Shown one piece after another: positions 1 through 63,706 of a stretch of 63,706 bases of DNA. The translations under genes and the position numbers were made by a program. The notes below the pieces were generated by a model. That model searched no databases, had not been told where the DNA came from, and worked only from the letters and a program-made list of their open reading frames with translations. The DNA is from an uncultured Eubacteriales bacterium (GTDB taxonomy: Bacteria; Bacillota; Clostridia; Oscillospirales; Acutalibacteraceae), in assembly GCA_949292775.1 (NCBI GenBank), contig CASFBL010000011.1:1-63706 (forward strand), written 5' to 3'. Each line of letters opens with the position of its first letter. The first letter of the stretch is position 1.

Positions 1-1112
1 CTGTCAATGCCGTCCAGCAGCTGGCAGTTGCTCATCGGCCCGAGGGTCGTAATCGAAAGGCACTGTGTCTGACCGCGGGTGAACATGCCCGAGCCGTGCA
101 CGCGGGAAAGCAAATCAATTTCAGCGTTCAGCGGACGAATCTCATCAATGCCTCTGCCGTCTACGCGCTTGCCGTCGTCCAAAAGCCAGCGGCGCACGAT
201 GAATTTCTGCAATTTGTAAAGGCAGTCGTCAATTTTGGAAACTTCTTCGGGATAAACCTCATCGAATTTCTCGTGAACGGCTTCGTAGATGGGTTTGAGT
301 CTCTCGTCACGGATGCGCTTGTCGTCGGTGTCGAGTGCTGCGCGGACATCGTCAATGGCGAATTCTTTAATCGCCTCATACATTTCTTCGGACGGGTCGT
401 TCGACGGGAACGAGACTTTTTCCTTGCCCACCTCATCGCGGATGCCTTTGATGAATTCCACGATTTTCTGGTTGGCTTCGTGACCGAACATGATGCCGTC
501 AAACATCACATCGTTGGGCACTTCGTTTGCGCCGGCTTCAATCATGGCGACCAGAGAATCGGTGGAAGCCACGGTAACTGCCATCTGGGAAACTTCGCGC
601 TGTGCTTCAGTCGGGTTGATGACAAATTCGCCGTCCACAAGGCCGACGGAAACGCCGCTGATGGGGCCGTCCCACGGGATTTCAGAAATGCTGATTGCAA
701 CGGAAACACCAATCATTGCGGTGATTTCCGGCGAGCAGTCGGGGTCAACAGACATGACCGTTGCAACCACGCCGACATCGTTGCGCATATCTTTCGGAAA
801 CAGCGGACGAATCGGGCGGTCGATGACGCGCGAAGCGAGTGTCGCTTTTTCAGAAGCCTTGCCCTCACGGCGCAGGAAAGAGCCGGGGATGCGGCCGACG
901 GAATAGAGCTTTTCTTCAAAGTCGACCGAAAGCGGGAAAAAGTCCACGCCTTCACGCGGCTTTGCCGCCATTGTTGCGGTGCAGAGCACTTCGGTTTCAC
1001 CGTAGCGCACAAGGCAGCTGCCGCCGGCAAGCTGTGCCATTTTGCCGACTTCAACCTTTAACGGTCTGCCGGCAAGCTCGGTTTCAAATACTTTGTAGTC
1101 TTTGAAAAACAT
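1..1112 (-). CDS. pnp: Polyribonucleotide nucleotidyltransferase (PNPase), 3' end off the window
   Basis: PNPase is the phosphorolytic 3'-5' exoribonuclease of the RNA degradosome. About 370 N-terminal codons lie in the window and the frame runs off the left edge. The ATG at 1112 opens MFFKDYKVFETELAGR and is followed by the first RNase PH domain, with typical segments such as GGSCLVRYGETEVLCTAT, REGVDFFPLSVDFEEK and GRIPGSFLRREGK. It then enters the linker helical domain and the second RNase PH domain (DGRGIDEIRPLNAEIDLL, RVHGSGMFTRGQTQ). It lies 192 bp downstream of rpsO on the same strand, the classic rpsO-pnp order. The start is fixed by the conserved N-terminus and a GAGGT-type ribosome-binding site. 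Confidence 0.96.
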   Translation of the reverse strand, partial: MFFKDYKVFETELAGRPLKVEVGKMAQLAGGSCLVRYGETEVLCTATMAAKPREGVDFFPLSVDFEEKLYSVGRIPGSFLRREGKASEKATLASRVIDRPIRPLFPKDMRNDVGVVATVMSVDPDCSPEITAMIGVSVAISISEIPWDGPISGVSVGLVDGEFVINPTEAQREVSQMAVTVASTDSLVAMIEAGANEVPNDVMFDGIMFGHEANQKIVEFIKGIRDEVGKEKVSFPSNDPSEEMYEAIKEFAIDDVRAALDTDDKRIRDERLKPIYEAVHEKFDEVYPEEVSKIDDCLYKLQKFIVRRWLLDDGKRVDGRGIDEIRPLNAEIDLLSRVHGSGMFTRGQTQCLSITTLGPMSNCQLLDGID

Positions 1113-1264
1113 GAATATACCTCTTTTTCTTTTATATTTCCGCGAGGCATTTTCAGTTTTAGCAATAAATGCGGCGTTCCGTTTTCGAAGCGCTCCATTT
1201 ACCGCTAAAACGACCAAAAAGCCTCGGCTGGATGCAAAATTTGTTATGCCTTTAAAAGCAATTC

Positions 1265-1294
1265 AAGGCAAGCAGCGCGGCGGCTGCTTGCCTT
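1265..1294 (-). promoter_or_regulatory. Perfect intercistronic hairpin between rpsO and pnp
   Basis: An 11-bp perfect inverted repeat (AAGGCAAGCAG, 8-nt loop, CTGCTTGCCTT) lies 11 nt after the rpsO stop codon. On the minus strand it is followed by GAATTGCTTTT, only a weak U-run, so it could be a leaky terminator or a processing site. In other bacteria the rpsO-pnp intercistronic hairpin is cut by RNase III and is used for pnp autoregulation. The same role here is inference from position. Confidence 0.6.
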
Positions 1295-1304
1295 AATAGA
1301 AAAC

Positions 1305-1568
1305 TTATTTACGAATACCGAGTTTCGCGATAAGCGTACGGTATCTTTCAATGTCGGTTTTCTGCAAGTATGCGAGAAGGTTGCGTCTGTGACCGACCAT
1401 CATCAAAAGACCGCGTCTGGAGTGATGATCTTTCTTGTGGTTTTTTAAGTGCTCGGTCAAATCGTTGATGCGTTTTGTGAGCACAGCAACCTGAACTTCG
1501 GGAGAACCGGTGTCGCCCTCGTGCGTCGCATATTCCGCCATAATGGCCTGCTTTTCTTCTTTTGTCAT
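1305..1568 (-). CDS. rpsO: 30S ribosomal protein S15
   Basis: This 87-residue protein is the normal length for S15, which binds the central domain of 16S rRNA and nucleates platform assembly. The sequence [20 protein letters not shown], the conserved [20 protein letters not shown] and the [20 protein letters not shown] block are diagnostic. A GAGGTG ribosome-binding site precedes the ATG at 1568. It is the first gene of a minus-strand unit with pnp behind it and a near-consensus promoter about 115 bp upstream. Confidence 0.98.
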
Positions 1569-1684
1569 TTTTTCACCTCATTTAAAATTTTGCCTGTCGC
1601 GCAACACAGAAGAAGGTTAGGTGAACACCCGATGTAAAAAATCAGGTCTGCGCCAAAATCCGTGTATGCCGAATCAGCCTTGCT

Positions 1685-1713
1685 ATTATATACTAAACTT
1701 GCCCGGCTGTCAA
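1685..1713 (-). promoter_or_regulatory. Sigma-A promoter of rpsO-pnp
   Basis: On the minus strand TTGACA (1713-1708), a 17-bp spacer and TATAAT (1690-1685) form a full-consensus promoter. The predicted start near 1678 leaves a leader of about 110 nt before rpsO. The leader is long enough to hold an S15 autoregulatory structure, and it contains the short self-complementary GGTG/CACC motif, but I cannot identify a known S15 leader class. Confidence 0.8.
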
Positions 1714-1844
1714 TAGAGAATCTTCCGGCGTCCCGTTGACAGGGCAAAGCGGCGCGCGTTGCTGTTTTGCAGCCGAAAGGTATCCACTTGCATTTTTCCC
1801 CGTTTTGTGCCTTAATAATATGGAAACGAAAAGGGAGCGGTTTT

Positions 1845-2684
1845 ATGACGGGAATTCTGGATGTCGGCGGCGGAATGCGCGGCATTTTCGGCGCAGGTGT
1901 CACCGACTGTCTGTTAGACGAGAAAGTTTATTTGCCGTATTGCATCGGTGTTTCCGCGGGGAGCGCCAATTTAATTTCCTACATCGCCAAACAGCGCGGG
2001 CGAAACTATCGCTTTTATACGCGCTATGCCAAACGGGCGGAATATATGAGCCTTCAGAACTTCCTTAAAAAACGCTCCTATTTTGATTTGGACTATGTGT
2101 ACGGTACGCTTTCCAAAAGCGGCGGTGAAGACCCGGTCGATTACGAAGCGTTTTTTAACGCCGGACAGACGCTTGTGACGGTGGCGACGCGCGCCGACAA
2201 CGGCAAGCCGCAGTATTTCACAAACGCAGATTTCCACACCGACGACCTTTCGCCGCTGAAAGGCTCGTGCGCCATTCCGGGGATTTGCAAGCCTTACAAG
2301 GTTGGCGATAATCTCTATTTTGATGGGGGTGTTGCCGACCCGATTCCGGTTGAAAAGGCGCTGGCTGACGGCTGTGACCGTCTGTTAGTGGTTTTGACAA
2401 GACCTGTGGATTTCGTCAAAAAGCCGGAGCATTTCCGCGCGGCGTATACAAGAGTGCTGCGCGCTTATCCGCAAATCGTGGAAGAACTCGAAAAACGCGC
2501 ACAAGCCTATAACCAGGGTGTTGAGAAAGCCCGCGCACTCGAAAAAGCAGGTAAAGCAATCCTTTTAGCGCCAACGGCGAAAAACAATACCACGGCGTTT
2601 ACAAAAAACAGACAAAAGCTCGAGGATTTATACCGCGAGGGCTACGAAGCGGCGCAAAAAGCGCTTTTAAAACTGGCACTCTGA
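1845..2684 (+). CDS. Patatin-like phospholipase / acyl hydrolase (RssA-YjjU type)
   Basis: This 279-residue cytoplasmic protein is predicted to hydrolyse acyl esters with a Ser-Asp dyad. It shows the patatin oxyanion-hole motif GGGMRG (residues 8-13), the nucleophile elbow GVSAG with Ser37, and the DGG motif with catalytic Asp160 (YFDGGVADPIP). No signal peptide is present. The frame stays open 78 bp upstream, but the ATG at 1845 follows AAGGGAG at good spacing and begins exactly at the conserved patatin core. It is monocistronic, divergent from rpsO and followed by a separate promoter for glgP. The lipid substrate cannot be read from sequence. Confidence 0.9.
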   Translation: MTGILDVGGGMRGIFGAGVTDCLLDEKVYLPYCIGVSAGSANLISYIAKQRGRNYRFYTRYAKRAEYMSLQNFLKKRSYFDLDYVYGTLSKSGGEDPVDYEAFFNAGQTLVTVATRADNGKPQYFTNADFHTDDLSPLKGSCAIPGICKPYKVGDNLYFDGGVADPIPVEKALADGCDRLLVVLTRPVDFVKKPEHFRAAYTRVLRAYPQIVEELEKRAQAYNQGVEKARALEKAGKAILLAPTAKNNTTAFTKNRQKLEDLYREGYEAAQKALLKLAL

Positions 2685-2738
2685 TTTTGTATATATCGCT
2701 GAAATCCGGCAAAAAGCGAATTTCTTATCTCTCTGCGG

Positions 2739-2765
2739 TTGAAATTCTTAATAAATTAGTATAAT
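2739..2765 (+). promoter_or_regulatory. Probable promoter of glycogen phosphorylase gene
   Basis: TTGAAA (2739-2744) and TATAAT (2760-2765) are separated by 15 bp in an AT-rich block 57 bp before the glgP start. The spacing is short, so the exact -35 may be one or two bases upstream. Confidence 0.5.
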
Positions 2766-2821
2766 ATATACAAAAGATACTTTTTAAAAAGCTATTTTTC
2801 AAAGTTTTTTTGGAGGAATAT

Positions 2822-5347
2822 ATGAATTACGCGTTATCTAAAAAGAAAGCAAAAGAGCTGCTTTCGGCAAAGCTGTCGCATTTTATGGGCGTAACGCCGG
2901 ACGAAGCAACCGACGAGCAGTACTATAAGGCAATCGCGCTGATTTTGCGCGATATGATGAGCCGGGGCCGTGCGGAGTTTTCCGAGGCGGCAGATAAAGC
3001 AGGTACCAAAAAGATTTATTATCTCTGTATGGAATTCTTGATGGGCCGCTCGTTAAAAAATAACCTTTACAACCTCAATTTGACCGAGGTTTTTGAAAGC
3101 GTGCTCTCAGACTACGGCGTGAAGCTCGAAAACCTCTATGCGTGCGAGCCGGACGCAGGGCTTGGCAACGGCGGGCTTGGCAGACTTGCCGCCTGCTATC
3201 TTGACGGCCTTGCAACACAAGGGTACCCCGCGCGCGGGTATTCCATTCTTTACGAAGCGGGCATCTTCAAGCAGAAGCTTGTGGACGGCTGGCAGACGGA
3301 GTTGCCCGATTTCTGGCTGCCCGGCGGCGATGTGTGGCTGGTGCCGCACGAGGAAAGCGCGCTGGAGGTTCGCTTTGAGGGCGAAGTGCAGGATTATTGG
3401 GACAATCAGTTCCATCATGTAGAACTGGTCAATTATAAGCCCGTGCAGGCTGTGCCTTATGATATGTATGTCGCGGGTAAGGACGGCAAGGGTATTTCGG
3501 TTCTGCGCCTGTGGTCGGCAAAAGCCCCGGCTTTAGATATGTCCCTCTTTAATCAGGGTGACTATATGCGCGCAATGGAGCAAAACGCCATGGCGGAAGT
3601 CATTTCCAAGGTGCTCTATCCCGCCGACAACCACCCCGAGGGCAAATCCCTGCGCCTGCGCCAGCAGTATTTCCTGGTGTCCGCTTCCGTGCAGGATATC
3701 GTCCACCGTCATCTGCGTGTGTACGGCACCATGGACAATTTTGCCGAAAAGGCCGCCGTGCATATCAACGATACACACCCGACGCTTGCCGTGCCGGAAT
3801 TGATGCGTATCTTGCTGGACGAGTGCGGCTACGGCTGGGACGACGCTTGGAAAATCGTCACAAGCGCAGTTGCTTACACCAACCACACGGTTATGAAAGA
3901 AGCGCTCGAATGCTGGCCTGAGGACCTTTACAAGCGTTTGATGCCGCGTATTTGGCAGATTACCAAAGAAATCGACAACCGCTTCCGCAATTTTGTCTGG
4001 CAGGCGACGCAAAACGCCGACCAGGTCGAGCGTATGGCGGTTATGTCCAACGGCGTTGTACGCATGGCGAATTTGTGCGTCGCTTCTGCACATTCCGTCA
4101 ACGGCGTGTCAGCCCTGCACAGTGAAATTCTGAAAGATTCCGTGTTCCACGATTTCTATATGCTCACGCCGAACAAGTTTAAAAATGTCACCAACGGCAT
4201 TGCGCACCGCCGCTGGCTGTGCCAGTCCAACCCCGAGCTTACAAAGCTTCTCAAAGAACTTATCGGCGACGGCTTTGTTTATCACGCCGACGAGCTTTTG
4301 AAACTGCGCGAATACAAAGACGACCCGAGCGTATTAGAAGCGCTGGAGCGTATTAAACGCCACAACAAGGAAGCGTTTGCAGAGCAGGTGAAAAAGAACA
4401 CCGGCATTTTGCTTGACCCGGATTCCATTTTCGATGTACAGGTTAAGCGTCTCCACGAATATAAGCGTCAGCACTTAAACGCTTTGAACATTTTGACCGA
4501 ATACCTTGCCATAAAGGCAAATCCCAATGCCGAAGTTACGCCGCACACCTACATTTTCGGCGCGAAAGCGGCGGCGGGCTATTTCATGGCGAAAAAGATT
4601 ATCAGCTTTATTTGCGCTTTGGGCGACCTTATCAACAACGACCCCGATGTGCGCGGCCGCCTGAAGGTCGTGTATTGTGAGGATTACAATGTCACCATGG
4701 CAGAAAACCTGATGCCTGCAGCGGACATTTCCGAGCAGATTTCGCTTGCCGGAACCGAAGCGAGCGGCACGGGCAACATGAAGCTGATGCTCAACGGCGC
4801 AATTACCTTGGGTACAATGGACGGCGCAAACATTGAGATTTTTGACGCGGTGGGCGAGGAAAATATCTTTATCTTCGGCATGAAGACCCCCGAAGTTGAG
4901 GAACTCAAACGCCGCGGCTATAACCCGCAGAATTATTACAACAACAACGCCGAGCTGCACAACACGATTGATTTTATCAACCGCGTCGGCATCGCCGGCA
5001 AGCAGTTCCCGGAAATCGGCGGCACACTGTTGAACCACGACCCCTATATGGTGCTTGCGGATTTTGCAGACTATCGCCGTGCCCAGCATGATGCCGTGCG
5101 CACCTACGGCGACCGTACCGCGTGGAACCGCAAATCACTGATGAACATTTCCGGCGCCGGTTGCTTTGCCGCAGACCGTGCAATCAACGATTATGCGCGT
5201 GACATTTGGCATACAAAGTCCGTGTTCCCGCCGGAGCGTCCGAAAGCGGATTCTGTCCACAAGGAAACGCCTGTTAAAAAGGCGGAGAAACCCGTAAAAA
5301 AACCGGCTTCTAAAACGAGCAAGTCCGGCACAACGAAAAAGAAATAA
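2822..5347 (+). CDS. glgP: Glycogen/maltodextrin phosphorylase
   Basis: This 841-residue GT35 enzyme releases glucose-1-phosphate from alpha-1,4-glucan in the cytoplasm using pyridoxal phosphate. It carries GNGGLGRLAACYLDGLAT early on, the VQVKRLHEYKRQHLN segment and the cofactor motif EASGTGNMKLMLNG, with the PLP lysine at Lys654. A GGAGG site five bases upstream selects the ATG at 2822; an in-frame TTG at 2810 overlaps that site and is unlikely. The last 30 or so residues are an unusual Lys/Pro/Ser/Thr-rich tail (for example VKKAEKPVKKPASK) beyond the enzyme fold. It stands alone with its own promoter and terminator, so it is not tied to a glycogen operon here. Confidence 0.96.
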   Translation: MNYALSKKKAKELLSAKLSHFMGVTPDEATDEQYYKAIALILRDMMSRGRAEFSEAADKAGTKKIYYLCMEFLMGRSLKNNLYNLNLTEVFESVLSDYGVKLENLYACEPDAGLGNGGLGRLAACYLDGLATQGYPARGYSILYEAGIFKQKLVDGWQTELPDFWLPGGDVWLVPHEESALEVRFEGEVQDYWDNQFHHVELVNYKPVQAVPYDMYVAGKDGKGISVLRLWSAKAPALDMSLFNQGDYMRAMEQNAMAEVISKVLYPADNHPEGKSLRLRQQYFLVSASVQDIVHRHLRVYGTMDNFAEKAAVHINDTHPTLAVPELMRILLDECGYGWDDAWKIVTSAVAYTNHTVMKEALECWPEDLYKRLMPRIWQITKEIDNRFRNFVWQATQNADQVERMAVMSNGVVRMANLCVASAHSVNGVSALHSEILKDSVFHDFYMLTPNKFKNVTNGIAHRRWLCQSNPELTKLLKELIGDGFVYHADELLKLREYKDDPSVLEALERIKRHNKEAFAEQVKKNTGILLDPDSIFDVQVKRLHEYKRQHLNALNILTEYLAIKANPNAEVTPHTYIFGAKAAAGYFMAKKIISFICALGDLINNDPDVRGRLKVVYCEDYNVTMAENLMPAADISEQISLAGTEASGTGNMKLMLNGAITLGTMDGANIEIFDAVGEENIFIFGMKTPEVEELKRRGYNPQNYYNNNAELHNTIDFINRVGIAGKQFPEIGGTLLNHDPYMVLADFADYRRAQHDAVRTYGDRTAWNRKSLMNISGAGCFAADRAINDYARDIWHTKSVFPPERPKADSVHKETPVKKAEKPVKKPASKTSKSGTTKKK

Positions 5348-5352
5348 AAATT

Positions 5353-5390
5353 AAAAGACCGGCAGAGCAAAACTCTGCCGGTCTTTTTTT
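5353..5390. terminator. Bidirectional intrinsic terminator
   Basis: An 11-bp perfect stem GACCGGCAGAG/CTCTGCCGGTC (5357-5367 and 5373-5383) with loop CAAAA is flanked by AAAA and TTTTTTT. It can stop glgP on the plus strand and the convergent acetyltransferase operon on the minus strand. Confidence 0.9.
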
Positions 5391-5402
5391 ATGCGTCTAT
5401 TT

Positions 5403-6014
5403 TTACTTTTTGCTTTCCCAATACGCTTGCTTTTGCGCTTCCCATGCGGCACGGTCATCGTCGGTGAGTTCGCGCAGCACACGGCAGGGGTTCCCCGCCG
5501 CAACAACGCCTGAGGGGATGTCTTTGGTGACCACCGAGCCGGAGCCGATAACCACATTGCTCCCAATTGTTACGCCCGGATTAACGGTGACATTGCCGCA
5601 GAGCCATACATCGTCTCCAATGACAATGGGCTTGCCGAATTCAAGCATTTCTCTGCGCACGCCCGCATCCAGCGGGTGCCCCGCCGTAAACAGACAGACG
5701 CGCGGCCCGAACAGCACATTCTTGCCGATGGTTATGGTGTTTACATCGAGAAAAATGCAGTCGTAATTGGCAAAAAAGTTGTCGCCCACCGAAATGTGAC
5801 AGCCGTAATCACAATAAAACGGCGGGTTGATACACAAATTTTTACCGGCGTTCCCGAAAAAGCGTCGAAGCATCCTTTCCCGTTTTTGGAATGCCAGCGC
5901 CCGCGTGTGGTTGTAGCGCGCGCAAAACCGCTTGGCTTTTCCCAACAGCAAAATAAGCTCCGGGTCTTCTGCAATATAAAGGTCTCCGTTTAACATGCGT
6001 TCTTTTTCGGTCAT
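5403..6014 (-). CDS. Maltose/galactoside O-acetyltransferase family protein
   Basis: This 203-residue left-handed beta-helix acetyltransferase transfers acetyl from acetyl-CoA to a sugar hydroxyl. The N-terminal MTEKERMLNGDLYIAEDPEL is the Maa/LacA cap. Residues about 70-180 carry hexapeptide repeats (ITIGKNVLFGPRVCLFTAGH, VIGDDVWLCGNVTVNPGVTI), including the family His in FTAGHPLD and the GNPCRVLREL end. It overlaps the GH16 gene by four bases (ATGA), so it is translationally coupled to a glycan-active operon. It may protect or detoxify released sugars; its acceptor is unknown. Confidence 0.9.
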   Translation of the reverse strand: MTEKERMLNGDLYIAEDPELILLLGKAKRFCARYNHTRALAFQKRERMLRRFFGNAGKNLCINPPFYCDYGCHISVGDNFFANYDCIFLDVNTITIGKNVLFGPRVCLFTAGHPLDAGVRREMLEFGKPIVIGDDVWLCGNVTVNPGVTIGSNVVIGSGSVVTKDIPSGVVAAGNPCRVLRELTDDDRAAWEAQKQAYWESKK

Positions 6015-6925
6015 TTGTTTTCGCTCCCTTTGCGCCGGTAACAGCGGACATAGTCCACCTCAAAGTCATATGGCTTGGATTTATCGTTTCGCTCCGGACT
6101 GCCGCACCAGAATTTTTCAAGCTTTCCGGTCTTATCATTGCGCACAAGCCCCGGGTACTGCGTGCCGTTTTCCATGCTGCCCGCAACCTCTGTGGACAAA
6201 AGCAGATATTCCGGCACGCGGCAAATGCCCATGGGGTGGCCTTTGTAAATGTGGGTTGTTTCCCATGTTTTTTGCCCGTCTATATAAAAGCAATATTTGT
6301 CCGGTTCCCACAAAAGCCCGTAGGTGTGAAACTGATTATACATTTCAGGCACAAAAAAGGCGGGGGAGGCCACAGTTTTTAACCGGCTGTCATAGCCGTC
6401 TGCGTGCAGCACATGAATGTTTTGGTTTTGCAGCCGCGGCAGCCGGTGAAAGGCGTGCGGCGACTCCATAATATCGATTTCCACGCCGTCCTCGCCGCTG
6501 TATTGTATATCGTTTTCGGAAAAAGCAGTTGTGTTGTCGGGCATCATCCAAAATGCCGACCAAATGCCGATGGCTTTTGCCACCCGGCATTTTGCTTCAA
6601 AATAGCCGTAGGTCTGCGAAAAGCCGCGGTAATCTACCGAACTTGCCGCATCCATGCGCACGGTTCGGCTGGTGTCGAGCATGGCGGAATACCACCCCTC
6701 GCCGAAGCGGCCGTTTTTCCAAAGCGTGCGAATGTGCAGGCAGCTGTCTTTTGTAAAGACCACATCCGGGTCGTCCACATTAAAACAGCAGCGCCGAACG
6801 CCGGTTTCGGGGGTATCCAATTTCCATTTGGTTAAATCCAAAAAGTCAAAATCGTCTTCGAAGGTCAGTTCCCACTGTGTCGGGTCAAGCGAAAGCGGGT
6901 CGTTCTGCGGAATCTTTTTAAGCAT
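6011..6925 (-). CDS. GH16 family glycoside hydrolase (laminarinase/beta-glucanase-like), no signal peptide
   Basis: This 304-residue protein has the concanavalin-like GH16 fold. The catalytic signature EIDIME gives Glu149 (nucleophile), Asp151 and Glu154 (acid/base), within DGVEIDIMESPHAF. Flanking GH16 features include WELTFEDDFDFLDLTKW at the start, YGYFEAKCRVAKAIGIWSAF before the active site and the C-terminal DYVRCY strand. GH16 enzymes usually cut beta-1,3/1,4-glucans or galactans and are usually secreted. This one has no export signal, so it would act on imported oligosaccharides. It overlaps the upstream phosphoesterase gene by eight bases and the downstream acetyltransferase gene by four. 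The exact substrate is uncertain. Confidence 0.88.
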   Translation of the reverse strand: MLKKIPQNDPLSLDPTQWELTFEDDFDFLDLTKWKLDTPETGVRRCCFNVDDPDVVFTKDSCLHIRTLWKNGRFGEGWYSAMLDTSRTVRMDAASSVDYRGFSQTYGYFEAKCRVAKAIGIWSAFWMMPDNTTAFSENDIQYSGEDGVEIDIMESPHAFHRLPRLQNQNIHVLHADGYDSRLKTVASPAFFVPEMYNQFHTYGLLWEPDKYCFYIDGQKTWETTHIYKGHPMGICRVPEYLLLSTEVAGSMENGTQYPGLVRNDKTGKLEKFWCGSPERNDKSKPYDFEVDYVRCYRRKGSENK

Positions 6926-8951
6926 TGGCGTTCTCCTTTTTCGCTTTTTTCTTTTTGTGTTTTACTGCGAGACAGACAACTAAAAGAACTACAAGCAGCA
7001 CAGCAGCGCACAAAACAATGATCCAAACTACGGAAAGCGAAGCGGTGTCCACGGTGTGCGCGTCGGCAGCGCTTACGGTTTTCACATTGTCAAACAAGGC
7101 TTCCCGCGTCGAAGCACCGGCTGTTTTGAGTGATGCCTGATAAGCTTCGCGGTCACTGGATGCGCGCAGCCATGCAAACCTGGTCTCAAAATCCAGCTTG
7201 AACACGGTGTAGTTGCCTGCGCCGGTCATGTAGTTGACATCAAAAAAGGTGCGTTCACTGTCGGCAAGTGTAGCGGCAAACGGGGAGAAGGTGGAAAGCC
7301 GGATGCAGCCGGCGGCTTCGTCAAATTCAGCAAATTTGAAAAACGCGTTGCCGCCGTTATAGGAGAACTGGTAATCGGCTAAAATGCTGAATACCTCGTT
7401 GCCGCTGTCGTTTTTGAGCACTTCTTCCCCGGCGCCGTGGTTGTGCCCGGAAATCATCATAAACACTTGGTTGTGGCGGCGGACGATTTCCCAAATGCTT
7501 TTGCCGTGGTCGTTCAACACGACTTCGTCTGGCTTTGCAGCGTCACAATCCTGAAAGCTGTGGCTTGTGACAATCGTCGGGCAGTCGGCATAGGTCTTCA
7601 GCGCTTCGTCCATCCACGCGCGCTCAGTTTCGTCGCCGATGTGCTCCATGGAAATTGCCAAAACCATATAGCGATAACTGCCGCCCTCAAAGAACATATA
7701 AGAGGAATAGCCCGACGGCGAATAGACAACGCCGTTTTTCACCTGCCGCGCGCCGAAATCGCTTTGCGGCCCGAATGCGTCTAAATAGTAATTATCGCCG
7801 TAATCGTGATTGCCCGGCTGCTGCAACAGCGGACAGCCGACCGTTTCAAGCGCGTTATAAAAAGTCAGCGCGTTGTCCCACTGTTCCGGGTCGGAATAGG
7901 TGTTGACCGTGTCGCCGAGGCTGACAATCGCGGCGGGACGCACGGTTTCGCGGTTGTCTTGAAGCCACTGCGCCGCGGTGTAAAGCACCTGCGGACGGAA
8001 TTCAGTGGCGTTTTGAATGTCCGGCAGGAACACGACATTATAGCTTGTTTCGGAAAGATTGGTAAACGGCAGATTTTCGCCGTATTCGGCAATGTAGTTT
8101 TCCGGGTCGGGAATCAGCCACTGTGATTTTTCCAAAGGTGCCGAGCAAATGCGAACCTGCTGGAGCGCGCCGCGCGCGTGGTGGTCGGAAACGCCGTTGT
8201 CATAACCGCCGATGACAAACTGCCCGGCGTCGGGCGAAGCAAACATGCCCTGCATTTCATCGCTTTCATAATCTCGGAACGCTTCACAGCCGTTGACAAA
8301 GGTGGAAATGGTGTGTCCGTCGGAAACGATGGCAATGTGATACCATACACCGCCCTTATCCATGGAAATCGACCAGGCGGAATCCATTTCGTGGCTGTCG
8401 TCGGCGTTCGCGGTTAAAAATTGCAGCTCTTTGCAGTTTGAGACGGCAAGGCTCATCGTGCATTTGCGTGTTTCAGTCATGCTCTCGCATTTGCCTTTGC
8501 GCGCGAGCAGTCCCATCCACGCGTCCTCACCGGCAAAATCGTCCGGAAGCTTGTAGATGAGTTCAATGGTATAGCCGTCGCGGAACGCTTCTTGGTTGAT
8601 CGGCGCGTCGTCTGCGGTGACAAATTCTGCGCCTCGGCCTAAAATTTTCTGCTTTTCGTTGTTGAGCGTCAGACTGCCCGAAGTGCCGTCATACATGGTG
8701 TCGTTTGAAAATTGCAGGTATTTTTCGGCGTTTCTGCCGGAAATCACCAAATCGTTGCCGTTTCCGCTTTGGTCTTTTAAAACAAGGTCGCCCCCTGCAA
8801 GCGAGCCGGAAAGCACACTGTCCTCGCTGAAATGCCAGTCGGCAGCCACCGGGACTGTCTCGCTTGCCGCTGACGCCCCCGCCACAGGCAAAAGACAAAC
8901 TGCCAGCAGTACACAAGTCAGCAGCACGGAACAGAAGCGAGTTTTTTTCAT
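6918..8951 (-). CDS. Surface-anchored LamG-like plus calcineurin-type metallophosphoesterase
   Basis: This 677-residue exported protein begins with a Sec signal (CSVLLTCVLLAVCLLPVAGA). Residues about 35-270 form a LamG/concanavalin-like binding domain (DQSGNGNDLVISGRN, GYTIELIYKLPDDF). Residues about 300-600 form a metallophosphoesterase with FLPDIQ (Asp-x-Gln in motif I), SLGDTV, QPGNHDY, a histidine in VTSHSFQD and SGHNHG. A C-terminal transmembrane helix (VVWIIVLCAAVLLVVLLVVC) and a lysine-rich tail anchor it in the membrane. It heads a three-gene operon with GH16 and an acetyltransferase, divergent from a PI-PLC/mannosidase operon. The LamG-like part suggests it binds a glycan while cleaving a phosphoester; this is inference. 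Confidence 0.88.
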   Translation of the reverse strand: MKKTRFCSVLLTCVLLAVCLLPVAGASAASETVPVAADWHFSEDSVLSGSLAGGDLVLKDQSGNGNDLVISGRNAEKYLQFSNDTMYDGTSGSLTLNNEKQKILGRGAEFVTADDAPINQEAFRDGYTIELIYKLPDDFAGEDAWMGLLARKGKCESMTETRKCTMSLAVSNCKELQFLTANADDSHEMDSAWSISMDKGGVWYHIAIVSDGHTISTFVNGCEAFRDYESDEMQGMFASPDAGQFVIGGYDNGVSDHHARGALQQVRICSAPLEKSQWLIPDPENYIAEYGENLPFTNLSETSYNVVFLPDIQNATEFRPQVLYTAAQWLQDNRETVRPAAIVSLGDTVNTYSDPEQWDNALTFYNALETVGCPLLQQPGNHDYGDNYYLDAFGPQSDFGARQVKNGVVYSPSGYSSYMFFEGGSYRYMVLAISMEHIGDETERAWMDEALKTYADCPTIVTSHSFQDCDAAKPDEVVLNDHGKSIWEIVRRHNQVFMMISGHNHGAGEEVLKNDSGNEVFSILADYQFSYNGGNAFFKFAEFDEAAGCIRLSTFSPFAATLADSERTFFDVNYMTGAGNYTVFKLDFETRFAWLRASSDREAYQASLKTAGASTREALFDNVKTVSAADAHTVDTASLSVVWIIVLCAAVLLVVLLVVCLAVKHKKKKAKKENANA

Positions 8952-8981
8952 AAAACACCATTCCTTTCTCCCTTTTGGCTC

Positions 8982-9010
8982 ATTATAGCAACGCGTTTGT
9001 GCAAAAGCAA
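8982..9010 (-). promoter_or_regulatory. Promoter of the phosphoesterase-GH16-acetyltransferase operon
   Basis: On the minus strand TTGCTT (9010-9005), a 17-bp spacer and TATAAT (8987-8982) stand about 31 bp before the start codon. It is back to back with the promoter at 9050-9078, so both operons could share one regulator. Confidence 0.7.
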
Positions 9011-9049
9011 TATATTTGGTCGTTTTTTGTGAAAAGCGTCTGTAAAATA

Positions 9050-9078
9050 TTGCTTTTTTTCATGGGATAAGGTATGAT
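9050..9078 (+). promoter_or_regulatory. Promoter of the PI-PLC to GH38 operon
   Basis: TTGCTT (9050-9055), a 17-bp spacer and TATGAT (9073-9078) precede a GAGGTGA ribosome-binding site and the ATG at 9099. It probably drives the whole plus-strand run to 20518, in which gene gaps are short or negative. Confidence 0.7.
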
Positions 9079-9098
9079 ATTTTCCGAGGTGACAAAGC

Positions 9099-9992
9099 AT
9101 GCAGGATAAGCTGATTTTATCTGTACTGCCGGGGGAAATACCACTGTCTGAACTGAACCTTGCCGGTACGCACGACAGCGCGACGGCGTTTGTTGCATTT
9201 TCCCGTCTTGCCCGCTGTCAAAATCAGACAATTGCCGGGCAGCTGGAAATGGGTATCCGGTTTTTAGATATTCGACTGTATGAAGACCGCAAAGGGCTTC
9301 GGTTGGTTCATGCCCGCGCGGATTGTTATCAATCGGCAGACAGCAAAAAATGCCTCTATTTTGATGAGGTGTTTTCTGCCTGTGTGTCCTTTTTAAAGGA
9401 AAACCCGCGCGAAACGCTCGTTGTGAGCGTGAAACTCGACCGGGGCAGCCGTGAAATTGAATTTGCCGAACGCTTTTACAAGGATTTTATAGAGCCTTAT
9501 CCGGATTTGTGGTATCTTGAAAACCGCGTGCCGACGCTCGACGCCTGCCGTGGAAAACTGGTGCTTTTCCGACGCTATGTGCAGTCGCCGGAACTGCCGC
9601 TGCCGTGCGGGCTGGATTTTTCCGTTTGGGAAAATCAAAACTCCCGCACCGAGACTGTCCCCCTGCCCGTTGTAATGGCGCCGGGGTGCACCGCGCTTGT
9701 GCAGGACCGCTATCGCTTGGCGCCTGATAAAAAATGGAACAGCAGCGCAAAGCCGTTTTTAGATATTTGCAAGCCCACCGAAAGCCGCATTTGTCTGCAT
9801 TATTTAAGCACCTGCGGCGGCAAGGGTGTGCCCGAAGAAAATGCAGCTGTTATAAACGAATGGTTTGCGGCTTATCCGCTCAAGACCGACGCGCCGCAGG
9901 GCTGGATTATTTTGGATTTTCCGTCGCAGGCGCTGTGCGACAAAATTATGCAGTCCAATTTGGCTGTATATCCGCAAAGGGAGATGACTTGA
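9099..9992 (+). CDS. Phosphatidylinositol-specific phospholipase C-like protein, cytoplasmic
   Basis: This 297-residue protein has the PI-PLC X-domain. LNLAGTHDSAT carries the general-base His25, MGIRFLDIRLY carries the arginine strand, and LRLVHA carries the general-acid His71. LKENPRETLVVSVK follows, then a characteristic VPTLDACRGKLVLFRRY. Bacterial PI-PLCs cleave phosphatidylinositol or glycosyl-PI to inositol cyclic phosphate and are normally secreted. This one starts at the domain with no signal peptide, so its substrate would have to be inside the cell. It is the first gene of an operon with GH4, GH38 and a sugar symporter, which points to an imported inositol-phosphate- or phosphodiester-containing glycan. 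That role is inference. Confidence 0.86.
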   Translation: MQDKLILSVLPGEIPLSELNLAGTHDSATAFVAFSRLARCQNQTIAGQLEMGIRFLDIRLYEDRKGLRLVHARADCYQSADSKKCLYFDEVFSACVSFLKENPRETLVVSVKLDRGSREIEFAERFYKDFIEPYPDLWYLENRVPTLDACRGKLVLFRRYVQSPELPLPCGLDFSVWENQNSRTETVPLPVVMAPGCTALVQDRYRLAPDKKWNSSAKPFLDICKPTESRICLHYLSTCGGKGVPEENAAVINEWFAAYPLKTDAPQGWIILDFPSQALCDKIMQSNLAVYPQREMT

Positions 9993-9993
9993 T

Positions 9994-11373
9994 TTGAAAT
10001 TGGCAGTGCTCGGCGGGGGCGGTGTGCGCTCTCCGTTTTTGGCAAAATCGCTTGCGCTCGGTGCAGAAGCGACCGGAATTACAGAAACGGTGTTTATGGA
10101 TACAAACGCCCAAAAGCTGTCCCTTTACGGTAAAATCGCAAAGGGGATTGCTGCGCGCATAGCGCCGCAGCTTCAGTTTACGCTCACGACCGATGCCGAA
10201 GAGGCATTAAGGGACGCAGATTATATTATTACAACCATTCGCGCGGGCGATGACGACGGCCGCGTGTTTGACGAACGAACGGCGTTAAACCTCGGTGTAT
10301 TGGGGCAGGAAACGACCGGCGCGGGCGGGTTTGCCATGGCGCTGCGCTCTATCCCTGTGCTGCGCGATTACTGCGAGCTTGCGCGCCGCGTTTCTAAACC
10401 GAATGTGGAAATGTTCAACTTTACAAATCCGAGCGGTCTTGTCACCCAGGCACTTCGAACCATGGGCTATGAGCGTGTTTATGGCGTGTGTGACGCGCCG
10501 AGCGGCTTTTTCCGACAGCTCAAAACCATGCTCGGCTGTGAAACTTTCACGGCGGAATGCTTTGGCCTTAACCACCTTTCGTGGTTTTCGGGCTTTCAGG
10601 CGGACGGCAAGGACGCGACCGAAAAAATCCTTTCCCACCCGCGGCTTTATAAAGACACCGAAATGCGGCTGTTCAACCTCGACCTTGTCGAAATGTGCGA
10701 GCGTTTTTTGCCCAATGAATATCTCTATTTCTATTACTTCCGTGACCGTGCGGTTTCTTCGGTTTTAAAAAGCGACAAGACCCGCGGCGAGACGATTCGC
10801 GACATTAACGCGCATATGCTGAAAGAATTGCAGACGATTGATATTGACAATGATTTCGAAGCGGCGTTCCACTGCTTTATGCTGCACTACGCCATGCGTG
10901 AGGACAGCTATTTTTCAATCGAATCCGGAAAACAGCGTGCCGAGAAATTCCCTGTGCCCACGGTGGAAGAATATATCCGCCAGCCGGAAAACGGCGGCTA
11001 TGCAGGCGTGGCTCTGGAATTTATCCGCGCAAAGCACGAGGGGAAGCCCGTGCAGATGGTGCTTTCCGTGCCAAACGGCAATGCGCTTGACTTTTTAAAG
11101 CCGGAAGATGTGTGCGAGCTTTCCTGCACGGTGGACCGCGACGGTGTGCACCCGCACAAGATAGGCTATGTGCCCGAAATGCAGAAAAATCTTATCTGCA
11201 CAGTCAAACAATATGAAAATCTGACGGTTGAAGCGATTATGATGCGCGACCGGCAAAAAGCGGTGCAGGCGCTGACGGTGCATCCGCTGATCTGCTCTTA
11301 TCCGCTGGCCGAGGCGCTTGTGGACGCTTACGCCGCACAATATCAAGAATATATCGGAGCGTGGACAAAATGA
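9994..11373 (+). CDS. GH4 family glycosidase (6-phospho-glycosidase type)
   Basis: This 459-residue GH4 enzyme hydrolyses glycosides by an NAD- and metal-dependent redox-elimination mechanism. The N-terminal Rossmann motif LAVLGGGGVRSP, then FTNPSG and GVCDAP (metal and substrate site) are family marks. The TTG at 9994 follows AAAGGGAG and lies two bases beyond the PI-PLC stop codon. GH4 members mostly act on 6-phospho-alpha- or beta-glucosides, though some use unphosphorylated substrates. No PTS components are nearby, so a non-phosphorylated substrate or one phosphorylated in the cell is likely. It overlaps the next gene (ATGA). Confidence 0.92.
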   Translation: MKLAVLGGGGVRSPFLAKSLALGAEATGITETVFMDTNAQKLSLYGKIAKGIAARIAPQLQFTLTTDAEEALRDADYIITTIRAGDDDGRVFDERTALNLGVLGQETTGAGGFAMALRSIPVLRDYCELARRVSKPNVEMFNFTNPSGLVTQALRTMGYERVYGVCDAPSGFFRQLKTMLGCETFTAECFGLNHLSWFSGFQADGKDATEKILSHPRLYKDTEMRLFNLDLVEMCERFLPNEYLYFYYFRDRAVSSVLKSDKTRGETIRDINAHMLKELQTIDIDNDFEAAFHCFMLHYAMREDSYFSIESGKQRAEKFPVPTVEEYIRQPENGGYAGVALEFIRAKHEGKPVQMVLSVPNGNALDFLKPEDVCELSCTVDRDGVHPHKIGYVPEMQKNLICTVKQYENLTVEAIMMRDRQKAVQALTVHPLICSYPLAEALVDAYAAQYQEYIGAWTK

Positions 11374-12248
11374 ACGGTGTTGCCGTAATCTCACAACTGA
11401 CCATAGATTGCATTTATTCGGATTTCCCGCGCTTCCCCGAAAAAGGGGAAGAGCTTTATGCAAAACACTTTGAAATGACGCTCGGCGGCGGGGCGTGTGT
11501 CACGCCGATTCGCCTCACGAAAATGGGCGTGCCCACGCGCTTCGGCACATTTTTCGGCGAGGATATGCTTTCTGCCACGGCGCGGATGCTTCTCGACAAA
11601 TACGGCGCGACAAATGTACATAACTTTTACAAAGGCGAAAAAAGCCCGGTGCTGTTCAGCACGATTTATTCCTACCCCGATGACCGCGGCATTTTGACTT
11701 ATGATTCTGAAATCGGTGAAGACAGCCTTTCCGACGATGAAATTTACGATTTTCTCAAAGGGGCAGATGTCTGTTTTGCACCGCAGCGGCCGGAAATCCT
11801 CAAAAAATTGCAGGCGGACGGCACCAAAACAGTGTATGATGTCCACTGGGAAGAAGGGCAGACGCTCGAAGACCACAAAGCGGTGCTGCGCTATGCCGAT
11901 ATGTTCACCCCAAACGACAAAGAGGCGATGTTCTTAACAAACACCGACACGCCCGAAGACGCGCTGCGCGTGCTTTGCGAATACACAAAACAGCCTATCG
12001 TTAAAATCGGCAAAAAAGGCTGCTGCACGATGATTGACGGCGAAATCCGGTATTTCCCCGCCGGTGAAGCGACACCTGTGGACAAAACGGGGGCTGGTGA
12101 CAACTTCCTTGCAGGTCTTGTGTTCGGCATGTATCATAAGCGCCCGGTCGGCGAATGCATCCGGCTTGCTAATATCGCGGGCGCGCTATCCACCGAGGCG
12201 CACGGTTGCTTTGCGGCGGAATATGATTTGAACGACTATCTTTTTTAA
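11370..12248 (+). CDS. PfkB/ribokinase-family carbohydrate kinase
   Basis: This 292-residue kinase uses ATP to phosphorylate a sugar or sugar derivative. It has the N-terminal GGGACVTPIRLTKMG segment and the C-terminal PfkB signature VDKTGAGDNFLAG with the catalytic Asp. The ATG at 11370 overlaps the GH4 stop codon (ATGA), with GGAG ten bases upstream; an in-frame GTG at 11361 is too close to that site. It probably traps the sugar released by the GH4 or GH38 enzymes of the operon. The substrate is not deducible. Confidence 0.92.
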   Translation: MNGVAVISQLTIDCIYSDFPRFPEKGEELYAKHFEMTLGGGACVTPIRLTKMGVPTRFGTFFGEDMLSATARMLLDKYGATNVHNFYKGEKSPVLFSTIYSYPDDRGILTYDSEIGEDSLSDDEIYDFLKGADVCFAPQRPEILKKLQADGTKTVYDVHWEEGQTLEDHKAVLRYADMFTPNDKEAMFLTNTDTPEDALRVLCEYTKQPIVKIGKKGCCTMIDGEIRYFPAGEATPVDKTGAGDNFLAGLVFGMYHKRPVGECIRLANIAGALSTEAHGCFAAEYDLNDYLF

Positions 12249-12262
12249 GGGGAGGCGTTATT

Positions 12263-13222
12263 ATGACGGCGGTTTATGTTGTAATCGGCGTTTTGGCTGC
12301 GCTCCTGCTGATTTTATTTGTGGCGTGCGCGTTTGTTTTTAATCAGATTATTTGGCGCGAAACCGTGCCCGTTCCCCAATTTATTGTAAAGCACATTGCA
12401 GGTGCGGGTGCGCCTGACAATTATGCGCGCGATATGAAAGAAGCCCGCAAGGCGCTCGACGCGCTGCCGGTAGAAACCGTATGGCTGACTGCGCCGGACG
12501 GCGCAAAGCTTTGCGGTCATGTTTTGGTGCCGAAAAACCCGAACGGAAAATTGGTGCTCGCCTGCCACGGCGCACACAGCAGCGGGCTTGGTGAATTTTG
12601 TCAAAGCGCGCCGTTCTATTATGAAAACGGCTACACGCTCGTGATGCCCGACCACCGCGGCTGCGGCGAAAGTGACGGCAAATATATGGGCTATGGCACG
12701 CACGAGTCCAAAGACACATTTCTTTGGCTGAATTACAGCAAGGCGCGTTTTCCCGACTGCGCCATATTCCTGCTGGGCGTTTCCATGGGCGGCGCTACGG
12801 TGCTGATGATGAGCAATCACGCCGATGACCCCGCCATTCGTGGTATTATTGCCGACTGCCCCTACACCTCGGCGTGGGATGAATTTTCTTATCAGATTCA
12901 CACCTCGTTCCATTTGCCGGACTTTCCGGTTTTGCATATCTGCGATTTGTATTGCCGCATTTTCTGCGGTTACCGTTTCCGCGATGCGTCGCCGCTGGAC
13001 GCCGTGCGGTGCGCAAAAAAGCCCGTTTTGTTTATCCACGGTGAAAAAGACGATTATGTGCCGACCTTTATGCAGGGCATTCTTTACGATGCCTGCCCGA
13101 CGGAAAAGGAGCGACTGATTGTGCCCGAAGCCGTGCATGCGCGAAGCTATTACACCGCGCCCGTGCTCTATCAAAAAACGGTTACGGCGTTTATGGAAAA
13201 ATACGCAGGGGAGAAAGTATGA
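12263..13222 (+). CDS. Alpha/beta hydrolase with N-terminal membrane anchor
   Basis: This 319-residue protein begins with a transmembrane helix (VVIGVLAALLLILFVACAFV), followed by an alpha/beta-hydrolase domain. The nucleophile elbow is GVSMGG, the Asp is in HGEKDDYVP and the His is in VPEAVHARSY. MPDHRGCGESDG is the oxyanion-side loop. It resembles the BEM46/FrsA-like hydrolases. The positively charged region after the helix does not settle the topology. It may remove ester groups from the operon's substrate. It overlaps the next gene by four bases. Confidence 0.88.
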   Translation: MTAVYVVIGVLAALLLILFVACAFVFNQIIWRETVPVPQFIVKHIAGAGAPDNYARDMKEARKALDALPVETVWLTAPDGAKLCGHVLVPKNPNGKLVLACHGAHSSGLGEFCQSAPFYYENGYTLVMPDHRGCGESDGKYMGYGTHESKDTFLWLNYSKARFPDCAIFLLGVSMGGATVLMMSNHADDPAIRGIIADCPYTSAWDEFSYQIHTSFHLPDFPVLHICDLYCRIFCGYRFRDASPLDAVRCAKKPVLFIHGEKDDYVPTFMQGILYDACPTEKERLIVPEAVHARSYYTAPVLYQKTVTAFMEKYAGEKV

Positions 13223-13680
13223 AATCGGTTTTAGAAAAGGAAATTCTTGTAACGGAACAGCAGGAAAAGACCAATATTCCAGTGCCGTTTTCCCTGCCGG
13301 AGGCGGCGAAGCAGGTCGTTGTGCATTTTTCTTATGCGCCGAAAAAATTAGAGGGTGAACCGGCGCGAAAAAAAGCCGAAGCCTGTCTTTTGCAGGATGT
13401 TCCCCCAGAAGAACGCGGCAATTACCCCGATGCGTCAACCTACACACCCCTTTTGAATTTAATTACGGTGTCTGTTGACGACCCCCAGGGTTACCGTGGC
13501 TGTGCCCACCGGCAAACGCCGCAGCAGACCCACATTTTGTCTGCCGAAAAAAGTTCACCGGGTTTTCTTTCGCGCAAATGCCCTGCCGGAAAATGGTGCG
13601 TGACGCTGCATGTGCACGCGCTGGTGACCGGCTCTTGCACTTGTAAACTTTTGGTGGAATATGAAGAGGGGGAAGCGTGA
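13219..13680 (+). CDS. Small beta-sandwich protein coupled to a PHP hydrolase, function unknown
   Basis: This 153-residue protein has no signal peptide or membrane segment. It is rich in alternating strands (KQVVVHFSYAPKKLEG, LLNLITVSVDDPQGYRG, WCVTLHVHALVTGSCTCKLL) and looks like a jelly-roll. Its ATG overlaps the stop codon of the hydrolase before it, and its own stop codon overlaps the start of the PHP gene. CehA/McbA-type PHP proteins often carry an N-terminal beta-sandwich in the same chain, so this looks like that domain as a separate subunit. That assignment is inference. Confidence 0.7.
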   Translation: MKSVLEKEILVTEQQEKTNIPVPFSLPEAAKQVVVHFSYAPKKLEGEPARKKAEACLLQDVPPEERGNYPDASTYTPLLNLITVSVDDPQGYRGCAHRQTPQQTHILSAEKSSPGFLSRKCPAGKWCVTLHVHALVTGSCTCKLLVEYEEGEA

Positions 13681-14642
13681 TGCGAAGCTGGTTTGCGTGT
13701 GAACTGCACTGCCACACCCTCCACAGTGACGGGGATTTTTCCGTGGAAGAATTGATGCGCACCGCGCACGAGCGACTTTTGGACGGCATCAACTTAACCG
13801 ACCACAACACCGACAGCGGCGTTATGGAAACGAAAGCGATTGTTGCGCCGGTCGTTTTGCCCGGCATGGAGTGGACGACCTATTTCGGGCACATGCTGGT
13901 GCTCGACTGCAAACAATATGTGGACTGGCGCGACGCTGTGCCTGACACAATAGATGAAAAAATGCGGCAAGTGCACGAAAGCGGCGGGCTTTGCGGCGTT
14001 GCGCACCCGTTTCAGCTCGGCACACCGATTTGCACCGGCGGGCACTGGGATTATCGTGTCCGCGACTGGTCGCTTGTAAATTACATAGAAATTTTTTCAG
14101 AAGGCTGTCCGTTTTTAAACAGCGCCAACCGCCGCGCCATAGCCCTTTGGCAGTCGCTTTTAGATAAGGGCTTTCACATTGCGCCCACTTTTGGGCGTGA
14201 CTGGCACCGCACGGCGAACAACAAGCTTTTGTCGGCGTGTACCTATTTGCTTTGCGACGGTGAAACGCTCACGCCCGAAAAAATGAAACAGGCTATTTTC
14301 TCGGGCCGCACCTGCGTTTCGGCAGGACCGCTGTTTTATTTCACCGCGCCAAGCGGCGCAACCATCGGCGACACGCTCGAAAGCGGAGAAACGGCTTTAA
14401 CCTTTTATACAGATACAACGCGGCTGGAAGCGCTAAAAACCGGCGACGAGATGCAGCCGGAAACCGTGCGCCTTTTAACAAACGGCGGCGAAATCGCTTT
14501 GCAAATGCCTTGGAACGGCGGCAAAATGTCCGGGGCGGTAAAGCTTCTGCCGGGGCGCTGGTACCGCGCGGAACTGTGGGGGAAAATCAACGAAAATTCG
14601 GAGCAGCTGCTTGCGGCGACGGCCGCTGTCTATACAAAATAA
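13680..14642 (+). CDS. CehA/McbA-like PHP-domain metal-dependent hydrolase
   Basis: This 320-residue PHP protein has the metal ligands of the fold in order: CELHCHTLHSDGDF, INLTDHNTDSG, LPGMEWTT, GVAHPF and TFGRDWHRT. PHP proteins hydrolyse phosphoesters or carbamate-type bonds with two or three metal ions. The ATG at 13680 overlaps the previous stop codon (TGATG), with GAGGGGG upstream. No export signal. Its place among a PI-PLC, metallophosphoesterases and an alpha-mannosidase favours a phosphodiesterase role on the same substrate. Confidence 0.85.
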   Translation: MRSWFACELHCHTLHSDGDFSVEELMRTAHERLLDGINLTDHNTDSGVMETKAIVAPVVLPGMEWTTYFGHMLVLDCKQYVDWRDAVPDTIDEKMRQVHESGGLCGVAHPFQLGTPICTGGHWDYRVRDWSLVNYIEIFSEGCPFLNSANRRAIALWQSLLDKGFHIAPTFGRDWHRTANNKLLSACTYLLCDGETLTPEKMKQAIFSGRTCVSAGPLFYFTAPSGATIGDTLESGETALTFYTDTTRLEALKTGDEMQPETVRLLTNGGEIALQMPWNGGKMSGAVKLLPGRWYRAELWGKINENSEQLLAATAAVYTK

Positions 14643-14695
14643 GCACAAACCGGGTTTCCCGGATGGATTGTATAAACGGAAAGGGAGCGATTCAT

Positions 14696-16177
14696 ATGCA
14701 AAACGGAACAGCCGTTCGTGAACGGCGCTATGTCGGGGTCAAGGAAACTTTCCTGTATGGCGTCGCCAATGGCGGGCAGGTTATCGGCTATAACCTGGTG
14801 CGCATGCAGCTGACCTTTTATCTGGTCACGGTGTTCGGCGTGCCTGCACAGGCCGTTTCCACCATGATTTTTGCCTTGGGGCTTTGGGATGCGTTCAACG
14901 ACCCGCTAATGGGCGGTCTTGTGGACCGCACGCGCACGCGCTTCGGCAAACTGCGCCCTTATCTGCTGTTTGTGCCGATTCCGTTGGGAATCATGACCGT
15001 TGTTTTCTTCGGCGGCGCGGAATTTTTGTCCGGGGTGCAGTCCACCACGGCAAAAATCATCTATATGTGCATCACCTATTTCCTGTGGGAATTGTTCTAT
15101 ACCATCGGCGACATTCCGTTTTGGGGGCTTTCCGCCGCGATTTCGCCGAACCCGGAAGACCGCTCCCGCGTGATTACCTCGGCGCGGTTCATTTCGAGCA
15201 TCATCGGCGGCATTCCGAGCATCGTGGTAACGCTGGGCATTGACCTTTGCACTTCCGGCGTCGTTCCCGTAACGCTCGCACAGATGTTTTTCTTCCTCGG
15301 CCTTTTGGGCGGCACGGTGGGAATGGTGCTTTTCTCGTTCGCCGGTATTTTTACGCGCGAACGCGTGGTGCAAAGCATCAAAGAACCCAAAATGCTCGAC
15401 TGCTTCCGCTATATGTTTAAAAACAAGCCGCTGCTTTTAATTGTGCTTGCCAACATCATCAGCACAGTCGGCGGCATTGCCGATACATTTACCCAGTATT
15501 TCTATAAGCTGTCTTTGGGGCTTGCGAGTCTCTCCCTGCTTGCGGGCATTCCGGGCACGATTATGGGCTTTTTCGCCTATGCGCTGATCCCGAAGCTGGA
15601 AAGCCGCTGGACTTCTAAACAAATTATCGTCCGCATCACGATTTTTAAAGCGATTGTGACGACCGGCATTTTCCTTGCCGGTTGCCGCTATTATACACGC
15701 CCCGAAATCATTGTGCCGCTGTTGGCGCTTCAAGGCGTTTTCACAAGTGCTATCGGCAGCATCAACATGGTCATTCCCACCAAGATGATCGGCGACACCG
15801 TCGATTATATGGAGTGGAAAACCGGCGAACGCAATGAGGGCACGACCTTCTCCCTTTTAACCTTTATCAGCAAACTGACCGGTTCTTTGAGCACGGCGCT
15901 CGGCACCGCGATTATTCCGCTTATCGGTCTTGAGCAGGTCGGCGAAGAAATGGTGCTTGCCGACACCGGCACCAATACCCGGCTTTGGATGTGGGGCCTT
16001 ATCACCATGATTCCTGCTGTGCTCAACCTGTTCTCGCTGATTCCTTACGCGTTCTATGATTTGGATGGCGAAAAACTCCAAGTTATTCACGCCGAAATGC
16101 GCGAGCACCGTGAGAAGGTTTCAAAGGAACTTTCTGAGCAGTTCCAAAACGAACACGGGCAAAACAAAGCCGAATAA
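14696..16177 (+). CDS. GPH-family sugar:cation symporter (MelB-like, major facilitator fold)
   Basis: This 493-residue membrane protein has about twelve transmembrane segments. The GPH signature lies in LWDAFNDPLMGGLVDRTRTR with the following FGKLRPYLL. It imports glycosides, pentosides or hexuronides with Na+ or H+. The ATG at 14696 follows AAAGGGAG. Small hairpins precede and follow the gene (CCGGG/CCCGG at 14650-14662, GCCGC/GCGGC just after the stop codon), which may stabilise its part of the message. It is the only recognisable sugar importer in either glycan region, so it may bring in the substrate for the cytoplasmic enzymes on both sides. Confidence 0.93.
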   Translation: MQNGTAVRERRYVGVKETFLYGVANGGQVIGYNLVRMQLTFYLVTVFGVPAQAVSTMIFALGLWDAFNDPLMGGLVDRTRTRFGKLRPYLLFVPIPLGIMTVVFFGGAEFLSGVQSTTAKIIYMCITYFLWELFYTIGDIPFWGLSAAISPNPEDRSRVITSARFISSIIGGIPSIVVTLGIDLCTSGVVPVTLAQMFFFLGLLGGTVGMVLFSFAGIFTRERVVQSIKEPKMLDCFRYMFKNKPLLLIVLANIISTVGGIADTFTQYFYKLSLGLASLSLLAGIPGTIMGFFAYALIPKLESRWTSKQIIVRITIFKAIVTTGIFLAGCRYYTRPEIIVPLLALQGVFTSAIGSINMVIPTKMIGDTVDYMEWKTGERNEGTTFSLLTFISKLTGSLSTALGTAIIPLIGLEQVGEEMVLADTGTNTRLWMWGLITMIPAVLNLFSLIPYAFYDLDGEKLQVIHAEMREHREKVSKELSEQFQNEHGQNKAE

Positions 16178-16220
16178 ATCAAAAAGCAGCCGCATTTTAG
16201 CGGCAAACAGAGGAAAAGCT

Positions 16221-17357
16221 ATGCAGTTTCACGACGGAAAATTTAAAATTCTGATTTTGGCAGATATTCAAGACACCGACACACCGCGCCGCCCGACGCA
16301 TGACCTTCTTTGTGCGGCGCTGGACAGGGCAAAGCCTGATTTGGCGGTGCTTCTCGGCGATAACATTGCCGGGAACTGGGCGGGCGTCGATGTGCACCGC
16401 ACGCAAAAAGCAGTGGACGCTGTAGCGCGTGAATTATATGACCGCGGTGTGCCGTTTACACTGGTGTTCGGCAACCACGACCACGAGGGACTTTGCAACG
16501 CGAAAAACGGTATGGAGGAAAAGGAAGCAAAACGGCTGATTTTGTCCATGTTCCGGGCGTATCCCAACTGTTTGGCGTGCGAAGGCGAGCCGATGACAGG
16601 CGTGGGCAACTACAATTTATTATTAAAAGACAGCCGCGGCCAAAAGGATATTTTCAACCTGTGGTTTTTAGACTCCAACCCTTACGCGCCGCAAGAAGAG
16701 GGCGGAGGTTACGGCTATGTGCACGAAGACCAGATTGCGTGGTATGAAAAAACTTCGGCGGCGCTGAAAGCGAAAAACGGCGGCGAGCCTTTGCCGTCTC
16801 TTTTGTTCCAGCACATCGCCGTGCCGGAGGTCTATGATTTGCTTAAAGAGGTGCCCGTGTGGCAGCTTGGCGGTGTGCGCGGCAACGGCGGGCATGAAAA
16901 GCAAATGTATTTGCCGGACCGCCGCTTTATGTATGAAGGCGGCTTGCGCGAAGGTCCCTGTTCGCCCAACCGCAATCACGGGCAGTTTGCCTCATGGCGC
17001 ACCTGCGGTGACATTGTCGGCGCATTTTTCGGGCATGACCACACCAATGATTTTGCCGGTGTGAAAGACGGTATACGCCTTGTGGCAGTGCCTGCGGTCA
17101 CTTATCACAGCTATGGCTGGCATCACGGCGTGCGCACGGTAACGCTGTACGAATCCGATTTGCTGAACTTTTCTTCTGAAATTTTGCTGTATTCGGATTT
17201 GGTCGATAAAAAAGTATGGAATCTGTATATGGCAAATCACGGCTATGCAGAGTACAAAAGCCGCTTTTTGCCGAAATTCGCCTGTGCACTTGCCGGCACG
17301 GCGCTTGCTGCGGCGGGCGCCTGCGCTGTACAGTATATAAAAAACAAAACAAAATAA
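16221..17357 (+). CDS. Calcineurin-like metallophosphoesterase with C-terminal hydrophobic tail
   Basis: This 378-residue metallophosphoesterase has LILADIQD (Asp-x-Gln in motif I), VLLGDNIAG, LVFGNHDHEG, a histidine in LFQHIAVPE and FFGHDHTND. There is no N-terminal signal. The end of the chain has a helix-like hydrophobic stretch (FACALAGTALAAAGACAVQY) that could be a tail anchor facing the cytoplasm. A GAGGAAAA site fits the ATG at 16221; the frame is open further upstream, but that part overlaps the symporter gene. It is followed directly by the GH38 gene. Confidence 0.9.
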   Translation: MQFHDGKFKILILADIQDTDTPRRPTHDLLCAALDRAKPDLAVLLGDNIAGNWAGVDVHRTQKAVDAVARELYDRGVPFTLVFGNHDHEGLCNAKNGMEEKEAKRLILSMFRAYPNCLACEGEPMTGVGNYNLLLKDSRGQKDIFNLWFLDSNPYAPQEEGGGYGYVHEDQIAWYEKTSAALKAKNGGEPLPSLLFQHIAVPEVYDLLKEVPVWQLGGVRGNGGHEKQMYLPDRRFMYEGGLREGPCSPNRNHGQFASWRTCGDIVGAFFGHDHTNDFAGVKDGIRLVAVPAVTYHSYGWHHGVRTVTLYESDLLNFSSEILLYSDLVDKKVWNLYMANHGYAEYKSRFLPKFACALAGTALAAAGACAVQYIKNKTK

Positions 17358-17377
17358 TCCAAAGGAGATCTTTTGCC

Positions 17378-20300
17378 ATGGAGAAGAAGCAAAAGCCGGT
17401 CATATACACCGTAGCGACCGCGCATCTCGACACGATTTGGAACTGGGATTTTGAACAGACCGTTCGGGAGTATATTCCCGCAACGCTTGATAAAAACTTC
17501 CGGCTGTTCCAGAAATACCCGGAATATGTTTTCAGCTTTGAGGGCAGCCGCCGCTATGAGCTGATGCAGGAGTATTACCCGGAAAAATTCAAGACGCTCT
17601 GTGACTATATCCGTGACGGACGCTGGTTTGTGACCGGCAGTGCCTATGAAAACGGCGATGTCAATGTGCCGTCGCCTGAAGCGCTATTCCGCAACATTTT
17701 ATACGGCAACCATTATTTCCGTGACATGTTCGGAAAAACAAGCGTGGATATTTACCTGCCGGACTGCTTCGGGTTTGGCTATGCGCTGCCGTCGATTATT
17801 CACCACGCGGGGCTTTTGGGGTTCACCACGCAAAAGCTTACATGGAGCTCGGCTTACGGCATTCCGTTTGACCTTGGTTATTGGCAGGGTGTGGACGGCA
17901 GCCGCGTGACCGCTTCTTTGGACGCGCAAAATTATGCGGCAACGCTGACAAGCGCGCGCGGGCACAAAAAAGCCGCGCAGAAGTTGGAAAAGAATATCAA
18001 AGAATATGATTTGCCGATGACCTATTTGCTGCACGGCACCGGCGACCGCGGCGGCTCACCGACCGACAAGTCTGTGCGCACGGTCGTAAGTGAAAAGCGT
18101 AAAAACGACAAGTCCAAAGTCGATGTGGAAATTGCAAGCGTAGACGGCATCCACCGCATTTTGGCTCAATTACCCGAAGAACAGAAAGCCAAGCTGCCGG
18201 TTTGGAACAACGAATTGGTCTCTACCGACCACGGCGTCGGCGGCTATACTTCGCGCGCCATCGGCAAACGCTGGAACAAGCAAAACGAACAGCTTGCAGA
18301 CGCGGCAGAACGCTACTCGCTGCTTGCAAATTGGCTGGGCGCCGCGCCGTATCCGAAAGCGCGGCTCGACACGGCGTGGAAGCGCGTTATAGCCCACCAG
18401 TTCCACGACGATCTGCCCGGAACCTCTTTGCAGCACTGCTACAAACGCAGCTGGAACGATTATATGCTGTCGTTGAACCAGTTCGGCGGCATTTATGAAA
18501 ACGCCGTGGACGCGGTTGTGCGGCAAATGCAGGTGCCGTTTAAAAAAGGCATCGCCGTTGCTGTCAGCAACCCGACACAGTGGGCGCGCCGTGATGCGGT
18601 GGCTTGCAAGGTCAGCTTGCCCGAGGGCACGCAGTTTGTCCGCGTGAAAGACGCCGCGGGCAAAGCCGTTCCGGCGCAGCTTGCCGGGGACAAGGTGGTG
18701 TTTACTGCAAATGTACCGGCAAACGGCATTGCGGTTTACTGCATTACACCTTCAGAAAAGCCGTATGCGCAAAACACGGGGCTTGCCGTGACAGAACGCA
18801 CACTGGAAAACAACCAATACCGCGTTACACTTGACGATAACGGCGACATTGTTTCCGTTTTTGCCAAGGCGCTTCAAAAAGAACTGCTCAGCGCGCCGAT
18901 TCGCATGGAAATGCACAAATATAACGGCAGCCGCATGTGGCCGGCATGGGAGCTGGATTACAGCGAGGTCATGGAAGCACCGAAAGCGTATGCGGAAAAT
19001 CCGACATTCCGCATTGTAGAAGCGGGCCCTGCCCGGGTCGTTTTGGAGACGCGCCGCACAGCCGGGGAATCCGTGTTTATACAGCGCATTGTTTTGGGTG
19101 AAGCGAGCGACAATGTGCGCGTCGAAAATGAAATCGAGTGGAGAAGCCTTAAAACTCTTTTGAAAACGCCGTTTACACTGACTGTCGCCAACGAAAAAGC
19201 ATCGTATGACCTTGGCCTCGGCGTTATTGAACGCGGGCTGAACACCAAAAAGCTTTATGAAGTGCCTGCGCAGAATTTTGCGGATATCAGCAGCACAGAC
19301 CACGGTGTGACAATTTTAAGCGACTGTAAATACGGCTGGGATCATCCCGATAAGAAAACCCTGCGCTTAACGGGGATTCATACGCCGCGCGGCAATTTCC
19401 GCAAGGACAGCCAGCAAAGCCAGCTGGAGCTTGGGCAAAACCGGTATGCGTTTGGAATTTTTGTACACGCAGGCGCAGACCTGACAGAATCCCAGCGCGC
19501 CGGCATGCAGTTTAATCAACCGATGCGTGTGTTCTCCGCCCCGCTCGGGAACGAAGGCACATTGCCGAGCGCCTATTCCTTTGCAGCCGTTTCTGACGAC
19601 GCGGTGCTTCTGCGCGCCATGAAGCAGGAACAGGACGGCAGCCGGGTCATCGTTCGTGTCAACGAGGGCGCAGGCAAGGCGCACACCGGCGTACATCTGA
19701 AAATTGCGGACGGCATTGCTGCTGCATGGGAATGCAACGCAAGCGAAGAAGTGCTCGGCGAAGCGGCCGTGCAGAACGGCGAACTGGTGTTTGACATTGC
19801 GCCGTATGCGCCGAAGACCTTTGCGCTGGAGCTTCTCCCGGCTGCTCAAAAAGCAGAATCTATTGCCGGAACGCCGGTGCGGCTTGTCTATAACGCGGCG
19901 ACTGCGTCCCCCAACAAAAAGCGCGTGCGCGGTATTTTGGGCGGCTTCACGCTGCCGAAAGAGCAGTTCCCTGAAACTGTCGCCTGCCGCGACACGGTGT
20001 TTACCCTTTCCAAAGAAGAGCAAAACGCAGTTACCTGCTGTGGTCAGGTGCTGCATCTGCCCGCGGGCACAAAATCAGTCGCACTGCTTTTCACCTCGCG
20101 CAACGGTGACAAAACCATTTCTCTGCGCACCGGTGAACATACGGCAGAGGTTTTCGTTCCGGATTGCTTCGAAGCCATCGGTGCCTGGGATTTATACAGC
20201 ATGGGTGAAACCGGTCATATTAAGTCCTGTGCACTTGCCTACGAATTTACCCACATGCACATCGATGCCGGCGATGAAATTGCCAAGCAGTGTTACCTGT

Positions 20301-20518
20301 TCTATGCGGAAATCCCCGTGTCCGGCGACACGCTGACACTGCCGATTGACGAAGATGTGCTTGTGTTTGCCGTTACCGCCAACACCTATGAACCGGCAGA
20401 GGGCGCACTTTTCCCGCTGTATGACACCTTGGAAAAGAGACCCTTTACCTACCGCGCGCCTGAAGAAGAAAAACCAATGGGTAAGCTGAGCGCATTTTTC
20501 AAAAGAATCACACGATAA
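17378..20518 (+). CDS. GH38 alpha-mannosidase, cytoplasmic
   Basis: This 1046-residue protein is a full-length GH38 enzyme that removes alpha-linked mannose by a retaining, zinc-dependent mechanism. The zinc-binding His16 and Asp18 are in TAHLDTIWNWDF. The nucleophile Asp129 is in LPDCFGFGYALPSI. HQFHDDLPGTS marks the later zinc-site and helical region, and beta-sandwich domains complete the C-terminus. AAAGGAGA fixes the ATG at 17378. No signal peptide, so it acts on imported glycans. It closes the operon that starts with the PI-PLC-like gene. Confidence 0.93.
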   Translation: MEKKQKPVIYTVATAHLDTIWNWDFEQTVREYIPATLDKNFRLFQKYPEYVFSFEGSRRYELMQEYYPEKFKTLCDYIRDGRWFVTGSAYENGDVNVPSPEALFRNILYGNHYFRDMFGKTSVDIYLPDCFGFGYALPSIIHHAGLLGFTTQKLTWSSAYGIPFDLGYWQGVDGSRVTASLDAQNYAATLTSARGHKKAAQKLEKNIKEYDLPMTYLLHGTGDRGGSPTDKSVRTVVSEKRKNDKSKVDVEIASVDGIHRILAQLPEEQKAKLPVWNNELVSTDHGVGGYTSRAIGKRWNKQNEQLADAAERYSLLANWLGAAPYPKARLDTAWKRVIAHQFHDDLPGTSLQHCYKRSWNDYMLSLNQFGGIYENAVDAVVRQMQVPFKKGIAVAVSNPTQWARRDAVACKVSLPEGTQFVRVKDAAGKAVPAQLAGDKVVFTANVPANGIAVYCITPSEKPYAQNTGLAVTERTLENNQYRVTLDDNGDIVSVFAKALQKELLSAPIRMEMHKYNGSRMWPAWELDYSEVMEAPKAYAENPTFRIVEAGPARVVLETRRTAGESVFIQRIVLGEASDNVRVENEIEWRSLKTLLKTPFTLTVANEKASYDLGLGVIERGLNTKKLYEVPAQNFADISSTDHGVTILSDCKYGWDHPDKKTLRLTGIHTPRGNFRKDSQQSQLELGQNRYAFGIFVHAGADLTESQRAGMQFNQPMRVFSAPLGNEGTLPSAYSFAAVSDDAVLLRAMKQEQDGSRVIVRVNEGAGKAHTGVHLKIADGIAAAWECNASEEVLGEAAVQNGELVFDIAPYAPKTFALELLPAAQKAESIAGTPVRLVYNAATASPNKKRVRGILGGFTLPKEQFPETVACRDTVFTLSKEEQNAVTCCGQVLHLPAGTKSVALLFTSRNGDKTISLRTGEHTAEVFVPDCFEAIGAWDLYSMGETGHIKSCALAYEFTHMHIDAGDEIAKQCYLFYAEIPVSGDTLTLPIDEDVLVFAVTANTYEPAEGALFPLYDTLEKRPFTYRAPEEEKPMGKLSAFFKRITR

Positions 20519-20539
20519 AAAAGTTGTTGCAAAGGCTAA

Positions 20540-20590
20540 AAAAAGAAAGCAAACCGCGCGGCACCAGTTGGTGACCGCGCGGTTTGCTGT
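20540..20590 (-). terminator. Strong hairpin terminator between convergent operons
   Basis: A 13-bp perfect stem GCAAACCGCGCGG/CCGCGCGGTTTGC (20549-20561 and 20575-20587) encloses a nested CACC/GGTG stem. On the minus strand it is followed by TTTCTTTTTTT, a good terminator for the ABC genes. On the plus strand the U-run is poor, but the stem could still protect or stop the GH38 message. Confidence 0.8.
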
Positions 20591-20612
20591 TGTATAAAAA
20601 AGCGGAGAAAGC

Positions 20613-22451
20613 TTATTCGGCTTTGGCGGGCAGGTAATATTTTGCCTGTGCGTCCCAAAGCTTTTTGTATTCGCCCGTTTCCTCCTTTAACAGTGCGTCA
20701 TGCGTGCCGCACTGAACAAGCTCGCCCTTTCGGAACACCGCTATGGTGTCGCAGAACCGGCAGGAGGAAAGGCGGTGGGAAATGTAAATGGCTGTTTTGC
20801 CTTCAACAAAGGCATTAAACTGCTGATAGATGCGGTGCTCGGCAACCGGGTCGAGCGCTGCGGTCGGTTCGTCCAGAACCACAATGGGCGCGTCTTTGTA
20901 AAGCGCGCGGGCAAGTGCAAGTTTCTGCGCTTCACCGCCCGAAACCTCGACGCCTTCTTTGTCGATATCTTTGTAAAGACTGGTGTTTTCCGCCTGCGCC
21001 ATGCGCTTAACGCGCTCCAGCACATCTGCCTCGGCAAGGCACTGCCGAAGCCGCGGGGTGTCCGGCGTTTCTCCGGCGGTCATGTTCTCCTGCACGGAGA
21101 GGGAAAATAGCTTAAAGTCCTGAAATACAACGGAAAACAACCGCATGCAGCACGCTTTGGAGAGCGTGCGCAAATCGACGCCGTTGACGAGAATTTCGCC
21201 TTGGTCGGGGTCATATAACCGACATAAAAGCTTGATAAAGGTGGTCTTGCCCGAGCCGTTTCGCCCGACAACGGCAAGCCGTTCTCCTTTTGCGATTTTC
21301 AGAGAAATATCTTTGAGCGTATAATCTTTGGCGCCGGGGTAACGAAACCACACATGCCGGAATTCAATTTCCACTTTTTCAAGGTTGATTTCTTTCGTGC
21401 CGTATTGCATATTGCTTTCGGCTTCGACAATGCGGAAAAAGTATTCCAGGTTCGGCAAAATCTCCGCACTCTTTCCGAGCGTCATGGCAATGGAAGTGAT
21501 GCCGGAAATGATTTGCATGAATGCGCCGGTGTAGCGCACAAGCGCTTCAATGGTAAACAGCCCCAAAAGCCCTTTTACACCGATGAAAACATAAACGCCG
21601 AAGCCGACCAGCGCGCCGATAATGGCAATATAGGAGCTTGCCGCGGCAGATTGCTGTGAGGTTTCATATAAAATGGTCTCGCCTTTTGTCAGCAGCGCTT
21701 CGGTTGCCTCTTTTTCAATCAAATCCTGCTCTTTGTAAAGCCGCACTTCCTTGCCGGAGTTGTAATTGGAAAGAATGTCGCGGTAACAGCGGAACAGGCG
21801 GTTCAGCTTGCCGTAACGCTCCATAGAGGAAAACCAAATGCGGCTGGTTTTGTTGCTCAGCTGTAAAATGATGACGACGCTTATTGCGAGGAACAAAATC
21901 AAAACGATGAAGAACCAGGGGGAGTGTACAAATCCCTCGCCGGTTTTTGTAAAGCCGATGCGGATGAGCGGCGCCAAGATGATGAAAGCGCAGACAAGCG
22001 TTGAGACGCCGGTCACAAACTCGCGCAGCATCCAGCAAAGCTGTGCAAACGCGGAAAACACCTTTTCCATGGATTCCGAGTGCAGGTGCACAAGCTCCTG
22101 AAAACCGCTGTTTTCAAGTTTGGCGAAATCCAGCATAAACAGCTTGTGTTCAATTTCCATGCGCTCTTTTTCGTAAAGACGGCTGCGCAGCATCGAAAAA
22201 GTCGGCATCAGCCATTCGTTCAGGATTTGCAGCAGGAAGTTAAGTCCAAGGCAAAGCAGCACAAGCGTTGTGAGCGTTGAAACCGACCTTGCGCCGGAGA
22301 GTTCTGCAACAATGCGGGCAGAAAAATAAATGTTGATGAAAGGCTTTGCGCCGGTTGCCACGGCGAGCACTAAAGTCAACGGAATCAGAAGAGGCTCAAA
22401 GGCAAAGATTTTGCGAAAGGCCTTGCAGTAATAACGAATCGTGCGCATCAT
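20613..22451 (-). CDS. ABC exporter half-transporter (permease-ATPase fusion)
   Basis: This 612-residue protein has an N-terminal transmembrane domain and a C-terminal ATPase domain with GRNGSGKTTF (Walker A), VSGGEAQKLALARAL (signature) and PIVVLDEPTAALD (Walker B). Its start overlaps the stop codon of the partner gene (ATGA), so the two are translated together and probably form a heterodimer of the MdlAB/LmrCD type. Fused permease-ATPase proteins are exporters. No binding protein is nearby, so this is not the sugar importer of the neighbouring operon. The substrate is unknown. Confidence 0.93.
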   Translation of the reverse strand: MMRTIRYYCKAFRKIFAFEPLLIPLTLVLAVATGAKPFINIYFSARIVAELSGARSVSTLTTLVLLCLGLNFLLQILNEWLMPTFSMLRSRLYEKERMEIEHKLFMLDFAKLENSGFQELVHLHSESMEKVFSAFAQLCWMLREFVTGVSTLVCAFIILAPLIRIGFTKTGEGFVHSPWFFIVLILFLAISVVIILQLSNKTSRIWFSSMERYGKLNRLFRCYRDILSNYNSGKEVRLYKEQDLIEKEATEALLTKGETILYETSQQSAAASSYIAIIGALVGFGVYVFIGVKGLLGLFTIEALVRYTGAFMQIISGITSIAMTLGKSAEILPNLEYFFRIVEAESNMQYGTKEINLEKVEIEFRHVWFRYPGAKDYTLKDISLKIAKGERLAVVGRNGSGKTTFIKLLCRLYDPDQGEILVNGVDLRTLSKACCMRLFSVVFQDFKLFSLSVQENMTAGETPDTPRLRQCLAEADVLERVKRMAQAENTSLYKDIDKEGVEVSGGEAQKLALARALYKDAPIVVLDEPTAALDPVAEHRIYQQFNAFVEGKTAIYISHRLSSCRFCDTIAVFRKGELVQCGTHDALLKEETGEYKKLWDAQAKYYLPAKAE

Positions 22452-24253
22452 GACAAGCTGGCCTCCTCTTTGTAGTAATAGCTTTGCAGCTGATACATAC
22501 GGTAATATTTTCCGCCGAGCGCCATCAGCTCATCGTGCGTGCCTGCCTCTGCGATGCGGCCGTCAGACAAAAACAGGATTTTATCACAGAACCGTGTGGA
22601 CGACAGGCGGTGTGAAATGAAAAACGAGGTCTTGTTTTGGGAAAGGCTGTTGTATTTCAAATACAGCTCGTTTTCGGCAATCGGGTCGAGTGCTGCGGTC
22701 GGCTCGTCCAAAATCAGAATGGGCGCATCTTTGTAAAGCGCGCGGGCAAGCAAAAGCTTTTGCTTTTCTCCGCCGGAAAAGTCCACAGCAGTTTTATAAA
22801 CCGTTTTGTTCATCAGCGTGTTTTCTTTTTCGGGAAGCCCGTCGATTTTTTCTGCGATGCCGGCTTTGCTAAGGCAGTCGTGCAACCGCGCGCGATCGAT
22901 GTCGTCCGCTTCACACAGCGCGACATTTTTCGCCACGCTCACGGGCAGAAAATGATAATCCTGAAACACAACCGAAAACAAATCAAAATAGCTTTCGCGG
23001 GCGTAGTCCGCAATATTTTGGCCGTTGACAAGGATTTCCCCGCCGGTGACATCGTACAGCCCGCACAGCAGCTTAATGGCAGTTGTTTTGCCTGCGCCGT
23101 TTTCCCCGACAATGGCAATGTTTTCCCCGGCACGCACCTGAAACGACATGCCCTTAATGGTTTCCTGCTCGCTGTCGCGGTAACGGAAATGCACATCGCG
23201 GAATTCCACGCTGTACCCATCGCTTTTAGGCAGGGCTGGCTTTTTCTCGTCGCGTTCCTCCGGGCGCTCGGTGTATTCACGGAATTTGCTGCATTCCAAA
23301 GAGCAGCGGATAAGCTGGTTGTATTGCGCAGTCAGAAGCGCGACATAGCCCGAAAAGCCGGTGACGATGCCGTAATAGAAAATGAAGTCAGAAACCGAAA
23401 TGCTGTCGGTGAGCACCGCGCGAATCAAAAAGAGATAAGCCACGCCGTCACGCGCAGCGGCAACCAGCGCGCGGCCTGCCGAGACGGAATAGGTGATGCG
23501 CAGAAAACGCTGAATGATTTTGGTATAGGCTTTGAGAAAATCGGCAGTGATTTTTACAAACCAGTCGCCAAGACCATACAGGCGAATGTCCTTGCCAGCG
23601 CCGAATTCGTGGCTCGTGCGGAAAAAATAATCCAGCTTTAAATAGACGCTGTTGCGTTCGTCGCGGGAATTGCGGTCGGCGTTGTATTCGAGTCTGTGCA
23701 GACCGAATTCACAAGCACAGGTGGCAAGAATCAGCAAAAGCATCAGTGCGGGCAGCTTGTAAAGCAGGGCGACCGAAGAAAAAATGCCGAATATGCTTTG
23801 TGCCAGCTGGCAGACAACATCACAGAAATGCTGCGCACCGCTGTAATTGCCGTTGATGAAGGTTTTGCTGCGTTCTAAACGCTCCCGCCCGGCAAGGCTT
23901 TCAAGGTCCACATAATCTGCGGACATGGTCTTGCGGAAAGATATGACCGCGTAGCGCATGCGCAAAATCTGCGCCGCGCCAATCATTTTTTGCTGCATAA
24001 ACGGTGCGACCCATGAGGCGGCGGCAATGCCGAGACTTAAAACCGCGACCTTCCAGACAAGCTGTGAAATGGGGGCGTGATTGGTCATGCAGTCCATCAT
24101 GGCTTTCGGCACGAATGCCGTCAGCATGGGCACGGCAATGAGCGCGGGAATCCGCGCCGCAAGATAAAGAAAACTGCGCCGGTGCCAGGCGTACCAGTTG
24201 CGAAGCATATAAGAAATGTTGCTCCAAAGCTCAGCTTTTTTGCGTGTGCGCAC
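22448..24253 (-). CDS. ABC exporter half-transporter, partner of the downstream gene
   Basis: This 601-residue protein has a transmembrane domain (RRSFLYLAARIPALIAVPML and following helices) and an ATPase domain with GENGAGKTTA, FSGGEKQKLLLARAL and ILILDEPTAALD. The frame is open 288 bases further upstream, but a GTG at 24253 follows GGAGG at ideal spacing and the upstream part has no membrane-protein character, so GTG is chosen. A promoter at 24286-24314 supports this. It forms a coupled pair with the next gene. Confidence 0.91.
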   Translation of the reverse strand: MRTRKKAELWSNISYMLRNWYAWHRRSFLYLAARIPALIAVPMLTAFVPKAMMDCMTNHAPISQLVWKVAVLSLGIAAASWVAPFMQQKMIGAAQILRMRYAVISFRKTMSADYVDLESLAGRERLERSKTFINGNYSGAQHFCDVVCQLAQSIFGIFSSVALLYKLPALMLLLILATCACEFGLHRLEYNADRNSRDERNSVYLKLDYFFRTSHEFGAGKDIRLYGLGDWFVKITADFLKAYTKIIQRFLRITYSVSAGRALVAAARDGVAYLFLIRAVLTDSISVSDFIFYYGIVTGFSGYVALLTAQYNQLIRCSLECSKFREYTERPEERDEKKPALPKSDGYSVEFRDVHFRYRDSEQETIKGMSFQVRAGENIAIVGENGAGKTTAIKLLCGLYDVTGGEILVNGQNIADYARESYFDLFSVVFQDYHFLPVSVAKNVALCEADDIDRARLHDCLSKAGIAEKIDGLPEKENTLMNKTVYKTAVDFSGGEKQKLLLARALYKDAPILILDEPTAALDPIAENELYLKYNSLSQNKTSFFISHRLSSTRFCDKILFLSDGRIAEAGTHDELMALGGKYYRMYQLQSYYYKEEASLS

Positions 24254-24285
24254 TTTTTTGTCCTCCGCCAAATGAAAGTAATTAC

Positions 24286-24314
24286 AGTATAAGGCTTTTT
24301 GCCGGTTGTGGCAA
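24286..24314 (-). promoter_or_regulatory. Promoter of the ABC exporter pair
   Basis: On the minus strand TTGCCA (24314-24309), a 17-bp spacer and TATACT (24291-24286) lie about 33 bp before the GTG start. From here to 24467 I see no gene or other recognisable element. Confidence 0.7.
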
Positions 24315-24467
24315 CCCGAAATTTCCCCCGAAAAGCCTTTCTGCACAGTAAGACGCTTGCATTTTGGTTTTTGTCTGTTTTTTGTGCACGGCGCGTGTAA
24401 AAACCAGAGAAAATCTTCCAAAGCGAAAGCCCTGTAAAAGAAGCTGTAATAAAAATAAAAATTCCTC

Positions 24468-24496
24468 TTGCTTTTCGGCGGCTTCTCATATATAAT
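24468..24496 (+). promoter_or_regulatory. Promoter of tRNA-Thr
   Basis: TTGCTT (24468-24473), a 17-bp spacer and TATAAT (24491-24496) lie 64 bp before the tRNA, giving a start near 24503. Confidence 0.7.
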
Positions 24497-24560
24497 AATA
24501 GGGCTGTAACCCGCCGCGGCGAAAATCGGTTTGAAAGCCAAAGCCGCGCAAAATGAATAT

Positions 24561-24636
24561 GCTACTGTGGCTCAGTTGGTAGAGCAGCTGATTCGTAATC
24601 AGCAGGTCGGCGGTTCGAGTCCGCCCAGTAGCTCCA
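24561..24636 (+). tRNA. tRNA-Thr(CGT)
   Basis: This 76-nt sequence folds as a standard cloverleaf. The acceptor stem is GCTACTG/CAGTAGC, the D arm GCTC/GAGC, the anticodon stem GCTGA/TCAGC with loop TTCGTAA (anticodon CGT, codon ACG), and the T arm GGCGG/CCGCC with TTCGAGT. CCA is encoded at the 3' end. It has its own promoter and stands next to the CRISPR array. Confidence 0.95.
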
Positions 24637-24642
24637 GTCGAG

Positions 24643-24679
24643 AGCCTCGACGCGCAAGCCGCGTTCGGGGCTTTTCTTT
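24643..24679 (+). terminator. Probable terminator after tRNA-Thr
   Basis: An imperfect GC-rich hairpin (AGCCTCGACGCG with CGCGTTCGGGGCT) is followed by TTTTCTTT. The rest of the stretch to the CRISPR array (24680-24792) holds one further imperfect hairpin at 24738-24767 and nothing else recognisable. Confidence 0.6.
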
Positions 24680-24792
24680 CTGATGTATTTGGCGCTCGTG
24701 CTTATGCCGAGTATGTGTTTTGCCAAGATACCTAAAACCCGCAGACATCGTTTTTGATGCCTACGGGCTGCTTGTGAGAGACGAATTTTCAA

Positions 24793-25353
24793 ATCTTACT
24801 TTTCTAATTTTTCTTGGTATGGTATAATAAAAACCGTGACCGAAGGCGAGGAGCAGCGATTGTAGTTCCCTAATTTTTCTTGGTATGGTATAATCTGTGT
24901 AAAGATTTTGACTGCCATTTTTATATTGTAGTTCCCTAATTTTTCTTGGTATGGTATAATATATTCCATTATGACGAAGCCTCCCGGCCTATTGTAGTTC
25001 CCTAATTTTTCTTGGTATGGTATAATCCCGGTTTGCAATCGCCCGCACATTTTCCATTGTAGTTCCCTAATTTTTCTTGGTATGGTATAATCATACCAAT
25101 AAATAATTTTCAACGCCCTAATTGTAGTTCCCTAATTTTTCTTGGTATGGTATAATACATTTTATTTTCTTTCCTTTCATTCTTTTATTGTAGTTCCCTA
25201 ATTTTTCTTGGTATGGTATAATCAGCACCAAGAATAGGAAGCCCAACCGCAATTGTAGTTCCCTAATTTTTCTTGGTATGGTATAATTTTGCGCTGAAAC
25301 GATTTTAAATCAGTGCAATTGTAGTTCCCTAATTTTTCTTGGTATGGTATAAT
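24793..25353 (+). CRISPR. Type II-C CRISPR array, nine 36-bp repeats and eight 29-30-nt spacers
   Basis: Repeats begin ATTGTAGTTCCCTAAT and end CTTGGTATGGTATAAT. They start at 24793 (degenerate), 24859, 24925, 24991, 25056, 25121, 25187, 25252 and 25318. The ATTGTAG 5' end matches the crRNA-sense orientation known for Neisseria and Campylobacter II-C arrays, so the plus strand is the crRNA strand. Each repeat ends in TGGTATAAT, an extended -10 promoter, so each spacer can be transcribed on its own, as in those two genera. The first repeat is degenerate only in its 5' third and keeps the promoter half. The cas genes follow on the opposite strand, convergent with the array. Confidence 0.97.
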
Positions 25354-25404
25354 ATGGGGACACAAAAAGCATGAAGAATCGGGGAGCTTCGGCGTTTTTC
25401 GCCG

Positions 25405-25455
25405 AAAAAAAGAACCGGAAACAAACCGCAAATGGTCTGTTTTCGGTTCTTTTTT
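25405..25455. terminator. Bidirectional terminator between CRISPR array and cas2
   Basis: A 13-bp stem with one G-U pair (AGAACCGGAAACA at 25411-25423, TGTTTTCGGTTCT at 25438-25450) is flanked by A-run and T-run. It can end crRNA transcription from the left and the cas operon from the right. A second short hairpin (TTCGGCG/CGCCGAA, 25388-25406) lies just before it. Confidence 0.8.
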
Positions 25456-25457
25456 AG

Positions 25458-25778
25458 TTACAGCAAGGTCAGCTGCTCGTAAGCAACGGGGGTGTCTGCC
25501 TGACGGCGTTCACCCAACAGAATTTGAATGGATTCATATTGCCGCTCTGTAATGACCAACAGCCGCACCGAGCCGTTGGCGGGCAAATTCTGCTTCAGTC
25601 GGCGTTCGTGTGTGGCAACCGCGTCATAGCCGTTGCACACGCGGGCGTAAACGGAATATTGCACCATTTGATAGCCGTCTTTCAACAGAAAATTCCGAAA
25701 CCGGGTCGCCGCCTTTTGGGCGGCTTTTTCTTTAACCGGCAGGTCGAAAAACACAAGCATTCTCATAAATTTAGTCAT
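25458..25778 (-). CDS. cas2: CRISPR-associated endoribonuclease-fold protein Cas2
   Basis: This protein of about 106 residues forms the central dimer of the Cas1-Cas2 spacer-integration complex. MRMLVFFDLPVKEKAAQK at its N-terminus is the ferredoxin-like first strand with the conserved Asp, and YQMVQYSVYARVCNGYDA is typical of type II Cas2. The ATG at 25778 overlaps the end of cas1 by eight bases; in-frame ATGs at 25766 and 25760 are possible alternatives, because no clear ribosome-binding site is visible. It is the last gene of the cas operon. Confidence 0.93.
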   Translation of the reverse strand: MTKFMRMLVFFDLPVKEKAAQKAATRFRNFLLKDGYQMVQYSVYARVCNGYDAVATHERRLKQNLPANGSVRLLVITERQYESIQILLGERRQADTPVAYEQLTLL

Positions 25779-26670
25779 AATCAAAAAAGGCGATTTCGCC
25801 AATTTGCGGCAAACGCAGGTGGGGCTTGTCCGTTTCAAATGCCGCAATCAGGCTTTGCACCAAAAGCTCCGTCGCGTGCGCCAAAGAACAGCGTTCGCCG
25901 TCTACAGTTACAGCGCAATTTAAAAGCTGAACCAGTCTTGCCTTTTGCGCTGTGCCGAAGCCGTCCGACAAATCCGGCAGTTCGTTTGCCACAAACAAAT
26001 CGACTGCCGGACGAAACGGCTCTAACAAATCGTCCGCCAAATTAAAAGCGTTGAGCTGGTTTTGGTGGTGAAGCCCGAGCGCCGGTTCCAAGCCGTAAGC
26101 CACCAGCGTTTTTGCCAAAAAGGCGCGCAAAACCGCATAGCCGTAATTTAAAGCGGCGTTGATTTCAATTTCGCTGTCGCGGGTAAATGCCTTACCAAAC
26201 AGCAGGGGGAAATATACCCGCGCCGCGCAGCCCTCGCGGTTGGTCGGGTCGCCGGACTGCACCCCGGCGGCGAATGTGCGCAGCTTTTCAGCGCCCGGTT
26301 TTTCGGCAAGCTCCAAACAGCGCGCCTGATTTTCGATTTTTTGCACCACGATTTTCTGCCAAAGGCGCTTGCACTTCGGTTTGGACTGTGCAATTTGCAG
26401 TTGAATCCGTTTTTGTACCCGGCAGTAAGCGCCCACGGGCAAAAGCTGCGCCGCCGGCATGTGGCGCCGGTCGCAAACCAAAAGACAGACATTGTAAGCG
26501 GCCAAAAAGGCGATCAGCTGTGCCGACAAAACCGATTTTTCGTTGTCTATCACAATACAGCGAATGTCCTCCACCGGAAAGGCGAACTCTTCGCCGTTGT
26601 CTGCGACCAGCTGGCGGTTTCGAAGCTTTAAAACCGTTTCGTTGGCGACAAAAATATTGCGGTAGGGCAT
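25771..26670 (-). CDS. cas1: CRISPR integrase Cas1, type II-C
   Basis: This 299-residue protein is the metal-dependent integrase of spacer acquisition. It begins MPYRNIFVANETVLKLRNRQ and carries the beta-strand domain, then the helical catalytic domain with INAALNYGYAVLRAF, the conserved histidine in LGLHHQNQ and the acidic NLADDLLEPFRP. It lies 12 bp behind cas9 and overlaps cas2. No csn2 or cas4 is present, which supports subtype II-C. Confidence 0.96.
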   Translation of the reverse strand: MPYRNIFVANETVLKLRNRQLVADNGEEFAFPVEDIRCIVIDNEKSVLSAQLIAFLAAYNVCLLVCDRRHMPAAQLLPVGAYCRVQKRIQLQIAQSKPKCKRLWQKIVVQKIENQARCLELAEKPGAEKLRTFAAGVQSGDPTNREGCAARVYFPLLFGKAFTRDSEIEINAALNYGYAVLRAFLAKTLVAYGLEPALGLHHQNQLNAFNLADDLLEPFRPAVDLFVANELPDLSDGFGTAQKARLVQLLNCAVTVDGERCSLAHATELLVQSLIAAFETDKPHLRLPQIGEIAFFDYD

Positions 26671-26682
26671 TTGACGCCTCCC

Positions 26683-29600
26683 TTACCGAAACCGCTGACG
26701 CGGTTCTTTGCCGACCTTGCTGTAATTTCCCAGCGGGTCTACAGTGTATTTTTCAAAAGAAAGCAAGGTCTTAATGCCAAGGCTTTTTTTGAAATAGGCA
26801 TTGTCGTGGGTCAATACTTTTATATTAGCGGTGGCTATGTCTGCACTGTTGTAATACACCAAAATATCATTGCGTAAAATTTCTTTTGGCAGGGAACTGT
26901 CTTTGTTGGAAACGGTAAATTTGATGGACTCCTTTGCCTTAATGCGCAGCAAATCGTTCGGGTAAACCGAAAAGAGGAAATCCTCTTCCCGCATTTCTTT
27001 CCATTGGTCGTAAGGCTTTCCTTGCACACACGCTTTGTTGGGCAGTTTGGGTTTTACGGTGTCGGAAACATAAATCGGCACGAAATAATAGCCGTCGTTT
27101 TCGGGCTTGAAAACATCGATGCGCACCATATCCCCGTTTGCCGCCACACCGTTGCCGCTGCGCACCGGCACATTCAAAGAAGATTTTTCCATGATTTTGA
27201 CCTTTTTCACAATCGGTCCCGGTTCGCCACAGGCGGTTGGCTTGTAAAACGGTTTATCCGGGGGGAACGCTTTTTCACCGCTGCCGCCGAATTCTGCGAG
27301 CCGCGTTTTCAGTGCGTTATAAAGCAGGGTGTCGCTTTGCGGGTTATAATAGTTTTCAATTTCACCGTCTTTGCCGAGCTTTAGTTTTGTAAGCGGAACT
27401 TTGGAAATTACAAAGCCCGGTTCGCGCCCGGAGCGAATGGTGTCCAAATGCGCAGCACCCGTCACCTTGCGCGTCGGCATGCGCGACACGAAACAGCTTT
27501 GCACGGCGTCCTCCTGCGCGGCAGTGTAATGCAGGAAACGGCAGTCTTTCACCGCGCGCCTGGCGTCGTCCATGGTGCGGGCGTCAAGTTCTTTGCGGAA
27601 ATGCGGATACGGCTGAGGGAATTCATCAATCACTTCGCCGTTGAAATCGACCGCGAGCGATTTTTCCTCATCTAATACATAATAAACTTCATGGTATTTG
27701 GAATAAGTCGAGACTTTTTGAATCATGCGCTCTGTCACGCAGGCAATGACCGCCGCATCCACCGCGTGGTGCAGGTCGCCGTCCGCACGGATTTTGGCAA
27801 TGCCCCAGCGCTTGCGCATATAAGAAGTCACCGTGCCGTTGACGGCGCGGACATGCTTTTTTCGACCGTTTGCAAAGTCTGTGAACAGCAGCGTGTCGTT
27901 GATGAAGTTGTATAAAACGCGGCTTAAATATTTGGTGTCGTTCAGATTGCGTGCCTTCCAGCCTTCGGTATCTTCTTCTTTCAGCTCGGCTTTCAGAAGG
28001 CGTTGGCGTTTGACGCGATTATGAATGTTGTTTGTGACCCAGATTTCAAAGTCGTCCCGTGCCTTGCCTGTCAGATACTGCATCGGGATTTTGTTCCCTT
28101 TTTGCCGGTTTTCCCGGCTGAAAGTCAGCACCTTGTTGTTGTAGCTGTCGTCAAAGCAGATGCTGTATGGAATAATGTGGTCCACATCGACATAGCCCGG
28201 CTCAAACAGTCGTTCGAGTGCAATATGCTTTTGCGAATAGGGGCAGACACCGTCCTGCTCCTGCCACAGCTTGAATTTGACAATATCCAACCCTGTTGGG
28301 CTTACAATGCCGAATTCGGTTTGCAGGCGTTCGACCGCCCGGCTGTTGACCGCGGCATTTTCTTTGATTGTTTTTTCAATTTGTTTGCGCTCTTCAAAGG
28401 TCTTGGAAAGCTCGCGGGCAAGCTCGATGTTCAAATAAGTCGGACTGCACCCCTGCTCGCGGATAATCGCGTTGACGACCTTGATGGTTTGGGAGACTGC
28501 CCGGCGCACGACCGGGTTCACAATATCGCAAAGGTAGTTGCTGGTTGCCGAAAGGTACATTGTTTTTTCAGCATTGTTGTGTGCGCGGAAATCCAAGCCC
28601 GCTGCGTCACAGGCCTTGTCATAGGTCAAGCCGGTTTCTAAATAAGGAATCAGCATTTTGCATGCTTTGACGGAAATGTGGCCGAACCCGGAAAGTGACC
28701 CGCAGGCGAGCAGCGCGTCGATAACTTCGGGCGCAAAGCCTTTTTCTTCGAGCGCCGGGCGAATGGAATCATCTGTTTTGTGCACGGTGAAAATATAACC
28801 GATGTCGTCCAGTTCTTCCGTGGAAAGATTGCGGATATAATCTTTCCCCAATTTATTTAAAGCTGCTTTGATTTGATGATAGGGCTTTAAGTAATTAAAC
28901 GCCGCTTTTTCGACTTCTGCAACAGCTTTTTCACCGTAGGAAAGGCTTGTGAAGAACTCGTCTTCACGAAGCGCCAACAGCTTGCGAAGCGCGGTGTATT
29001 TCACATCTTTCTTTTGGTGGCAAAGGGCAAAAACTGCTAAGCGTTGTTCGTCGGTCAACCCGCGCGTTTCTTTGCCCGGCGCGGCAATGCGGATGTGATT
29101 GATGTTTTGCCAAAGCGTAAACACCTGAAAGGAATAGGCAGCTTTCGGTGCGCGCTTTTCTTCGGGTAAAAGCGTGCACGGACCAATCATGCGGCTAATC
29201 TGGTCGCCGGCGTAAGGGCTTGGTGAATTCTTGGGCCCTGCACCCGGCCCTAAATCAAACAGACGCTGGGAAAGTGCAATTTCGGTGTATTGCGCTTCCA
29301 AAGCCTCGCTCGCAAACGCCGCGCCAAAACGCCTTTGTGCTTCAAAAATTTTGGCGATTTCGTCGGCAACCATGCTCCGTGCCACAGTGGCGGAATAGTC
29401 GTCGCCTTTGTTGCGTTTGTATTCGTGGAACTTTTCATCCTTATAAAACATTTCACCAACGGTTCGGTAGCCGCCGCGCTCCATTTCACCGGCGTTTTCC
29501 GCAACAGCGTTCAAAATCTTCCCGGCTTCTTTTTCCTGCGTGTCGGTTTTACGGTTGGAGCGAAACCCGCGCCGCTGGGCAAGATGAATAAGCACTCGCG

Positions 29601-29952
29601 AAAATTCCGCAGCGGTCAGCGGCTCGTCGAGCGCTTTTGTGCGCAGCCAGTAAATGTCGCTCAACTGCCCGGAAAACAGATTATCCATTTCTGTCTGTGA
29701 CAGAACACCGGACGAAACCAATAAATAGCGGATGCGTTCGAGCCTGTGCTGATGCCGGCGAATGCGCCGCCGCATCCCACGCGCGTCCCGGCGGGGCGCC
29801 GCAAGTGAAGCGCCGTCTTTTGGGTTTTCGGCTTTGTTAAACACACGACTCCCGAGCCGAATTATGCGGCAAGGCTCGTCGTTTTCGTTTAACTGCATAA
29901 CGGCATAGCCGACAGAAGCAATGCCGCAGTCTAAACCGATTGCATATTTCAT
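26683..29952 (-). CDS. cas9: CRISPR-associated endonuclease Cas9, type II-C
   Basis: This 1089-residue protein is a compact, full-length II-C Cas9. RuvC-I is MKYAIGLDCGIASVGYAVM with Asp8; the arginine-rich bridge helix is about residues 52-78; the recognition lobe follows to about 490. RuvC-II is LNIELAREL with Glu510; HNH is VDVDHIIPYS with His592; RuvC-III is LHHAVDAAVIACV with Asp732. The rest is the PAM-interacting C-terminal domain. All catalytic residues are present, so the enzyme should be active. A GAGGAGG site fixes the ATG at 29952. That site starts two bases after the T-run of the tracrRNA terminator, and no separate cas9 promoter is visible. Confidence 0.98.
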   Translation of the reverse strand: MKYAIGLDCGIASVGYAVMQLNENDEPCRIIRLGSRVFNKAENPKDGASLAAPRRDARGMRRRIRRHQHRLERIRYLLVSSGVLSQTEMDNLFSGQLSDIYWLRTKALDEPLTAAEFSRVLIHLAQRRGFRSNRKTDTQEKEAGKILNAVAENAGEMERGGYRTVGEMFYKDEKFHEYKRNKGDDYSATVARSMVADEIAKIFEAQRRFGAAFASEALEAQYTEIALSQRLFDLGPGAGPKNSPSPYAGDQISRMIGPCTLLPEEKRAPKAAYSFQVFTLWQNINHIRIAAPGKETRGLTDEQRLAVFALCHQKKDVKYTALRKLLALREDEFFTSLSYGEKAVAEVEKAAFNYLKPYHQIKAALNKLGKDYIRNLSTEELDDIGYIFTVHKTDDSIRPALEEKGFAPEVIDALLACGSLSGFGHISVKACKMLIPYLETGLTYDKACDAAGLDFRAHNNAEKTMYLSATSNYLCDIVNPVVRRAVSQTIKVVNAIIREQGCSPTYLNIELARELSKTFEERKQIEKTIKENAAVNSRAVERLQTEFGIVSPTGLDIVKFKLWQEQDGVCPYSQKHIALERLFEPGYVDVDHIIPYSICFDDSYNNKVLTFSRENRQKGNKIPMQYLTGKARDDFEIWVTNNIHNRVKRQRLLKAELKEEDTEGWKARNLNDTKYLSRVLYNFINDTLLFTDFANGRKKHVRAVNGTVTSYMRKRWGIAKIRADGDLHHAVDAAVIACVTERMIQKVSTYSKYHEVYYVLDEEKSLAVDFNGEVIDEFPQPYPHFRKELDARTMDDARRAVKDCRFLHYTAAQEDAVQSCFVSRMPTRKVTGAAHLDTIRSGREPGFVISKVPLTKLKLGKDGEIENYYNPQSDTLLYNALKTRLAEFGGSGEKAFPPDKPFYKPTACGEPGPIVKKVKIMEKSSLNVPVRSGNGVAANGDMVRIDVFKPENDGYYFVPIYVSDTVKPKLPNKACVQGKPYDQWKEMREEDFLFSVYPNDLLRIKAKESIKFTVSNKDSSLPKEILRNDILVYYNSADIATANIKVLTHDNAYFKKSLGIKTLLSFEKYTVDPLGNYSKVGKEPRQRFR

Positions 29953-29965
29953 AAATATCCTCCTC

Positions 29966-30064
29966 AAAAAAAGATGACGGTCCACCAAAAAAGTGAACCG
30001 TCAGAGCTTTTCGGTTTTCTACCTTGTTGTAGTAACCTAATTGTTCTTGGTATGGTATAAGAAC
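29966..30064 (-). ncRNA. tracrRNA (short form, about 99 nt)
   Basis: An anti-repeat at 30026-30061 matches the CRISPR repeat at 31 of 36 positions. Read on the minus strand it is complementary to the crRNA repeat, with a two-base internal mismatch at repeat positions 9-10 that would make a bulge. A short GGT/ACC hairpin follows, and then a 10-bp terminator stem (29976-29985 with 29993-30002) and a seven-U run ending at 29966. The proposed start at 30064 is seven bases after the -10 box at 30071-30076. It directly precedes cas9 on the same strand. Confidence 0.9.
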
Positions 30065-30070
30065 AATTGT

Positions 30071-30099
30071 ATTGTAACACGGTTATGCTTTTTTGTAAA
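30071..30099 (-). promoter_or_regulatory. Proximal tracrRNA/cas9 promoter
   Basis: On the minus strand TTTACA (30099-30094), a 17-bp spacer and TACAAT (30076-30071) place the start at about 30064, at the edge of the anti-repeat. It gives the short tracrRNA. Confidence 0.75.
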
Positions 30100-30142
30100 T
30101 AGTGTATTTTGCGTAACCCGCGTGTACCTGATTCATGCTTAT

Positions 30143-30171
30143 AGTATAGCGAACGGTCAAAAACTTGTCAA
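30143..30171 (-). promoter_or_regulatory. Distal tracrRNA/cas9 promoter (long form)
   Basis: On the minus strand TTGACA (30171-30166), a 17-bp spacer and TATACT (30148-30143) form a better promoter than the proximal one. The start near 30136 would give a tracrRNA of about 171 nt with roughly 72 extra bases at the 5' end. Confidence 0.65.
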
Positions 30172-30207
30172 AGGGCAAAGACTTGCAAAGTCCTAAAAAG
30201 CGGACTT

Positions 30208-30419
30208 AAAAAAGCAACCCGCACCGGGCAGGGGGGCCGTCCGGGGCGGGTGTGTGTGCTTCGCAAGACAGATGCATGTGCGCCGCAGCGGGAAGATGGT
30301 CGGCTATATCTTTACCCCTCAACTGGTAAAGCCCGCCGCAGGTTTCAGAAACAGCAATAGTGAGTGGGGGCAGAGGGCTGCAAGCTTTTTCTGAAAAGCA
30401 GCATGCAAGTCTTTCTTAC
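30208..30419 (-). ncRNA. Unidentified structured small RNA, about 212 nt
   Basis: No protein is encoded here. A consensus promoter lies upstream (30426-30454). The RNA ends in a GC-rich terminator (ACCCGC/GCGGGT with an inner CCGG pair, 30217-30251) and a six-U run (30208-30213). Inside, the 5' and 3' parts can close as AAGAC-TGCATG with CATGCA-GTCTT. An apical stem GCGGCGGG/CCCGCTGC carries a perfect CTTTACC/GGTAAAG hairpin, and two small hairpins lie on the 5' side. The layout recalls 6S RNA, but the 5' strand has a large unmatched part and I cannot confirm it. 4.5S, tmRNA and RNase P signatures are not seen. Confidence 0.65.
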
Positions 30420-30425
30420 AAACAC

Positions 30426-30454
30426 ACAGTACCACACTTTAAATAATTTGTCAA
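30426..30454 (-). promoter_or_regulatory. Promoter of the structured small RNA
   Basis: On the minus strand TTGACA (30454-30449), a 17-bp spacer and TACTGT (30431-30426). It is divergent from the padR promoter, with 29 bp between the two -35 boxes. Confidence 0.75.
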
Positions 30455-30483
30455 TAACAAAAAACATTTATTGCAAAAAAATG

Positions 30484-30512
30484 TTGCACTTTTTCGCTAT
30501 GTGTACTATAAT
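30484..30512 (+). promoter_or_regulatory. Promoter of the padR operon
   Basis: TTGCAC (30484-30489), a 17-bp spacer and TATAAT (30507-30512) precede the GTG start of the PadR gene by 26 bp. PadR-HAAS operons are often autoregulated, and an operator would be expected here, but I see no clear palindrome. Confidence 0.75.
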
Positions 30513-30538
30513 GGCGGAAAGAGTGGGTTGGTGATGAA

Positions 30539-30916
30539 GTGGCACAGCAGAGCCGGGAAGGCCAAAGCGGAATTGCTGAAAACCTGAAAAAGGGTATAAC
30601 AGAAATGCTGATTCTTGCTTTTTTAGAAAAGCAGGATATGCATATCTATGCAATTCTGACACATTTGGATAAATGCTCCGGCGGCGTTTGCAAAATCGCG
30701 TATCCTTACGCCGCGATTTATCGTTTGCTGAACCAGAATTACATTGTGGAATCCGGCAAACGAAACGACGAAAACCGTTTGCGCCAGTATTATCATATTA
30801 CCGAGGCGGGCAAGCACTATCTTGCCGCTATGAAAGCGGATTATGACAGCTTTATCGGCGGTGTAAGCGCAATTTTTCAATCGTTAAACGCGGAGGAGCA
30901 GGCCCATGATCAGTGA
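30539..30916 (+). CDS. PadR-family transcriptional regulator
   Basis: This 125-residue winged-helix repressor has the PadR core: KKGITEMLILAFLEKQDMHI, YPYAAIYRLLNQNYI (recognition helix) and RQYYHITEAGKHYL (wing), with a C-terminal dimerisation helix. The start is GTG at 30539 behind a weak GGTGA site and a strong promoter. The stop codon lies 11 bases inside the next gene, which encodes a HAAS-domain protein, the usual PadR partner. The inducer is unknown. Confidence 0.92.
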   Translation: MAQQSREGQSGIAENLKKGITEMLILAFLEKQDMHIYAILTHLDKCSGGVCKIAYPYAAIYRLLNQNYIVESGKRNDENRLRQYYHITEAGKHYLAAMKADYDSFIGGVSAIFQSLNAEEQAHDQ

Positions 30917-31280
30917 AAAAGAAAGAGAAAAGTATATTTGTGCAGTTGCCCGACACCTGCACTGCGCAAAGGCGGACAAAGCAGCTTGCCTCGCTTCGCT
31001 GGAAGCCTCGATAGAGGAGATTTTACAGCAAGACCCGCAGCTTTCCAAAGAACAGCTTTACGAAGTTATCGGAGAGCCGAAAGCGGTTGCTAAAGAATTT
31101 GCGGAGGCAATCGGCGAAGAGAAAATTCGTCGCTATAAGCGTAAGCGAATAGCAATGAGTATGCTTATAGCGACTCTCGCTGTTGGTCTTATGGTGGGGT
31201 TGTATTTTCTATTGGTTTATGATGCTGTGCAGCCAACTGTTGTTATTCTTCAGGGCATGAAAGCATTATTGCTTGAGTAG
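30906..31280 (+). CDS. HAAS/DUF1700-type membrane protein
   Basis: This 124-residue protein has an N-terminal cytoplasmic helical HAAS-like region (residues about 1-75, with LYEVIGEPKAVAKEFAEAIG) and one transmembrane helix (SMLIATLAVGLMVGLYFLLV). HAAS proteins are typically encoded with PadR regulators and are thought to link them to the membrane. It overlaps padR and precedes a secreted protein gene. Confidence 0.8.
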   Translation: MISEKEREKYICAVARHLHCAKADKAACLASLEASIEEILQQDPQLSKEQLYEVIGEPKAVAKEFAEAIGEEKIRRYKRKRIAMSMLIATLAVGLMVGLYFLLVYDAVQPTVVILQGMKALLLE

Positions 31281-31305
31281 TTTAATAATTTTGAGGAGGA
31301 TTTTT

Positions 31306-31800
31306 ATGAGAAAAAAAGTAGCGTTTTTGATGGTAGCCGTTTTGCTAATCTCTTGCTTTGCATTCCCCGTATTTGCTGAGGAACCTGTGGCAGAGACGAC
31401 AACTGCTCCACAACTTGGGGACCCGATTTATTTTGCAGACGGTTCCTATATTATTATTGAGCCTGTTACACCAAGCTTGACAAGAGGCTATATTACTGGA
31501 TATGAAAAAGCTGCAAGAGTTTTCAATTCCGACAATGAAGAAACTTGCCGTTTAACCCTTACAGCAAAGTTTTTGGTGAATGATAATAATACCATTACTT
31601 GCATTAGCTCTCTATATAAAACGGATGTATATGTAAGTGGTTGGGCGTTAGAAGAACCTGCTTCTACTTACTCAGATCATGGGACATATTCCGTTGCAAC
31701 CGCAACTGCAACTGCAAGAAAACGGTTGTTGGGCATTACAACGAAATATATTCCGTTGACCGTGACCATTACCGGCTATACTAATGGTACAGTAGTTTGA
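31306..31800 (+). CDS. Secreted protein of unknown function
   Basis: This 164-residue protein has a Sec signal peptide (VAFLMVAVLLISCFAFPVFA, cleavage about residue 24) and a mature part rich in Thr and Ser with beta-strand character (TCRLTLTAKFLVNDNNTI, KYIPLTVTITGYTNG). GAGGAGG fixes the ATG at 31306. It is more AT-rich than its neighbours. I do not recognise a family. As the last gene of the PadR unit it could be the extracytoplasmic effector of that system. Confidence 0.75.
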   Translation: MRKKVAFLMVAVLLISCFAFPVFAEEPVAETTTAPQLGDPIYFADGSYIIIEPVTPSLTRGYITGYEKAARVFNSDNEETCRLTLTAKFLVNDNNTITCISSLYKTDVYVSGWALEEPASTYSDHGTYSVATATATARKRLLGITTKYIPLTVTITGYTNGTVV

Positions 31801-31829
31801 CAAAAAGTAAATCCTGCACAGCAAATAAA

Positions 31830-31870
31830 ATGCACCGCACAGATTTTTCTGTGTGGTGCGTTCTTTTTTG
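31830..31870. terminator. Terminator between the padR unit and araC
   Basis: A 12-bp stem with one G-U pair (GCACCGCACAGA at 31832-31843, TCTGTGTGGTGC at 31848-31859) is followed by GTTCTTTTTTG on the plus strand. It sits between converging genes and may serve both. Confidence 0.85.
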
Positions 31871-31872
31871 TT

Positions 31873-32721
31873 TTAAAAACGAAGCCTTCGGAATTTGTTG
31901 GGCGAAAGCCCCGCGTTTTTGGTGAAGAAATAAATGAAATTCGATTCGCTGTTAAAGCCGGTTTCTTCGGCAATTTCCGCAATTGAAAGGTCGGTCTTTT
32001 GCAAATAGCTTTTGGCGCGGTTGAGTCGGGTGATGAGCACATAGTCATAAGGCGAAAACCCGGTCTGCTGTTTAAACACGGTTGAAAAATGCGACGGGCT
32101 CATGTGAATGGAATCTGCAATGCCCTGCACGGTCAGCCCCTCTTTTAAATTTTCATGGATATACCGTTTTGCTTCCTGAATGCTCTCTTCATAGCTCGCT
32201 TTATTTTTGCGGCTGACATGCAGGGGGTTCAAAAGCTCGGCAAACAGCTTGTAAATATCCATGGAAAGGGTAAATTCCGAGGGGCGGTCTTCTGAACGAA
32301 TCGCGTCGAAAATGCGAAACAGCAAATCCTCGGTGCGCTGCGGGTCGCTGCAGGTGATAATGTTGCCCTCGCTTTTGATGATTTCTTCATACATATCCAA
32401 ACAGTTCAAGCCGTTAAAATGCAGCCAGACCGATTCAAACGCATCTTCGGTGTAGTATTCGTGCGGGCGGAAGCAGTCTAAAATCACCGTCTCCCCTTCG
32501 CGCGCCGTGTGCGGCTTGCCGTGGAGCATGAAAGTGAAACTGCCGCTGATGATGTGCGTGACCAAAAGGCTGTTGTAATTGTCACGCACCAGGTGATACC
32601 CTTTCCGGCAGTAAAAATGCCCCGCGCTCACCGGGCAGTAAAACAGCCGCCGCGCCGTGGGGGAGGGCGACGAAAAATAGAAGTCAGATTTTTTGAGCAC
32701 ACCGCTTTCCGTGGATTTCAT
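31873..32721 (-). CDS. AraC-family transcriptional regulator
   Basis: This 282-residue protein has an N-terminal cupin ligand-binding domain (REGETVILDCFRPHEYY and nearby strands) and a C-terminal double helix-turn-helix domain (VQGIADSIHMSPSHFSTVFK and LSIAEIAEETGFNSESNFIY). It is divergent from the 26-kb glycan region and is its likely activator, probably sensing a sugar. AGGAGG precedes the ATG. A consensus promoter (32792-32820) and a direct repeat (32739-32770) lie upstream. Confidence 0.93.
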   Translation of the reverse strand: MKSTESGVLKKSDFYFSSPSPTARRLFYCPVSAGHFYCRKGYHLVRDNYNSLLVTHIISGSFTFMLHGKPHTAREGETVILDCFRPHEYYTEDAFESVWLHFNGLNCLDMYEEIIKSEGNIITCSDPQRTEDLLFRIFDAIRSEDRPSEFTLSMDIYKLFAELLNPLHVSRKNKASYEESIQEAKRYIHENLKEGLTVQGIADSIHMSPSHFSTVFKQQTGFSPYDYVLITRLNRAKSYLQKTDLSIAEIAEETGFNSESNFIYFFTKNAGLSPNKFRRLRF

Positions 32722-32738
32722 ATCGGCCTCCTAAAAAT

Positions 32739-32770
32739 AGTAGGATTTCTAAAAAACAAAGTAGATTTTC
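32739..32770. promoter_or_regulatory. Candidate AraC operator (direct repeat, two helical turns apart)
   Basis: AGTAGGATTTC (32739-32749) and AGTAGATTTTC (32760-32770) are direct repeats 21 bp apart, the spacing typical of AraC-type half-sites. They lie between the predicted araC start point (about 32785) and its ATG, which would suit autorepression. Binding is inference. Confidence 0.4.
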
Positions 32771-32791
32771 GCAAGTTTTTTCAGGAAACTT

Positions 32792-32820
32792 ATTATACAA
32801 TACCCACAAGGATATGTCAA
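32792..32820 (-). promoter_or_regulatory. Promoter of araC
   Basis: On the minus strand TTGACA (32820-32815), a 17-bp spacer and TATAAT (32797-32792) make a full-consensus promoter. No equally good promoter for the plus-strand glycan genes is visible in this gap, consistent with activator dependence. Confidence 0.8.
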
Positions 32821-32862
32821 TTTTGCACGATAATTTCAAAATTTAAAGGAGTGTTTTACACG

Positions 32863-33908
32863 ATGTGCGGTAAGGTGCGGGTTTGGGAAGAAAAAATACT
32901 GCTGCCGACCTATAAGATCGGTGCGCCCAATAAAAACCCCATGTTTTTAGAGAAAAGGGTTTATCAGGGCAGCAGCGGCAAGGTCTATCCGCACACGGTG
33001 ATTGACCGTATTTTTGACGAAAAAGAGGACAAAGCCTATACGGCGGTCTATTTGGAAAACGATTATATCAAGGTCATGGTTTTGCCGGAAATCGGCGGCA
33101 GAATCCAGCGCGCGGCGGACGCGAATATCTCACCTATCTGCCCGACGGCAAAAAGCAGGAAATTCCGCAAGCGGCCGTCTGCCCGCCCGACCCGGCGGAC
33201 TGCGCAACGACCGAGGATTTATATTTGTATGGTCTGCACATCACGCAGTACCGTCACGCAACTTACGCGCCGGAGGATTATTTCAAAGAAGGTCTGCGGC
33301 GTGACCCGACCGACATCCGGCTGAACAACGCTTACGGGCTGTTGCTGCTGCGGCAGGGATATTTTAAAGAGAGCGAGCCGTTTTTCCGCGCCGCCGTGCA
33401 AAAAGCAATACGCTCTAACCCGAATCCCTACGACAGCGAGCCGTATTACAATTTGGGGCTGTGCCTGTTGTATCAGGGCAGGCTTTCAGAAAGCTATGAC
33501 GCGTTTTACAAATCCACATGGTGCAACGCCTGTCAGGAAGCGGCGTTCTATCACATGGCGTGCATCTGTGCAAGACAGGGTGACTTTGAAACGGCGCTTG
33601 CACATTTGGATGATGCAATTATTAAAAACGGGCGTAATTATAAAGCGCTCGACCTCAAAGCCATGCTCCTTTTGAAAACCGGGCGCGAGGAACAGGCGCG
33701 TGCGCTTGCCGAAACCGTGCGTTCGCTGGATGCGCTGGATACAATCAGCGGCCGTATTTTAGGGAAACCCGTTTCCATGAACCACAACCACGCCATCGAA
33801 ATCGCCATTGAATTTGCCGCGGCGGGGCTGTATGAAGACGCAATCGAAGTCCTGCGCCAAGACAACAGCCATTTTGCCATGCTGATATACAAAAAGCTGT
33901 TTGCATAA
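32863..33908 (+). pseudogene. Remnant of a DUF5107/TPR protein with an internal deletion and frameshift
   Basis: Frame 1 from the ATG at 32863 (good AAGGAG site) encodes a typical DUF5107 N-terminus (RVWEEKILLPTYKIGAPNKN, VMVLPEIGGRIQRA). Near 33112 homology jumps to another frame that encodes GREYLTYLPDGKKQEIPQ, then LYLYGLHITQYRHATYAPED and TPR repeats up to 33908. Full-length relatives are about 1100 residues; here the beta-sandwich core between residues of about 85 and 400 is missing, and the C-terminus also stops early (MLIYKKLFA). It stands first in the glycan run, and an intact DUF5107 paralogue lies at 47573-49483. DUF5107 proteins are often found in carbohydrate loci, with function unknown. 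Confidence 0.8.
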
Positions 33909-33932
33909 ATCATTAAAAAAGGAGACACAACG

Positions 33933-34988
33933 ATGAGAAAGTTTTTCAAGAAAAAAGCTGTTCGGGTCATTCTTTGCGTGCTCGCCGTTTGGCTTGCCGT
34001 GGTGGCAGTTTGCAACGCGTGGTTCGCTTCGGTTGCGCTGCAAGAGCAAAAGGGCGTTGCCGTGTGTGACGAATGGTCACCTGAGGACACCTACACGCCC
34101 GATTACGCACAGAGCATTGATGCAGGCGACGGCGACTTTAAAATCCTCTGCCTGACAGATATACATATCCGCAATCACGGTACTTTTGCTGCGGCGCTCG
34201 GCGTCAACTTCATTTTGGACGGCATGAGCCGCATCCGGTTGAAGCAGCTGATTGAAGAGGTGCAGCCCGGGCTTATTCTCATCGGCGGCGACACGGTTTT
34301 GACCGCGTGGAACGACATTTGCACACAGCAGTTTGCCGATTTCATGGACGGCTTTGAAATCCCCTGGGCGCCGGTGTTCGGCAACCACGATTATGAGGGA
34401 CGCGCCGACAAGGCGAAGCTTGCGGAAATCTATGAAAGCAGCGAATACTGCCTGTTTAAAAGCGGCCCTGCCGGCATGAACGGCATGGGCAACTATATCA
34501 TCAACCTGACACGCGACGGCAAGCCGGTTTATTCCCTGTTTATGTTTGACGACGGGCAATATCGCATCGTCGACGGTCAAATCACCGACGGCGGCATCGG
34601 CGAAAATCAGATTGCGTGGTATAAATGGGCGGTAGACGGCATTCTTGCACAGGCCGGCGAGACCGTGCCGAGCATGGCGTTTATGCATGTGCCGCTTCCG
34701 GAATACAAAGAAATTACCGATGGCTATACACAAGGCATGCGCGGCGAGGACAGCTATACAGCGGTGAATAACGACGGTTTCTTTACAGCCTTTAAAGAGA
34801 ACGGCGGCACTCATGTTTTTGCAGGTCATGACCATAACAACAACTTCTTCGCGGAATATGAAGGCGTACAGCTTTGCTATTTCACAAAAAGCTCTTACAA
34901 CTGCTATTTCTCCTTTGATGCGCTCGGCGGCAATGTACTGACGCTCGACAGCAACAACCAGATCCACGCGGAGATCAAATCGTTTTAA
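33933..34988 (+). CDS. Membrane-anchored calcineurin-like metallophosphoesterase
   Basis: This 351-residue protein begins with a transmembrane anchor (VRVILCVLAVWLAVVAVCNA), which puts the catalytic domain outside. Motifs in order are LCLTDIHI (Asp-x-His), LIGGDTV, VFGNHDYEG, FMHVPLPE and FAGHDHNNN, so all metal ligands are present. AAGGAGA precedes the ATG. It is the first intact gene of the glycan run and one of five surface phosphoesterase-type proteins in that run. Confidence 0.92.
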   Translation: MRKFFKKKAVRVILCVLAVWLAVVAVCNAWFASVALQEQKGVAVCDEWSPEDTYTPDYAQSIDAGDGDFKILCLTDIHIRNHGTFAAALGVNFILDGMSRIRLKQLIEEVQPGLILIGGDTVLTAWNDICTQQFADFMDGFEIPWAPVFGNHDYEGRADKAKLAEIYESSEYCLFKSGPAGMNGMGNYIINLTRDGKPVYSLFMFDDGQYRIVDGQITDGGIGENQIAWYKWAVDGILAQAGETVPSMAFMHVPLPEYKEITDGYTQGMRGEDSYTAVNNDGFFTAFKENGGTHVFAGHDHNNNFFAEYEGVQLCYFTKSSYNCYFSFDALGGNVLTLDSNNQIHAEIKSF

Positions 34989-35002
34989 CAAAGGAGAACG
35001 CC

Positions 35003-36301
35003 ATGCGGTTTCGTTTTGATTACAGCAAAACCATGCTTTTAAAGCTGGGCATCGGGCTTCCCGACAACAAGGGCGGCTGCAAAATGTCCAACACCTTTGA
35101 ACAGGCGCTTGAAAAAATCAAGGCGGCGGACGCGCTCACGCTCGGTGCGCCGAAAATCGTGTATTTGGTCGGTTGGCAGTATTTGGGGCACGACGACAAA
35201 TACCCCGCCTTTTTTGAGGTAAATGAATATGCCAAGCGCGAGCAGGACGCGACCGCGCGCGACAGTTTGCTGTGGCTGATGCGGGAAGCACGCCGTTATC
35301 ACACGACGGTTTCTCTGCACATCAATCTTTCCGACGCCTATCCCGACAGCCCGCTGTGGGACACCTACCTGCAAAACGACCTGATTTTATGCAAGGCGAA
35401 CGGCAAACCGAAACCGACCGGCGTTTGGAACGGCAGAACCGCCTATCAGGTGCGGTTTGCTGAGGAATATAAAAGCGGGTTCTTTCAAAAACGCGCCGAG
35501 CAGCTTTTAGAGCTTGTTCCCGAGCTGCAAACGGCGGGAACGATTCATGTCGATGCGTTTTTTGTAAGGCGCGGCAAAAACACCACGATTGCGGAAGAAA
35601 AGAAATACCGCCGCAAAATGATTGAATGGTTTTTAGACAAAGGCATAGATGTCACTTCTGAGTTCATTTACCGGGAGCTTGCCTGCGGCTATCGCTCGCT
35701 TTGGGGCAAAAGCGATACGGTGGGGCTGATTCCCGCCGTTTGGAACCTCCGCATGACACAGCGCGACTATCTGCGTTATCCCCCGCAGCTTTTGGCGGGC
35801 GGTCAGCTTGCCATGGGGATTCAATGGGATAAGGATTTGCAGTATCTGTTTTACGGAAACGCGCACGGCGAACAAAACTTCGGGCTGAACGGCGCCGCGT
35901 TCCAGCAAGCCTTTACGCGCGAATTCGCCCTGAAGACCGTGCCGTATTTATTTTTGAACGCACACAAGCTTCGCTCGATTTCCGGCGTGGGGAAAGCCCG
36001 GCGGGCGCATTTTGACGGCGGTGTGCAAACGGCGGTGCGTGACCAGGCGATTTATGAAAACGACCGGCGCTTAAAATCCGGCGAAACGCTTTGTCTGCCG
36101 GTTGCCTGGCAGGAGAACGCCTGGTATGCGTTTTCCGGCAGCGGCGGGGAATGTGAAGTTTATGTGCCGTTTGAAAAAGTGCGTGTTTACCGTGTCGGCG
36201 CCGAAGGAGAGCACTTGCTGACAGAAGCTAAAACAAACCGCAACTTATTAAAGCTGACTATGGAAAAAGACACAGGTTATAGAATCGAAAAACAATCATA
36301 G
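35003..36301 (+). CDS. GH101-like glycosidase, catalytic domain only, cytoplasmic
   Basis: This 432-residue protein has the marks of the GH101 (endo-alpha-N-acetylgalactosaminidase) TIM barrel: YLVGWQYLGHDDKYPAFFEV near residue 55 and SLHINLSDAYPDSP further on. The candidate nucleophile Asp184 is in TIHVDAFF and the candidate acid/base Glu220 in DVTSEFIY, a spacing near that of GH101. Classical GH101 enzymes exceed 1000 residues, are secreted and carry binding modules; this one has only the core and no signal peptide. A paralogue lies at 54857-56206. Specificity for core-1 O-glycan is inference. Confidence 0.6.
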   Translation: MRFRFDYSKTMLLKLGIGLPDNKGGCKMSNTFEQALEKIKAADALTLGAPKIVYLVGWQYLGHDDKYPAFFEVNEYAKREQDATARDSLLWLMREARRYHTTVSLHINLSDAYPDSPLWDTYLQNDLILCKANGKPKPTGVWNGRTAYQVRFAEEYKSGFFQKRAEQLLELVPELQTAGTIHVDAFFVRRGKNTTIAEEKKYRRKMIEWFLDKGIDVTSEFIYRELACGYRSLWGKSDTVGLIPAVWNLRMTQRDYLRYPPQLLAGGQLAMGIQWDKDLQYLFYGNAHGEQNFGLNGAAFQQAFTREFALKTVPYLFLNAHKLRSISGVGKARRAHFDGGVQTAVRDQAIYENDRRLKSGETLCLPVAWQENAWYAFSGSGGECEVYVPFEKVRVYRVGAEGEHLLTEAKTNRNLLKLTMEKDTGYRIEKQS

Positions 36302-36311
36302 GGGGAACGAT

Positions 36312-36740
36312 ATGCTGAAACATATTCCGAAAAATCTGTCTCCGGAGCTGCTCAAGATCCTTTGCGAAATGGGGCACGGCGACGAAATTGTTCTGGCGGA
36401 CGCCAATTTCCCGTCTGCATCGATTGCCAAAAGGCTGGTGCGCGCCGACGGAATCCCCGCAGGCGAACTGCTGCAGGCGATTTTGACGCTGATGCCGCTT
36501 GACCAGTATGACAGCGAAAACTTTCTGCTGATGGAAAAGTGCGCGGGCGACCCGGCAGACACCTCTGTTTGGGAAGAATACCAGACGATTTTGCATGCGG
36601 CGGAACCGCAGGCAAAAGCCGCCTTTTTAGAGCGGTTCGCGTTTTATGACCGTGCGCGGCAGGCGTATGCGGTTGTGGCAACCGGCGAAACCCGCCAATA
36701 TGCCAATATTATTTTGAAAAAAGGATGTGTTTTGGAATGA
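36312..36740 (+). CDS. fucU: L-fucose mutarotase (RbsD/FucU family)
   Basis: This 142-residue protein interconverts fucose anomers. MGHGDEIVLADANFPS, with the conserved His22, is the FucU active-site segment, and the C-terminal YANIILKKG matches the family. It is coupled to the following dehydrogenase gene by an ATGA overlap, suggesting that fucose is oxidised next rather than isomerised. Confidence 0.93.
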   Translation: MLKHIPKNLSPELLKILCEMGHGDEIVLADANFPSASIAKRLVRADGIPAGELLQAILTLMPLDQYDSENFLLMEKCAGDPADTSVWEEYQTILHAAEPQAKAAFLERFAFYDRARQAYAVVATGETRQYANIILKKGCVLE

Positions 36741-37951
36741 CGGTGAAAGGCACTTATTTCCAAAACGATGCCAGCCGGCCGCTTTGCTACGGCGAGGTTG
36801 AGACCATCAACCCCAAGCGGCAGCGCCGCAGAGGCGAACCGCTTTTAGAGGGAATCGCGGCAAAGCCGGTGTTTGTAGGCTTTTGCGGCACCGATTATGA
36901 GCTGATGCAAATGGGTCGCCGCGGGGCGTTGACACCCAAATTCCCGAAAGGCGAAGCAAGACTCATCAACGGGCACGAGGGCGTTGTGTTTGTGCCGTCG
37001 CAAAACCGGTTCGCCATTGTGCTCATCCGCGGCGGCGACAGTGCCGACCCGACGCGCTTTACAGAGGATGAAACCTATTTTGAATACGGCTGTGACGGCG
37101 CCGACGGGCTTTTCTGCGACGAAAACTATTTCAATCCCGATATGCTTTTGCATTTGCCGCCGCAGTATGACGGGCTTGAAAAGCTGCCGCTTTCTCTTGC
37201 GAAAAAGTTAGTGTTTTCCGACCCCTATGCCTGCGCTGTGTTCCAGCATGAGCGCATGTGCGACATCGGTACGGCGCAGAACTTCCGTGTTATTATGGCA
37301 AAAAAAGGCTGTTCAGAGGCGGAAGCGCGTTTAGAAGCGTGCGAAAATACATTTGCACGCACCGTGATTTTCGGTATGGGCACGACGGGGCTGTTTATCG
37401 GCGACCAGATTCGGCGCAATCACAAAGACGCCCGGATTTTGTTCGTGGCGCGCAGCGACGAATCTTCTGCCAAGGTTCGCTTTGCAAAAGAGGTTATCGA
37501 AGGCGCGGACTATCTGTGCACCGACGGTATGGACGAAAAAACGACCGCGCGCGAAATTCTTCGTAAACTCGGCGGCACGGCAACGGTGTTTGTCGGCACA
37601 AGCGGCAGCGAAGTGGAACACAGGGTAGCTTTCGGGGAAGGCGTGCTTGGCTGCAACGGCATTTACGACAGCTTTTCACTGGGCCCGAAGGTGACCTTTG
37701 ACACCATGCCGTTTGGATTTAAAAACCATGTGATTCTGTCTTCTATCAATTTCACGCAGGCGCACATGGAAAAGGCAATCCGGATTTTGTGCGAGAGCCG
37801 TTTTGATGAAATTGTCGAGCTGATTGACAAAGAGGCGTTTACGCAAGACCCCATTGCGGCTTATGAAAACAAAATTTTTGCAAAGGGTTCGTCGCTGAAA
37901 ACAGCGGTTGTGTGGAACCCCGAATATATGGAGATGGATTTGACAAAATGA
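36737..37951 (+). CDS. Medium-chain dehydrogenase (glucose-1-dehydrogenase-like), candidate L-fucose dehydrogenase
   Basis: This 404-residue protein has the MDR fold. GFCGTDYELM (catalytic-zinc cysteine region) and LINGHEGVV (His and Glu) are in the N-terminal part, and the Rossmann motif is VIFGMGTTGLFIG. These resemble glucose/galactose 1-dehydrogenases that make aldonolactones. The ATG at 36737 overlaps the fucU stop codon, and its own stop codon overlaps the next ATG. Oxidation of L-fucose to fuconolactone is the role suggested by context. Confidence 0.75.
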   Translation: MTVKGTYFQNDASRPLCYGEVETINPKRQRRRGEPLLEGIAAKPVFVGFCGTDYELMQMGRRGALTPKFPKGEARLINGHEGVVFVPSQNRFAIVLIRGGDSADPTRFTEDETYFEYGCDGADGLFCDENYFNPDMLLHLPPQYDGLEKLPLSLAKKLVFSDPYACAVFQHERMCDIGTAQNFRVIMAKKGCSEAEARLEACENTFARTVIFGMGTTGLFIGDQIRRNHKDARILFVARSDESSAKVRFAKEVIEGADYLCTDGMDEKTTAREILRKLGGTATVFVGTSGSEVEHRVAFGEGVLGCNGIYDSFSLGPKVTFDTMPFGFKNHVILSSINFTQAHMEKAIRILCESRFDEIVELIDKEAFTQDPIAAYENKIFAKGSSLKTAVVWNPEYMEMDLTK

Positions 37952-38967
37952 AAAGCATTCAAATTACAAAACCGGGTGAAATTCAAATCAAAGAAGTGCC
38001 CATGCCGGTTGTGGGCAAGGATGAAGCCTTGCTGCAAATTCTTTACTGCGGCATTTGCGGGGCGGATGTAGCGTCTTTTACCGGCAATCAGCCGTTTACG
38101 ACCTATCCGCGCATTCCCGGGCACGAATTCAGCGCCCGAATCGTGGAAATCGGCGAAAATGACCGCGGCTTAAAAGCGGGCGATATTGTAACCGCAAACC
38201 CGTATTTCAACTGCGGGCACTGCTACGCCTGCCAAAGAGGGCTTGTAAATGCCTGCACGGACAATCAGACAATGGGTGTGCAGCGTGACGGCAGTTTCTG
38301 TGAATATGTTGCCATGCCGGTTTCGCGCATTATTCCGGGCAAGGGGCTTTCGGCAAAAGCGCTTGCGCTTATCGAGCCGTTTTCCATCAGCTGCCATGCG
38401 CTTTCGCGTGCAGCGGTGCGCCCGGGCGACAACCTTTTGATTATGGGGGCTGGCCCAATCGGTCTGTTCGCGTTGATGAAAGCCAAGGCCATGGGCGCGC
38501 GCGTCGCGATTGCCGACCTTTTAGACAACCGTCTTGCGCTCGCTGAAAGCTACGGTGCGGATATGACCATTTCTGTCGAAAAGGAAGACCTTGCTGAAAA
38601 AGCGGCGGCGTTCACAGACGGAAACGGATTTGATGTTTGCGTGGAAGCGTGCGGACAGCCGGCAACTTTCCTGTCCTGCATTGACGCGGCGGCGCACGGT
38701 GCGAACATCATTCTCATCGGCAACGGCAAAAAAGAAACGACCTTTGTGCATTCGGTGCTTTTGAAAAAAGAGTTAAATGTTTTCGGCAGCCGCAACGCAT
38801 ATACAAAAGATTTTGAAGAATTGATAGAACTGGTGGCGGCCGGCGGTGCGGATGTGCTGAAAATGGTCAGCGGCGTATACCCGATGGAGCGCGCTGAGGA
38901 AGCGTTTTCGGCGCTGGCACACAACGACGGAACGCTTGCAAAATTGTTGATTCAAATTGCAGATTGA
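37948..38967 (+). CDS. Zinc-dependent alcohol dehydrogenase (sorbitol/threonine dehydrogenase type)
   Basis: This 339-residue MDR enzyme has the catalytic-zinc motifs CGICGADV and GHEFSARIVEIGE, the structural-zinc cysteines in FNCGHCYACQRG, and the cofactor loop GAGPIGLFALMKAKAMGA. ATGA coupling with the previous dehydrogenase indicates joint expression. It may oxidise 2-keto-3-deoxy-fuconate or handle lactaldehyde; the sequence does not decide. Confidence 0.88.
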   Translation: MKSIQITKPGEIQIKEVPMPVVGKDEALLQILYCGICGADVASFTGNQPFTTYPRIPGHEFSARIVEIGENDRGLKAGDIVTANPYFNCGHCYACQRGLVNACTDNQTMGVQRDGSFCEYVAMPVSRIIPGKGLSAKALALIEPFSISCHALSRAAVRPGDNLLIMGAGPIGLFALMKAKAMGARVAIADLLDNRLALAESYGADMTISVEKEDLAEKAAAFTDGNGFDVCVEACGQPATFLSCIDAAAHGANIILIGNGKKETTFVHSVLLKKELNVFGSRNAYTKDFEELIELVAAGGADVLKMVSGVYPMERAEEAFSALAHNDGTLAKLLIQIAD

Positions 38968-38977
38968 GGCGAGAAAA

Positions 38978-40303
38978 ATGAAAGAAACGATTATTCAGTT
39001 CGGCGAAGGGAATTTTCTTCGAGGCTTTGTAGATTATTTTATACATAAGCTCCATGAAAAAGGGCTTTATGACGGCAAGGTAGTTGTTGTGCAGCCTATT
39101 GAAAAAGGACTGGTGCCGGTTTTAAACGAGCAGGCGGGTGTTTACAACCTGTATTTGCGCGGTATGGAAAACGGGCAGCAGGTCGTGGAGCACACGCGCG
39201 TTACCTCGATTTCCCGCGGCATTGACCCTTATGCGGATTTTGACGCATTTCTGCGCCTTGCAGATTCGCCGGATTTTCGGTTTGTCGTGTCCAACACCAC
39301 CGAAGCGGGCATTGCGTTTGACAGCACCTGCGCATTTACCGACAAGCCTGCCCGTTCTTTCCCGGGAAAAGTCACGCAGCTTTTATTCCGTCGTTTTCAG
39401 AACAACCTGCCGGGCTTTGTGTTTCTTGCCTGCGAGCTAATTGACAATAACGGCGGGGAACTGCGAGATTGCGTTCTGCGCTATGCGGATTTGTGGGAAC
39501 TGGGCGATGAATTCAAGGCGTGGATTGACTCTGAAAATACTTTTTGCAACACACTTGTGGACCGCATTGTGACCGGCTACCCGAAAGACGAGGCTGAGGC
39601 GCTCTGCAAAGCGCTCGGCTATCAGGATAAGCTGCTCGATACCGCAGAGATTTTCCACCTGTGGGTGATTGAGGGCAACTTCGAACAGGAACTGCCTTTG
39701 CAAAAAGCCGGGTTCCATGTGGTTTGGACAGACGATGTTCGCCCCTATAAAAAACGCAAGGTGCGGGTGCTCAACGGTGCGCACACCTCTATGGTCTGCC
39801 CGGCGATGCTTGCGGGGCTTTCCACAGTCGGCGAATGCCTTGCTGACGAACAGATGCGTCGGTTTTTGAACACCTGCCTTTTCCAGGCAATTTTGCCGGT
39901 GCTCGGCGAGAACGAAGAAAACATGGCGTTTACAAGCGCAGTTTTGGAGCGCTTTTCCAACCCGTTCATTAAGCACCGGCTTTCGTCTATATCGCTGAAT
40001 TCCGTCAGCAAGTACAGCGTGCGCGTTCTGCCGACCGTTCTCGATTTTTACAAGGCAAACGGTGTTTATCCAAAAGCTTTGGTTTTTTCTCTTGCCGCTT
40101 TGCTTGTATTTTATAAAACCGCTTCGCCGCAGGATGACGCGGCGGTCATTCAAAGCATCCGCCAGCGCGATTTGCCGCAGATTCTTTCAGATGAAGCGCT
40201 GTGGGGCGCTGACCTTTCCGGGCTTTTGCCGCTGGTGCAGGAAAGCATCCAGCGCATTGCGCGTGACGGCATTCGGGAGGCGATTGAGTGGGCTATATCC
40301 TGA
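38978..40303 (+). CDS. Mannitol-dehydrogenase-family oxidoreductase (tagaturonate reductase UxaB-like)
   Basis: This 441-residue NAD-dependent enzyme begins IIQFGEGNFLRGFVDYF, the UxaB-type dinucleotide-binding start. It has VVSNTTEAGIAFD and the catalytic-lysine region FSNPFIKHRLSSISLNSVSK. GAGGCGAG precedes the ATG at 38978. UxaB normally reduces tagaturonate to altronate. Next to fucU and a lactonase, a related 6-deoxy sugar acid is equally possible. Confidence 0.88.
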   Translation: MKETIIQFGEGNFLRGFVDYFIHKLHEKGLYDGKVVVVQPIEKGLVPVLNEQAGVYNLYLRGMENGQQVVEHTRVTSISRGIDPYADFDAFLRLADSPDFRFVVSNTTEAGIAFDSTCAFTDKPARSFPGKVTQLLFRRFQNNLPGFVFLACELIDNNGGELRDCVLRYADLWELGDEFKAWIDSENTFCNTLVDRIVTGYPKDEAEALCKALGYQDKLLDTAEIFHLWVIEGNFEQELPLQKAGFHVVWTDDVRPYKKRKVRVLNGAHTSMVCPAMLAGLSTVGECLADEQMRRFLNTCLFQAILPVLGENEENMAFTSAVLERFSNPFIKHRLSSISLNSVSKYSVRVLPTVLDFYKANGVYPKALVFSLAALLVFYKTASPQDDAAVIQSIRQRDLPQILSDEALWGADLSGLLPLVQESIQRIARDGIREAIEWAIS

Positions 40304-41664
40304 TTCACCCGGCGGACAATGTCGTCGTTTCGCCGGAAAACGGACATAAATATGCTGCGAAAGACATTTCAAAGGGGGAAACCGTCTTTAAATATGGGTT
40401 CCCTATCGGTTTTGCCAGCGCCGACATCCAAAAGGGCGAGCATGTGCACAGCCACAATCTGAAAACGGCGCTCGGCGGCGAGCAAGCATATACTTACACA
40501 CCGGACATACCGAAGCAAACGCCGCTTGCCGCGCCCGAGATTTCAGCTTTTGTGCGGCAAAACGGGGAAATCGGTATTCGCAATGATATTTGGATTATTA
40601 ACACAGTCGGCTGCGTCAACAAAACGGCACAGCGCCTTGCCGCGGCAACGGGCGCTTTCTCGTTTGCGCACCCGTATGGCTGCAGCCAGCTTGGCGGCGA
40701 CCATGCGGTCACGCAGAAGATTCTCTGCGGCCTGATTCGCCACCCCAATGCCGGCGGCGTGCTGGTGCTGGGGCTTGGCTGCGAAAACAACCGTATTGAT
40801 GAATTGAAAAAGGTACTCGGACCTTATGACAAGCAGCGGGTTCGGTTTTTGAACGCGCAGGACTGCAGCGATGAACTTGAAGAGGGCGTGCGTCTGATTC
40901 GCGAGCTGCAGGCCGTTGCAGCTAAAGACAGGCGCGTTGCGGTGCCTGCCTCTAAGCTTAAAATCGGTCTGAAATGCGGCGGCAGCGACGGCTTTTCCGG
41001 CATTACCGCCAACCCGCTCATTGGGCGTATTACCGAACGCCTGACAGCAATGGGCGGCACAGCCGTGCTTTCGGAAGTGCCGGAAATGTTTGGCGCAGAG
41101 CAGCTTTTAATGAACCGCTGCGTCAGCCAAACGGTGTTTGAACAGACGGTGCAGCTGATCAACCGTTATAAGGCCTATTTTATTGCACACGGTCAGTCGG
41201 TCAGCGAAAATCCGTCGCCCGGCAATAAAGCGGGCGGCATTACAACGCTCGAGGAAAAATCACTCGGCTGTGTGCAGAAGGGCGGCAATGCGCCGGTCAC
41301 GGCTGTTTTGGATTACGGCGACACGGCAGTGCTTCCGGGCTTAAATCTTTTGAACGGTCCCGGCAACGATATGGTGTCTGTGACCAATCTGACGGCGGCA
41401 GGCTGCCACATGATTTTGTTTTCAACCGGGCGCGGTACGCCGCTTGGCGCACCGGTGCCGACGGTAAAAATTGCCACCAACACAGCCCTTGCGCAGAAAA
41501 AACCGCATTGGGTGGATTTTGATGCCGGAACCGTTTCAGAGGACGGGCAGGCGGCGGATAAATTGTTCCAAACGGTATTGGATGTCGCGAGCGGCAAGCA
41601 GACGAGAAACGAAGAAAACGGATACCGTGAAATCGCCATTTTTAAGGACGGTGTTACACTTTGA
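40288..41664 (+). CDS. UxaA-family dehydratase (altronate/fuconate dehydratase-like)
   Basis: This 458-residue single-chain UxaA protein has an N-terminal SAF domain (residues about 1-85) and a C-terminal dehydratase domain with RNDIWIINTVGCVN, HPYGCSQLGGDH, VLGLGCENN and LKCGGSDGFSGITANP. GTG at 40288 lies inside the end of the previous gene behind GGGAGG. In Campylobacter jejuni a UxaA homologue next to FucU and an amidohydrolase is part of L-fucose oxidation, so fuconate is a good candidate substrate here. Confidence 0.9.
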   Translation: MGYILIHPADNVVVSPENGHKYAAKDISKGETVFKYGFPIGFASADIQKGEHVHSHNLKTALGGEQAYTYTPDIPKQTPLAAPEISAFVRQNGEIGIRNDIWIINTVGCVNKTAQRLAAATGAFSFAHPYGCSQLGGDHAVTQKILCGLIRHPNAGGVLVLGLGCENNRIDELKKVLGPYDKQRVRFLNAQDCSDELEEGVRLIRELQAVAAKDRRVAVPASKLKIGLKCGGSDGFSGITANPLIGRITERLTAMGGTAVLSEVPEMFGAEQLLMNRCVSQTVFEQTVQLINRYKAYFIAHGQSVSENPSPGNKAGGITTLEEKSLGCVQKGGNAPVTAVLDYGDTAVLPGLNLLNGPGNDMVSVTNLTAAGCHMILFSTGRGTPLGAPVPTVKIATNTALAQKKPHWVDFDAGTVSEDGQAADKLFQTVLDVASGKQTRNEENGYREIAIFKDGVTL

Positions 41665-42536
41665 TATTAGACGCGCACGCGCATCTTTGGAAGAAACAGC
41701 AAGGCCTTGTTGACGGAAGACCCGTTACGGCGCTGAAAGACGGAAAAAGCGATTTCGGCGGCGAAATTCGTCAAATGATGCCGCCGTATTTCAGCGACGG
41801 CAAGAACACGGCGAAAATCTTTCTGGCAAACATGGACTACGCCTGCGTTTCCGGCGCGGTCATTACGCAGGAAGAAATCGACGGCAATCAAGACGCTTAT
41901 TTGCTGCAGGTAAAAAAAGCGCATCCCACCCGGTTTAAAATTTGCAGTCTGTATGAGGAAAACAAGCCTTATACGCTCGAAGGGTTTGACGGCGTCAAGC
42001 TGTGTGCCGGCAGACTGCCCACGCAGGATTTGACACAGCATTTTTCGGTGTTTGAGGATGCGTGCCGACAGGGCAAATTTGTTTCGATAGACCTTGCAGA
42101 GGGGGATCGGCAAACCGGCTCGCTTGCAGAAATTGTACAGCAGCTGCCGGCGCTTCGGGTGGCGATCGGACATTTCGGCATGGTTACAAAGCCGGGTTTT
42201 GAAGAACAGGTTAAGCTTGCGCGTTACCCGAATGTCTATATTGAAAGCGGCGGAATCACATGGCTTTTCAATGCGGAGTTTTATCCGTACAAGTCAGCTG
42301 TGCGCGCCATTCTCAAGGCGGCGGATCTGTGCGGCATGGAAAAGCTGATGTGGGGCAGTGATTATCCGCGGACGATGACCGAAATCACCTATAAAATGAG
42401 CTATGATTTTGTTTTGAAATCCAAACAGCTTTCCGACACGGAAAAAACATGGTTTTTGTATCGGAACGCCAAGGAGTTTTATCAGTTTCCCGATATGCCG
42501 CCAATGACGCGGCCGAAAAATATGCTGGAGGATTAA
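41661..42536 (+). CDS. Amidohydrolase-2 family protein, candidate L-fuconolactonase
   Basis: This 291-residue TIM-barrel hydrolase has the metal motif LDAHAHLW near the N-terminus (His6, His8), the AIGHFG strand and WGSDYPR with the late Asp. It belongs to the COG3618-type lactonase/decarboxylase group. It starts at a TTG that overlaps the uxaA stop codon. With fucU, sugar dehydrogenase and dehydratase beside it, hydrolysis of fuconolactone is the simplest role. Confidence 0.82.
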   Translation: MILDAHAHLWKKQQGLVDGRPVTALKDGKSDFGGEIRQMMPPYFSDGKNTAKIFLANMDYACVSGAVITQEEIDGNQDAYLLQVKKAHPTRFKICSLYEENKPYTLEGFDGVKLCAGRLPTQDLTQHFSVFEDACRQGKFVSIDLAEGDRQTGSLAEIVQQLPALRVAIGHFGMVTKPGFEEQVKLARYPNVYIESGGITWLFNAEFYPYKSAVRAILKAADLCGMEKLMWGSDYPRTMTEITYKMSYDFVLKSKQLSDTEKTWFLYRNAKEFYQFPDMPPMTRPKNMLED

Positions 42537-42537
42537 C

Positions 42538-44172
42538 ATGCGGACGATTGAGGCTGTAAAACACGGCGTTGTGCCCGGCACACAGGCGGCTGCCGCACTG
42601 CGCGAGCTGCTGCACGGATTGCAGGGCTCCACAGAAGAAACCGTTTTGGTGTTTGAAAAAGGGGATTACCATATCCGGGCGCAGGACTGCACGCAGGAAA
42701 TGCTGTATATCACCAATACGGTCGGCGACAAGGAATTTGGCCCGGGAGAAACGCCGCACTTAAACGCCGTTCCGTTTTTCTTGAAGAATATTCAGAATTT
42801 AACGATCCGCGGCGGCGGGGCGCGATTCATTTTAGACGGCAAAGCGACCAACATGGCTTTGCAGAGCTGTGAAAACATTGCCGTGCAGGATTTGGAAATC
42901 ACGGCAACCCACCCGGATATGCACGCGCTGACCGTTGTGGGCAAGGGGCTGTTCCACACGGATTTTCGTCTGGACGCCGACAGCCGTTACACCTGCCGAA
43001 ACGGGGAATATTTCTTTGAGGGCACCGGCTATTCCCGGTCGTTTTTCGCTGACCGGAACACGGCGTTTTGGATTGGACTTATCCGCAAAGATGAGCCGGA
43101 AGCCATCCGTCGTGTGCGCCATCCCTTTATGGGCGCCGTTCGCATTTGTGAGCTGGAGCACGGCGTGTTCCGTGTTTGGTTCCTAAATACCTCGCGTTTT
43201 AAAATGGGCGACGAATACTACATATTTGATGTGCGGCGGCAGTACGCCGGCATTTTTGTGGACCGCTGCAAAAATGTGACTTTGCAAAATATCAAACAGC
43301 GTTTCAACTATTCGCTTGCGCTTGTGGCGCAGGATACAGACACGCTTACCGCAGAAGGCTTGACCTTTGCGCCCGAAGAGGACAGCGTGCGCCGCATGGC
43401 TTCGGTGGCGGATTTCATTCAAATCTGCATGTGCCGCGGGCAAGTCCGCATTGAGGACTGCCTCTTTTCCGGCGCGGGTGACGACTGCCTGAATGTGCAC
43501 GGCATCCATTTCAAAATCCAGCGCAAAGCGGGCAATACCATTACGGTGCGGTTTATGCATGCGCAAAGCCACGGGTTTAATCCGCTGCGAGCAGGGGACA
43601 CGGTTGCGTTTATTCGCCCGGATTCCATGCTGGAGCACGGGCAGGCAAAAATATTGAATTCCGTTTTGCACGGGGAATATGAAATTGAGCTGACACTGGA
43701 CGACGCAAAGGCTGCCGTGGTCGGTGAAGTGATTGAAGACATCAGCGCCTGCCCGGATGTGCATTTTGCAGACAACCGGCTGACACGCATCATTACGCGC
43801 GGCCTTTTGCTGACGACCCGCGGCAAGGTGGTCGTGGAAAACAACCGTTTTGTCAGCACCACCATGAGCGGTATATTGCTTTCCGACGATGCAAAAAGCT
43901 GGTATGAAAGCGGCATGTGCAAAAATGTGACCATTCGCAACAATATTTTTGAATACTGCGGCGAAACGCCGATTCGGATTTTGCCGGAAAACGCCGTGCA
44001 CAAAGGCGCGGTACATGAAAATGTGACCATTCAAAACAACATTTTCGGCCGCTATCCCGGCAAATGCATTACAGCAAAATCCACGGCGCATCTGTGTGTC
44101 AGCGGCAACCGTTTCGGAAAGCCCGGCCGCCAGCTGCAATGCCGCAACTGTGAAGATGTAAAGGAAGATTAA
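42538..44172 (+). CDS. Right-handed beta-helix glycosidase, GH110-like alpha-1,3-galactosidase
   Basis: This 544-residue protein is a parallel beta-helix throughout (NLTIRGGGARFILDGK, NVTIRNNIFEYCGET, NVTIQNNIFGRYPGK). The core FSGAGDDCLNVHG has adjacent acids Asp315 and Asp316, as in GH110 enzymes that remove the terminal alpha-1,3-galactose of blood-group B or linear B antigen. GGAGG precedes the ATG. No signal peptide. The surrounding fucosidases fit, since group B carries fucose on the same galactose. A polysaccharide lyase or other beta-helix hydrolase is the alternative. Confidence 0.65.
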   Translation: MRTIEAVKHGVVPGTQAAAALRELLHGLQGSTEETVLVFEKGDYHIRAQDCTQEMLYITNTVGDKEFGPGETPHLNAVPFFLKNIQNLTIRGGGARFILDGKATNMALQSCENIAVQDLEITATHPDMHALTVVGKGLFHTDFRLDADSRYTCRNGEYFFEGTGYSRSFFADRNTAFWIGLIRKDEPEAIRRVRHPFMGAVRICELEHGVFRVWFLNTSRFKMGDEYYIFDVRRQYAGIFVDRCKNVTLQNIKQRFNYSLALVAQDTDTLTAEGLTFAPEEDSVRRMASVADFIQICMCRGQVRIEDCLFSGAGDDCLNVHGIHFKIQRKAGNTITVRFMHAQSHGFNPLRAGDTVAFIRPDSMLEHGQAKILNSVLHGEYEIELTLDDAKAAVVGEVIEDISACPDVHFADNRLTRIITRGLLLTTRGKVVVENNRFVSTTMSGILLSDDAKSWYESGMCKNVTIRNNIFEYCGETPIRILPENAVHKGAVHENVTIQNNIFGRYPGKCITAKSTAHLCVSGNRFGKPGRQLQCRNCEDVKED

Positions 44173-44189
44173 CCGACAGGAGTGTGCTT

Positions 44190-45671
44190 ATGGAACACAC
44201 ACAGCAAATGGCAAACGCGCTGAAGGATATTGAAAAGGTGATAGACCAAGGACCATATTCCCCGGATTGGGAAAGTCTTTCGCGCTATCCTGTTCCGGCG
44301 TGGTACAGAGAAGCCAAGTTCGGTATTTTTATTCATTGGGGCGTTTACAGCGTGCCCGCTTATTTCAGCGAGTGGTATTGCCGGTTGATGTACTACCACG
44401 GCAACCCGGTCTATTGGCACCATTGCCGGAAGTACGGAAAAGATTTTTCTTATCGGGAATTCATTCCGATGTTCCGCGCTGAAAAATTCGACGCACAGCA
44501 GTGGGTGCAGATGCTCAAAGCGGCAGGCGCGCGGTTTATCATGCCGGTCGCAGAGCATCATGACGGTTTTAAAATGTATGACAGAGCTTTAAGCGACTGG
44601 ACTGCCGTAAAAATGGGCCCGCACCGCGATATTTTGCAGGAACTGAAAACGGCGTGCGAAGCGGAAAATGTGATTTTTTCTACTTCCAGTCATCGCGCCG
44701 AGCATTTTTGGTTTATGAACGGCGCGCGGACGGTGGGGTTCCCAAACGAGATTACGCAGGGAAAGCACCCGGATTTTTACGGAGATTGCGTCAATATGCA
44801 CAAGCACAACAATCTGTATACGCTTTTGCGCCAGGAGCACGGCATTGAGCCGACACAGGCGTGGCTTGAGGACTGGCTTGTGTCCTCGTGTGAGCTGATC
44901 GACCGTTACAGACCCGCCTCGCTGTTCTTTGACTGGTGGGTGTCTTATAAAGCGTTCCGCCCCTACATGAAACGCTTTTTGGCCTATTATTACAACCGTT
45001 CTGTCGAATGGAGTAAAGAGGTTTGTGTTTATTACAAATCGGACGCCGTTATGTATAACTGCGCGATTTTTGACCGGGAGCGCGGGCAGCTTCCCGGCAT
45101 CAGCCCCTACATTTGGCAGGGCGAGACCTCCACAGCGTATAATGCGTGGAGCTATTGCACAACGAATCGCTTTAAAACGCCGCAGACCATTATTTGCAAC
45201 CTTTTGGATGTCATTTCTAAAAACGGCTGCTTCGTGCTGAATGTCGGGCCGAAAGCCGACGGCACTTTCTGTGAGGAAGAACAGCACATTTTGCGCGTGC
45301 TCGGTGAGTGGACGGCGCGCAACGCCGAAGGCATTTGGGGCACGCAGCCTTACAAGGTGTTCGGCGAAGGCAAAAAACAGAAAAGCGGTTCTTTCCATGA
45401 AAAAAACCGTTACACCGGCCGGGATTATCGTTTCACCTGCAAGCCCGGCGCCGTATATGCATTTGCGCTTTGCCCGAAAGGCAAAAAGAAATTTTCCGTT
45501 CGCTCGCTGGCTGACAGCATGGATTTGTTCCACTGCGTAATAAAGCGTGTGAGCATTTTAGGCGAAGAAAATCAGGTGCAGTTTTCACAGGATAAACACA
45601 GCCTGACCTTATGCCTGCCGGAACGCGTTGAAACCGATTTGCCGATTTGCTTTAAACTGGAGGTAGACTGA
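44190..45671 (+). CDS. GH29 alpha-L-fucosidase, cytoplasmic
   Basis: This 493-residue retaining exo-fucosidase has the family start WYREAKFGIFIHWGVYSVPA. The two-histidine region MPVAEHHDGFKMY follows, and the nucleophile Asp248 is in LFFDWWVSY. A C-terminal beta-sandwich completes it. AGGAG selects the ATG at 44190; an in-frame GTG six bases earlier overlaps that site. No signal peptide. It would release L-fucose from imported oligosaccharides for the fucU-uxaA set just upstream. Confidence 0.93.
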   Translation: MEHTQQMANALKDIEKVIDQGPYSPDWESLSRYPVPAWYREAKFGIFIHWGVYSVPAYFSEWYCRLMYYHGNPVYWHHCRKYGKDFSYREFIPMFRAEKFDAQQWVQMLKAAGARFIMPVAEHHDGFKMYDRALSDWTAVKMGPHRDILQELKTACEAENVIFSTSSHRAEHFWFMNGARTVGFPNEITQGKHPDFYGDCVNMHKHNNLYTLLRQEHGIEPTQAWLEDWLVSSCELIDRYRPASLFFDWWVSYKAFRPYMKRFLAYYYNRSVEWSKEVCVYYKSDAVMYNCAIFDRERGQLPGISPYIWQGETSTAYNAWSYCTTNRFKTPQTIICNLLDVISKNGCFVLNVGPKADGTFCEEEQHILRVLGEWTARNAEGIWGTQPYKVFGEGKKQKSGSFHEKNRYTGRDYRFTCKPGAVYAFALCPKGKKKFSVRSLADSMDLFHCVIKRVSILGEENQVQFSQDKHSLTLCLPERVETDLPICFKLEVD

Positions 45672-45672
45672 T

Positions 45673-47586
45673 ATGCTGAAATGCCAAAAAGACGGGCTTG
45701 CGCTTTCCTTGCAGGAAAACAAAGGCGTCTATGAAATAGAGCATCAGGGCTTTTCATGGGTTTCTGAAGGAAGAAAGCCCTATGTCTTGGTGCGCAGAAA
45801 TATTGCCGGAAAACAAATCCCGTTGTATTTGCCGTTTTGCGCCGCTAAGGTGAAAACACATAAGGTGGAAAACGACGCGATTGTGTCGCGCTATACCGGG
45901 TTTTCATTGGCGGGCACACGCTTTCCGTTCACATTGGTCTGCACCGCGCAAATAACAGACGGCAATACGGTCACCTTTTCCCTGCGCGCTGAAAACGAAC
46001 AGCCCGGCGAGATTGCCGGCGCTTATTTCCCCGCGCCGTTCAACAGCCGGGTGCACACAAAAAACGCCTATGCGGTGGACTGCATGCGGCAGGGACTGTT
46101 GATGCCGGACGGATACAACAAGAATTTTATTTCGACCTTTGCAATCACCAAATACTGGCGCAAAATCAACACCGGCGACTGCTATTTGCCGCTTTGGGGC
46201 AGAGTCTGCGGTAAAAACGGCTTTGCCGCGGTTGTGGAAACGCCTTATGACGCCTGCATGTTCTCGTGCTTTGGCAAAAACCGCTCGCTGCTCAATTCCG
46301 TACACTGGCAGTCCTCTTTTGGCGCACTTTCTTACGAGCGCGAAATCCGGTTCACCTTCTTTGCCGACGGCGATTACAACACCGTTGCAAAAACCTATCG
46401 CCGGTATTTGCAGGAAAGCGGACAGTTTGTCAGCATAAAAGAAAAAATCCAAAAAAATCCCAATGTCAAGGCGCTTATCGGCACGCCGGTGCTGCACCAT
46501 GGGATTTTAAGCAATATCAGCCCCGATTCCAAATTCTACAAAAAGAACGGGGAAAACCGGAAGCTATTTGCCACCTTTGAAAAACGCGCCGAACAGCTGC
46601 GCAAGATGCACGCAATGGGGCTTGAAAAGCTGTATATTCATACCGACGGCTGGGGCGTTGCCGGATATGACAACCAGCACCCCTATGTTTTGCCGCCCAA
46701 TGCAGATGCAGGCGGTTATGAGGGCTTGAAAAAGCTTTCGCAAACCAGCAAAGAGCTGGGGTATGTGTTCGGCATTCATGACCAGTACCGCGATTTTTAT
46801 TATGACTGCGTCCAGTTTGATATGGAAAAGGCAGTAACCAATATGGACGGTTCACATCCGTTCTGCAGCATTTGGGACGGCGGCAAACACACATGGCTTT
46901 GCGCTTCGCAGGCACTGGATTTTGTGAAGCAGACCTATACGCAGCTGGCTGCGCACGGGGTAGAGATCGGCGGCACTTATCTGGATGTGTTCGGCGTGGT
47001 GCAGGGCGACGAGTGTTTTCACCCGGAACACCGCGCTACCAGAGAGGAAAGCATTCGCTACCGCGCGCAGTGCTTTGACTACCTGCGTGAAAAAGGAATC
47101 ATCGTCTCCTCTGAAGAAGGTTCGGCGCTTTTGCTGGATCGTTTGGATTTGGTGCACCACGCGCCTTATGCCGTGCGTCCGCAGGGCGGCGGTGTGGCAG
47201 TCGGCATTCCCGTGCCGATTGATAACCTTGTGTTTCACGACTGTGTTTTTGTGCCGTGGACAATCGACGGCACAGGCGGCTGGGGAATCCCTGACGGGGA
47301 CGCCGGAAAGCTGCACTGCATTCTCAATGCGCAAACGCCGTATTTCACACCGTTCCCGCAAGGCAAGGAATTGTGCAGCGACGATGAACTGCGCGAAAAA
47401 ATCCATACCGTGCAGACGCTCGGCGATTTGCAGGCACGGCTGTATGACAAGGAAATGGTGTCTCACAAATTTGTGGACGGAAACCTTCGCCGCCAGCAGA
47501 CCTGTTTTGCAGACGGCACGACCATAACGGTTGATTTTGACCAAAATACATACGAGATTCGAGAGGGACAAAATGCTGAAGTTTGA
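45673..47586 (+). CDS. GH129-like alpha-N-acetylgalactosaminidase, cytoplasmic
   Basis: This 637-residue protein has an N-terminal beta-sandwich (to about residue 250) and a TIM barrel with LYIHTDGWGVAGYDNQHPY, FGIHDQYRDFYYD and GGTYLDVFGV. Candidate nucleophile Asp438 and acid/base Glu481 (IIVSSEEG) are 43 residues apart. Length and positions match the bifidobacterial GH129 enzyme NagBb (634 residues, catalytic Asp435 and Glu478, from memory). GH129 is intracellular and removes GalNAc from Tn antigen. The stop codon lies 14 bases inside the next gene. A DUF5696-type hydrolase is the alternative. Confidence 0.68.
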   Translation: MLKCQKDGLALSLQENKGVYEIEHQGFSWVSEGRKPYVLVRRNIAGKQIPLYLPFCAAKVKTHKVENDAIVSRYTGFSLAGTRFPFTLVCTAQITDGNTVTFSLRAENEQPGEIAGAYFPAPFNSRVHTKNAYAVDCMRQGLLMPDGYNKNFISTFAITKYWRKINTGDCYLPLWGRVCGKNGFAAVVETPYDACMFSCFGKNRSLLNSVHWQSSFGALSYEREIRFTFFADGDYNTVAKTYRRYLQESGQFVSIKEKIQKNPNVKALIGTPVLHHGILSNISPDSKFYKKNGENRKLFATFEKRAEQLRKMHAMGLEKLYIHTDGWGVAGYDNQHPYVLPPNADAGGYEGLKKLSQTSKELGYVFGIHDQYRDFYYDCVQFDMEKAVTNMDGSHPFCSIWDGGKHTWLCASQALDFVKQTYTQLAAHGVEIGGTYLDVFGVVQGDECFHPEHRATREESIRYRAQCFDYLREKGIIVSSEEGSALLLDRLDLVHHAPYAVRPQGGGVAVGIPVPIDNLVFHDCVFVPWTIDGTGGWGIPDGDAGKLHCILNAQTPYFTPFPQGKELCSDDELREKIHTVQTLGDLQARLYDKEMVSHKFVDGNLRRQQTCFADGTTITVDFDQNTYEIREGQNAEV

Positions 47587-49483
47587 AACCAGACCGTATA
47601 AAGCGTCTGCCATGGCGCCGGAGGAATATTTGCCGGACCTTTCCGTAAACAGAACGGCGGCGCGCCTGAATTCCGCCATTTCGGATTTTGAAGGGCTGTT
47701 TATCAATTACGGCTACCGCGAGACCTCCTACCCCTATACGCAGCAAAATCTGTATGGGGCAGAGACAAAACAGGAAGTTCGCGTCGCGGTGCTCGAAAAC
47801 GAAGCGCTGTATGCGGAATTTTTAATGGATTACGGTGCGCGTCTTTGGAAGCTCTACGACAAAAAGGCACAGAAAGATGTGCTGTATACCAACGATGTCA
47901 TTCGTTTCCGCAATTTAAGCATCCGCAACGCATGGTTCTCCGGCGGTGTCGAGTGGAACTGTGGTATCATCGGACACAATCCCTTTACCTGCGCGCCGAT
48001 GTACTGCGCCGAGGTGCAGGGCAAAAACGGGGAAGAGGTTTTGCGCTTCTATGCGTTTGAGCGCGTGCGCAGCATCTATTATCAAATGGATTTTTGGCTG
48101 GAGGACAACCGCCTGATGGTTGCGGTACACATCGAAAACCCCAATGAAGAGGTTGTTCCAATGTATTGGTGGTCCAACATGGCGACGCCGGAATACCCCG
48201 GCGGCAGGGTGGTTGCACCGGCGCACAGTGCGTATAATAACTCTGACGGCATCGGCATTAAAAAGTCGCCTATTCCCATCGATCAGGGCATCGATGTGTC
48301 TTATCCCGAACATATTCCGGATACAATAGATTATTTCTATGACATTCCGGCAAGCGCAAATAAATTCATCGCCAATGTGGACGCTGACGGCTTCGGACTT
48401 TTGCAGTTTTCTTCAAGCAATTTGAAAGGGCGCAAGCTCTTTTCCTGGGGGCACAGACCCGGCGCGCGGCACTGGCAGGAAATGCTTACAGACAAAGCCG
48501 GCGATTACATCGAAATCCAGGCCGGGCTTGGAAAAACGCAATATGAGTGCATTCCCATGCCGCCAAAGACCAGCTGGGACTTTTTAGAGTGCTATACGCT
48601 TGCCTGTGTCGGCAAACAGGCGGTGCAGGGGCCTTACGACGAGCTTGTGGCGGCCGTTGACCGGCAGGTCAGTTCCATTGCTCCGCAGGCGAAAATGGAT
48701 TGCCGCAGTGCTGAAGCGCGGAAGAGCATCTCTTTGGTTCCGGGTAAGCGCGTTTCAGACGGCAGCGGCTACGGGTATTTAGACGGCGTGCTCACCGGAC
48801 ACACACCGGCGCACCTCGAATTTGTCGCGGATGAACAGATTCAGCCGTGGCTGTCTTTGCTCGAACATGGCACAATGGGCGCTTGCAAAGGGTTTGCCTG
48901 CGGCTCGGCAATGGAGGCGCTGTTAGAACAGCACCGGACCGCATGCGATTGGCAAGTTCCTTATCAGCGTGCCCTGCTCGCTTATGACCGGCGCGATTTC
49001 AAAACCGCCGACAAGCTTTGCCGCGACAGCATGGTGTTGGAAAACAATGTGCAGAACTGCCATTTATATGCTTACATTCTGCACCAGCTTCAAGATGAAC
49101 GCTATGCTTATTTTGCGCGTCGCTGCCTGCAAATGGCACAGAACAGCTATTCTGTGACAGAAAGCCTCTTCCGCCTTCTGTTGGCAGAAGAAAATTATCA
49201 GCTGCTTGCAGAGAGCTTTGAAGTGGTGGATTCGTCGCTTCAGGCTTTGCCGCGGCTGCGCATGTATTTATCGATGGCTTACCTTCGCTTGGGAGACGCC
49301 GACCGCGCAGAGTCGCTGTTGCAGGAAAACGGCGGGCTTCAGCTGTCGGACGCCAGAGAGGGCGACCGCTTCTTGGATGTGCTTTACAAAGGCATTCGTT
49401 CTGCAAAATACGGCGAAGCGGGAAAATGTGTTTGTGTACCGATGCAATTTGATTTTATAGTTGCACGAAAGGAAGAGGAATGA
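47573..49483 (+). CDS. DUF5107 domain protein with TPR-like C-terminus
   Basis: This 636-residue protein has a galactose-mutarotase-like DUF5107 beta-sandwich (residues about 60-380; FLMDYGARLWKLYDKKAQKD, SGGVEWNCGIIGHNPFT, MYWWSNMATPE) and C-terminal helical repeats resembling TPRs (about 470-620). GAGAGGG selects the ATG at 47573. No signal peptide. It is the intact relative of the broken gene at 32863-33908. DUF5107 proteins recur in glycan loci and may bind or process sugars; no activity is claimed. Confidence 0.8.
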   Translation: MLKFETRPYKASAMAPEEYLPDLSVNRTAARLNSAISDFEGLFINYGYRETSYPYTQQNLYGAETKQEVRVAVLENEALYAEFLMDYGARLWKLYDKKAQKDVLYTNDVIRFRNLSIRNAWFSGGVEWNCGIIGHNPFTCAPMYCAEVQGKNGEEVLRFYAFERVRSIYYQMDFWLEDNRLMVAVHIENPNEEVVPMYWWSNMATPEYPGGRVVAPAHSAYNNSDGIGIKKSPIPIDQGIDVSYPEHIPDTIDYFYDIPASANKFIANVDADGFGLLQFSSSNLKGRKLFSWGHRPGARHWQEMLTDKAGDYIEIQAGLGKTQYECIPMPPKTSWDFLECYTLACVGKQAVQGPYDELVAAVDRQVSSIAPQAKMDCRSAEARKSISLVPGKRVSDGSGYGYLDGVLTGHTPAHLEFVADEQIQPWLSLLEHGTMGACKGFACGSAMEALLEQHRTACDWQVPYQRALLAYDRRDFKTADKLCRDSMVLENNVQNCHLYAYILHQLQDERYAYFARRCLQMAQNSYSVTESLFRLLLAEENYQLLAESFEVVDSSLQALPRLRMYLSMAYLRLGDADRAESLLQENGGLQLSDAREGDRFLDVLYKGIRSAKYGEAGKCVCVPMQFDFIVARKEEE

Positions 49484-49485
49484 TT

Positions 49486-51693
49486 ATGCAGAAACTGTGG
49501 TATAAATCTCCTGCCCGCCTTTGGCGCGAAGCACTGCCCATAGGCAACGGCTATACGGCGGCTATGCTGTTCGGCGGCAAACGCACAGAGAAAATCGCAT
49601 TTAACGATGCGACGCTGTGGTCGGGCTATCCGAAAGACTATAACGACCCAAACAGCCTTGCCTATTTACAGGAAGTGCGCGAGCTGATTTTTGCGGGGAA
49701 GCAAAAAGCGGCCGAAGAGCTGGCACAAAAGAAGCTTTGCGGGTTTTACAGCGAAAGCTTTTTGCCGCTGGGTGATTTGAAGCTGACCTTCTGCCGGCTC
49801 GCAACCGGCAATTATCGCAGGGAGCTGGATTTGCAGAATGCAGTATATACCGTGCAGACAGCCGGTGTGCGCCGCGAGGCCTTTGCGTCGAACCCGGACA
49901 GAGTTGTGGTTTACCGCATTACCGCCGAGCGTCCTTTCAATGTCACCCTCTCCGCAAAAAGCAAGCTGCACAGCGCGGTTTCTGTGGACGAGGGACTCAA
50001 CCTTACCGGCAATGCGCCGGATTATGTTGCGCCGAATTATCTGCGCACACAGCGCCACCCCGTGCACTATGAAGAAGGCAAGGGCATGGCTTTCGCCCTG
50101 CGCTGCGAAGCGGATACAGACGGGCACATGCATTTTGGCAGCAAGAAAATCCGCATTACCGGCGCAAAGCAGGTAACTTTATACTGTACCACAGCCACAG
50201 GGTTTAACGGCTATCGGGAAATGCCGGACACCTCCCGGCGTAATGTGCTGCAAAAATGCCGGAAGGCGCTTGCTGCACTTACCCGCGAATATGAACCGAT
50301 GAAGCAGCGCCATATTGCCGATTATCAGACATTATGGAACCGGCAAAGCATTTCTTTTTCGGAAGAGAGCCCGCTGCCGACCGACCAGCTGTTGGCAAAT
50401 GCCAAAGGCGGCAGCGCTTCCGCTGCGCTTTGTGAGCTGCTTTACAATTACGGCAAATATATGATCATCGCGGGAAGCCGCCCGGGCGGCGAACCGCTGA
50501 ATTTGCAGGGGCAGTGGAACAGCTCTGTCCGTCCGCCGTGGAGCAGTAACTATACGGTCAACATCAATACCCAAATGAACTATTGGGGCGCGGGAAGAGC
50601 ACACCTGACCGAATGCATCGAGCCGCTGGTGCGTATGGTCTATGAAACGATGTGCAACGGACGGGAAACCGCCCGCATCAACTATGGCTGCGGCGGCTTT
50701 GCATGCAACCACAATGTGGACCTTTGGCGGAAAACACCGCCTGTGCAGGGCACCTGCAATTATATGCTTGCGCCGTTGTGCGGGGTGTGGCTTGCGAACG
50801 AAGTGTTCCGGCACTATCAAAACGGCGGGCTTGCAGACTATGCTGACAAAATTGAAGAAATTGCCGAAGAAGCGGCTCGCTTTGCCAGCGAGTATCTGAT
50901 TCTGCACGACGGGTATTATGTCATTTGCCCCTCGACCTCTCCAGAAAATGAATTCCGCGGCGACGGGGTTTCCGGTTTGGATTATGCCTCGGCATTTGAC
51001 ATGGGGCTTGTCCGTCAAAGCTTTAAAAACTATCTTTCTTTAGAGCGCGACGATGCGCTTTCCAAGGATATCCGCGAAAAGCTTCCGAAGCTGTATCCGT
51101 TCGGAAAGGGGAGCACCGGCATTTTAGAATGGCACGCGGATTTTGAAACGCCTGAAAAAGGGCACCGCCATTTCTCACCGCTGTATGCGTTTTATCCCGG
51201 CAACCTGATTGGGTATCACAGCGACCCAGAAAAAACGGGCTGGATAAGCGATTTGTTCCATTTCCGCCTGCAAAATTCCGGGCAGCACATCGGCTGGTCG
51301 GCGGCGTGGGCGATTAGCCTTTCCGCCCGGCTGCACGACGCACAGACCGCAAAGAAGGTAATTGACGGCATGCTCGCCAATTCCGTTTTTAAAAATCTGT
51401 TTTGCGTGCACCCGCCGTTCCTGTTCCAAATCGACGGCAACTTAGGCTTTGTTGCCGGTATCAACGAAACGCTGGTTTATGAGGAAGACGGCATTTTAGA
51501 CTTGCTGCCTGCCGCACCCGATATTTTCAAAAAAGGCAGTGTGCGCGGGATGTTTGTCAACGGTGCGTCGGTTTCGTTTGCATGGACCAACGGCGTTGTG
51601 ACTGCGATAGAAAGCGACCGGAAAATCACTGTGCGGCGTGACCGGATAAGCCCGGACGCAGTTTTATCGGATACAGTACATTTGACGGAATAA
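49486..51693 (+). CDS. GH95 alpha-L-fucosidase, cytoplasmic
   Basis: This 735-residue protein has the GH95 N-terminal beta-domain (WREALPIGNGYTAAMLFGG, FNDATLWSGYPKDYND) and an (alpha/alpha)6 catalytic barrel with NINTQMNYWGAGRAHLTECI and the late HPPFLFQIDGNLGF. GH95 enzymes use inversion to remove alpha-1,2-fucose or, in some members, alpha-L-galactose. An in-frame ATG at 49480 overlaps the previous stop codon, but GAGG spacing favours 49486. No signal peptide. Together with GH29 it gives the run two fucosidases with different linkage preference. Confidence 0.93.
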   Translation: MQKLWYKSPARLWREALPIGNGYTAAMLFGGKRTEKIAFNDATLWSGYPKDYNDPNSLAYLQEVRELIFAGKQKAAEELAQKKLCGFYSESFLPLGDLKLTFCRLATGNYRRELDLQNAVYTVQTAGVRREAFASNPDRVVVYRITAERPFNVTLSAKSKLHSAVSVDEGLNLTGNAPDYVAPNYLRTQRHPVHYEEGKGMAFALRCEADTDGHMHFGSKKIRITGAKQVTLYCTTATGFNGYREMPDTSRRNVLQKCRKALAALTREYEPMKQRHIADYQTLWNRQSISFSEESPLPTDQLLANAKGGSASAALCELLYNYGKYMIIAGSRPGGEPLNLQGQWNSSVRPPWSSNYTVNINTQMNYWGAGRAHLTECIEPLVRMVYETMCNGRETARINYGCGGFACNHNVDLWRKTPPVQGTCNYMLAPLCGVWLANEVFRHYQNGGLADYADKIEEIAEEAARFASEYLILHDGYYVICPSTSPENEFRGDGVSGLDYASAFDMGLVRQSFKNYLSLERDDALSKDIREKLPKLYPFGKGSTGILEWHADFETPEKGHRHFSPLYAFYPGNLIGYHSDPEKTGWISDLFHFRLQNSGQHIGWSAAWAISLSARLHDAQTAKKVIDGMLANSVFKNLFCVHPPFLFQIDGNLGFVAGINETLVYEEDGILDLLPAAPDIFKKGSVRGMFVNGASVSFAWTNGVVTAIESDRKITVRRDRISPDAVLSDTVHLTE

Positions 51694-51707
51694 GAGAGGC
51701 GAAAGCA

Positions 51708-52700
51708 ATGAAAAGGATTGTTTCTGTTTTTTTGGTGATGGGCATGATGCTTACCTTGTTTGCCGGCTGCGGCAAGACTACGGAGGAAATCGTCCGTACA
51801 GAGGACACGGTTTACAGCGTGTTGCAGATTACGGATGTACATATCCTCAACGATGAGAAAAAAGATGAAAAAGCATTTCGCGATATTACCAAAATGGTGG
51901 ATGCGGCGAAACCCGATTTGATTGTTGTAACCGGCGACATCACAAGCGAAGCGGACAATCTGACCGCAATCAAGACCTTTGGTGCGTTTATGGAAAAACT
52001 GGAAATTCCGTGGGCATTTGTCTATGGCAACCATGACGCCGAAGGGGACGCAGACAAGGACGCGATTGACGAATACTTGCTGTCTTTGGAATACTGCGTG
52101 TATGAGCGCGGCGACCCGGCTATTACCGGGCACGGGAATTATTACCGCAATGTGACGGATGCTTCCGGCAAGCCCATTATGACGCTCTTTATGATGGACA
52201 GCAATATGTACGACGAAGCAAACGGCGGGTATGACCATTTCCATGAGGACCAAATCGAGTGGTATAAAAATACCGTGCAGTCCATTGCTGAGGAAACCAA
52301 CGGCGATGCGTCAAAAGTCGTGCCCTCTCTCGCCTTTTTCCATATCCCGATGCAGGAGTTCACCGCCGCTTATGATGCGGCCAAAAAAGACGGCGGCAAG
52401 CTGTTTGGCTACCGCTTTGAAGATGAATGCCCGCCCACACAGGATGACCAGATGTTTGAAACTATGGTGGAGCTTGGCAGCACCAAGGGCGTTTTTGTTG
52501 GCCATGACCATATGAACAATTATGAAGTGGAGTATTCCGGCATCCGCCTTTGCTATGGGCTTTCTTGTGACCACAATATCTACCTTGTTCCCATGCGCGG
52601 CGGCAACCTCATCAATATAAAAGCCGATGGCTCATTCACCACGCAAAAGCTTATGTGTCACCGCGTTATCGGTACGCTGACCGTTACGGACGAAAAATAA
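51708..52700 (+). CDS. Lipoprotein calcineurin-like metallophosphoesterase
   Basis: This 330-residue protein begins with a lipoprotein signal (VFLVMGMMLTLFAGC, lipobox LFAGC), so it is tethered outside. Motifs are VLQITDVHIL (Asp-x-His), VVTGDIT, VYGNHDAEG, FFHIPMQE and FVGHDHMNN, complete for two-metal catalysis. It lies between the GH95 and GH35 genes with about 15-bp gaps. Confidence 0.92.
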   Translation: MKRIVSVFLVMGMMLTLFAGCGKTTEEIVRTEDTVYSVLQITDVHILNDEKKDEKAFRDITKMVDAAKPDLIVVTGDITSEADNLTAIKTFGAFMEKLEIPWAFVYGNHDAEGDADKDAIDEYLLSLEYCVYERGDPAITGHGNYYRNVTDASGKPIMTLFMMDSNMYDEANGGYDHFHEDQIEWYKNTVQSIAEETNGDASKVVPSLAFFHIPMQEFTAAYDAAKKDGGKLFGYRFEDECPPTQDDQMFETMVELGSTKGVFVGHDHMNNYEVEYSGIRLCYGLSCDHNIYLVPMRGGNLINIKADGSFTTQKLMCHRVIGTLTVTDEK

Positions 52701-52715
52701 AGGCGGAGGGATTTT

Positions 52716-54839
52716 ATGCAGATCGAGATCAAAGCAAACTTTAAGCCGGTGGAGTCGGGCAATTTCCATTATGGAAACATGGAAAGCCGTTACGGAGTTA
52801 ATACCATTTACTTCACCAAGGACGGCAAGCCTTTTGTGCCGATTGCCGGAGAATTTCATTTTTCCCGCTATCCGCATGCCTTTTGGCGTAAAGAGCTTTT
52901 AAAGATGCGCGACTGCGGAATCAATGTGGTCTCCACCTATGTTTTCTGGAATTTCCATGAGGAAGAAAAGGGGAAGTTCCAGTTTGAAGGGGACAATAAC
53001 ATTGCCGGTTTTTTGGCGCTTTGCCGCGAGATTTCCATGCCCTGCATTTTGCGCATTGGTCCGTGGTGCCACGGTGAGGTGCTGCGCGGCGGCTTCCCGA
53101 AGCGCATCAACAAAATGCCGCGCAAACGCTCAAACAACGAAGCGTATCTGCGTGAGGTCGAGGGCTACTTCCGCGGGCTTTACAATGAAGTGAAGCCGTA
53201 TTTAGATGGGAAAACCGTAATCGGCATTCAGCTGGAAAACGAATATACCGGCAGCACCGAGCACATTCGAACGCTGCGGCGCATTGCGGAAAAAGTTGGT
53301 TTTAAAACGCCGTTTTTCACCATGACGCTTTGGCCGTCCAATCGTCCCGATGACGAGTTCCTGCCCATGGCGGGCGGTTACCCGGACGCGCCGTGGGCAC
53401 GCGGCAAAAAGCAGCTTGCCCCCGACAACCGTTTTGCCATTACTCCGGGCAGATCTGAAACCGATATCGGCGAAGATTTGCTGAAAACAAAAAAAGCAAA
53501 GCGCGGTGCGTTCGGCAATGTGCCGTATGCCTCCTGTGAAACCGGCCCCGGCAATCAGGTGTCACAGCACCGGCGTCCCTGGATTTCTGAAAAGGACGGC
53601 TATGGCGTGGGCTTTGCGAAATTTGCTTCCGGCGTGAACTGGCTTGGGTATTACATGTTCCACGGCGGCCGAAATCCGAGCGACCGCCCCATGCAGGAAA
53701 CCAGAAAAACCGGGTACCCGAACAACTACCCCATTGTGGATTATGATTTTCAGGCGCCTTTGAGCCGTTACGGCGAATGCCGTGCACACGGCGACCGTCT
53801 GCGGCTGATGCATACCTTTATTCAGTCCTTTGACCCGCAGATTGCTGAAAAACAACCGTTTTTCCCCAAGTGGAATAGCGATGACCCTCGTGATATTTCC
53901 TTTTTGAAGTGCTCGGTGCGTATGGACGAGCAAATGTCGGGCTATTTCTTTGCAGGTAATTATGAAAGAGGGCTTGCCCGGCCTGATTATGAGCAGGTGT
54001 GCGTAACGGTGCAAAGCGGCGGCAAAACGCTTTGCCTTCCGGAAATTACTGTCAAAGCAGACGCTATGTTCTTTTATCCGTTTAACCTGACTGTGGCGGG
54101 CACAAAGCTCGATTATGTTTTGGCACAGCCGATTGCCAAAACAGAGAACGACGGAAAACAGACTTTGTTCTTTGTGGAATGCCCCGGCATTTCGCCGCGC
54201 TTTTCCGCGGACGGGCGCGTTACAGAGCTTTCGGTTGACGCGCCGTATGTGTTCAAAGGCAAAGACGGTGAAGCAGAAATTTTGGTGCTTTCCGAAGCGC
54301 GTGCAAAACAATTTCATCTCATAAACGGCAAGCCTGTTTTTGCCGTCGGCACGGTTTACAGCGACAAAACCACGGTGTATTGCGAGACAACACAAGGCTT
54401 TTTAGGAGAACAGGCGGTTTCAGAGCAGAAACTGGACGACTACTTCACGCTTTCTCCCTGTGCGCGGCGCAGCCTGCCGTTCAATAGTTATCTGTATTCG
54501 GCAGGAAAACGGTATTTTTATCGTCTGCAAATCAATTCAAAAGTCTTTTCACAGGCAGGGGATGTGCAGCTGGAATTTGATTTTACCGGCTTGAATTTGC
54601 AGGTGTTCTGCGGTGAACAGCTGCTGAACGACTATTTCAATACAGACGGAATATTTGTCATGCGGCTCGGTGAATATAAAGATGTGCTGACAAAAAATCC
54701 GGAACTGGTTATCCGCGCTGTTCCGGCAACCCGGTTCGGCGTTGGGCATGTTTACAGCGAGATTCCCATGCCGCCGGGCAAAGTGGAGCTGCGGCTGCGG
54801 CGTGCTGCGGGCGTGCAGACAATTTGTGCGGAAATCTGA
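52716..54839 (+). CDS. GH35 beta-galactosidase-like enzyme, cytoplasmic
   Basis: This 707-residue protein has the GH35 TIM barrel. FVPIAGEFHFSRYPHAFWR and INVVSTYVFWNFHEEEKG open it, the acid/base Glu176 is in GIQLENEY, and the likely nucleophile Glu275 is in YASCETGPGNQ. C-terminal beta-domains follow. GGAGGG precedes the ATG. GH35 enzymes remove terminal beta-galactose, for example from core-1 or type-1 chains, which suits the other enzymes in the run. Confidence 0.9.
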   Translation: MQIEIKANFKPVESGNFHYGNMESRYGVNTIYFTKDGKPFVPIAGEFHFSRYPHAFWRKELLKMRDCGINVVSTYVFWNFHEEEKGKFQFEGDNNIAGFLALCREISMPCILRIGPWCHGEVLRGGFPKRINKMPRKRSNNEAYLREVEGYFRGLYNEVKPYLDGKTVIGIQLENEYTGSTEHIRTLRRIAEKVGFKTPFFTMTLWPSNRPDDEFLPMAGGYPDAPWARGKKQLAPDNRFAITPGRSETDIGEDLLKTKKAKRGAFGNVPYASCETGPGNQVSQHRRPWISEKDGYGVGFAKFASGVNWLGYYMFHGGRNPSDRPMQETRKTGYPNNYPIVDYDFQAPLSRYGECRAHGDRLRLMHTFIQSFDPQIAEKQPFFPKWNSDDPRDISFLKCSVRMDEQMSGYFFAGNYERGLARPDYEQVCVTVQSGGKTLCLPEITVKADAMFFYPFNLTVAGTKLDYVLAQPIAKTENDGKQTLFFVECPGISPRFSADGRVTELSVDAPYVFKGKDGEAEILVLSEARAKQFHLINGKPVFAVGTVYSDKTTVYCETTQGFLGEQAVSEQKLDDYFTLSPCARRSLPFNSYLYSAGKRYFYRLQINSKVFSQAGDVQLEFDFTGLNLQVFCGEQLLNDYFNTDGIFVMRLGEYKDVLTKNPELVIRAVPATRFGVGHVYSEIPMPPGKVELRLRRAAGVQTICAEI

Positions 54840-54856
54840 AGAAAAGCGGAAAAACG

Positions 54857-56206
54857 ATGTCAAATCAAGTTTTGCCTTTTTACTACGATTATACAAAGTG
54901 CATGGTTATGAAGCTTTCCATGGCAAATCCGGACCGGAAAAATCCGGAAAAAAGCCTTGTGCACATGACTTTTGAAGAAGCGCTGGACTGCATAAAAGCC
55001 ATTGATGCCATGACCGAGGGCATTACCAAAATTTATTATCTTGTCGGCTGGCAGTATTGCGGGCACGACGACCGTTACCCGGATTTTTTTGAAGTGAACA
55101 AGGCGCTCAAGCGCCCGCAGGACAAAACCGCGCGCGATAGCCTTTTGTGGCTGCACGAAGCGGCAAAAGCCTATCACTCGGTTGTAAGCCTGCATATCAA
55201 TTTTAACGACGCTTACGAAGATGCGCCTTCTTTCGAGACTTTTGTGCAAAAAAACGCACTTATCCGCGACCGGCAGGGAAACCCGCATGCGATTGAACGC
55301 TATAACGGAAAGCGCTGCTACAAGACCTGTCTTAAAACTTATTGGGAAAGCGGCTTGTTCCAAAAGCAGTTTGACCGCCTTTTGGATTTTCTCCCGTTTT
55401 TGCAGACCTGCCACACGGTGCATGTCGACAATTTTCAGTGCTATCACAATTATCATCCGAGCGTGAGCATTCGGGAAATGCAGGAAGCGCGCCGGAAAAT
55501 GATTTTGTACGCGCACGAAAAAGGTATTGATATCACATCGGAATTTACCTATAAGGAAGACGAGACGCTCCCGAACCGAATGCCGTTCGGGCTTTCGCGC
55601 GAACACCACTACAAAACGCCCATCAACACGCTGGGGCTGATTCCGTTAAGCTGGTGGTGCACGCGCATGCGCCGGATAGAATATGTAGAGATCCCGCCGG
55701 AGGTATACTGCGGCGGGCTTTATAAGGACGGAAACTACGGAAAATATCTTTACGGCAATATGCACGGTGAGGATTTGATTCACCCCAAAGAGCAGGGGTG
55801 GAAAGCAAAGTTTTTGCACGAATTTGCAACATTGCAGGTGCCTTATCATTTCCTGTGCACGCACCGGCGGCTTTCCATTTCCGGCCACGGACTTACCGCG
55901 CGCTGTGTCTTTTCCGACGGGATTGTTTCTTGCCGCCGCCGTCAAAAAATCACTTGGGGCGGCGATGTGCTGAAAGAAAAGGACACGCTTTTTTTGCCAA
56001 TTGTGCAGCGCGACCGGGTGTGGCTGGCTTACAGCGCGACCGGCGACCGCCGCCGCTGGCCGGTAAAGGTCGAAAATGCCGATGCGGTGGAAATCAGCCG
56101 ACTTACGCCGAACGGATATGAGTTTGTGCGCGAAGAGGTCGTGCGCGACGGTTGTTTGTTTTTGAGCCTTGAAAAAGGAGAGGCGCTGCTTATACGATTC
56201 AAATAA
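54857..56206 (+). CDS. GH101-like glycosidase, second copy, cytoplasmic
   Basis: This 449-residue protein is a paralogue of the one at 35003-36301. It shares YYLVGWQYCGHDDRYPDFFE, DKTARDSLLWLHEAAKAYH and SLHINFNDAYEDAP. The candidate nucleophile is Asp191 in HVDNFQ and the candidate acid/base Glu229 in DITSEFTYK. No signal peptide or added modules. The ribosome-binding site (GCGGAAA) is weak, so it may depend on coupling to the GH35 gene ending 17 bp upstream. Divergence outside the core suggests the two copies have different aglycone preference. Confidence 0.6.
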   Translation: MSNQVLPFYYDYTKCMVMKLSMANPDRKNPEKSLVHMTFEEALDCIKAIDAMTEGITKIYYLVGWQYCGHDDRYPDFFEVNKALKRPQDKTARDSLLWLHEAAKAYHSVVSLHINFNDAYEDAPSFETFVQKNALIRDRQGNPHAIERYNGKRCYKTCLKTYWESGLFQKQFDRLLDFLPFLQTCHTVHVDNFQCYHNYHPSVSIREMQEARRKMILYAHEKGIDITSEFTYKEDETLPNRMPFGLSREHHYKTPINTLGLIPLSWWCTRMRRIEYVEIPPEVYCGGLYKDGNYGKYLYGNMHGEDLIHPKEQGWKAKFLHEFATLQVPYHFLCTHRRLSISGHGLTARCVFSDGIVSCRRRQKITWGGDVLKEKDTLFLPIVQRDRVWLAYSATGDRRRWPVKVENADAVEISRLTPNGYEFVREEVVRDGCLFLSLEKGEALLIRFK

Positions 56207-56231
56207 AGCTGCAAAAAGAAAGGGGATTTGA

Positions 56232-57365
56232 ATGAAAAAGTATTTTTGCACTGCAATGTGTGCGGTTCTGCTTTGTCTTATGCTGCTTGGCTGCGGCAAG
56301 GCGGAAGAAACATATCTGCAAGAGATTAACGGGTATTCTTTCTGGGAAAACGACTTGAGCACGGCCGTGCCCGAATACCGTACATATGACCATGTGCATG
56401 CATTTTTAGACGAAGGAACGCTGCAAAACGGCGACACGGTTTCCAAAGACGGCAAGGTCAGAAAAGTTTTGTTTTTAGGCTTTGACGGCATGCGTGCCGA
56501 TGCACTTACCAATGTGCTGTTTGATGAAAACACCTTTGACACCAACGGCTATAATGCACAGCCGCCGTACAGCGGTATCCGGGAGATTCAGAAAACAGGC
56601 GGTGTATATATCGCCTATTGCGGCGGGGAAAAGGGAACGGACACCCAGCAGTCCACCTCCACTTCGGCAAGCTGGACTTCGCATTTTACCGGCGTGTGGG
56701 GCGTTAAACACGGCATTCGTGAAAACGAAGACAGCAAAAATCTGGATTATAAGACCTTTATGCTGGAATATGCCGAACAGGGGCTGCAAACCAGTATCGC
56801 CTTTGACTGGGAGCAGTATTTTGACATCAACTTAAAAGAAGAAGTGCGCTATGTCTCCGAGCACCCGGAGCTGGAAATGCGTTTTTGCGATATCGACCGG
56901 GCAAAAGCGGATGCACTGCCGCAGGATGCACTCACAGACGATCTCACGCTTTATAATTTCATCGCGGCAGAAACGCCGTCCCAAAAAGAACCGTATGACG
57001 AAGGCATGCGCGACTATGTTTTGGAGAGAATCGAAGCCGGAGACGATATCGTGGTAGGCATTTTCCATAACATTGACAGCAACGGCCACACCTATACTTT
57101 TTCCAATGAAACCCCGCAATATGTAAATTCGGTGCGCACCTGCGATTTGTATGCTTATGATATTGTGCAGGCCATTGCCGAACGCGAGCGCACACAGAAT
57201 GAAGAGTGGCTGATTATCATGGCAAATGACCACGGCGGCACCGGGCAGGGGCACGGTGAACAGTCTGCACAGGAACGCACCACTTGGATTGCGACCAACA
57301 GAAAATTAGATACGGCTTGGTATTCTGTCGGTTATGACGGATACAATGTGCAGCAGGGAGGTTAA
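56232..57365 (+). CDS. Alkaline-phosphatase-superfamily lipoprotein (phosphodiesterase/sulfatase fold)
   Basis: This 377-residue protein has a lipoprotein signal (MCAVLLCLMLLGCG, lipobox LLGC). The fold's metal-binding acids are in VLFLGFDGMRADAL. The nucleophile is probably a Thr or Ser in STSTSASWTSHFTG; no sulfatase Cys/Ser-x-Pro-x-Arg motif is present, so a phospho-substrate is more likely than a sulfate. Later ligands are in FHNIDSNGHTY and MANDHGGTGQGHG. It starts a trio of exported phosphoesterases at the end of the run. Confidence 0.82.
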   Translation: MKKYFCTAMCAVLLCLMLLGCGKAEETYLQEINGYSFWENDLSTAVPEYRTYDHVHAFLDEGTLQNGDTVSKDGKVRKVLFLGFDGMRADALTNVLFDENTFDTNGYNAQPPYSGIREIQKTGGVYIAYCGGEKGTDTQQSTSTSASWTSHFTGVWGVKHGIRENEDSKNLDYKTFMLEYAEQGLQTSIAFDWEQYFDINLKEEVRYVSEHPELEMRFCDIDRAKADALPQDALTDDLTLYNFIAAETPSQKEPYDEGMRDYVLERIEAGDDIVVGIFHNIDSNGHTYTFSNETPQYVNSVRTCDLYAYDIVQAIAERERTQNEEWLIIMANDHGGTGQGHGEQSAQERTTWIATNRKLDTAWYSVGYDGYNVQQGG

Positions 57366-57368
57366 ACC

Positions 57369-58445
57369 ATGACCAAAAAAAGAAAACTGCGGATTTTTCG
57401 AAATGTTGTCTGCGTTTTGCTGGCAATTCTGCTGGTGATTGCCGCAATTTTGTTTTTCCCGCTGAACGGGAAAAAACATGTGGAAATCTGGAGCAGTGAT
57501 CAGGCGTTTGATATCGGCAAGATACAGACGGTTGAAAAGGACCCGGAAAAAGCGTTTAAAATTTTGCTGCTTACCGACACGCAGCTTTGGTCAAATCCGT
57601 CGGACAACGCGGCGTGCTATGAACAGATACGCGCGCTGGTCGAGCAAACACAGCCGGATATGCTCGCAACGGTCGGCGACAATGTTTCGGGCGCGACATC
57701 CCGGTTCCTGCTGAAAAACTTTATTAAAGTTATGGATTCCTTCGAGCTTCCCTGGACAGTCGTTTTCGGAAATCATGACAACGAGATACCAATGACAACG
57801 CTCAACTGGCAGGGCGACCAGCTTGAAAAATCGGAATACTGCCTGTTCCAAAAGGGGCCGTCCAATCTTTACGGCTGCGGAAATTATGTGGTCAATATTA
57901 CGGAAAGCGGCGCGCCGATATATTCCCTTTACATGTTTGACAACGGCAGATACATAGAATATGATGACGGTTCTACGCGAGAGGTCTATATGGGCTATGA
58001 GCAGATTGCCTGGTATGCGTGGAATGTTGAGGGCATCAGCAAAAGCGCCGGCAAGACAGTGCCGTCTATGACTTTCACGCATTTTGCGCCGCCTGAAATG
58101 AAGACTGCAGTTGAAAGCCTTTGCGTGCAGGATGAGAACGGACAATATACGGTTCCCGAGGACTATGGTTTTGGCATCTGCGATTATTTGCCGGGCTGTG
58201 CGCCGGTCAATTCCGGGTTCTTTGCAAAATGCAAGGAACTTGGTTCGACAAAGTATATGTTCTTCGGCCATGACCACGAAAACAACGCTTCTCTGACTTA
58301 TGACGGCATTACCATGACCTATGGTTTGAAAACCGGACCGTCTCCGGCGCCCTGGAATTCTGCCGAAGAAACAGGCGGCACACTGATTACGATTGGAAAC
58401 GCTGACGCAGACTATGCAGTTTCTGTGGAGCACATTGTTTTGTAA
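57369..58445 (+). CDS. Membrane-anchored metallophosphoesterase (Asp-x-Gln variant)
   Basis: This 358-residue protein has an N-terminal membrane anchor (VVCVLLAILLVIAAILFFPL) and an external metallophosphoesterase domain: LLLTDTQLW, ATVGDNVSG, VVFGNHDNE, FTHFAPPE and FFGHDHENN. Motif I is Asp-x-Gln instead of Asp-x-His. GGGAGG precedes the ATG. It is closely related to the next gene (shared FELPW/FGIPW, GGTLITIGNA and VEH ends), so the pair looks like a tandem duplication. Confidence 0.91.
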   Translation: MTKKRKLRIFRNVVCVLLAILLVIAAILFFPLNGKKHVEIWSSDQAFDIGKIQTVEKDPEKAFKILLLTDTQLWSNPSDNAACYEQIRALVEQTQPDMLATVGDNVSGATSRFLLKNFIKVMDSFELPWTVVFGNHDNEIPMTTLNWQGDQLEKSEYCLFQKGPSNLYGCGNYVVNITESGAPIYSLYMFDNGRYIEYDDGSTREVYMGYEQIAWYAWNVEGISKSAGKTVPSMTFTHFAPPEMKTAVESLCVQDENGQYTVPEDYGFGICDYLPGCAPVNSGFFAKCKELGSTKYMFFGHDHENNASLTYDGITMTYGLKTGPSPAPWNSAEETGGTLITIGNADADYAVSVEHIVL

Positions 58446-58470
58446 GCGGTGACAAGAAAGGGAGTTGTAT

Positions 58471-59517
58471 ATGAAAACCGGGAAAAAAGTCGGAATTGCT
58501 GTTTTATGTATATTTTTGATTGTTGTGCTGGTTGCCGGGTTTATACTGATGCCGCGGCACGGCAGCCGTATTTCTGCGCCCACATGGTATGGCGTGGAGT
58601 CTTATGACGCAGAAACCGTGCAAACGCTGCAAAAGGAAGAGGGCAAGCCCTTTAAAATCCTTCAGCTGACCGATTTGCAGCTGGATGTGCCGTTTAAAGA
58701 CAAAACTTATCTGCGCTCTTCCATTGAGAAAATGGTGACAGAAAACGACCCGGATCTGATTGTGCTGACCGGGGATAATGTCGCCGGGGTTTTGATGCAT
58801 TTCCACATTGACACAGTCGTGTCTTTAATGGATAGCTTCGGCATTCCCTGGGCAGTCGTATTCGGCAACCACGACCGGGAATTCGGGAACAATCTGAATT
58901 ATCAGGCGCAGAAGTTTTTAGACGCAGAGCATTGCCTGTTTGATGTGGGGCCTGCTTCTGTGGATGGTCTTGGCAACTATGTGATTCAGGTGGAAGAAAA
59001 CGGGCACGCGGTGTATTCTTTATTTATGCTGGATTCCCACGGGGAAATCTATACCGATACAGAAAAATATTTTGACGCGTTAAAGCCGAGCCAAGTGCAG
59101 TGGTATGCAGACAATGTCGAGGCGATTCGTCAGCAGGAGGGGCACACCGTCCCGTCCATGGCGTTTTTCCACATCCCGGTGCCGGAATACCATATCGCTT
59201 ACAATCTGGCGGAAAGCGGAAGTGACGAGGCAGAGCTCCTTGCGGGAACCCGCAGAGAAAACGAATGTGTTTCCCGCGACAATTCCGGATTTTTTGATGT
59301 ATTCCGTGAAAACGGCGGAACGCACATGTTTGCCGGGCATGACCACACAAACAATTATATTGTTCGCTACCAGGGCGTGACGCTTGCCTACGGAACCAAG
59401 ACAGGCGATTACAGCGGATATGATGAAACCAGTTTGGGCGGAACGCTGATTACCATCGGCAACGCAGGCACCGATTACAGCGTAACGGTAGAACATTTAC
59501 CGGTTCCGCTTACATAA
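58471..59517 (+). CDS. Membrane-anchored metallophosphoesterase, tandem paralogue
   Basis: This 348-residue protein has a membrane anchor (VGIAVLCIFLIVVLVAGFIL) and an external domain with LQLTDLQLD (Asp-x-Gln), VLTGDNVAG, VVFGNHDREF, FFHIPVPE and FAGHDHTNN. AAAGGGAG selects the ATG at 58471; a TTG six bases earlier overlaps that site. It is the last gene of the 26-kb run and is followed by a strong hairpin. Confidence 0.91.
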   Translation: MKTGKKVGIAVLCIFLIVVLVAGFILMPRHGSRISAPTWYGVESYDAETVQTLQKEEGKPFKILQLTDLQLDVPFKDKTYLRSSIEKMVTENDPDLIVLTGDNVAGVLMHFHIDTVVSLMDSFGIPWAVVFGNHDREFGNNLNYQAQKFLDAEHCLFDVGPASVDGLGNYVIQVEENGHAVYSLFMLDSHGEIYTDTEKYFDALKPSQVQWYADNVEAIRQQEGHTVPSMAFFHIPVPEYHIAYNLAESGSDEAELLAGTRRENECVSRDNSGFFDVFRENGGTHMFAGHDHTNNYIVRYQGVTLAYGTKTGDYSGYDETSLGGTLITIGNAGTDYSVTVEHLPVPLT

Positions 59518-59524
59518 ACGAAAA

Positions 59525-59562
59525 AACGGATACGAAGCGTGCTTCGTATCCGTTAAATTTTA
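59525..59562 (+). terminator. Hairpin at the end of the glycan run
   Basis: A 13-bp perfect stem AACGGATACGAAG/CTTCGTATCCGTT (59525-59537 and 59542-59554) with loop CGTG is followed by AAATTTTAC. The U-run is short, so termination may be partial. From here to 59655 nothing else is recognisable. Confidence 0.7.
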
Positions 59563-59655
59563 CAAATACTGTATAGTTAAAAATATTATACTCTATGAAA
59601 AACACACTTTCTATACTCTGTCAGAATACAGGCGACAAAATTTCTTTTTCACTCG

Positions 59656-59874
59656 TTTTTCCTTGACAATCAAGGGCAGGCGGCGGGCAGAGCAACCGAT
59701 ATTTACGCCATGGGCGTGCTTTTAAATATGATGCTGACCGGCGTCCACCCGACGATTGATTTGCCGCACGGGCTGATTCGCAAAGTGGTTGAAAAATCGA
59801 TTTCGACCCAAATGGCAAAGCGTTATCAAAACGCCCAGAAGCTTAAAAAAGATATACGGCTTTTCGGTCGGTAA
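59656..59874 (+). pseudogene. C-terminal remnant of a Ser/Thr protein kinase
   Basis: An open frame without a start codon encodes GRATDIYAMGVLLNMMLTGV and then LIRKVVEKSISTQMAKRYQN, ending in QKLKKDIRLFGR and a stop codon at 59872-59874. This is the late C-lobe of a Hanks-type kinase (the DIYAMGVLL helix and the RYQNAQKLKKDI end). The N-lobe, catalytic loop and activation segment are absent. It lies between two terminators and has no ribosome-binding site, so it is a decayed fragment. Confidence 0.75.
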
Positions 59875-59908
59875 AAACAGGAACTGTTTTCGAACAGTTC
59901 CTGTTTTT
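59873..59908. terminator. Perfect 16-bp UUCG hairpin terminator
   Basis: AAAAACAGGAACTGTT, loop TTCG and AACAGTTCCTGTTTTT form a fully paired hairpin with A-run and T-run on the two sides. It overlaps the stop codon of the kinase remnant and lies just before the next promoter. Confidence 0.88.
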
Positions 59909-59911
59909 GAC

Positions 59912-59940
59912 TTGACAAAGTGGCAAGAAAACCGTATATT
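59912..59940 (+). promoter_or_regulatory. Promoter of the SLC13-type permease gene
   Basis: TTGACA (59912-59917), a 17-bp spacer and TATATT (59935-59940). The start near 59947 lies after an in-frame GTG at 59920, which supports the ATG at 59971 as the true start. Confidence 0.8.
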
Positions 59941-59970
59941 TTTATGCGGAATTTAGAAAGGCGGGACGAT

Positions 59971-61083
59971 ATGCGCGCAAAAGTGATTGGCTTTTTAAAA
60001 CGGGAAACGGTGCTGGTTGTGGCGTGCGTTTTGGCGATTGCTTCTTGCTTTTTTGTGCCGCCTGACCGGGAATATGTTTCTTATATCGACTGGCGAACCC
60101 TCGCTTTGCTGTTTTGTCTGATGAGCGTGATGGCCGGATTTCAAGAGACCGGCGCTTTTCAGAAAATGGGGACGGGACTGCTGCTGAAAACCAAAAGCGG
60201 GCGCGGCGTTGCGTTTGTGCTGGTGTTTTTGTGCTTTTTGTGCAGCATGTGGATTACCAACGATGTGGCGCTGATTACCTTTGTGCCGTTCGGGCTTTTG
60301 GTGCTGCGCCTTGCCGATATGGAGCGGTCGGTGTGTCTTGTTGTGACGCTGATGACGATTGCCGCGAACCTCGGCAGCATGCTCACGCCCATTGGCAACC
60401 CGCAAAATCTGTATTTGTACACAGCTTCGGGCCGCAGTTTTCTGTCGCTTGTGGGGCTGATGCTTCCCTACACGCTTTTTGCCGCGGCATTGCTTGCGAC
60501 GGTGATTCTTTGCGCTTGTCCGAATCCCAAAATATCTGTGGCGCTGACGGAAAAGCAGAAAAAACTGCCCGCAAAGTCGTTGGTGCTTTACAGCGTATTA
60601 TTTTTCCTTTGCCTGCTGACTGTGGTCAAATTGATTCCCGCAACCGTGCTGTTCCCGGTTGTCGTGGTGATTTTGCTGATTTTCAACCGCAAGCTGCTTT
60701 TAAAAGTGGATTACAGCCTTCTTTTGACTTTTGCCGCGTTTTTCGTGTTCGTCGGGAACATGGGGCGCGTCCCCGCCCTGCATGCTTTTATTCTGCAAGT
60801 CGTCACAGGGCACGAACAGACGGTGGCTATCGCTGTGAGCCAAATTATCAGCAATGTGCCTGCTGCGCTGCTTTTGTCAGGCTTTACGGAAAACACCGAC
60901 GCGCTGATTGTCGGCACCAATTTAGGAGGACTCGGCACATTGATTGCCTCTATGGCAAGCCTGATTTCCTATAAGCAAATCGCTTTGCAGTACGGTGCGC
61001 AGAAAAAACGATATCTTTTGTTGTTCACACTTTGGAATGTGCTCTTTTTGGCAGCGCTTTTATTGCTTTCCGCAGCCTTGTAA
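59971..61083 (+). CDS. SLC13/ArsB-NhaD-type (ion transporter superfamily) permease
   Basis: This 370-residue membrane protein has about ten transmembrane segments. The family helix-breaking repeats are WITNDVALITFVPFG and ANLGSMLTPIGNPQNLYLYT in the first half, and QIISNVPAALLLSGF with NLGGLGTLIASMASLISY in the second. These mark SLC13/CitT/ArsB-like carriers of dicarboxylates or oxyanions. GGCGGG precedes the ATG. It is monocistronic with its own promoter and terminator. Confidence 0.88.
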   Translation: MRAKVIGFLKRETVLVVACVLAIASCFFVPPDREYVSYIDWRTLALLFCLMSVMAGFQETGAFQKMGTGLLLKTKSGRGVAFVLVFLCFLCSMWITNDVALITFVPFGLLVLRLADMERSVCLVVTLMTIAANLGSMLTPIGNPQNLYLYTASGRSFLSLVGLMLPYTLFAAALLATVILCACPNPKISVALTEKQKKLPAKSLVLYSVLFFLCLLTVVKLIPATVLFPVVVVILLIFNRKLLLKVDYSLLLTFAAFFVFVGNMGRVPALHAFILQVVTGHEQTVAIAVSQIISNVPAALLLSGFTENTDALIVGTNLGGLGTLIASMASLISYKQIALQYGAQKKRYLLLFTLWNVLFLAALLLLSAAL

Positions 61084-61100
61084 AAACAACTTAAAAAAAG

Positions 61101-61130
61101 AAAGCCCGGTTTTTTAACCGGGCTTTTTGT
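61101..61130. terminator. Bidirectional terminator
   Basis: AAAGCCCGGTT/AACCGGGCTTT (61101-61111 and 61116-61126) with loop TTTT is followed by TT on the plus strand and preceded by an A-rich run that gives Us on the minus strand. It separates converging genes. Confidence 0.88.
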
Positions 61131-61133
61131 GTT

Positions 61134-62384
61134 TTATTTTTCTAAGCGGTAGCTGGTGTATTCGCGTTGCGTGCGGGTGTAAGCAATGCCGTATTCTTCT
61201 AAAATCGAGCCGATTTTGTCTTCGATTACGGTCTCGTGACTGCCGCAGCTGATGCAAAGCGAGGTGCGCCCCTTGACGCCGACTGCCGTGGCGTTGATGC
61301 CGCCCCAGCCCGCGCCGAGATACATTTCAAAGCGGTCAAGGCACGCTTCCACTTCCGGAAGCAGCGTGTGATAGCCGACATTGGAAAGGGTCGTGGTAAG
61401 CCCGCCGCCTGCAACATGACGATATGCCTTGCGAATGACAAATTCTTTAACGGCACGCGGCACACAGCGAACGAAAGGATTGTTTGCGGCTTTGTGTGCA
61501 ACCGAAATGCCGCTGCGCAGAACCTTTTCCTGCATGGCCGCTCGAACCTGCCGGTGCACCACGCCCATAGCGCTGAACATATCCGGTGCATCCTCTTTGG
61601 TCAGGCGGACATTTGCATAATAAACAAAATTGCGCTGAGAATTCGAATGGAAAAACGGCCGCAGGTCTATGGGCACGGAAATGGTAACAGGCAGGTCGCT
61701 TTCCGCGGCGTCTGTCGTATGTAAAATGGCCTGCTGCAATGCCGCGCACAAAAAATCATTTACAGTGTACCCAAGCTTTTTCGTCTGCTTTTTTATCCCT
61801 GCCGTATCGATAGAGATGCAGGTAAAGCGCTGATAAAAGTTTTCCGGCCGGGCAAGGTGCAGGTGGTAAGATGCCTTTTCGGAGAGAGAGGCGGGCTTTG
61901 CCGGTTTGTAATACATCGGGTAAGGGTCCTTCAGTTCTTCCGGTTTTGGCAAAGCCGGAGTCGGCAGAGGAAGGCCGCATTTCAGCAGGCTGTAATTTGT
62001 GACCAGCGCTTTAAAAAAACGCATGGCGCTGCTGCCGTCTGCGTTGCCGTGGAATACATCCATATCTAACAGACAGCCGTCTGCAAACAATAAAAACGAG
62101 GGTTTGTCGGTGTCAAACATCGGCGGTCGCTGTGTGAACGGGTCTCCTGCTTCCACGACATCCAAATCGGTCGCTTTTACATGTGCATAGCTCCAAAAGG
62201 TTCTGCGCAGGTGAGAGCACATGATAGGGTACTGTTCCGCCAGGCTGCGCACAGCCTCACGCAGCAGTTCTAAATCCACCGACTCTTTAAAAACCGCACA
62301 CTGGCGGAACACATGTCCGCCGAGCGCAGGGAACAAATTGGAAACGGTATCAATCTTATATTCTTTTGGGGTTAGCTGTTTCAT
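61134..62384 (-). CDS. Condensation/alcohol-acyltransferase-fold protein
   Basis: This 416-residue protein belongs to the CoA-dependent acyltransferase (chloramphenicol acetyltransferase-like, NRPS condensation) superfamily. The active-site His is in DVFHGNADGSSAMRFF, a variant of HHxxxDG, and a typical DFLCAALQQAILH helix and TISVPIDLRPFF strand follow. It resembles stand-alone alcohol acetyltransferases and PapA-like proteins. GGAGGTGA selects the ATG at 62384. It is not next to any NRPS or PKS gene, so its acceptor is unknown. Confidence 0.82.
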   Translation of the reverse strand: MKQLTPKEYKIDTVSNLFPALGGHVFRQCAVFKESVDLELLREAVRSLAEQYPIMCSHLRRTFWSYAHVKATDLDVVEAGDPFTQRPPMFDTDKPSFLLFADGCLLDMDVFHGNADGSSAMRFFKALVTNYSLLKCGLPLPTPALPKPEELKDPYPMYYKPAKPASLSEKASYHLHLARPENFYQRFTCISIDTAGIKKQTKKLGYTVNDFLCAALQQAILHTTDAAESDLPVTISVPIDLRPFFHSNSQRNFVYYANVRLTKEDAPDMFSAMGVVHRQVRAAMQEKVLRSGISVAHKAANNPFVRCVPRAVKEFVIRKAYRHVAGGGLTTTLSNVGYHTLLPEVEACLDRFEMYLGAGWGGINATAVGVKGRTSLCISCGSHETVIEDKIGSILEEYGIAYTRTQREYTSYRLEK

Positions 62385-62490
62385 AAGGTTCACCTCCGGC
62401 GAGCTTGTTTTTCGTGTTCAAACAGAAAGACGCAGGGTGTTTCTGTTTTGTCCGCTTCCGGTGATTTTTTATCATAAAGAAAGCTTTTTT

Positions 62491-62519
62491 ATTTTATCAG
62501 ATTTTTCAGCAAAATACAA
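62491..62519 (-). promoter_or_regulatory. Probable promoter of the acyltransferase-like gene
   Basis: On the minus strand TTGTAT (62519-62514), a 17-bp spacer and TAAAAT (62496-62491). It leaves a leader of about 100 nt and is back to back with the next promoter. Confidence 0.5.
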
Positions 62520-62526
62520 TTCGGAA

Positions 62527-62555
62527 TTGACAAAGTTCGTTTGCGCGCCTACACT
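62527..62555 (+). promoter_or_regulatory. Promoter of the EamA transporter gene
   Basis: TTGACA (62527-62532), a 17-bp spacer and TACACT (62550-62555) precede the ATG at 62580 by 25 bp. The two -35 boxes are only seven bases apart. Confidence 0.75.
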
Positions 62556-62579
62556 GAAAGGGAAAGGAAGCGAAACGGT

Positions 62580-63443
62580 ATGTGGTTGTATTTGGCGCTT
62601 TTATCCGCATTGTTTGCCGGTATTACGGCGATTCTTGCCAAATGTGGCATCCGCAATGTTCCGTCGGACCTTGCCACTGCGCTGCGCACAGTGGTTGTGC
62701 TGGTGTTTTCATGGATTATGGTGTTTGTGGCAGGCTCGCAGGATACTTTGTGGCAGATTCCTGCGAAAGCCGCGTTGTTTTTGCTTTTATCGGGGCTTTC
62801 CACAGGCGCGTCCTGGCTTTGCTATTTTCATGCGCTGCAATTAGGCAATGTGAATAAAGTGATCCCGGTCGATAAATCCTCGACACTCATTACCATGCTG
62901 CTGGCAATGCTGTTCCTCGGCGAGACGCCCACCTGGCTTACGATTGCAGCCATGGTACTGATTGCAGTTGGCACTTATCTGATGATTGAGCGGCGCGACA
63001 CAAAGCAGAAAACCACCGGCAAAAGCTGGTTTATTTATGCATTCGGTTCAGCGCTTTTTGCCGCGCTGACGGCGATTTTTGGCAAGGTCGGCATGACCGA
63101 GGTGGAGTCGAATCTCGGCACAGCCTTGCGCACCGTTGTGGTGCTGGTGCTCGCGTGGGCAATCGTGTTTGCACGCGGTCAGCAAAAAGACATTCCCTCA
63201 ATTGACGGGAAAAGCTGGCTGTTTTTGATTTTATCGGGATTTACCACAGGCGCGTCTTGGCTTTGCTATTACGGCGCACTGCACGACGAAGCCTCACGCG
63301 CGAGCGTTGTTGTGCCAATCGACAAGCTGAGCATTTTAGTGACCATTTTGTTCTCCCGAGTTTTCTTAAAAGAGCACCTGTCTAAAAAAGCACTTTTGGG
63401 GCTTGTTTTGCTGGTCGGCGGCACGCTTTTGCTGTTGGTATAA
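62580..63443 (+). CDS. EamA/DMT-family transporter
   Basis: This 287-residue membrane protein has ten predicted helices in two EamA repeats. The repeats are visibly alike: ALFAGITAILAKCGIRNV with LATALRTVVVLVFSW, then ALFAALTAIFGKVGMTEV with LGTALRTVVVLVLAW. Each is followed by an LSG(L/F)(S/T)TGASWLCY segment. A GGAAAGGAAG site and the membrane-inserting MWLYLALLSALF start select 62580. DMT proteins export or import small metabolites; the substrate is unknown. Confidence 0.92.
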   Translation: MWLYLALLSALFAGITAILAKCGIRNVPSDLATALRTVVVLVFSWIMVFVAGSQDTLWQIPAKAALFLLLSGLSTGASWLCYFHALQLGNVNKVIPVDKSSTLITMLLAMLFLGETPTWLTIAAMVLIAVGTYLMIERRDTKQKTTGKSWFIYAFGSALFAALTAIFGKVGMTEVESNLGTALRTVVVLVLAWAIVFARGQQKDIPSIDGKSWLFLILSGFTTGASWLCYYGALHDEASRASVVVPIDKLSILVTILFSRVFLKEHLSKKALLGLVLLVGGTLLLLV

Positions 63444-63447
63444 CCGC

Positions 63448-63706
63448 TTATGCAGGCTTTTGAATTAAGTGCAGCAAGACAATCGGTTTTTGCGTTTTCG
63501 GCGTTAGATGATTTTTGTCTAACGCCGTTTTTTCCATGCAGCCGACAGTTTGACGATAATAAGGCACAACATAAAAAGCAGGCAAAATCAGCACACACAA
63601 CGCAAACCAAAGCAAAAAATGCAGCTTGGTTCGCGCGGCGGAAATCGCAGTATCTTTTGCTATTTTCCGGCTGGCAGTCAAGGCGTCAATGACACGGCAA
63701 GAAGGG
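63448..63706 (-). CDS. Possible C-terminal end of a membrane protein entering from the right edge
   Basis: An open minus-strand frame continues past the window edge and ends at 63448. It encodes VIDALTASRKIAKDTAISAA and then a hydrophobic segment (LHFLLWFALCVLILPAFYVV) followed by PYYRQTVGC. This resembles the ends of DUF975-like integral membrane proteins. The last 30 codons run through the plus-strand terminator hairpin, which is odd for a real gene end, so the call is weak. Confidence 0.35.
   Translation of the reverse strand, partial: PSCRVIDALTASRKIAKDTAISAARTKLHFLLWFALCVLILPAFYVVPYYRQTVGCMEKTALDKNHLTPKTQKPIVLLHLIQKPA
63499..63533 (+). terminator. Terminator after the EamA transporter gene
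   Basis: CGGCGTTAGA/TCTAACGCCG (63499-63508 and 63518-63527) with a 9-nt loop is followed by TTTTTT. It suits plus-strand transcription. Confidence 0.85.

Follow-up and report, generated by a model that had tools for sequence, protein, structure and literature searches.

The locus analyzed here raises the question of why genes for exported phosphoesterases stand among genes for glycosidases that lack export signals and whether both sets of enzymes serve the same nutrient. The window, which is the whole analyzed stretch of 63,706 nucleotides, contains a single tight gene run of ∼26 kb (positions 33225 to 59517) comprising 20 genes with intergenic gaps of −16 to +25 bp. One continuous run had also been proposed in an earlier sequence-only reading, and this part is borne out by the gap lengths.

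Extent and Regulation of the Gene Run

The following features mark the boundaries of the run, together with one of its genes of less defined function:
31873..32721, minus strand: AraC-family regulator (Pfam HTH_18 and AraC_binding), divergent from the run
32863..33908, plus strand: decayed DUF5107 and TPR gene, with pieces corresponding to residues 6 to 89 and 422 to 681 of a 1,080-residue relative
47573..49483, plus strand: DUF5107 protein (Pfam-type family match)
59525..59554, no strand assigned: hairpin of 13 pairs directly behind the last gene, a terminator candidate

The start at position 32863 given by the sequence-only reading falls on the decayed gene. The AraC gene shows a sigma-70-like promoter match of 12/12 at positions 32820 to 32792 on the minus strand, and its orthologues adjoin homologous loci in relatives. 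A good T tail accompanies the hairpin only when it is read on the minus strand. A CitMHS-type anion permease comes after the run. The divergent AraC gene and six sugar-catabolic genes at positions 36312 to 42536, both overlooked earlier, are members of the unit.

Glycosidases and the Sugar-Catabolic Block

Seven proteins of glycosidase type, each without an export signal, are encoded in the run:
35003..36301, plus strand: GH101-like protein, over the Pfam cutoff on part of the model
42538..44172, plus strand: GH110-type alpha-galactosidase, a firm assignment
44190..45671, plus strand: GH29 alpha-L-fucosidase, over the family cutoff
45673..47586, plus strand: DUF5696 protein (E value of 5e-19), related to GH101/GH129
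49480..51693, plus strand: GH95 protein, over the family cutoff
52716..54839, plus strand: GH35 protein, over the family cutoff
54857..56206, plus strand: second GH101-like protein, over the Pfam cutoff on part of the model, with 41% identity to the first

The GH110 enzyme shows full-length homology, with residues 32 to 526 of 544 aligned to a solved alpha-galactosidase (E value of about 1e-60). The two GH101-like proteins comprise 432 and 449 residues, compared to 1,112 to 1,531 residues in the matched solved chains, and are named GH101-like only because the model coverage is partial and they are far shorter than the solved enzymes; full-length homology to GH101 endo-alpha-N-acetylgalactosaminidase was not found for either of them with Pfam models or solved chains. 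The protein at position 45673 had been called GH129-like, and its relatedness to GH101/GH129 stands, but its best match is DUF5696 and the GH129 model remains below its cutoff.

The block between the first GH101-like gene and the GH110 gene resembles L-fucose oxidation:
36312..36740, plus strand: L-fucose mutarotase FucU (NCBIfam equivalog, 144.3 bits with a cutoff of 141)
36725..37951, plus strand: glucose-dehydrogenase-like oxidoreductase DH36725 (weak Pfam match, below the cutoff)
37942..38967, plus strand: zinc-type alcohol dehydrogenase (Pfam match)
38978..40303, plus strand: UxaB-like reductase of the tagaturonate reductase subfamily (NCBIfam, 542 bits with a cutoff of 359)
40288..41664, plus strand: UxaA-like dehydratase of the altronate/galactarate type (GD_AH_C and GD_AH_second)
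41661..42536, plus strand: Amidohydro_2 protein (family match), a lactonase candidate

The mutarotase is the only enzyme of the block that is fucose specific by a curated cutoff; the roles of fucose dehydrogenase, fuconolactonase, and fuconate dehydratase correspond to superfamily matches only. The UxaB-like gene exceeds the tagaturonate reductase cutoff and thus points to uronate-type chemistry. DH36725 is present in 17 of 39 congeners. FucU is seen only in the window, with none found between the orthologue of the first phosphoesterase gene and the dehydrogenase gene in the relatives' loci.

Exported Phosphoesterases

The run encodes four metallophosphoesterases (MPEs) and one protein of the alkaline phosphatase fold:
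33933..34988, plus strand: MPE33933 (PF00149, Metallophos, over the cutoff), hydrophobic N terminus
51708..52700, plus strand: MPE51708 (PF00149 over the cutoff), lipobox-like N terminus
56232..57365, plus strand: NPP56232, candidate phosphodiesterase of the alkaline phosphatase fold (PF01663, marginal at 25.7 bits with a cutoff of 23), signal-like N terminus
57369..58445, plus strand: MPE57369 (PF00149 over the cutoff), hydrophobic N terminus
58471..59517, plus strand: MPE58471 (PF00149 over the cutoff), hydrophobic N terminus

Seven positions (D43, D77, N108, H109, H212, H266, and H268) are invariant in six proteins, namely, the four MPEs of the window and two relatives. These positions presumably represent the phosphoesterase metal-site motifs D-x-H, GD, GNHD, H, and GHDH; in MPE57369 and MPE58471, Gln replaces His in the first motif. 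Fold searches with the predicted structure of MPE51708 gave many tied dimetal phosphoesterases at 12 to 17% identity, among them members of the GpdQ, purple acid phosphatase, Rv0805, and SMPDL3 groups. The predicted structure is that of a general dimetal phosphoesterase fold and indicates no substrate. Searches of solved structures by sequence found no relative of MPE51708 or NPP56232, and the predicted model of NPP56232 is unusable, with a mean pLDDT of 37.

Compartment Split

The criterion for export was N-terminal hydrophobicity rather than SignalP. On this scale, the five phosphoesterases reach 2.5 to 3.6, in contrast to at most 1.3 for 14 other proteins with their longest starts included, and the TPR remnant, scored separately, has no hydrophobic N-terminal segment. 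The earlier assignments of the four MPEs and the alkaline-phosphatase-fold protein as exported and of all seven glycosidases as lacking signal peptides thus agree with the predictions from hydrophobicity, and the sugar-catabolic proteins likewise lack such a segment. The conservation check proposed with those assignments gives the same picture for the split, which is kept in orthologues at 53 to 77% identity when duplicates on overlapping loci (L055/L067, L054/L066, and L053/L070) are taken once. The orthologues of NPP56232 show similar N termini. One GH101-like reading frame among those scored reaches 1.87 with its longest start.

The cytoplasmic location of all glycosidases is true of the run and not of the genome. 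A GH95-like protein on contig C6 and a GH16-like protein on contig C7 of the same genome show lipoprotein-like signal starts, and the homologous region of congener G015 encodes a GH18 protein with a hydrophobic N terminus.

Conservation and Linkage

Among 39 congeners, 8 of 9 orthologues of the GH95 gene have an MPE gene no more than 2 kb away, compared to 0 of 28 other GH95 genes; the exception, in G015, lies 14.7 kb from the closest MPE gene. The same linkage is seen for 5 of 6 GH35 genes of the window type, compared to 1 of 44 others. These counts are based on 132 typed MPE places, with second pieces of split matches and 13 short, weak GH35 rows left out. The linkage of glycosidases and MPEs is above chance, with Fisher and binomial values that assume independence among related genes and genomes and serve as guides only. 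In 7 of 39 congeners, MPE51708, GH95, GH110, and MPE33933 occur beside the dehydrogenase gene in differing gene orders. The MPE33933 orthologue adjoins the fucose dehydrogenase gene in six other genomes, and MPE57369 orthologues adjoin GH35, GH95, or NPP genes. Three orthologue groups retain their partners (the fucose dehydrogenase gene, GH95, and GH35) even where the loci of other species are rearranged. Membership of the exported phosphoesterases in the unit is supported.

Homologous loci without phosphoesterases, named beforehand as evidence against a joint role, exist in part. MPEs of the window type are absent from 10 of 17 fucose-block loci; G060, for example, combines GH101-like, GPH, and GH29 genes with a fucose block. 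Three GH101-like/DUF5696 loci (L050 to L052) contain no MPEs, and GH101-like homologues at L010, L012, and L014 to L022 show no match to the window MPEs in the stretches examined. For MPE58471, no orthologue of at least 50% identity was found in the 17 fucose-block loci compared.

The genome of the window has 24 MPE places. Of these, 15 have a GPH symporter gene, or a glycosidase gene recognized in the stretches examined, at a distance of no more than 3 kb, and 9 lie near neither. Eight of the 24 are this close to a GPH gene, in zones that make up about 6% of the genome. GH28, GH127-like, and GH125 genes occur at other loci of the genus.

Transport

No transporter, including a dedicated oligosaccharide importer, was found within the 20-gene run, a point passed over in the sequence-only reading. 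The homologous locus of G005 contains a GPH-type symporter gene between GH110 and GH35, and GPH genes are also found in the loci of G060, G025, and G059. The G005 symporter has a 74% match in the genome of the window (G000:C6:43171-44826) on a contig other than that of the run; since its counterpart sits inside the homologous locus, this symporter may serve the run. GPH symporter matches number 12 to 23 per genome in 39 genomes, some of them being pieces of one gene, and the genome of the window shows eight ABC permease matches.

Proposed Mechanism and Alternatives

The gene content, compartment split, conservation, and linkage observed above are best explained if the run is an import-first operon under AraC control that serves the use of blood-group-like (fucosylated, alpha-galactosylated) oligosaccharides and if the exported phosphoesterases act on that nutrient as well. 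As a glycan operon, leaving the role of the phosphoesterases aside, this reading is probable; the whole chain is tentative. The target sugars are suggested by the enzyme families, and it is linkage that points to a role of the phosphoesterases on the glycan. Outside the cell, the NPP-type candidate diesterase and the four MPEs would cut phosphodiester links or strip phosphate, leaving a neutral chain able to use the symporter. The GPH-family symporter encoded on contig C6 would import the oligosaccharides, from which the cytoplasmic GH110, GH95/GH29, GH35, and GH101/GH129-like enzymes would take off alpha-galactose, fucose, beta-galactose, and GalNAc. The block at positions 36312 to 42536 would then oxidize L-fucose without phosphorylation. 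Removal of phosphate outside the cell from glycans to be imported had been the central proposal of the sequence-only reading; unit membership, the conserved split, and the kept partners give it partial support. To our knowledge, regular phosphate groups have not been described for any host blood-group glycan, which counts against the best explanation, as do the fucose-block loci without MPEs of the window type, the distant MPE gene in G015, the uronate-type chemistry suggested by the UxaB-like gene, and the place of the symporter on another contig.

Possibly, though somewhat doubtfully, the exported phosphoesterases never touch the glycan: they would scavenge phosphate or nucleotides in general, or have the wall polymers of the cell itself as substrates, and would have entered glycan operons by duplication. 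MPE relatives occur in nonglycan contexts at 13 of 18 loci inspected, which were picked by rank and variety rather than randomly and whose housekeeping neighbors were judged by eye. The nine MPE places near neither a GPH nor a recognized glycosidase gene, the anion permease behind the run, and a fold common to phosphodiesterases and phosphatases of many substrates fit the same explanation. Partner-specific linkage, however, survives rearrangement, and several different MPEs per operon are hard to square with simple scavenging.

The targets might instead be plant or bacterial glycans containing fucose or uronate, from which the phosphoesterases would strip, e.g., bacterial capsule phosphate or plant phospholipid-glycan phosphate. 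This is rather improbable, as GH110 and GH101-like enzymes, for which homology is found here, are known from blood-group and mucin O-glycans and FucU exceeds its cutoff, although plant glycans are also substrates of GH95, GH35, and GH29, the run contains UxaA- and UxaB-like genes, and the GH28, GH127-like, and GH125 genes at other loci of the genus point the same way. Action of the MPE and alkaline phosphatase folds on another glycan ester, e.g., sulfate, in place of the usual mucin sulfatases is very unlikely: we know of no MPE-fold sulfatase, and what we take to be the formylglycine motif is absent from NPP56232. It would agree with the presence of only two PF00884 (sulfatase-type) matches in the genome and with an NPP-like protein adjoining the fucose block in G033, which shows a weak Sulfatase match below the cutoff.

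An extension of the preferred explanation of joint action on one nutrient is phosphoester-gated foraging, which is unlikely. Here, glycans that carry phosphate or are linked by phosphodiesters would be opened by exported NPP-type diesterases and MPE monoesterases, rather than by endoglycosidases or sulfatases, and the neutral fucosylated oligosaccharides so released would go to GPH symporters, a principle that the genus would use repeatedly. Differing MPE copies would play this part at the present operon, the C30 locus (GH35, DUF5054, and GPH), the PI-PLC/GH38/GPH locus of the window, and the GH4/GH125/GPH locus of G030. 

If the phosphoesterases of the run act on the glycan, phosphate groups or phosphodiester links are a nutrient barrier overcome by a dedicated enzyme set of one genus, and phosphorylated glycans would merit inclusion alongside sulfated ones when glycan use is modeled. 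If they do not, the linkage still singles out a set of uncharacterized phosphoesterases that are exported and probably belong in a sugar context, in a genus rich in GPH symporter matches.

Relation to Known Systems

Phosphatases are also part of Bacteroides loci for yeast mannan, with which the proposal shares the concept of taking off phosphate when glycans are used. In the literature covered, which leaves out most subscription papers and is weak evidence of novelty, no paper was found that brings metallophosphoesterases together with glycans, phosphodiesters, and polysaccharide utilization, none that brings calcineurin-like phosphoesterases together with mucin, glycoside hydrolases, and the gut or with glycoside hydrolases and polysaccharide utilization loci, and none joining inositol phosphoryl ceramide, Bacteroides, phosphatase, and glycoside hydrolase. 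Among the matches listed, the term metallophosphoesterase occurs in PMC5463331 and PMC10434189.

Bacteria that take up a glycan before digesting it are already known. According to a review (PMC7674204), Bifidobacterium longum subsp. infantis brings glycans in intact and degrades them within the cell, so that a surface location of the glycosidases of mucin-type loci, the premise of the sequence-only reading, is not a general rule. The two systems share glycosidases without signal peptides, intracellular digestion, and the removal of fucose and galactose. B. infantis uses ABC importers, whereas the run contains no transporter and the linked class is that of the GPH symporters; the exported phosphoesterases are a further difference, the string "phosph" occurring nowhere in the review's main text. 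The nonphosphorylated L-fucose pathway known from Xanthomonas, Campylobacter, and bifidobacteria, as PMC5080750 describes it, is paralleled in the run by a single block, next to fucosidase genes, with a mutarotase, dehydrogenases, and candidates for the lactonase and the dehydratase. In contrast to that pathway, the run contains a UxaA-type dehydratase and an enzyme of the tagaturonate reductase type.

Organization and gene content of the probable operon

The run at positions 33225 to 59517 of the window (contig C11 of genome G000; 2.16 Mb in 44 contigs; GC content of 51%) comprises 20 genes in one direction with spacings of -16 to +25 bp. A gene for an AraC-type regulator diverges from the run and is preceded by a 12/12 promoter match. 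The last gene of the run is followed by a hairpin of 13 pairs whose only good T tail is on the minus strand. Judged from this layout, the run is likely cotranscribed. Its head (32863 to 33908) is a decayed DUF5107+TPR gene, which is intact in relatives (about 1050 to 1080 aa) and adjoins, in loci L058 and L054, a GH2-like gene absent from the window run. Two neighboring features are a CitMHS-type anion permease gene behind the run (59965 to 61083; 11/12 promoter match at 59912 to 59940) and a CRISPR-like array at 24790 to 25353 (nine direct repeats, spacing of 65 to 66 bp) beside Cas9-looking (1,101-aa) and Cas1-looking (299-aa) proteins recognized by eye at 25771 to 29988.

The glycosidases of the run are two GH101-like proteins, GH110, GH29, a DUF5696 protein (GH101/GH129 related), GH95, and GH35. 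They are accompanied by four PF00149 metallophosphoesterases (MPEs), MPE33933, MPE51708, MPE57369, and MPE58471, named by their start positions, and the PF01663 protein NPP56232 (NPP). Within the sugar-catabolic set, FucU exceeds the NCBIfam cutoff for L-fucose mutarotase and the UxaB-like reductase exceeds that for the tagaturonate reductase subfamily; two dehydrogenases, a UxaA-like dehydratase, and an Amidohydro_2 protein show superfamily matches only. The set is like the nonphosphorylated L-fucose route of Xanthomonas, Campylobacter, and bifidobacteria, as described in PMC5080750, with the UxaA/UxaB-type members leaving room for uronate chemistry.

Predicted export

Export was predicted from an N-terminal hydrophobicity rule. 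The five phosphoesterases score 2.5 to 3.6, compared to at most 1.3 for the other 14 proteins of the run that were tested. Across 17 loci, orthologues with at least 50% identity score 2.1 or more for MPE33933 (6/6), MPE51708 (6/6 distinct), MPE57369 (7/7), and NPP (4/4), whereas glycosidases scored at the homologous start reach at most 1.5 (five GH110, eight distinct GH95, four GH35, five distinct GH101-like, three distinct DUF5696, and one GH29). MPE58471 has no orthologue of this identity in the 17 loci. By this rule, the separation of exported phosphoesterases from unexported glycosidases claimed in the sequence-only reading holds for the run and its orthologues. The split is not genome-wide: lipoprotein-like signals occur on a GH95-like protein (contig C6) and a GH16-like protein (C7) of G000, and a GH18 protein with a hydrophobic N terminus is found in the homologous region of G015.

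A lack of signal peptides is in itself not exceptional for glycosidases, since import followed by digestion is described for Bifidobacterium infantis (PMC7674204). The sequence-only reading had suggested an undescribed use of phosphorylated host glycans. The literature searched, whose coverage was limited, describes no conserved set of phosphoesterases with predicted export in an operon of this kind.

Conservation and linkage within the genus

The MPE51708 orthologue occurs in 7 of the 39 genomes of the genus that were searched, G000 included, and all seven also carry the GH95 orthologue, the GH110 gene, and MPE33933 next to the dehydrogenase gene (DH36725) of the fucose block (36312 to 42536). 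Parts of the locus are also present in L009 and L011 ("uncultured Eubacterium sp.") and L013 ("uncultured Clostridia bacterium"). Gene orders differ between G000, G005, G015, G031, and the G011/G018/G019 type. Despite this rearrangement, the dehydrogenase gene remains the neighbor of MPE33933, GH95 is mostly the partner or a near neighbor of MPE51708, and MPE57369 accompanies GH35, NPP, or GH95. The GH35 and NPP matches are short in G018 (105 and 98 aa; L060:1296-1887, contig C21), suggesting decay of both genes there.

An MPE lies within 2 kb of 8/9 GH95 orthologues, compared to 0/28 other GH95s (the ninth, in G015, is 14.7 kb from the nearest MPE), and of 5/6 window-type GH35s, compared to 1/44 others. 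On the dehydrogenase tree, the rows with MPEs, eight in all (seven genomes plus L009), cluster (3/500 shuffles as low) without forming one clade: three changes are needed, two of them forced by well-supported branches.

Homologous loci without the phosphoesterases, which the sequence-only reading named as counterevidence, do exist. No MPE of this type stands beside the fucose block in 10 of the 17 genomes with the dehydrogenase gene (the G012 contig is short); among these ten, G022 and G023 have a match like MPE16215 about 1 kb from the block. NPP-like genes adjoin the block in G026 and G033. G060 combines GH101-like, GPH symporter, GH29, and fucose-block genes without MPEs and also encodes a GH16-like protein that carries a lipoprotein-like signal. 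MPE-free GH101-like/DUF5696 loci (L050 to L052) occur in G018, G019, and G011, which carry the MPE-bearing cluster elsewhere. At 13 of 18 further MPE loci inspected, the comparisons made revealed no glycosidase, and many of these adjoin apparent housekeeping genes; at one of the 13 (L088), a GPH-like gene lies at a distance of 3.8 kb. Glycosidases or sugar symporters accompany the MPEs at the other five (L092, L093, L097, L098, and L100). Because of these MPE-free fucose-block loci and glycosidase-free MPE loci, the run-type MPEs are seen to follow the GH95/GH35/GH110 part rather than fucose use itself, and the MPE family as a whole is not glycan specific.

Transport and other phosphoesterase-sugar loci

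The run contains no transporter gene. The G000 genome has 8 PF00528 permease matches and 21 matches to GPH symporters (MFS_2) at an E value of 1e-10, some of which are pieces of one gene. In relatives, a GPH gene lies between GH110 and GH35 (G005), next to GH101-like and GH29 (G060), or adjoining GH95 and MPE57369 (G025 and G059). For the G005 symporter, a 74% match lies in G000 at C6:43171-44826; about half a kilobase away, NAGLU (GH89) pieces occupy three reading frames (L101:11355-13006), reflecting either gene breakage or misassembly. A GPH gene is found within 3 kb of 8 of the 24 MPE places of G000, compared to about 6% of the genome; a recognized glycosidase is that close at 12, either at 15, and neither at 9.

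A second phospho-plus-sugar cluster of the window (9099 to 20518) encodes a PI-PLC-X domain protein, GH4, a PfkB kinase, a PHP protein, a GPH symporter, an MPE, and GH38. It is mostly conserved in G025 (L100); the MPE orthologue of that locus has a signal-like segment at its start, which is absent from the window copy. L038 (G000:C30) contains three MPE genes with a metallo-beta-lactamase-fold protein, GH35, a GH31/GH36-like protein, a GPH symporter, and DUF5054. L097 (G030:C51) combines two MPE genes, GH4, GH125, and a GPH-like symporter with a divergent AraC-like gene; given GH125, its substrate is possibly alpha-mannan.
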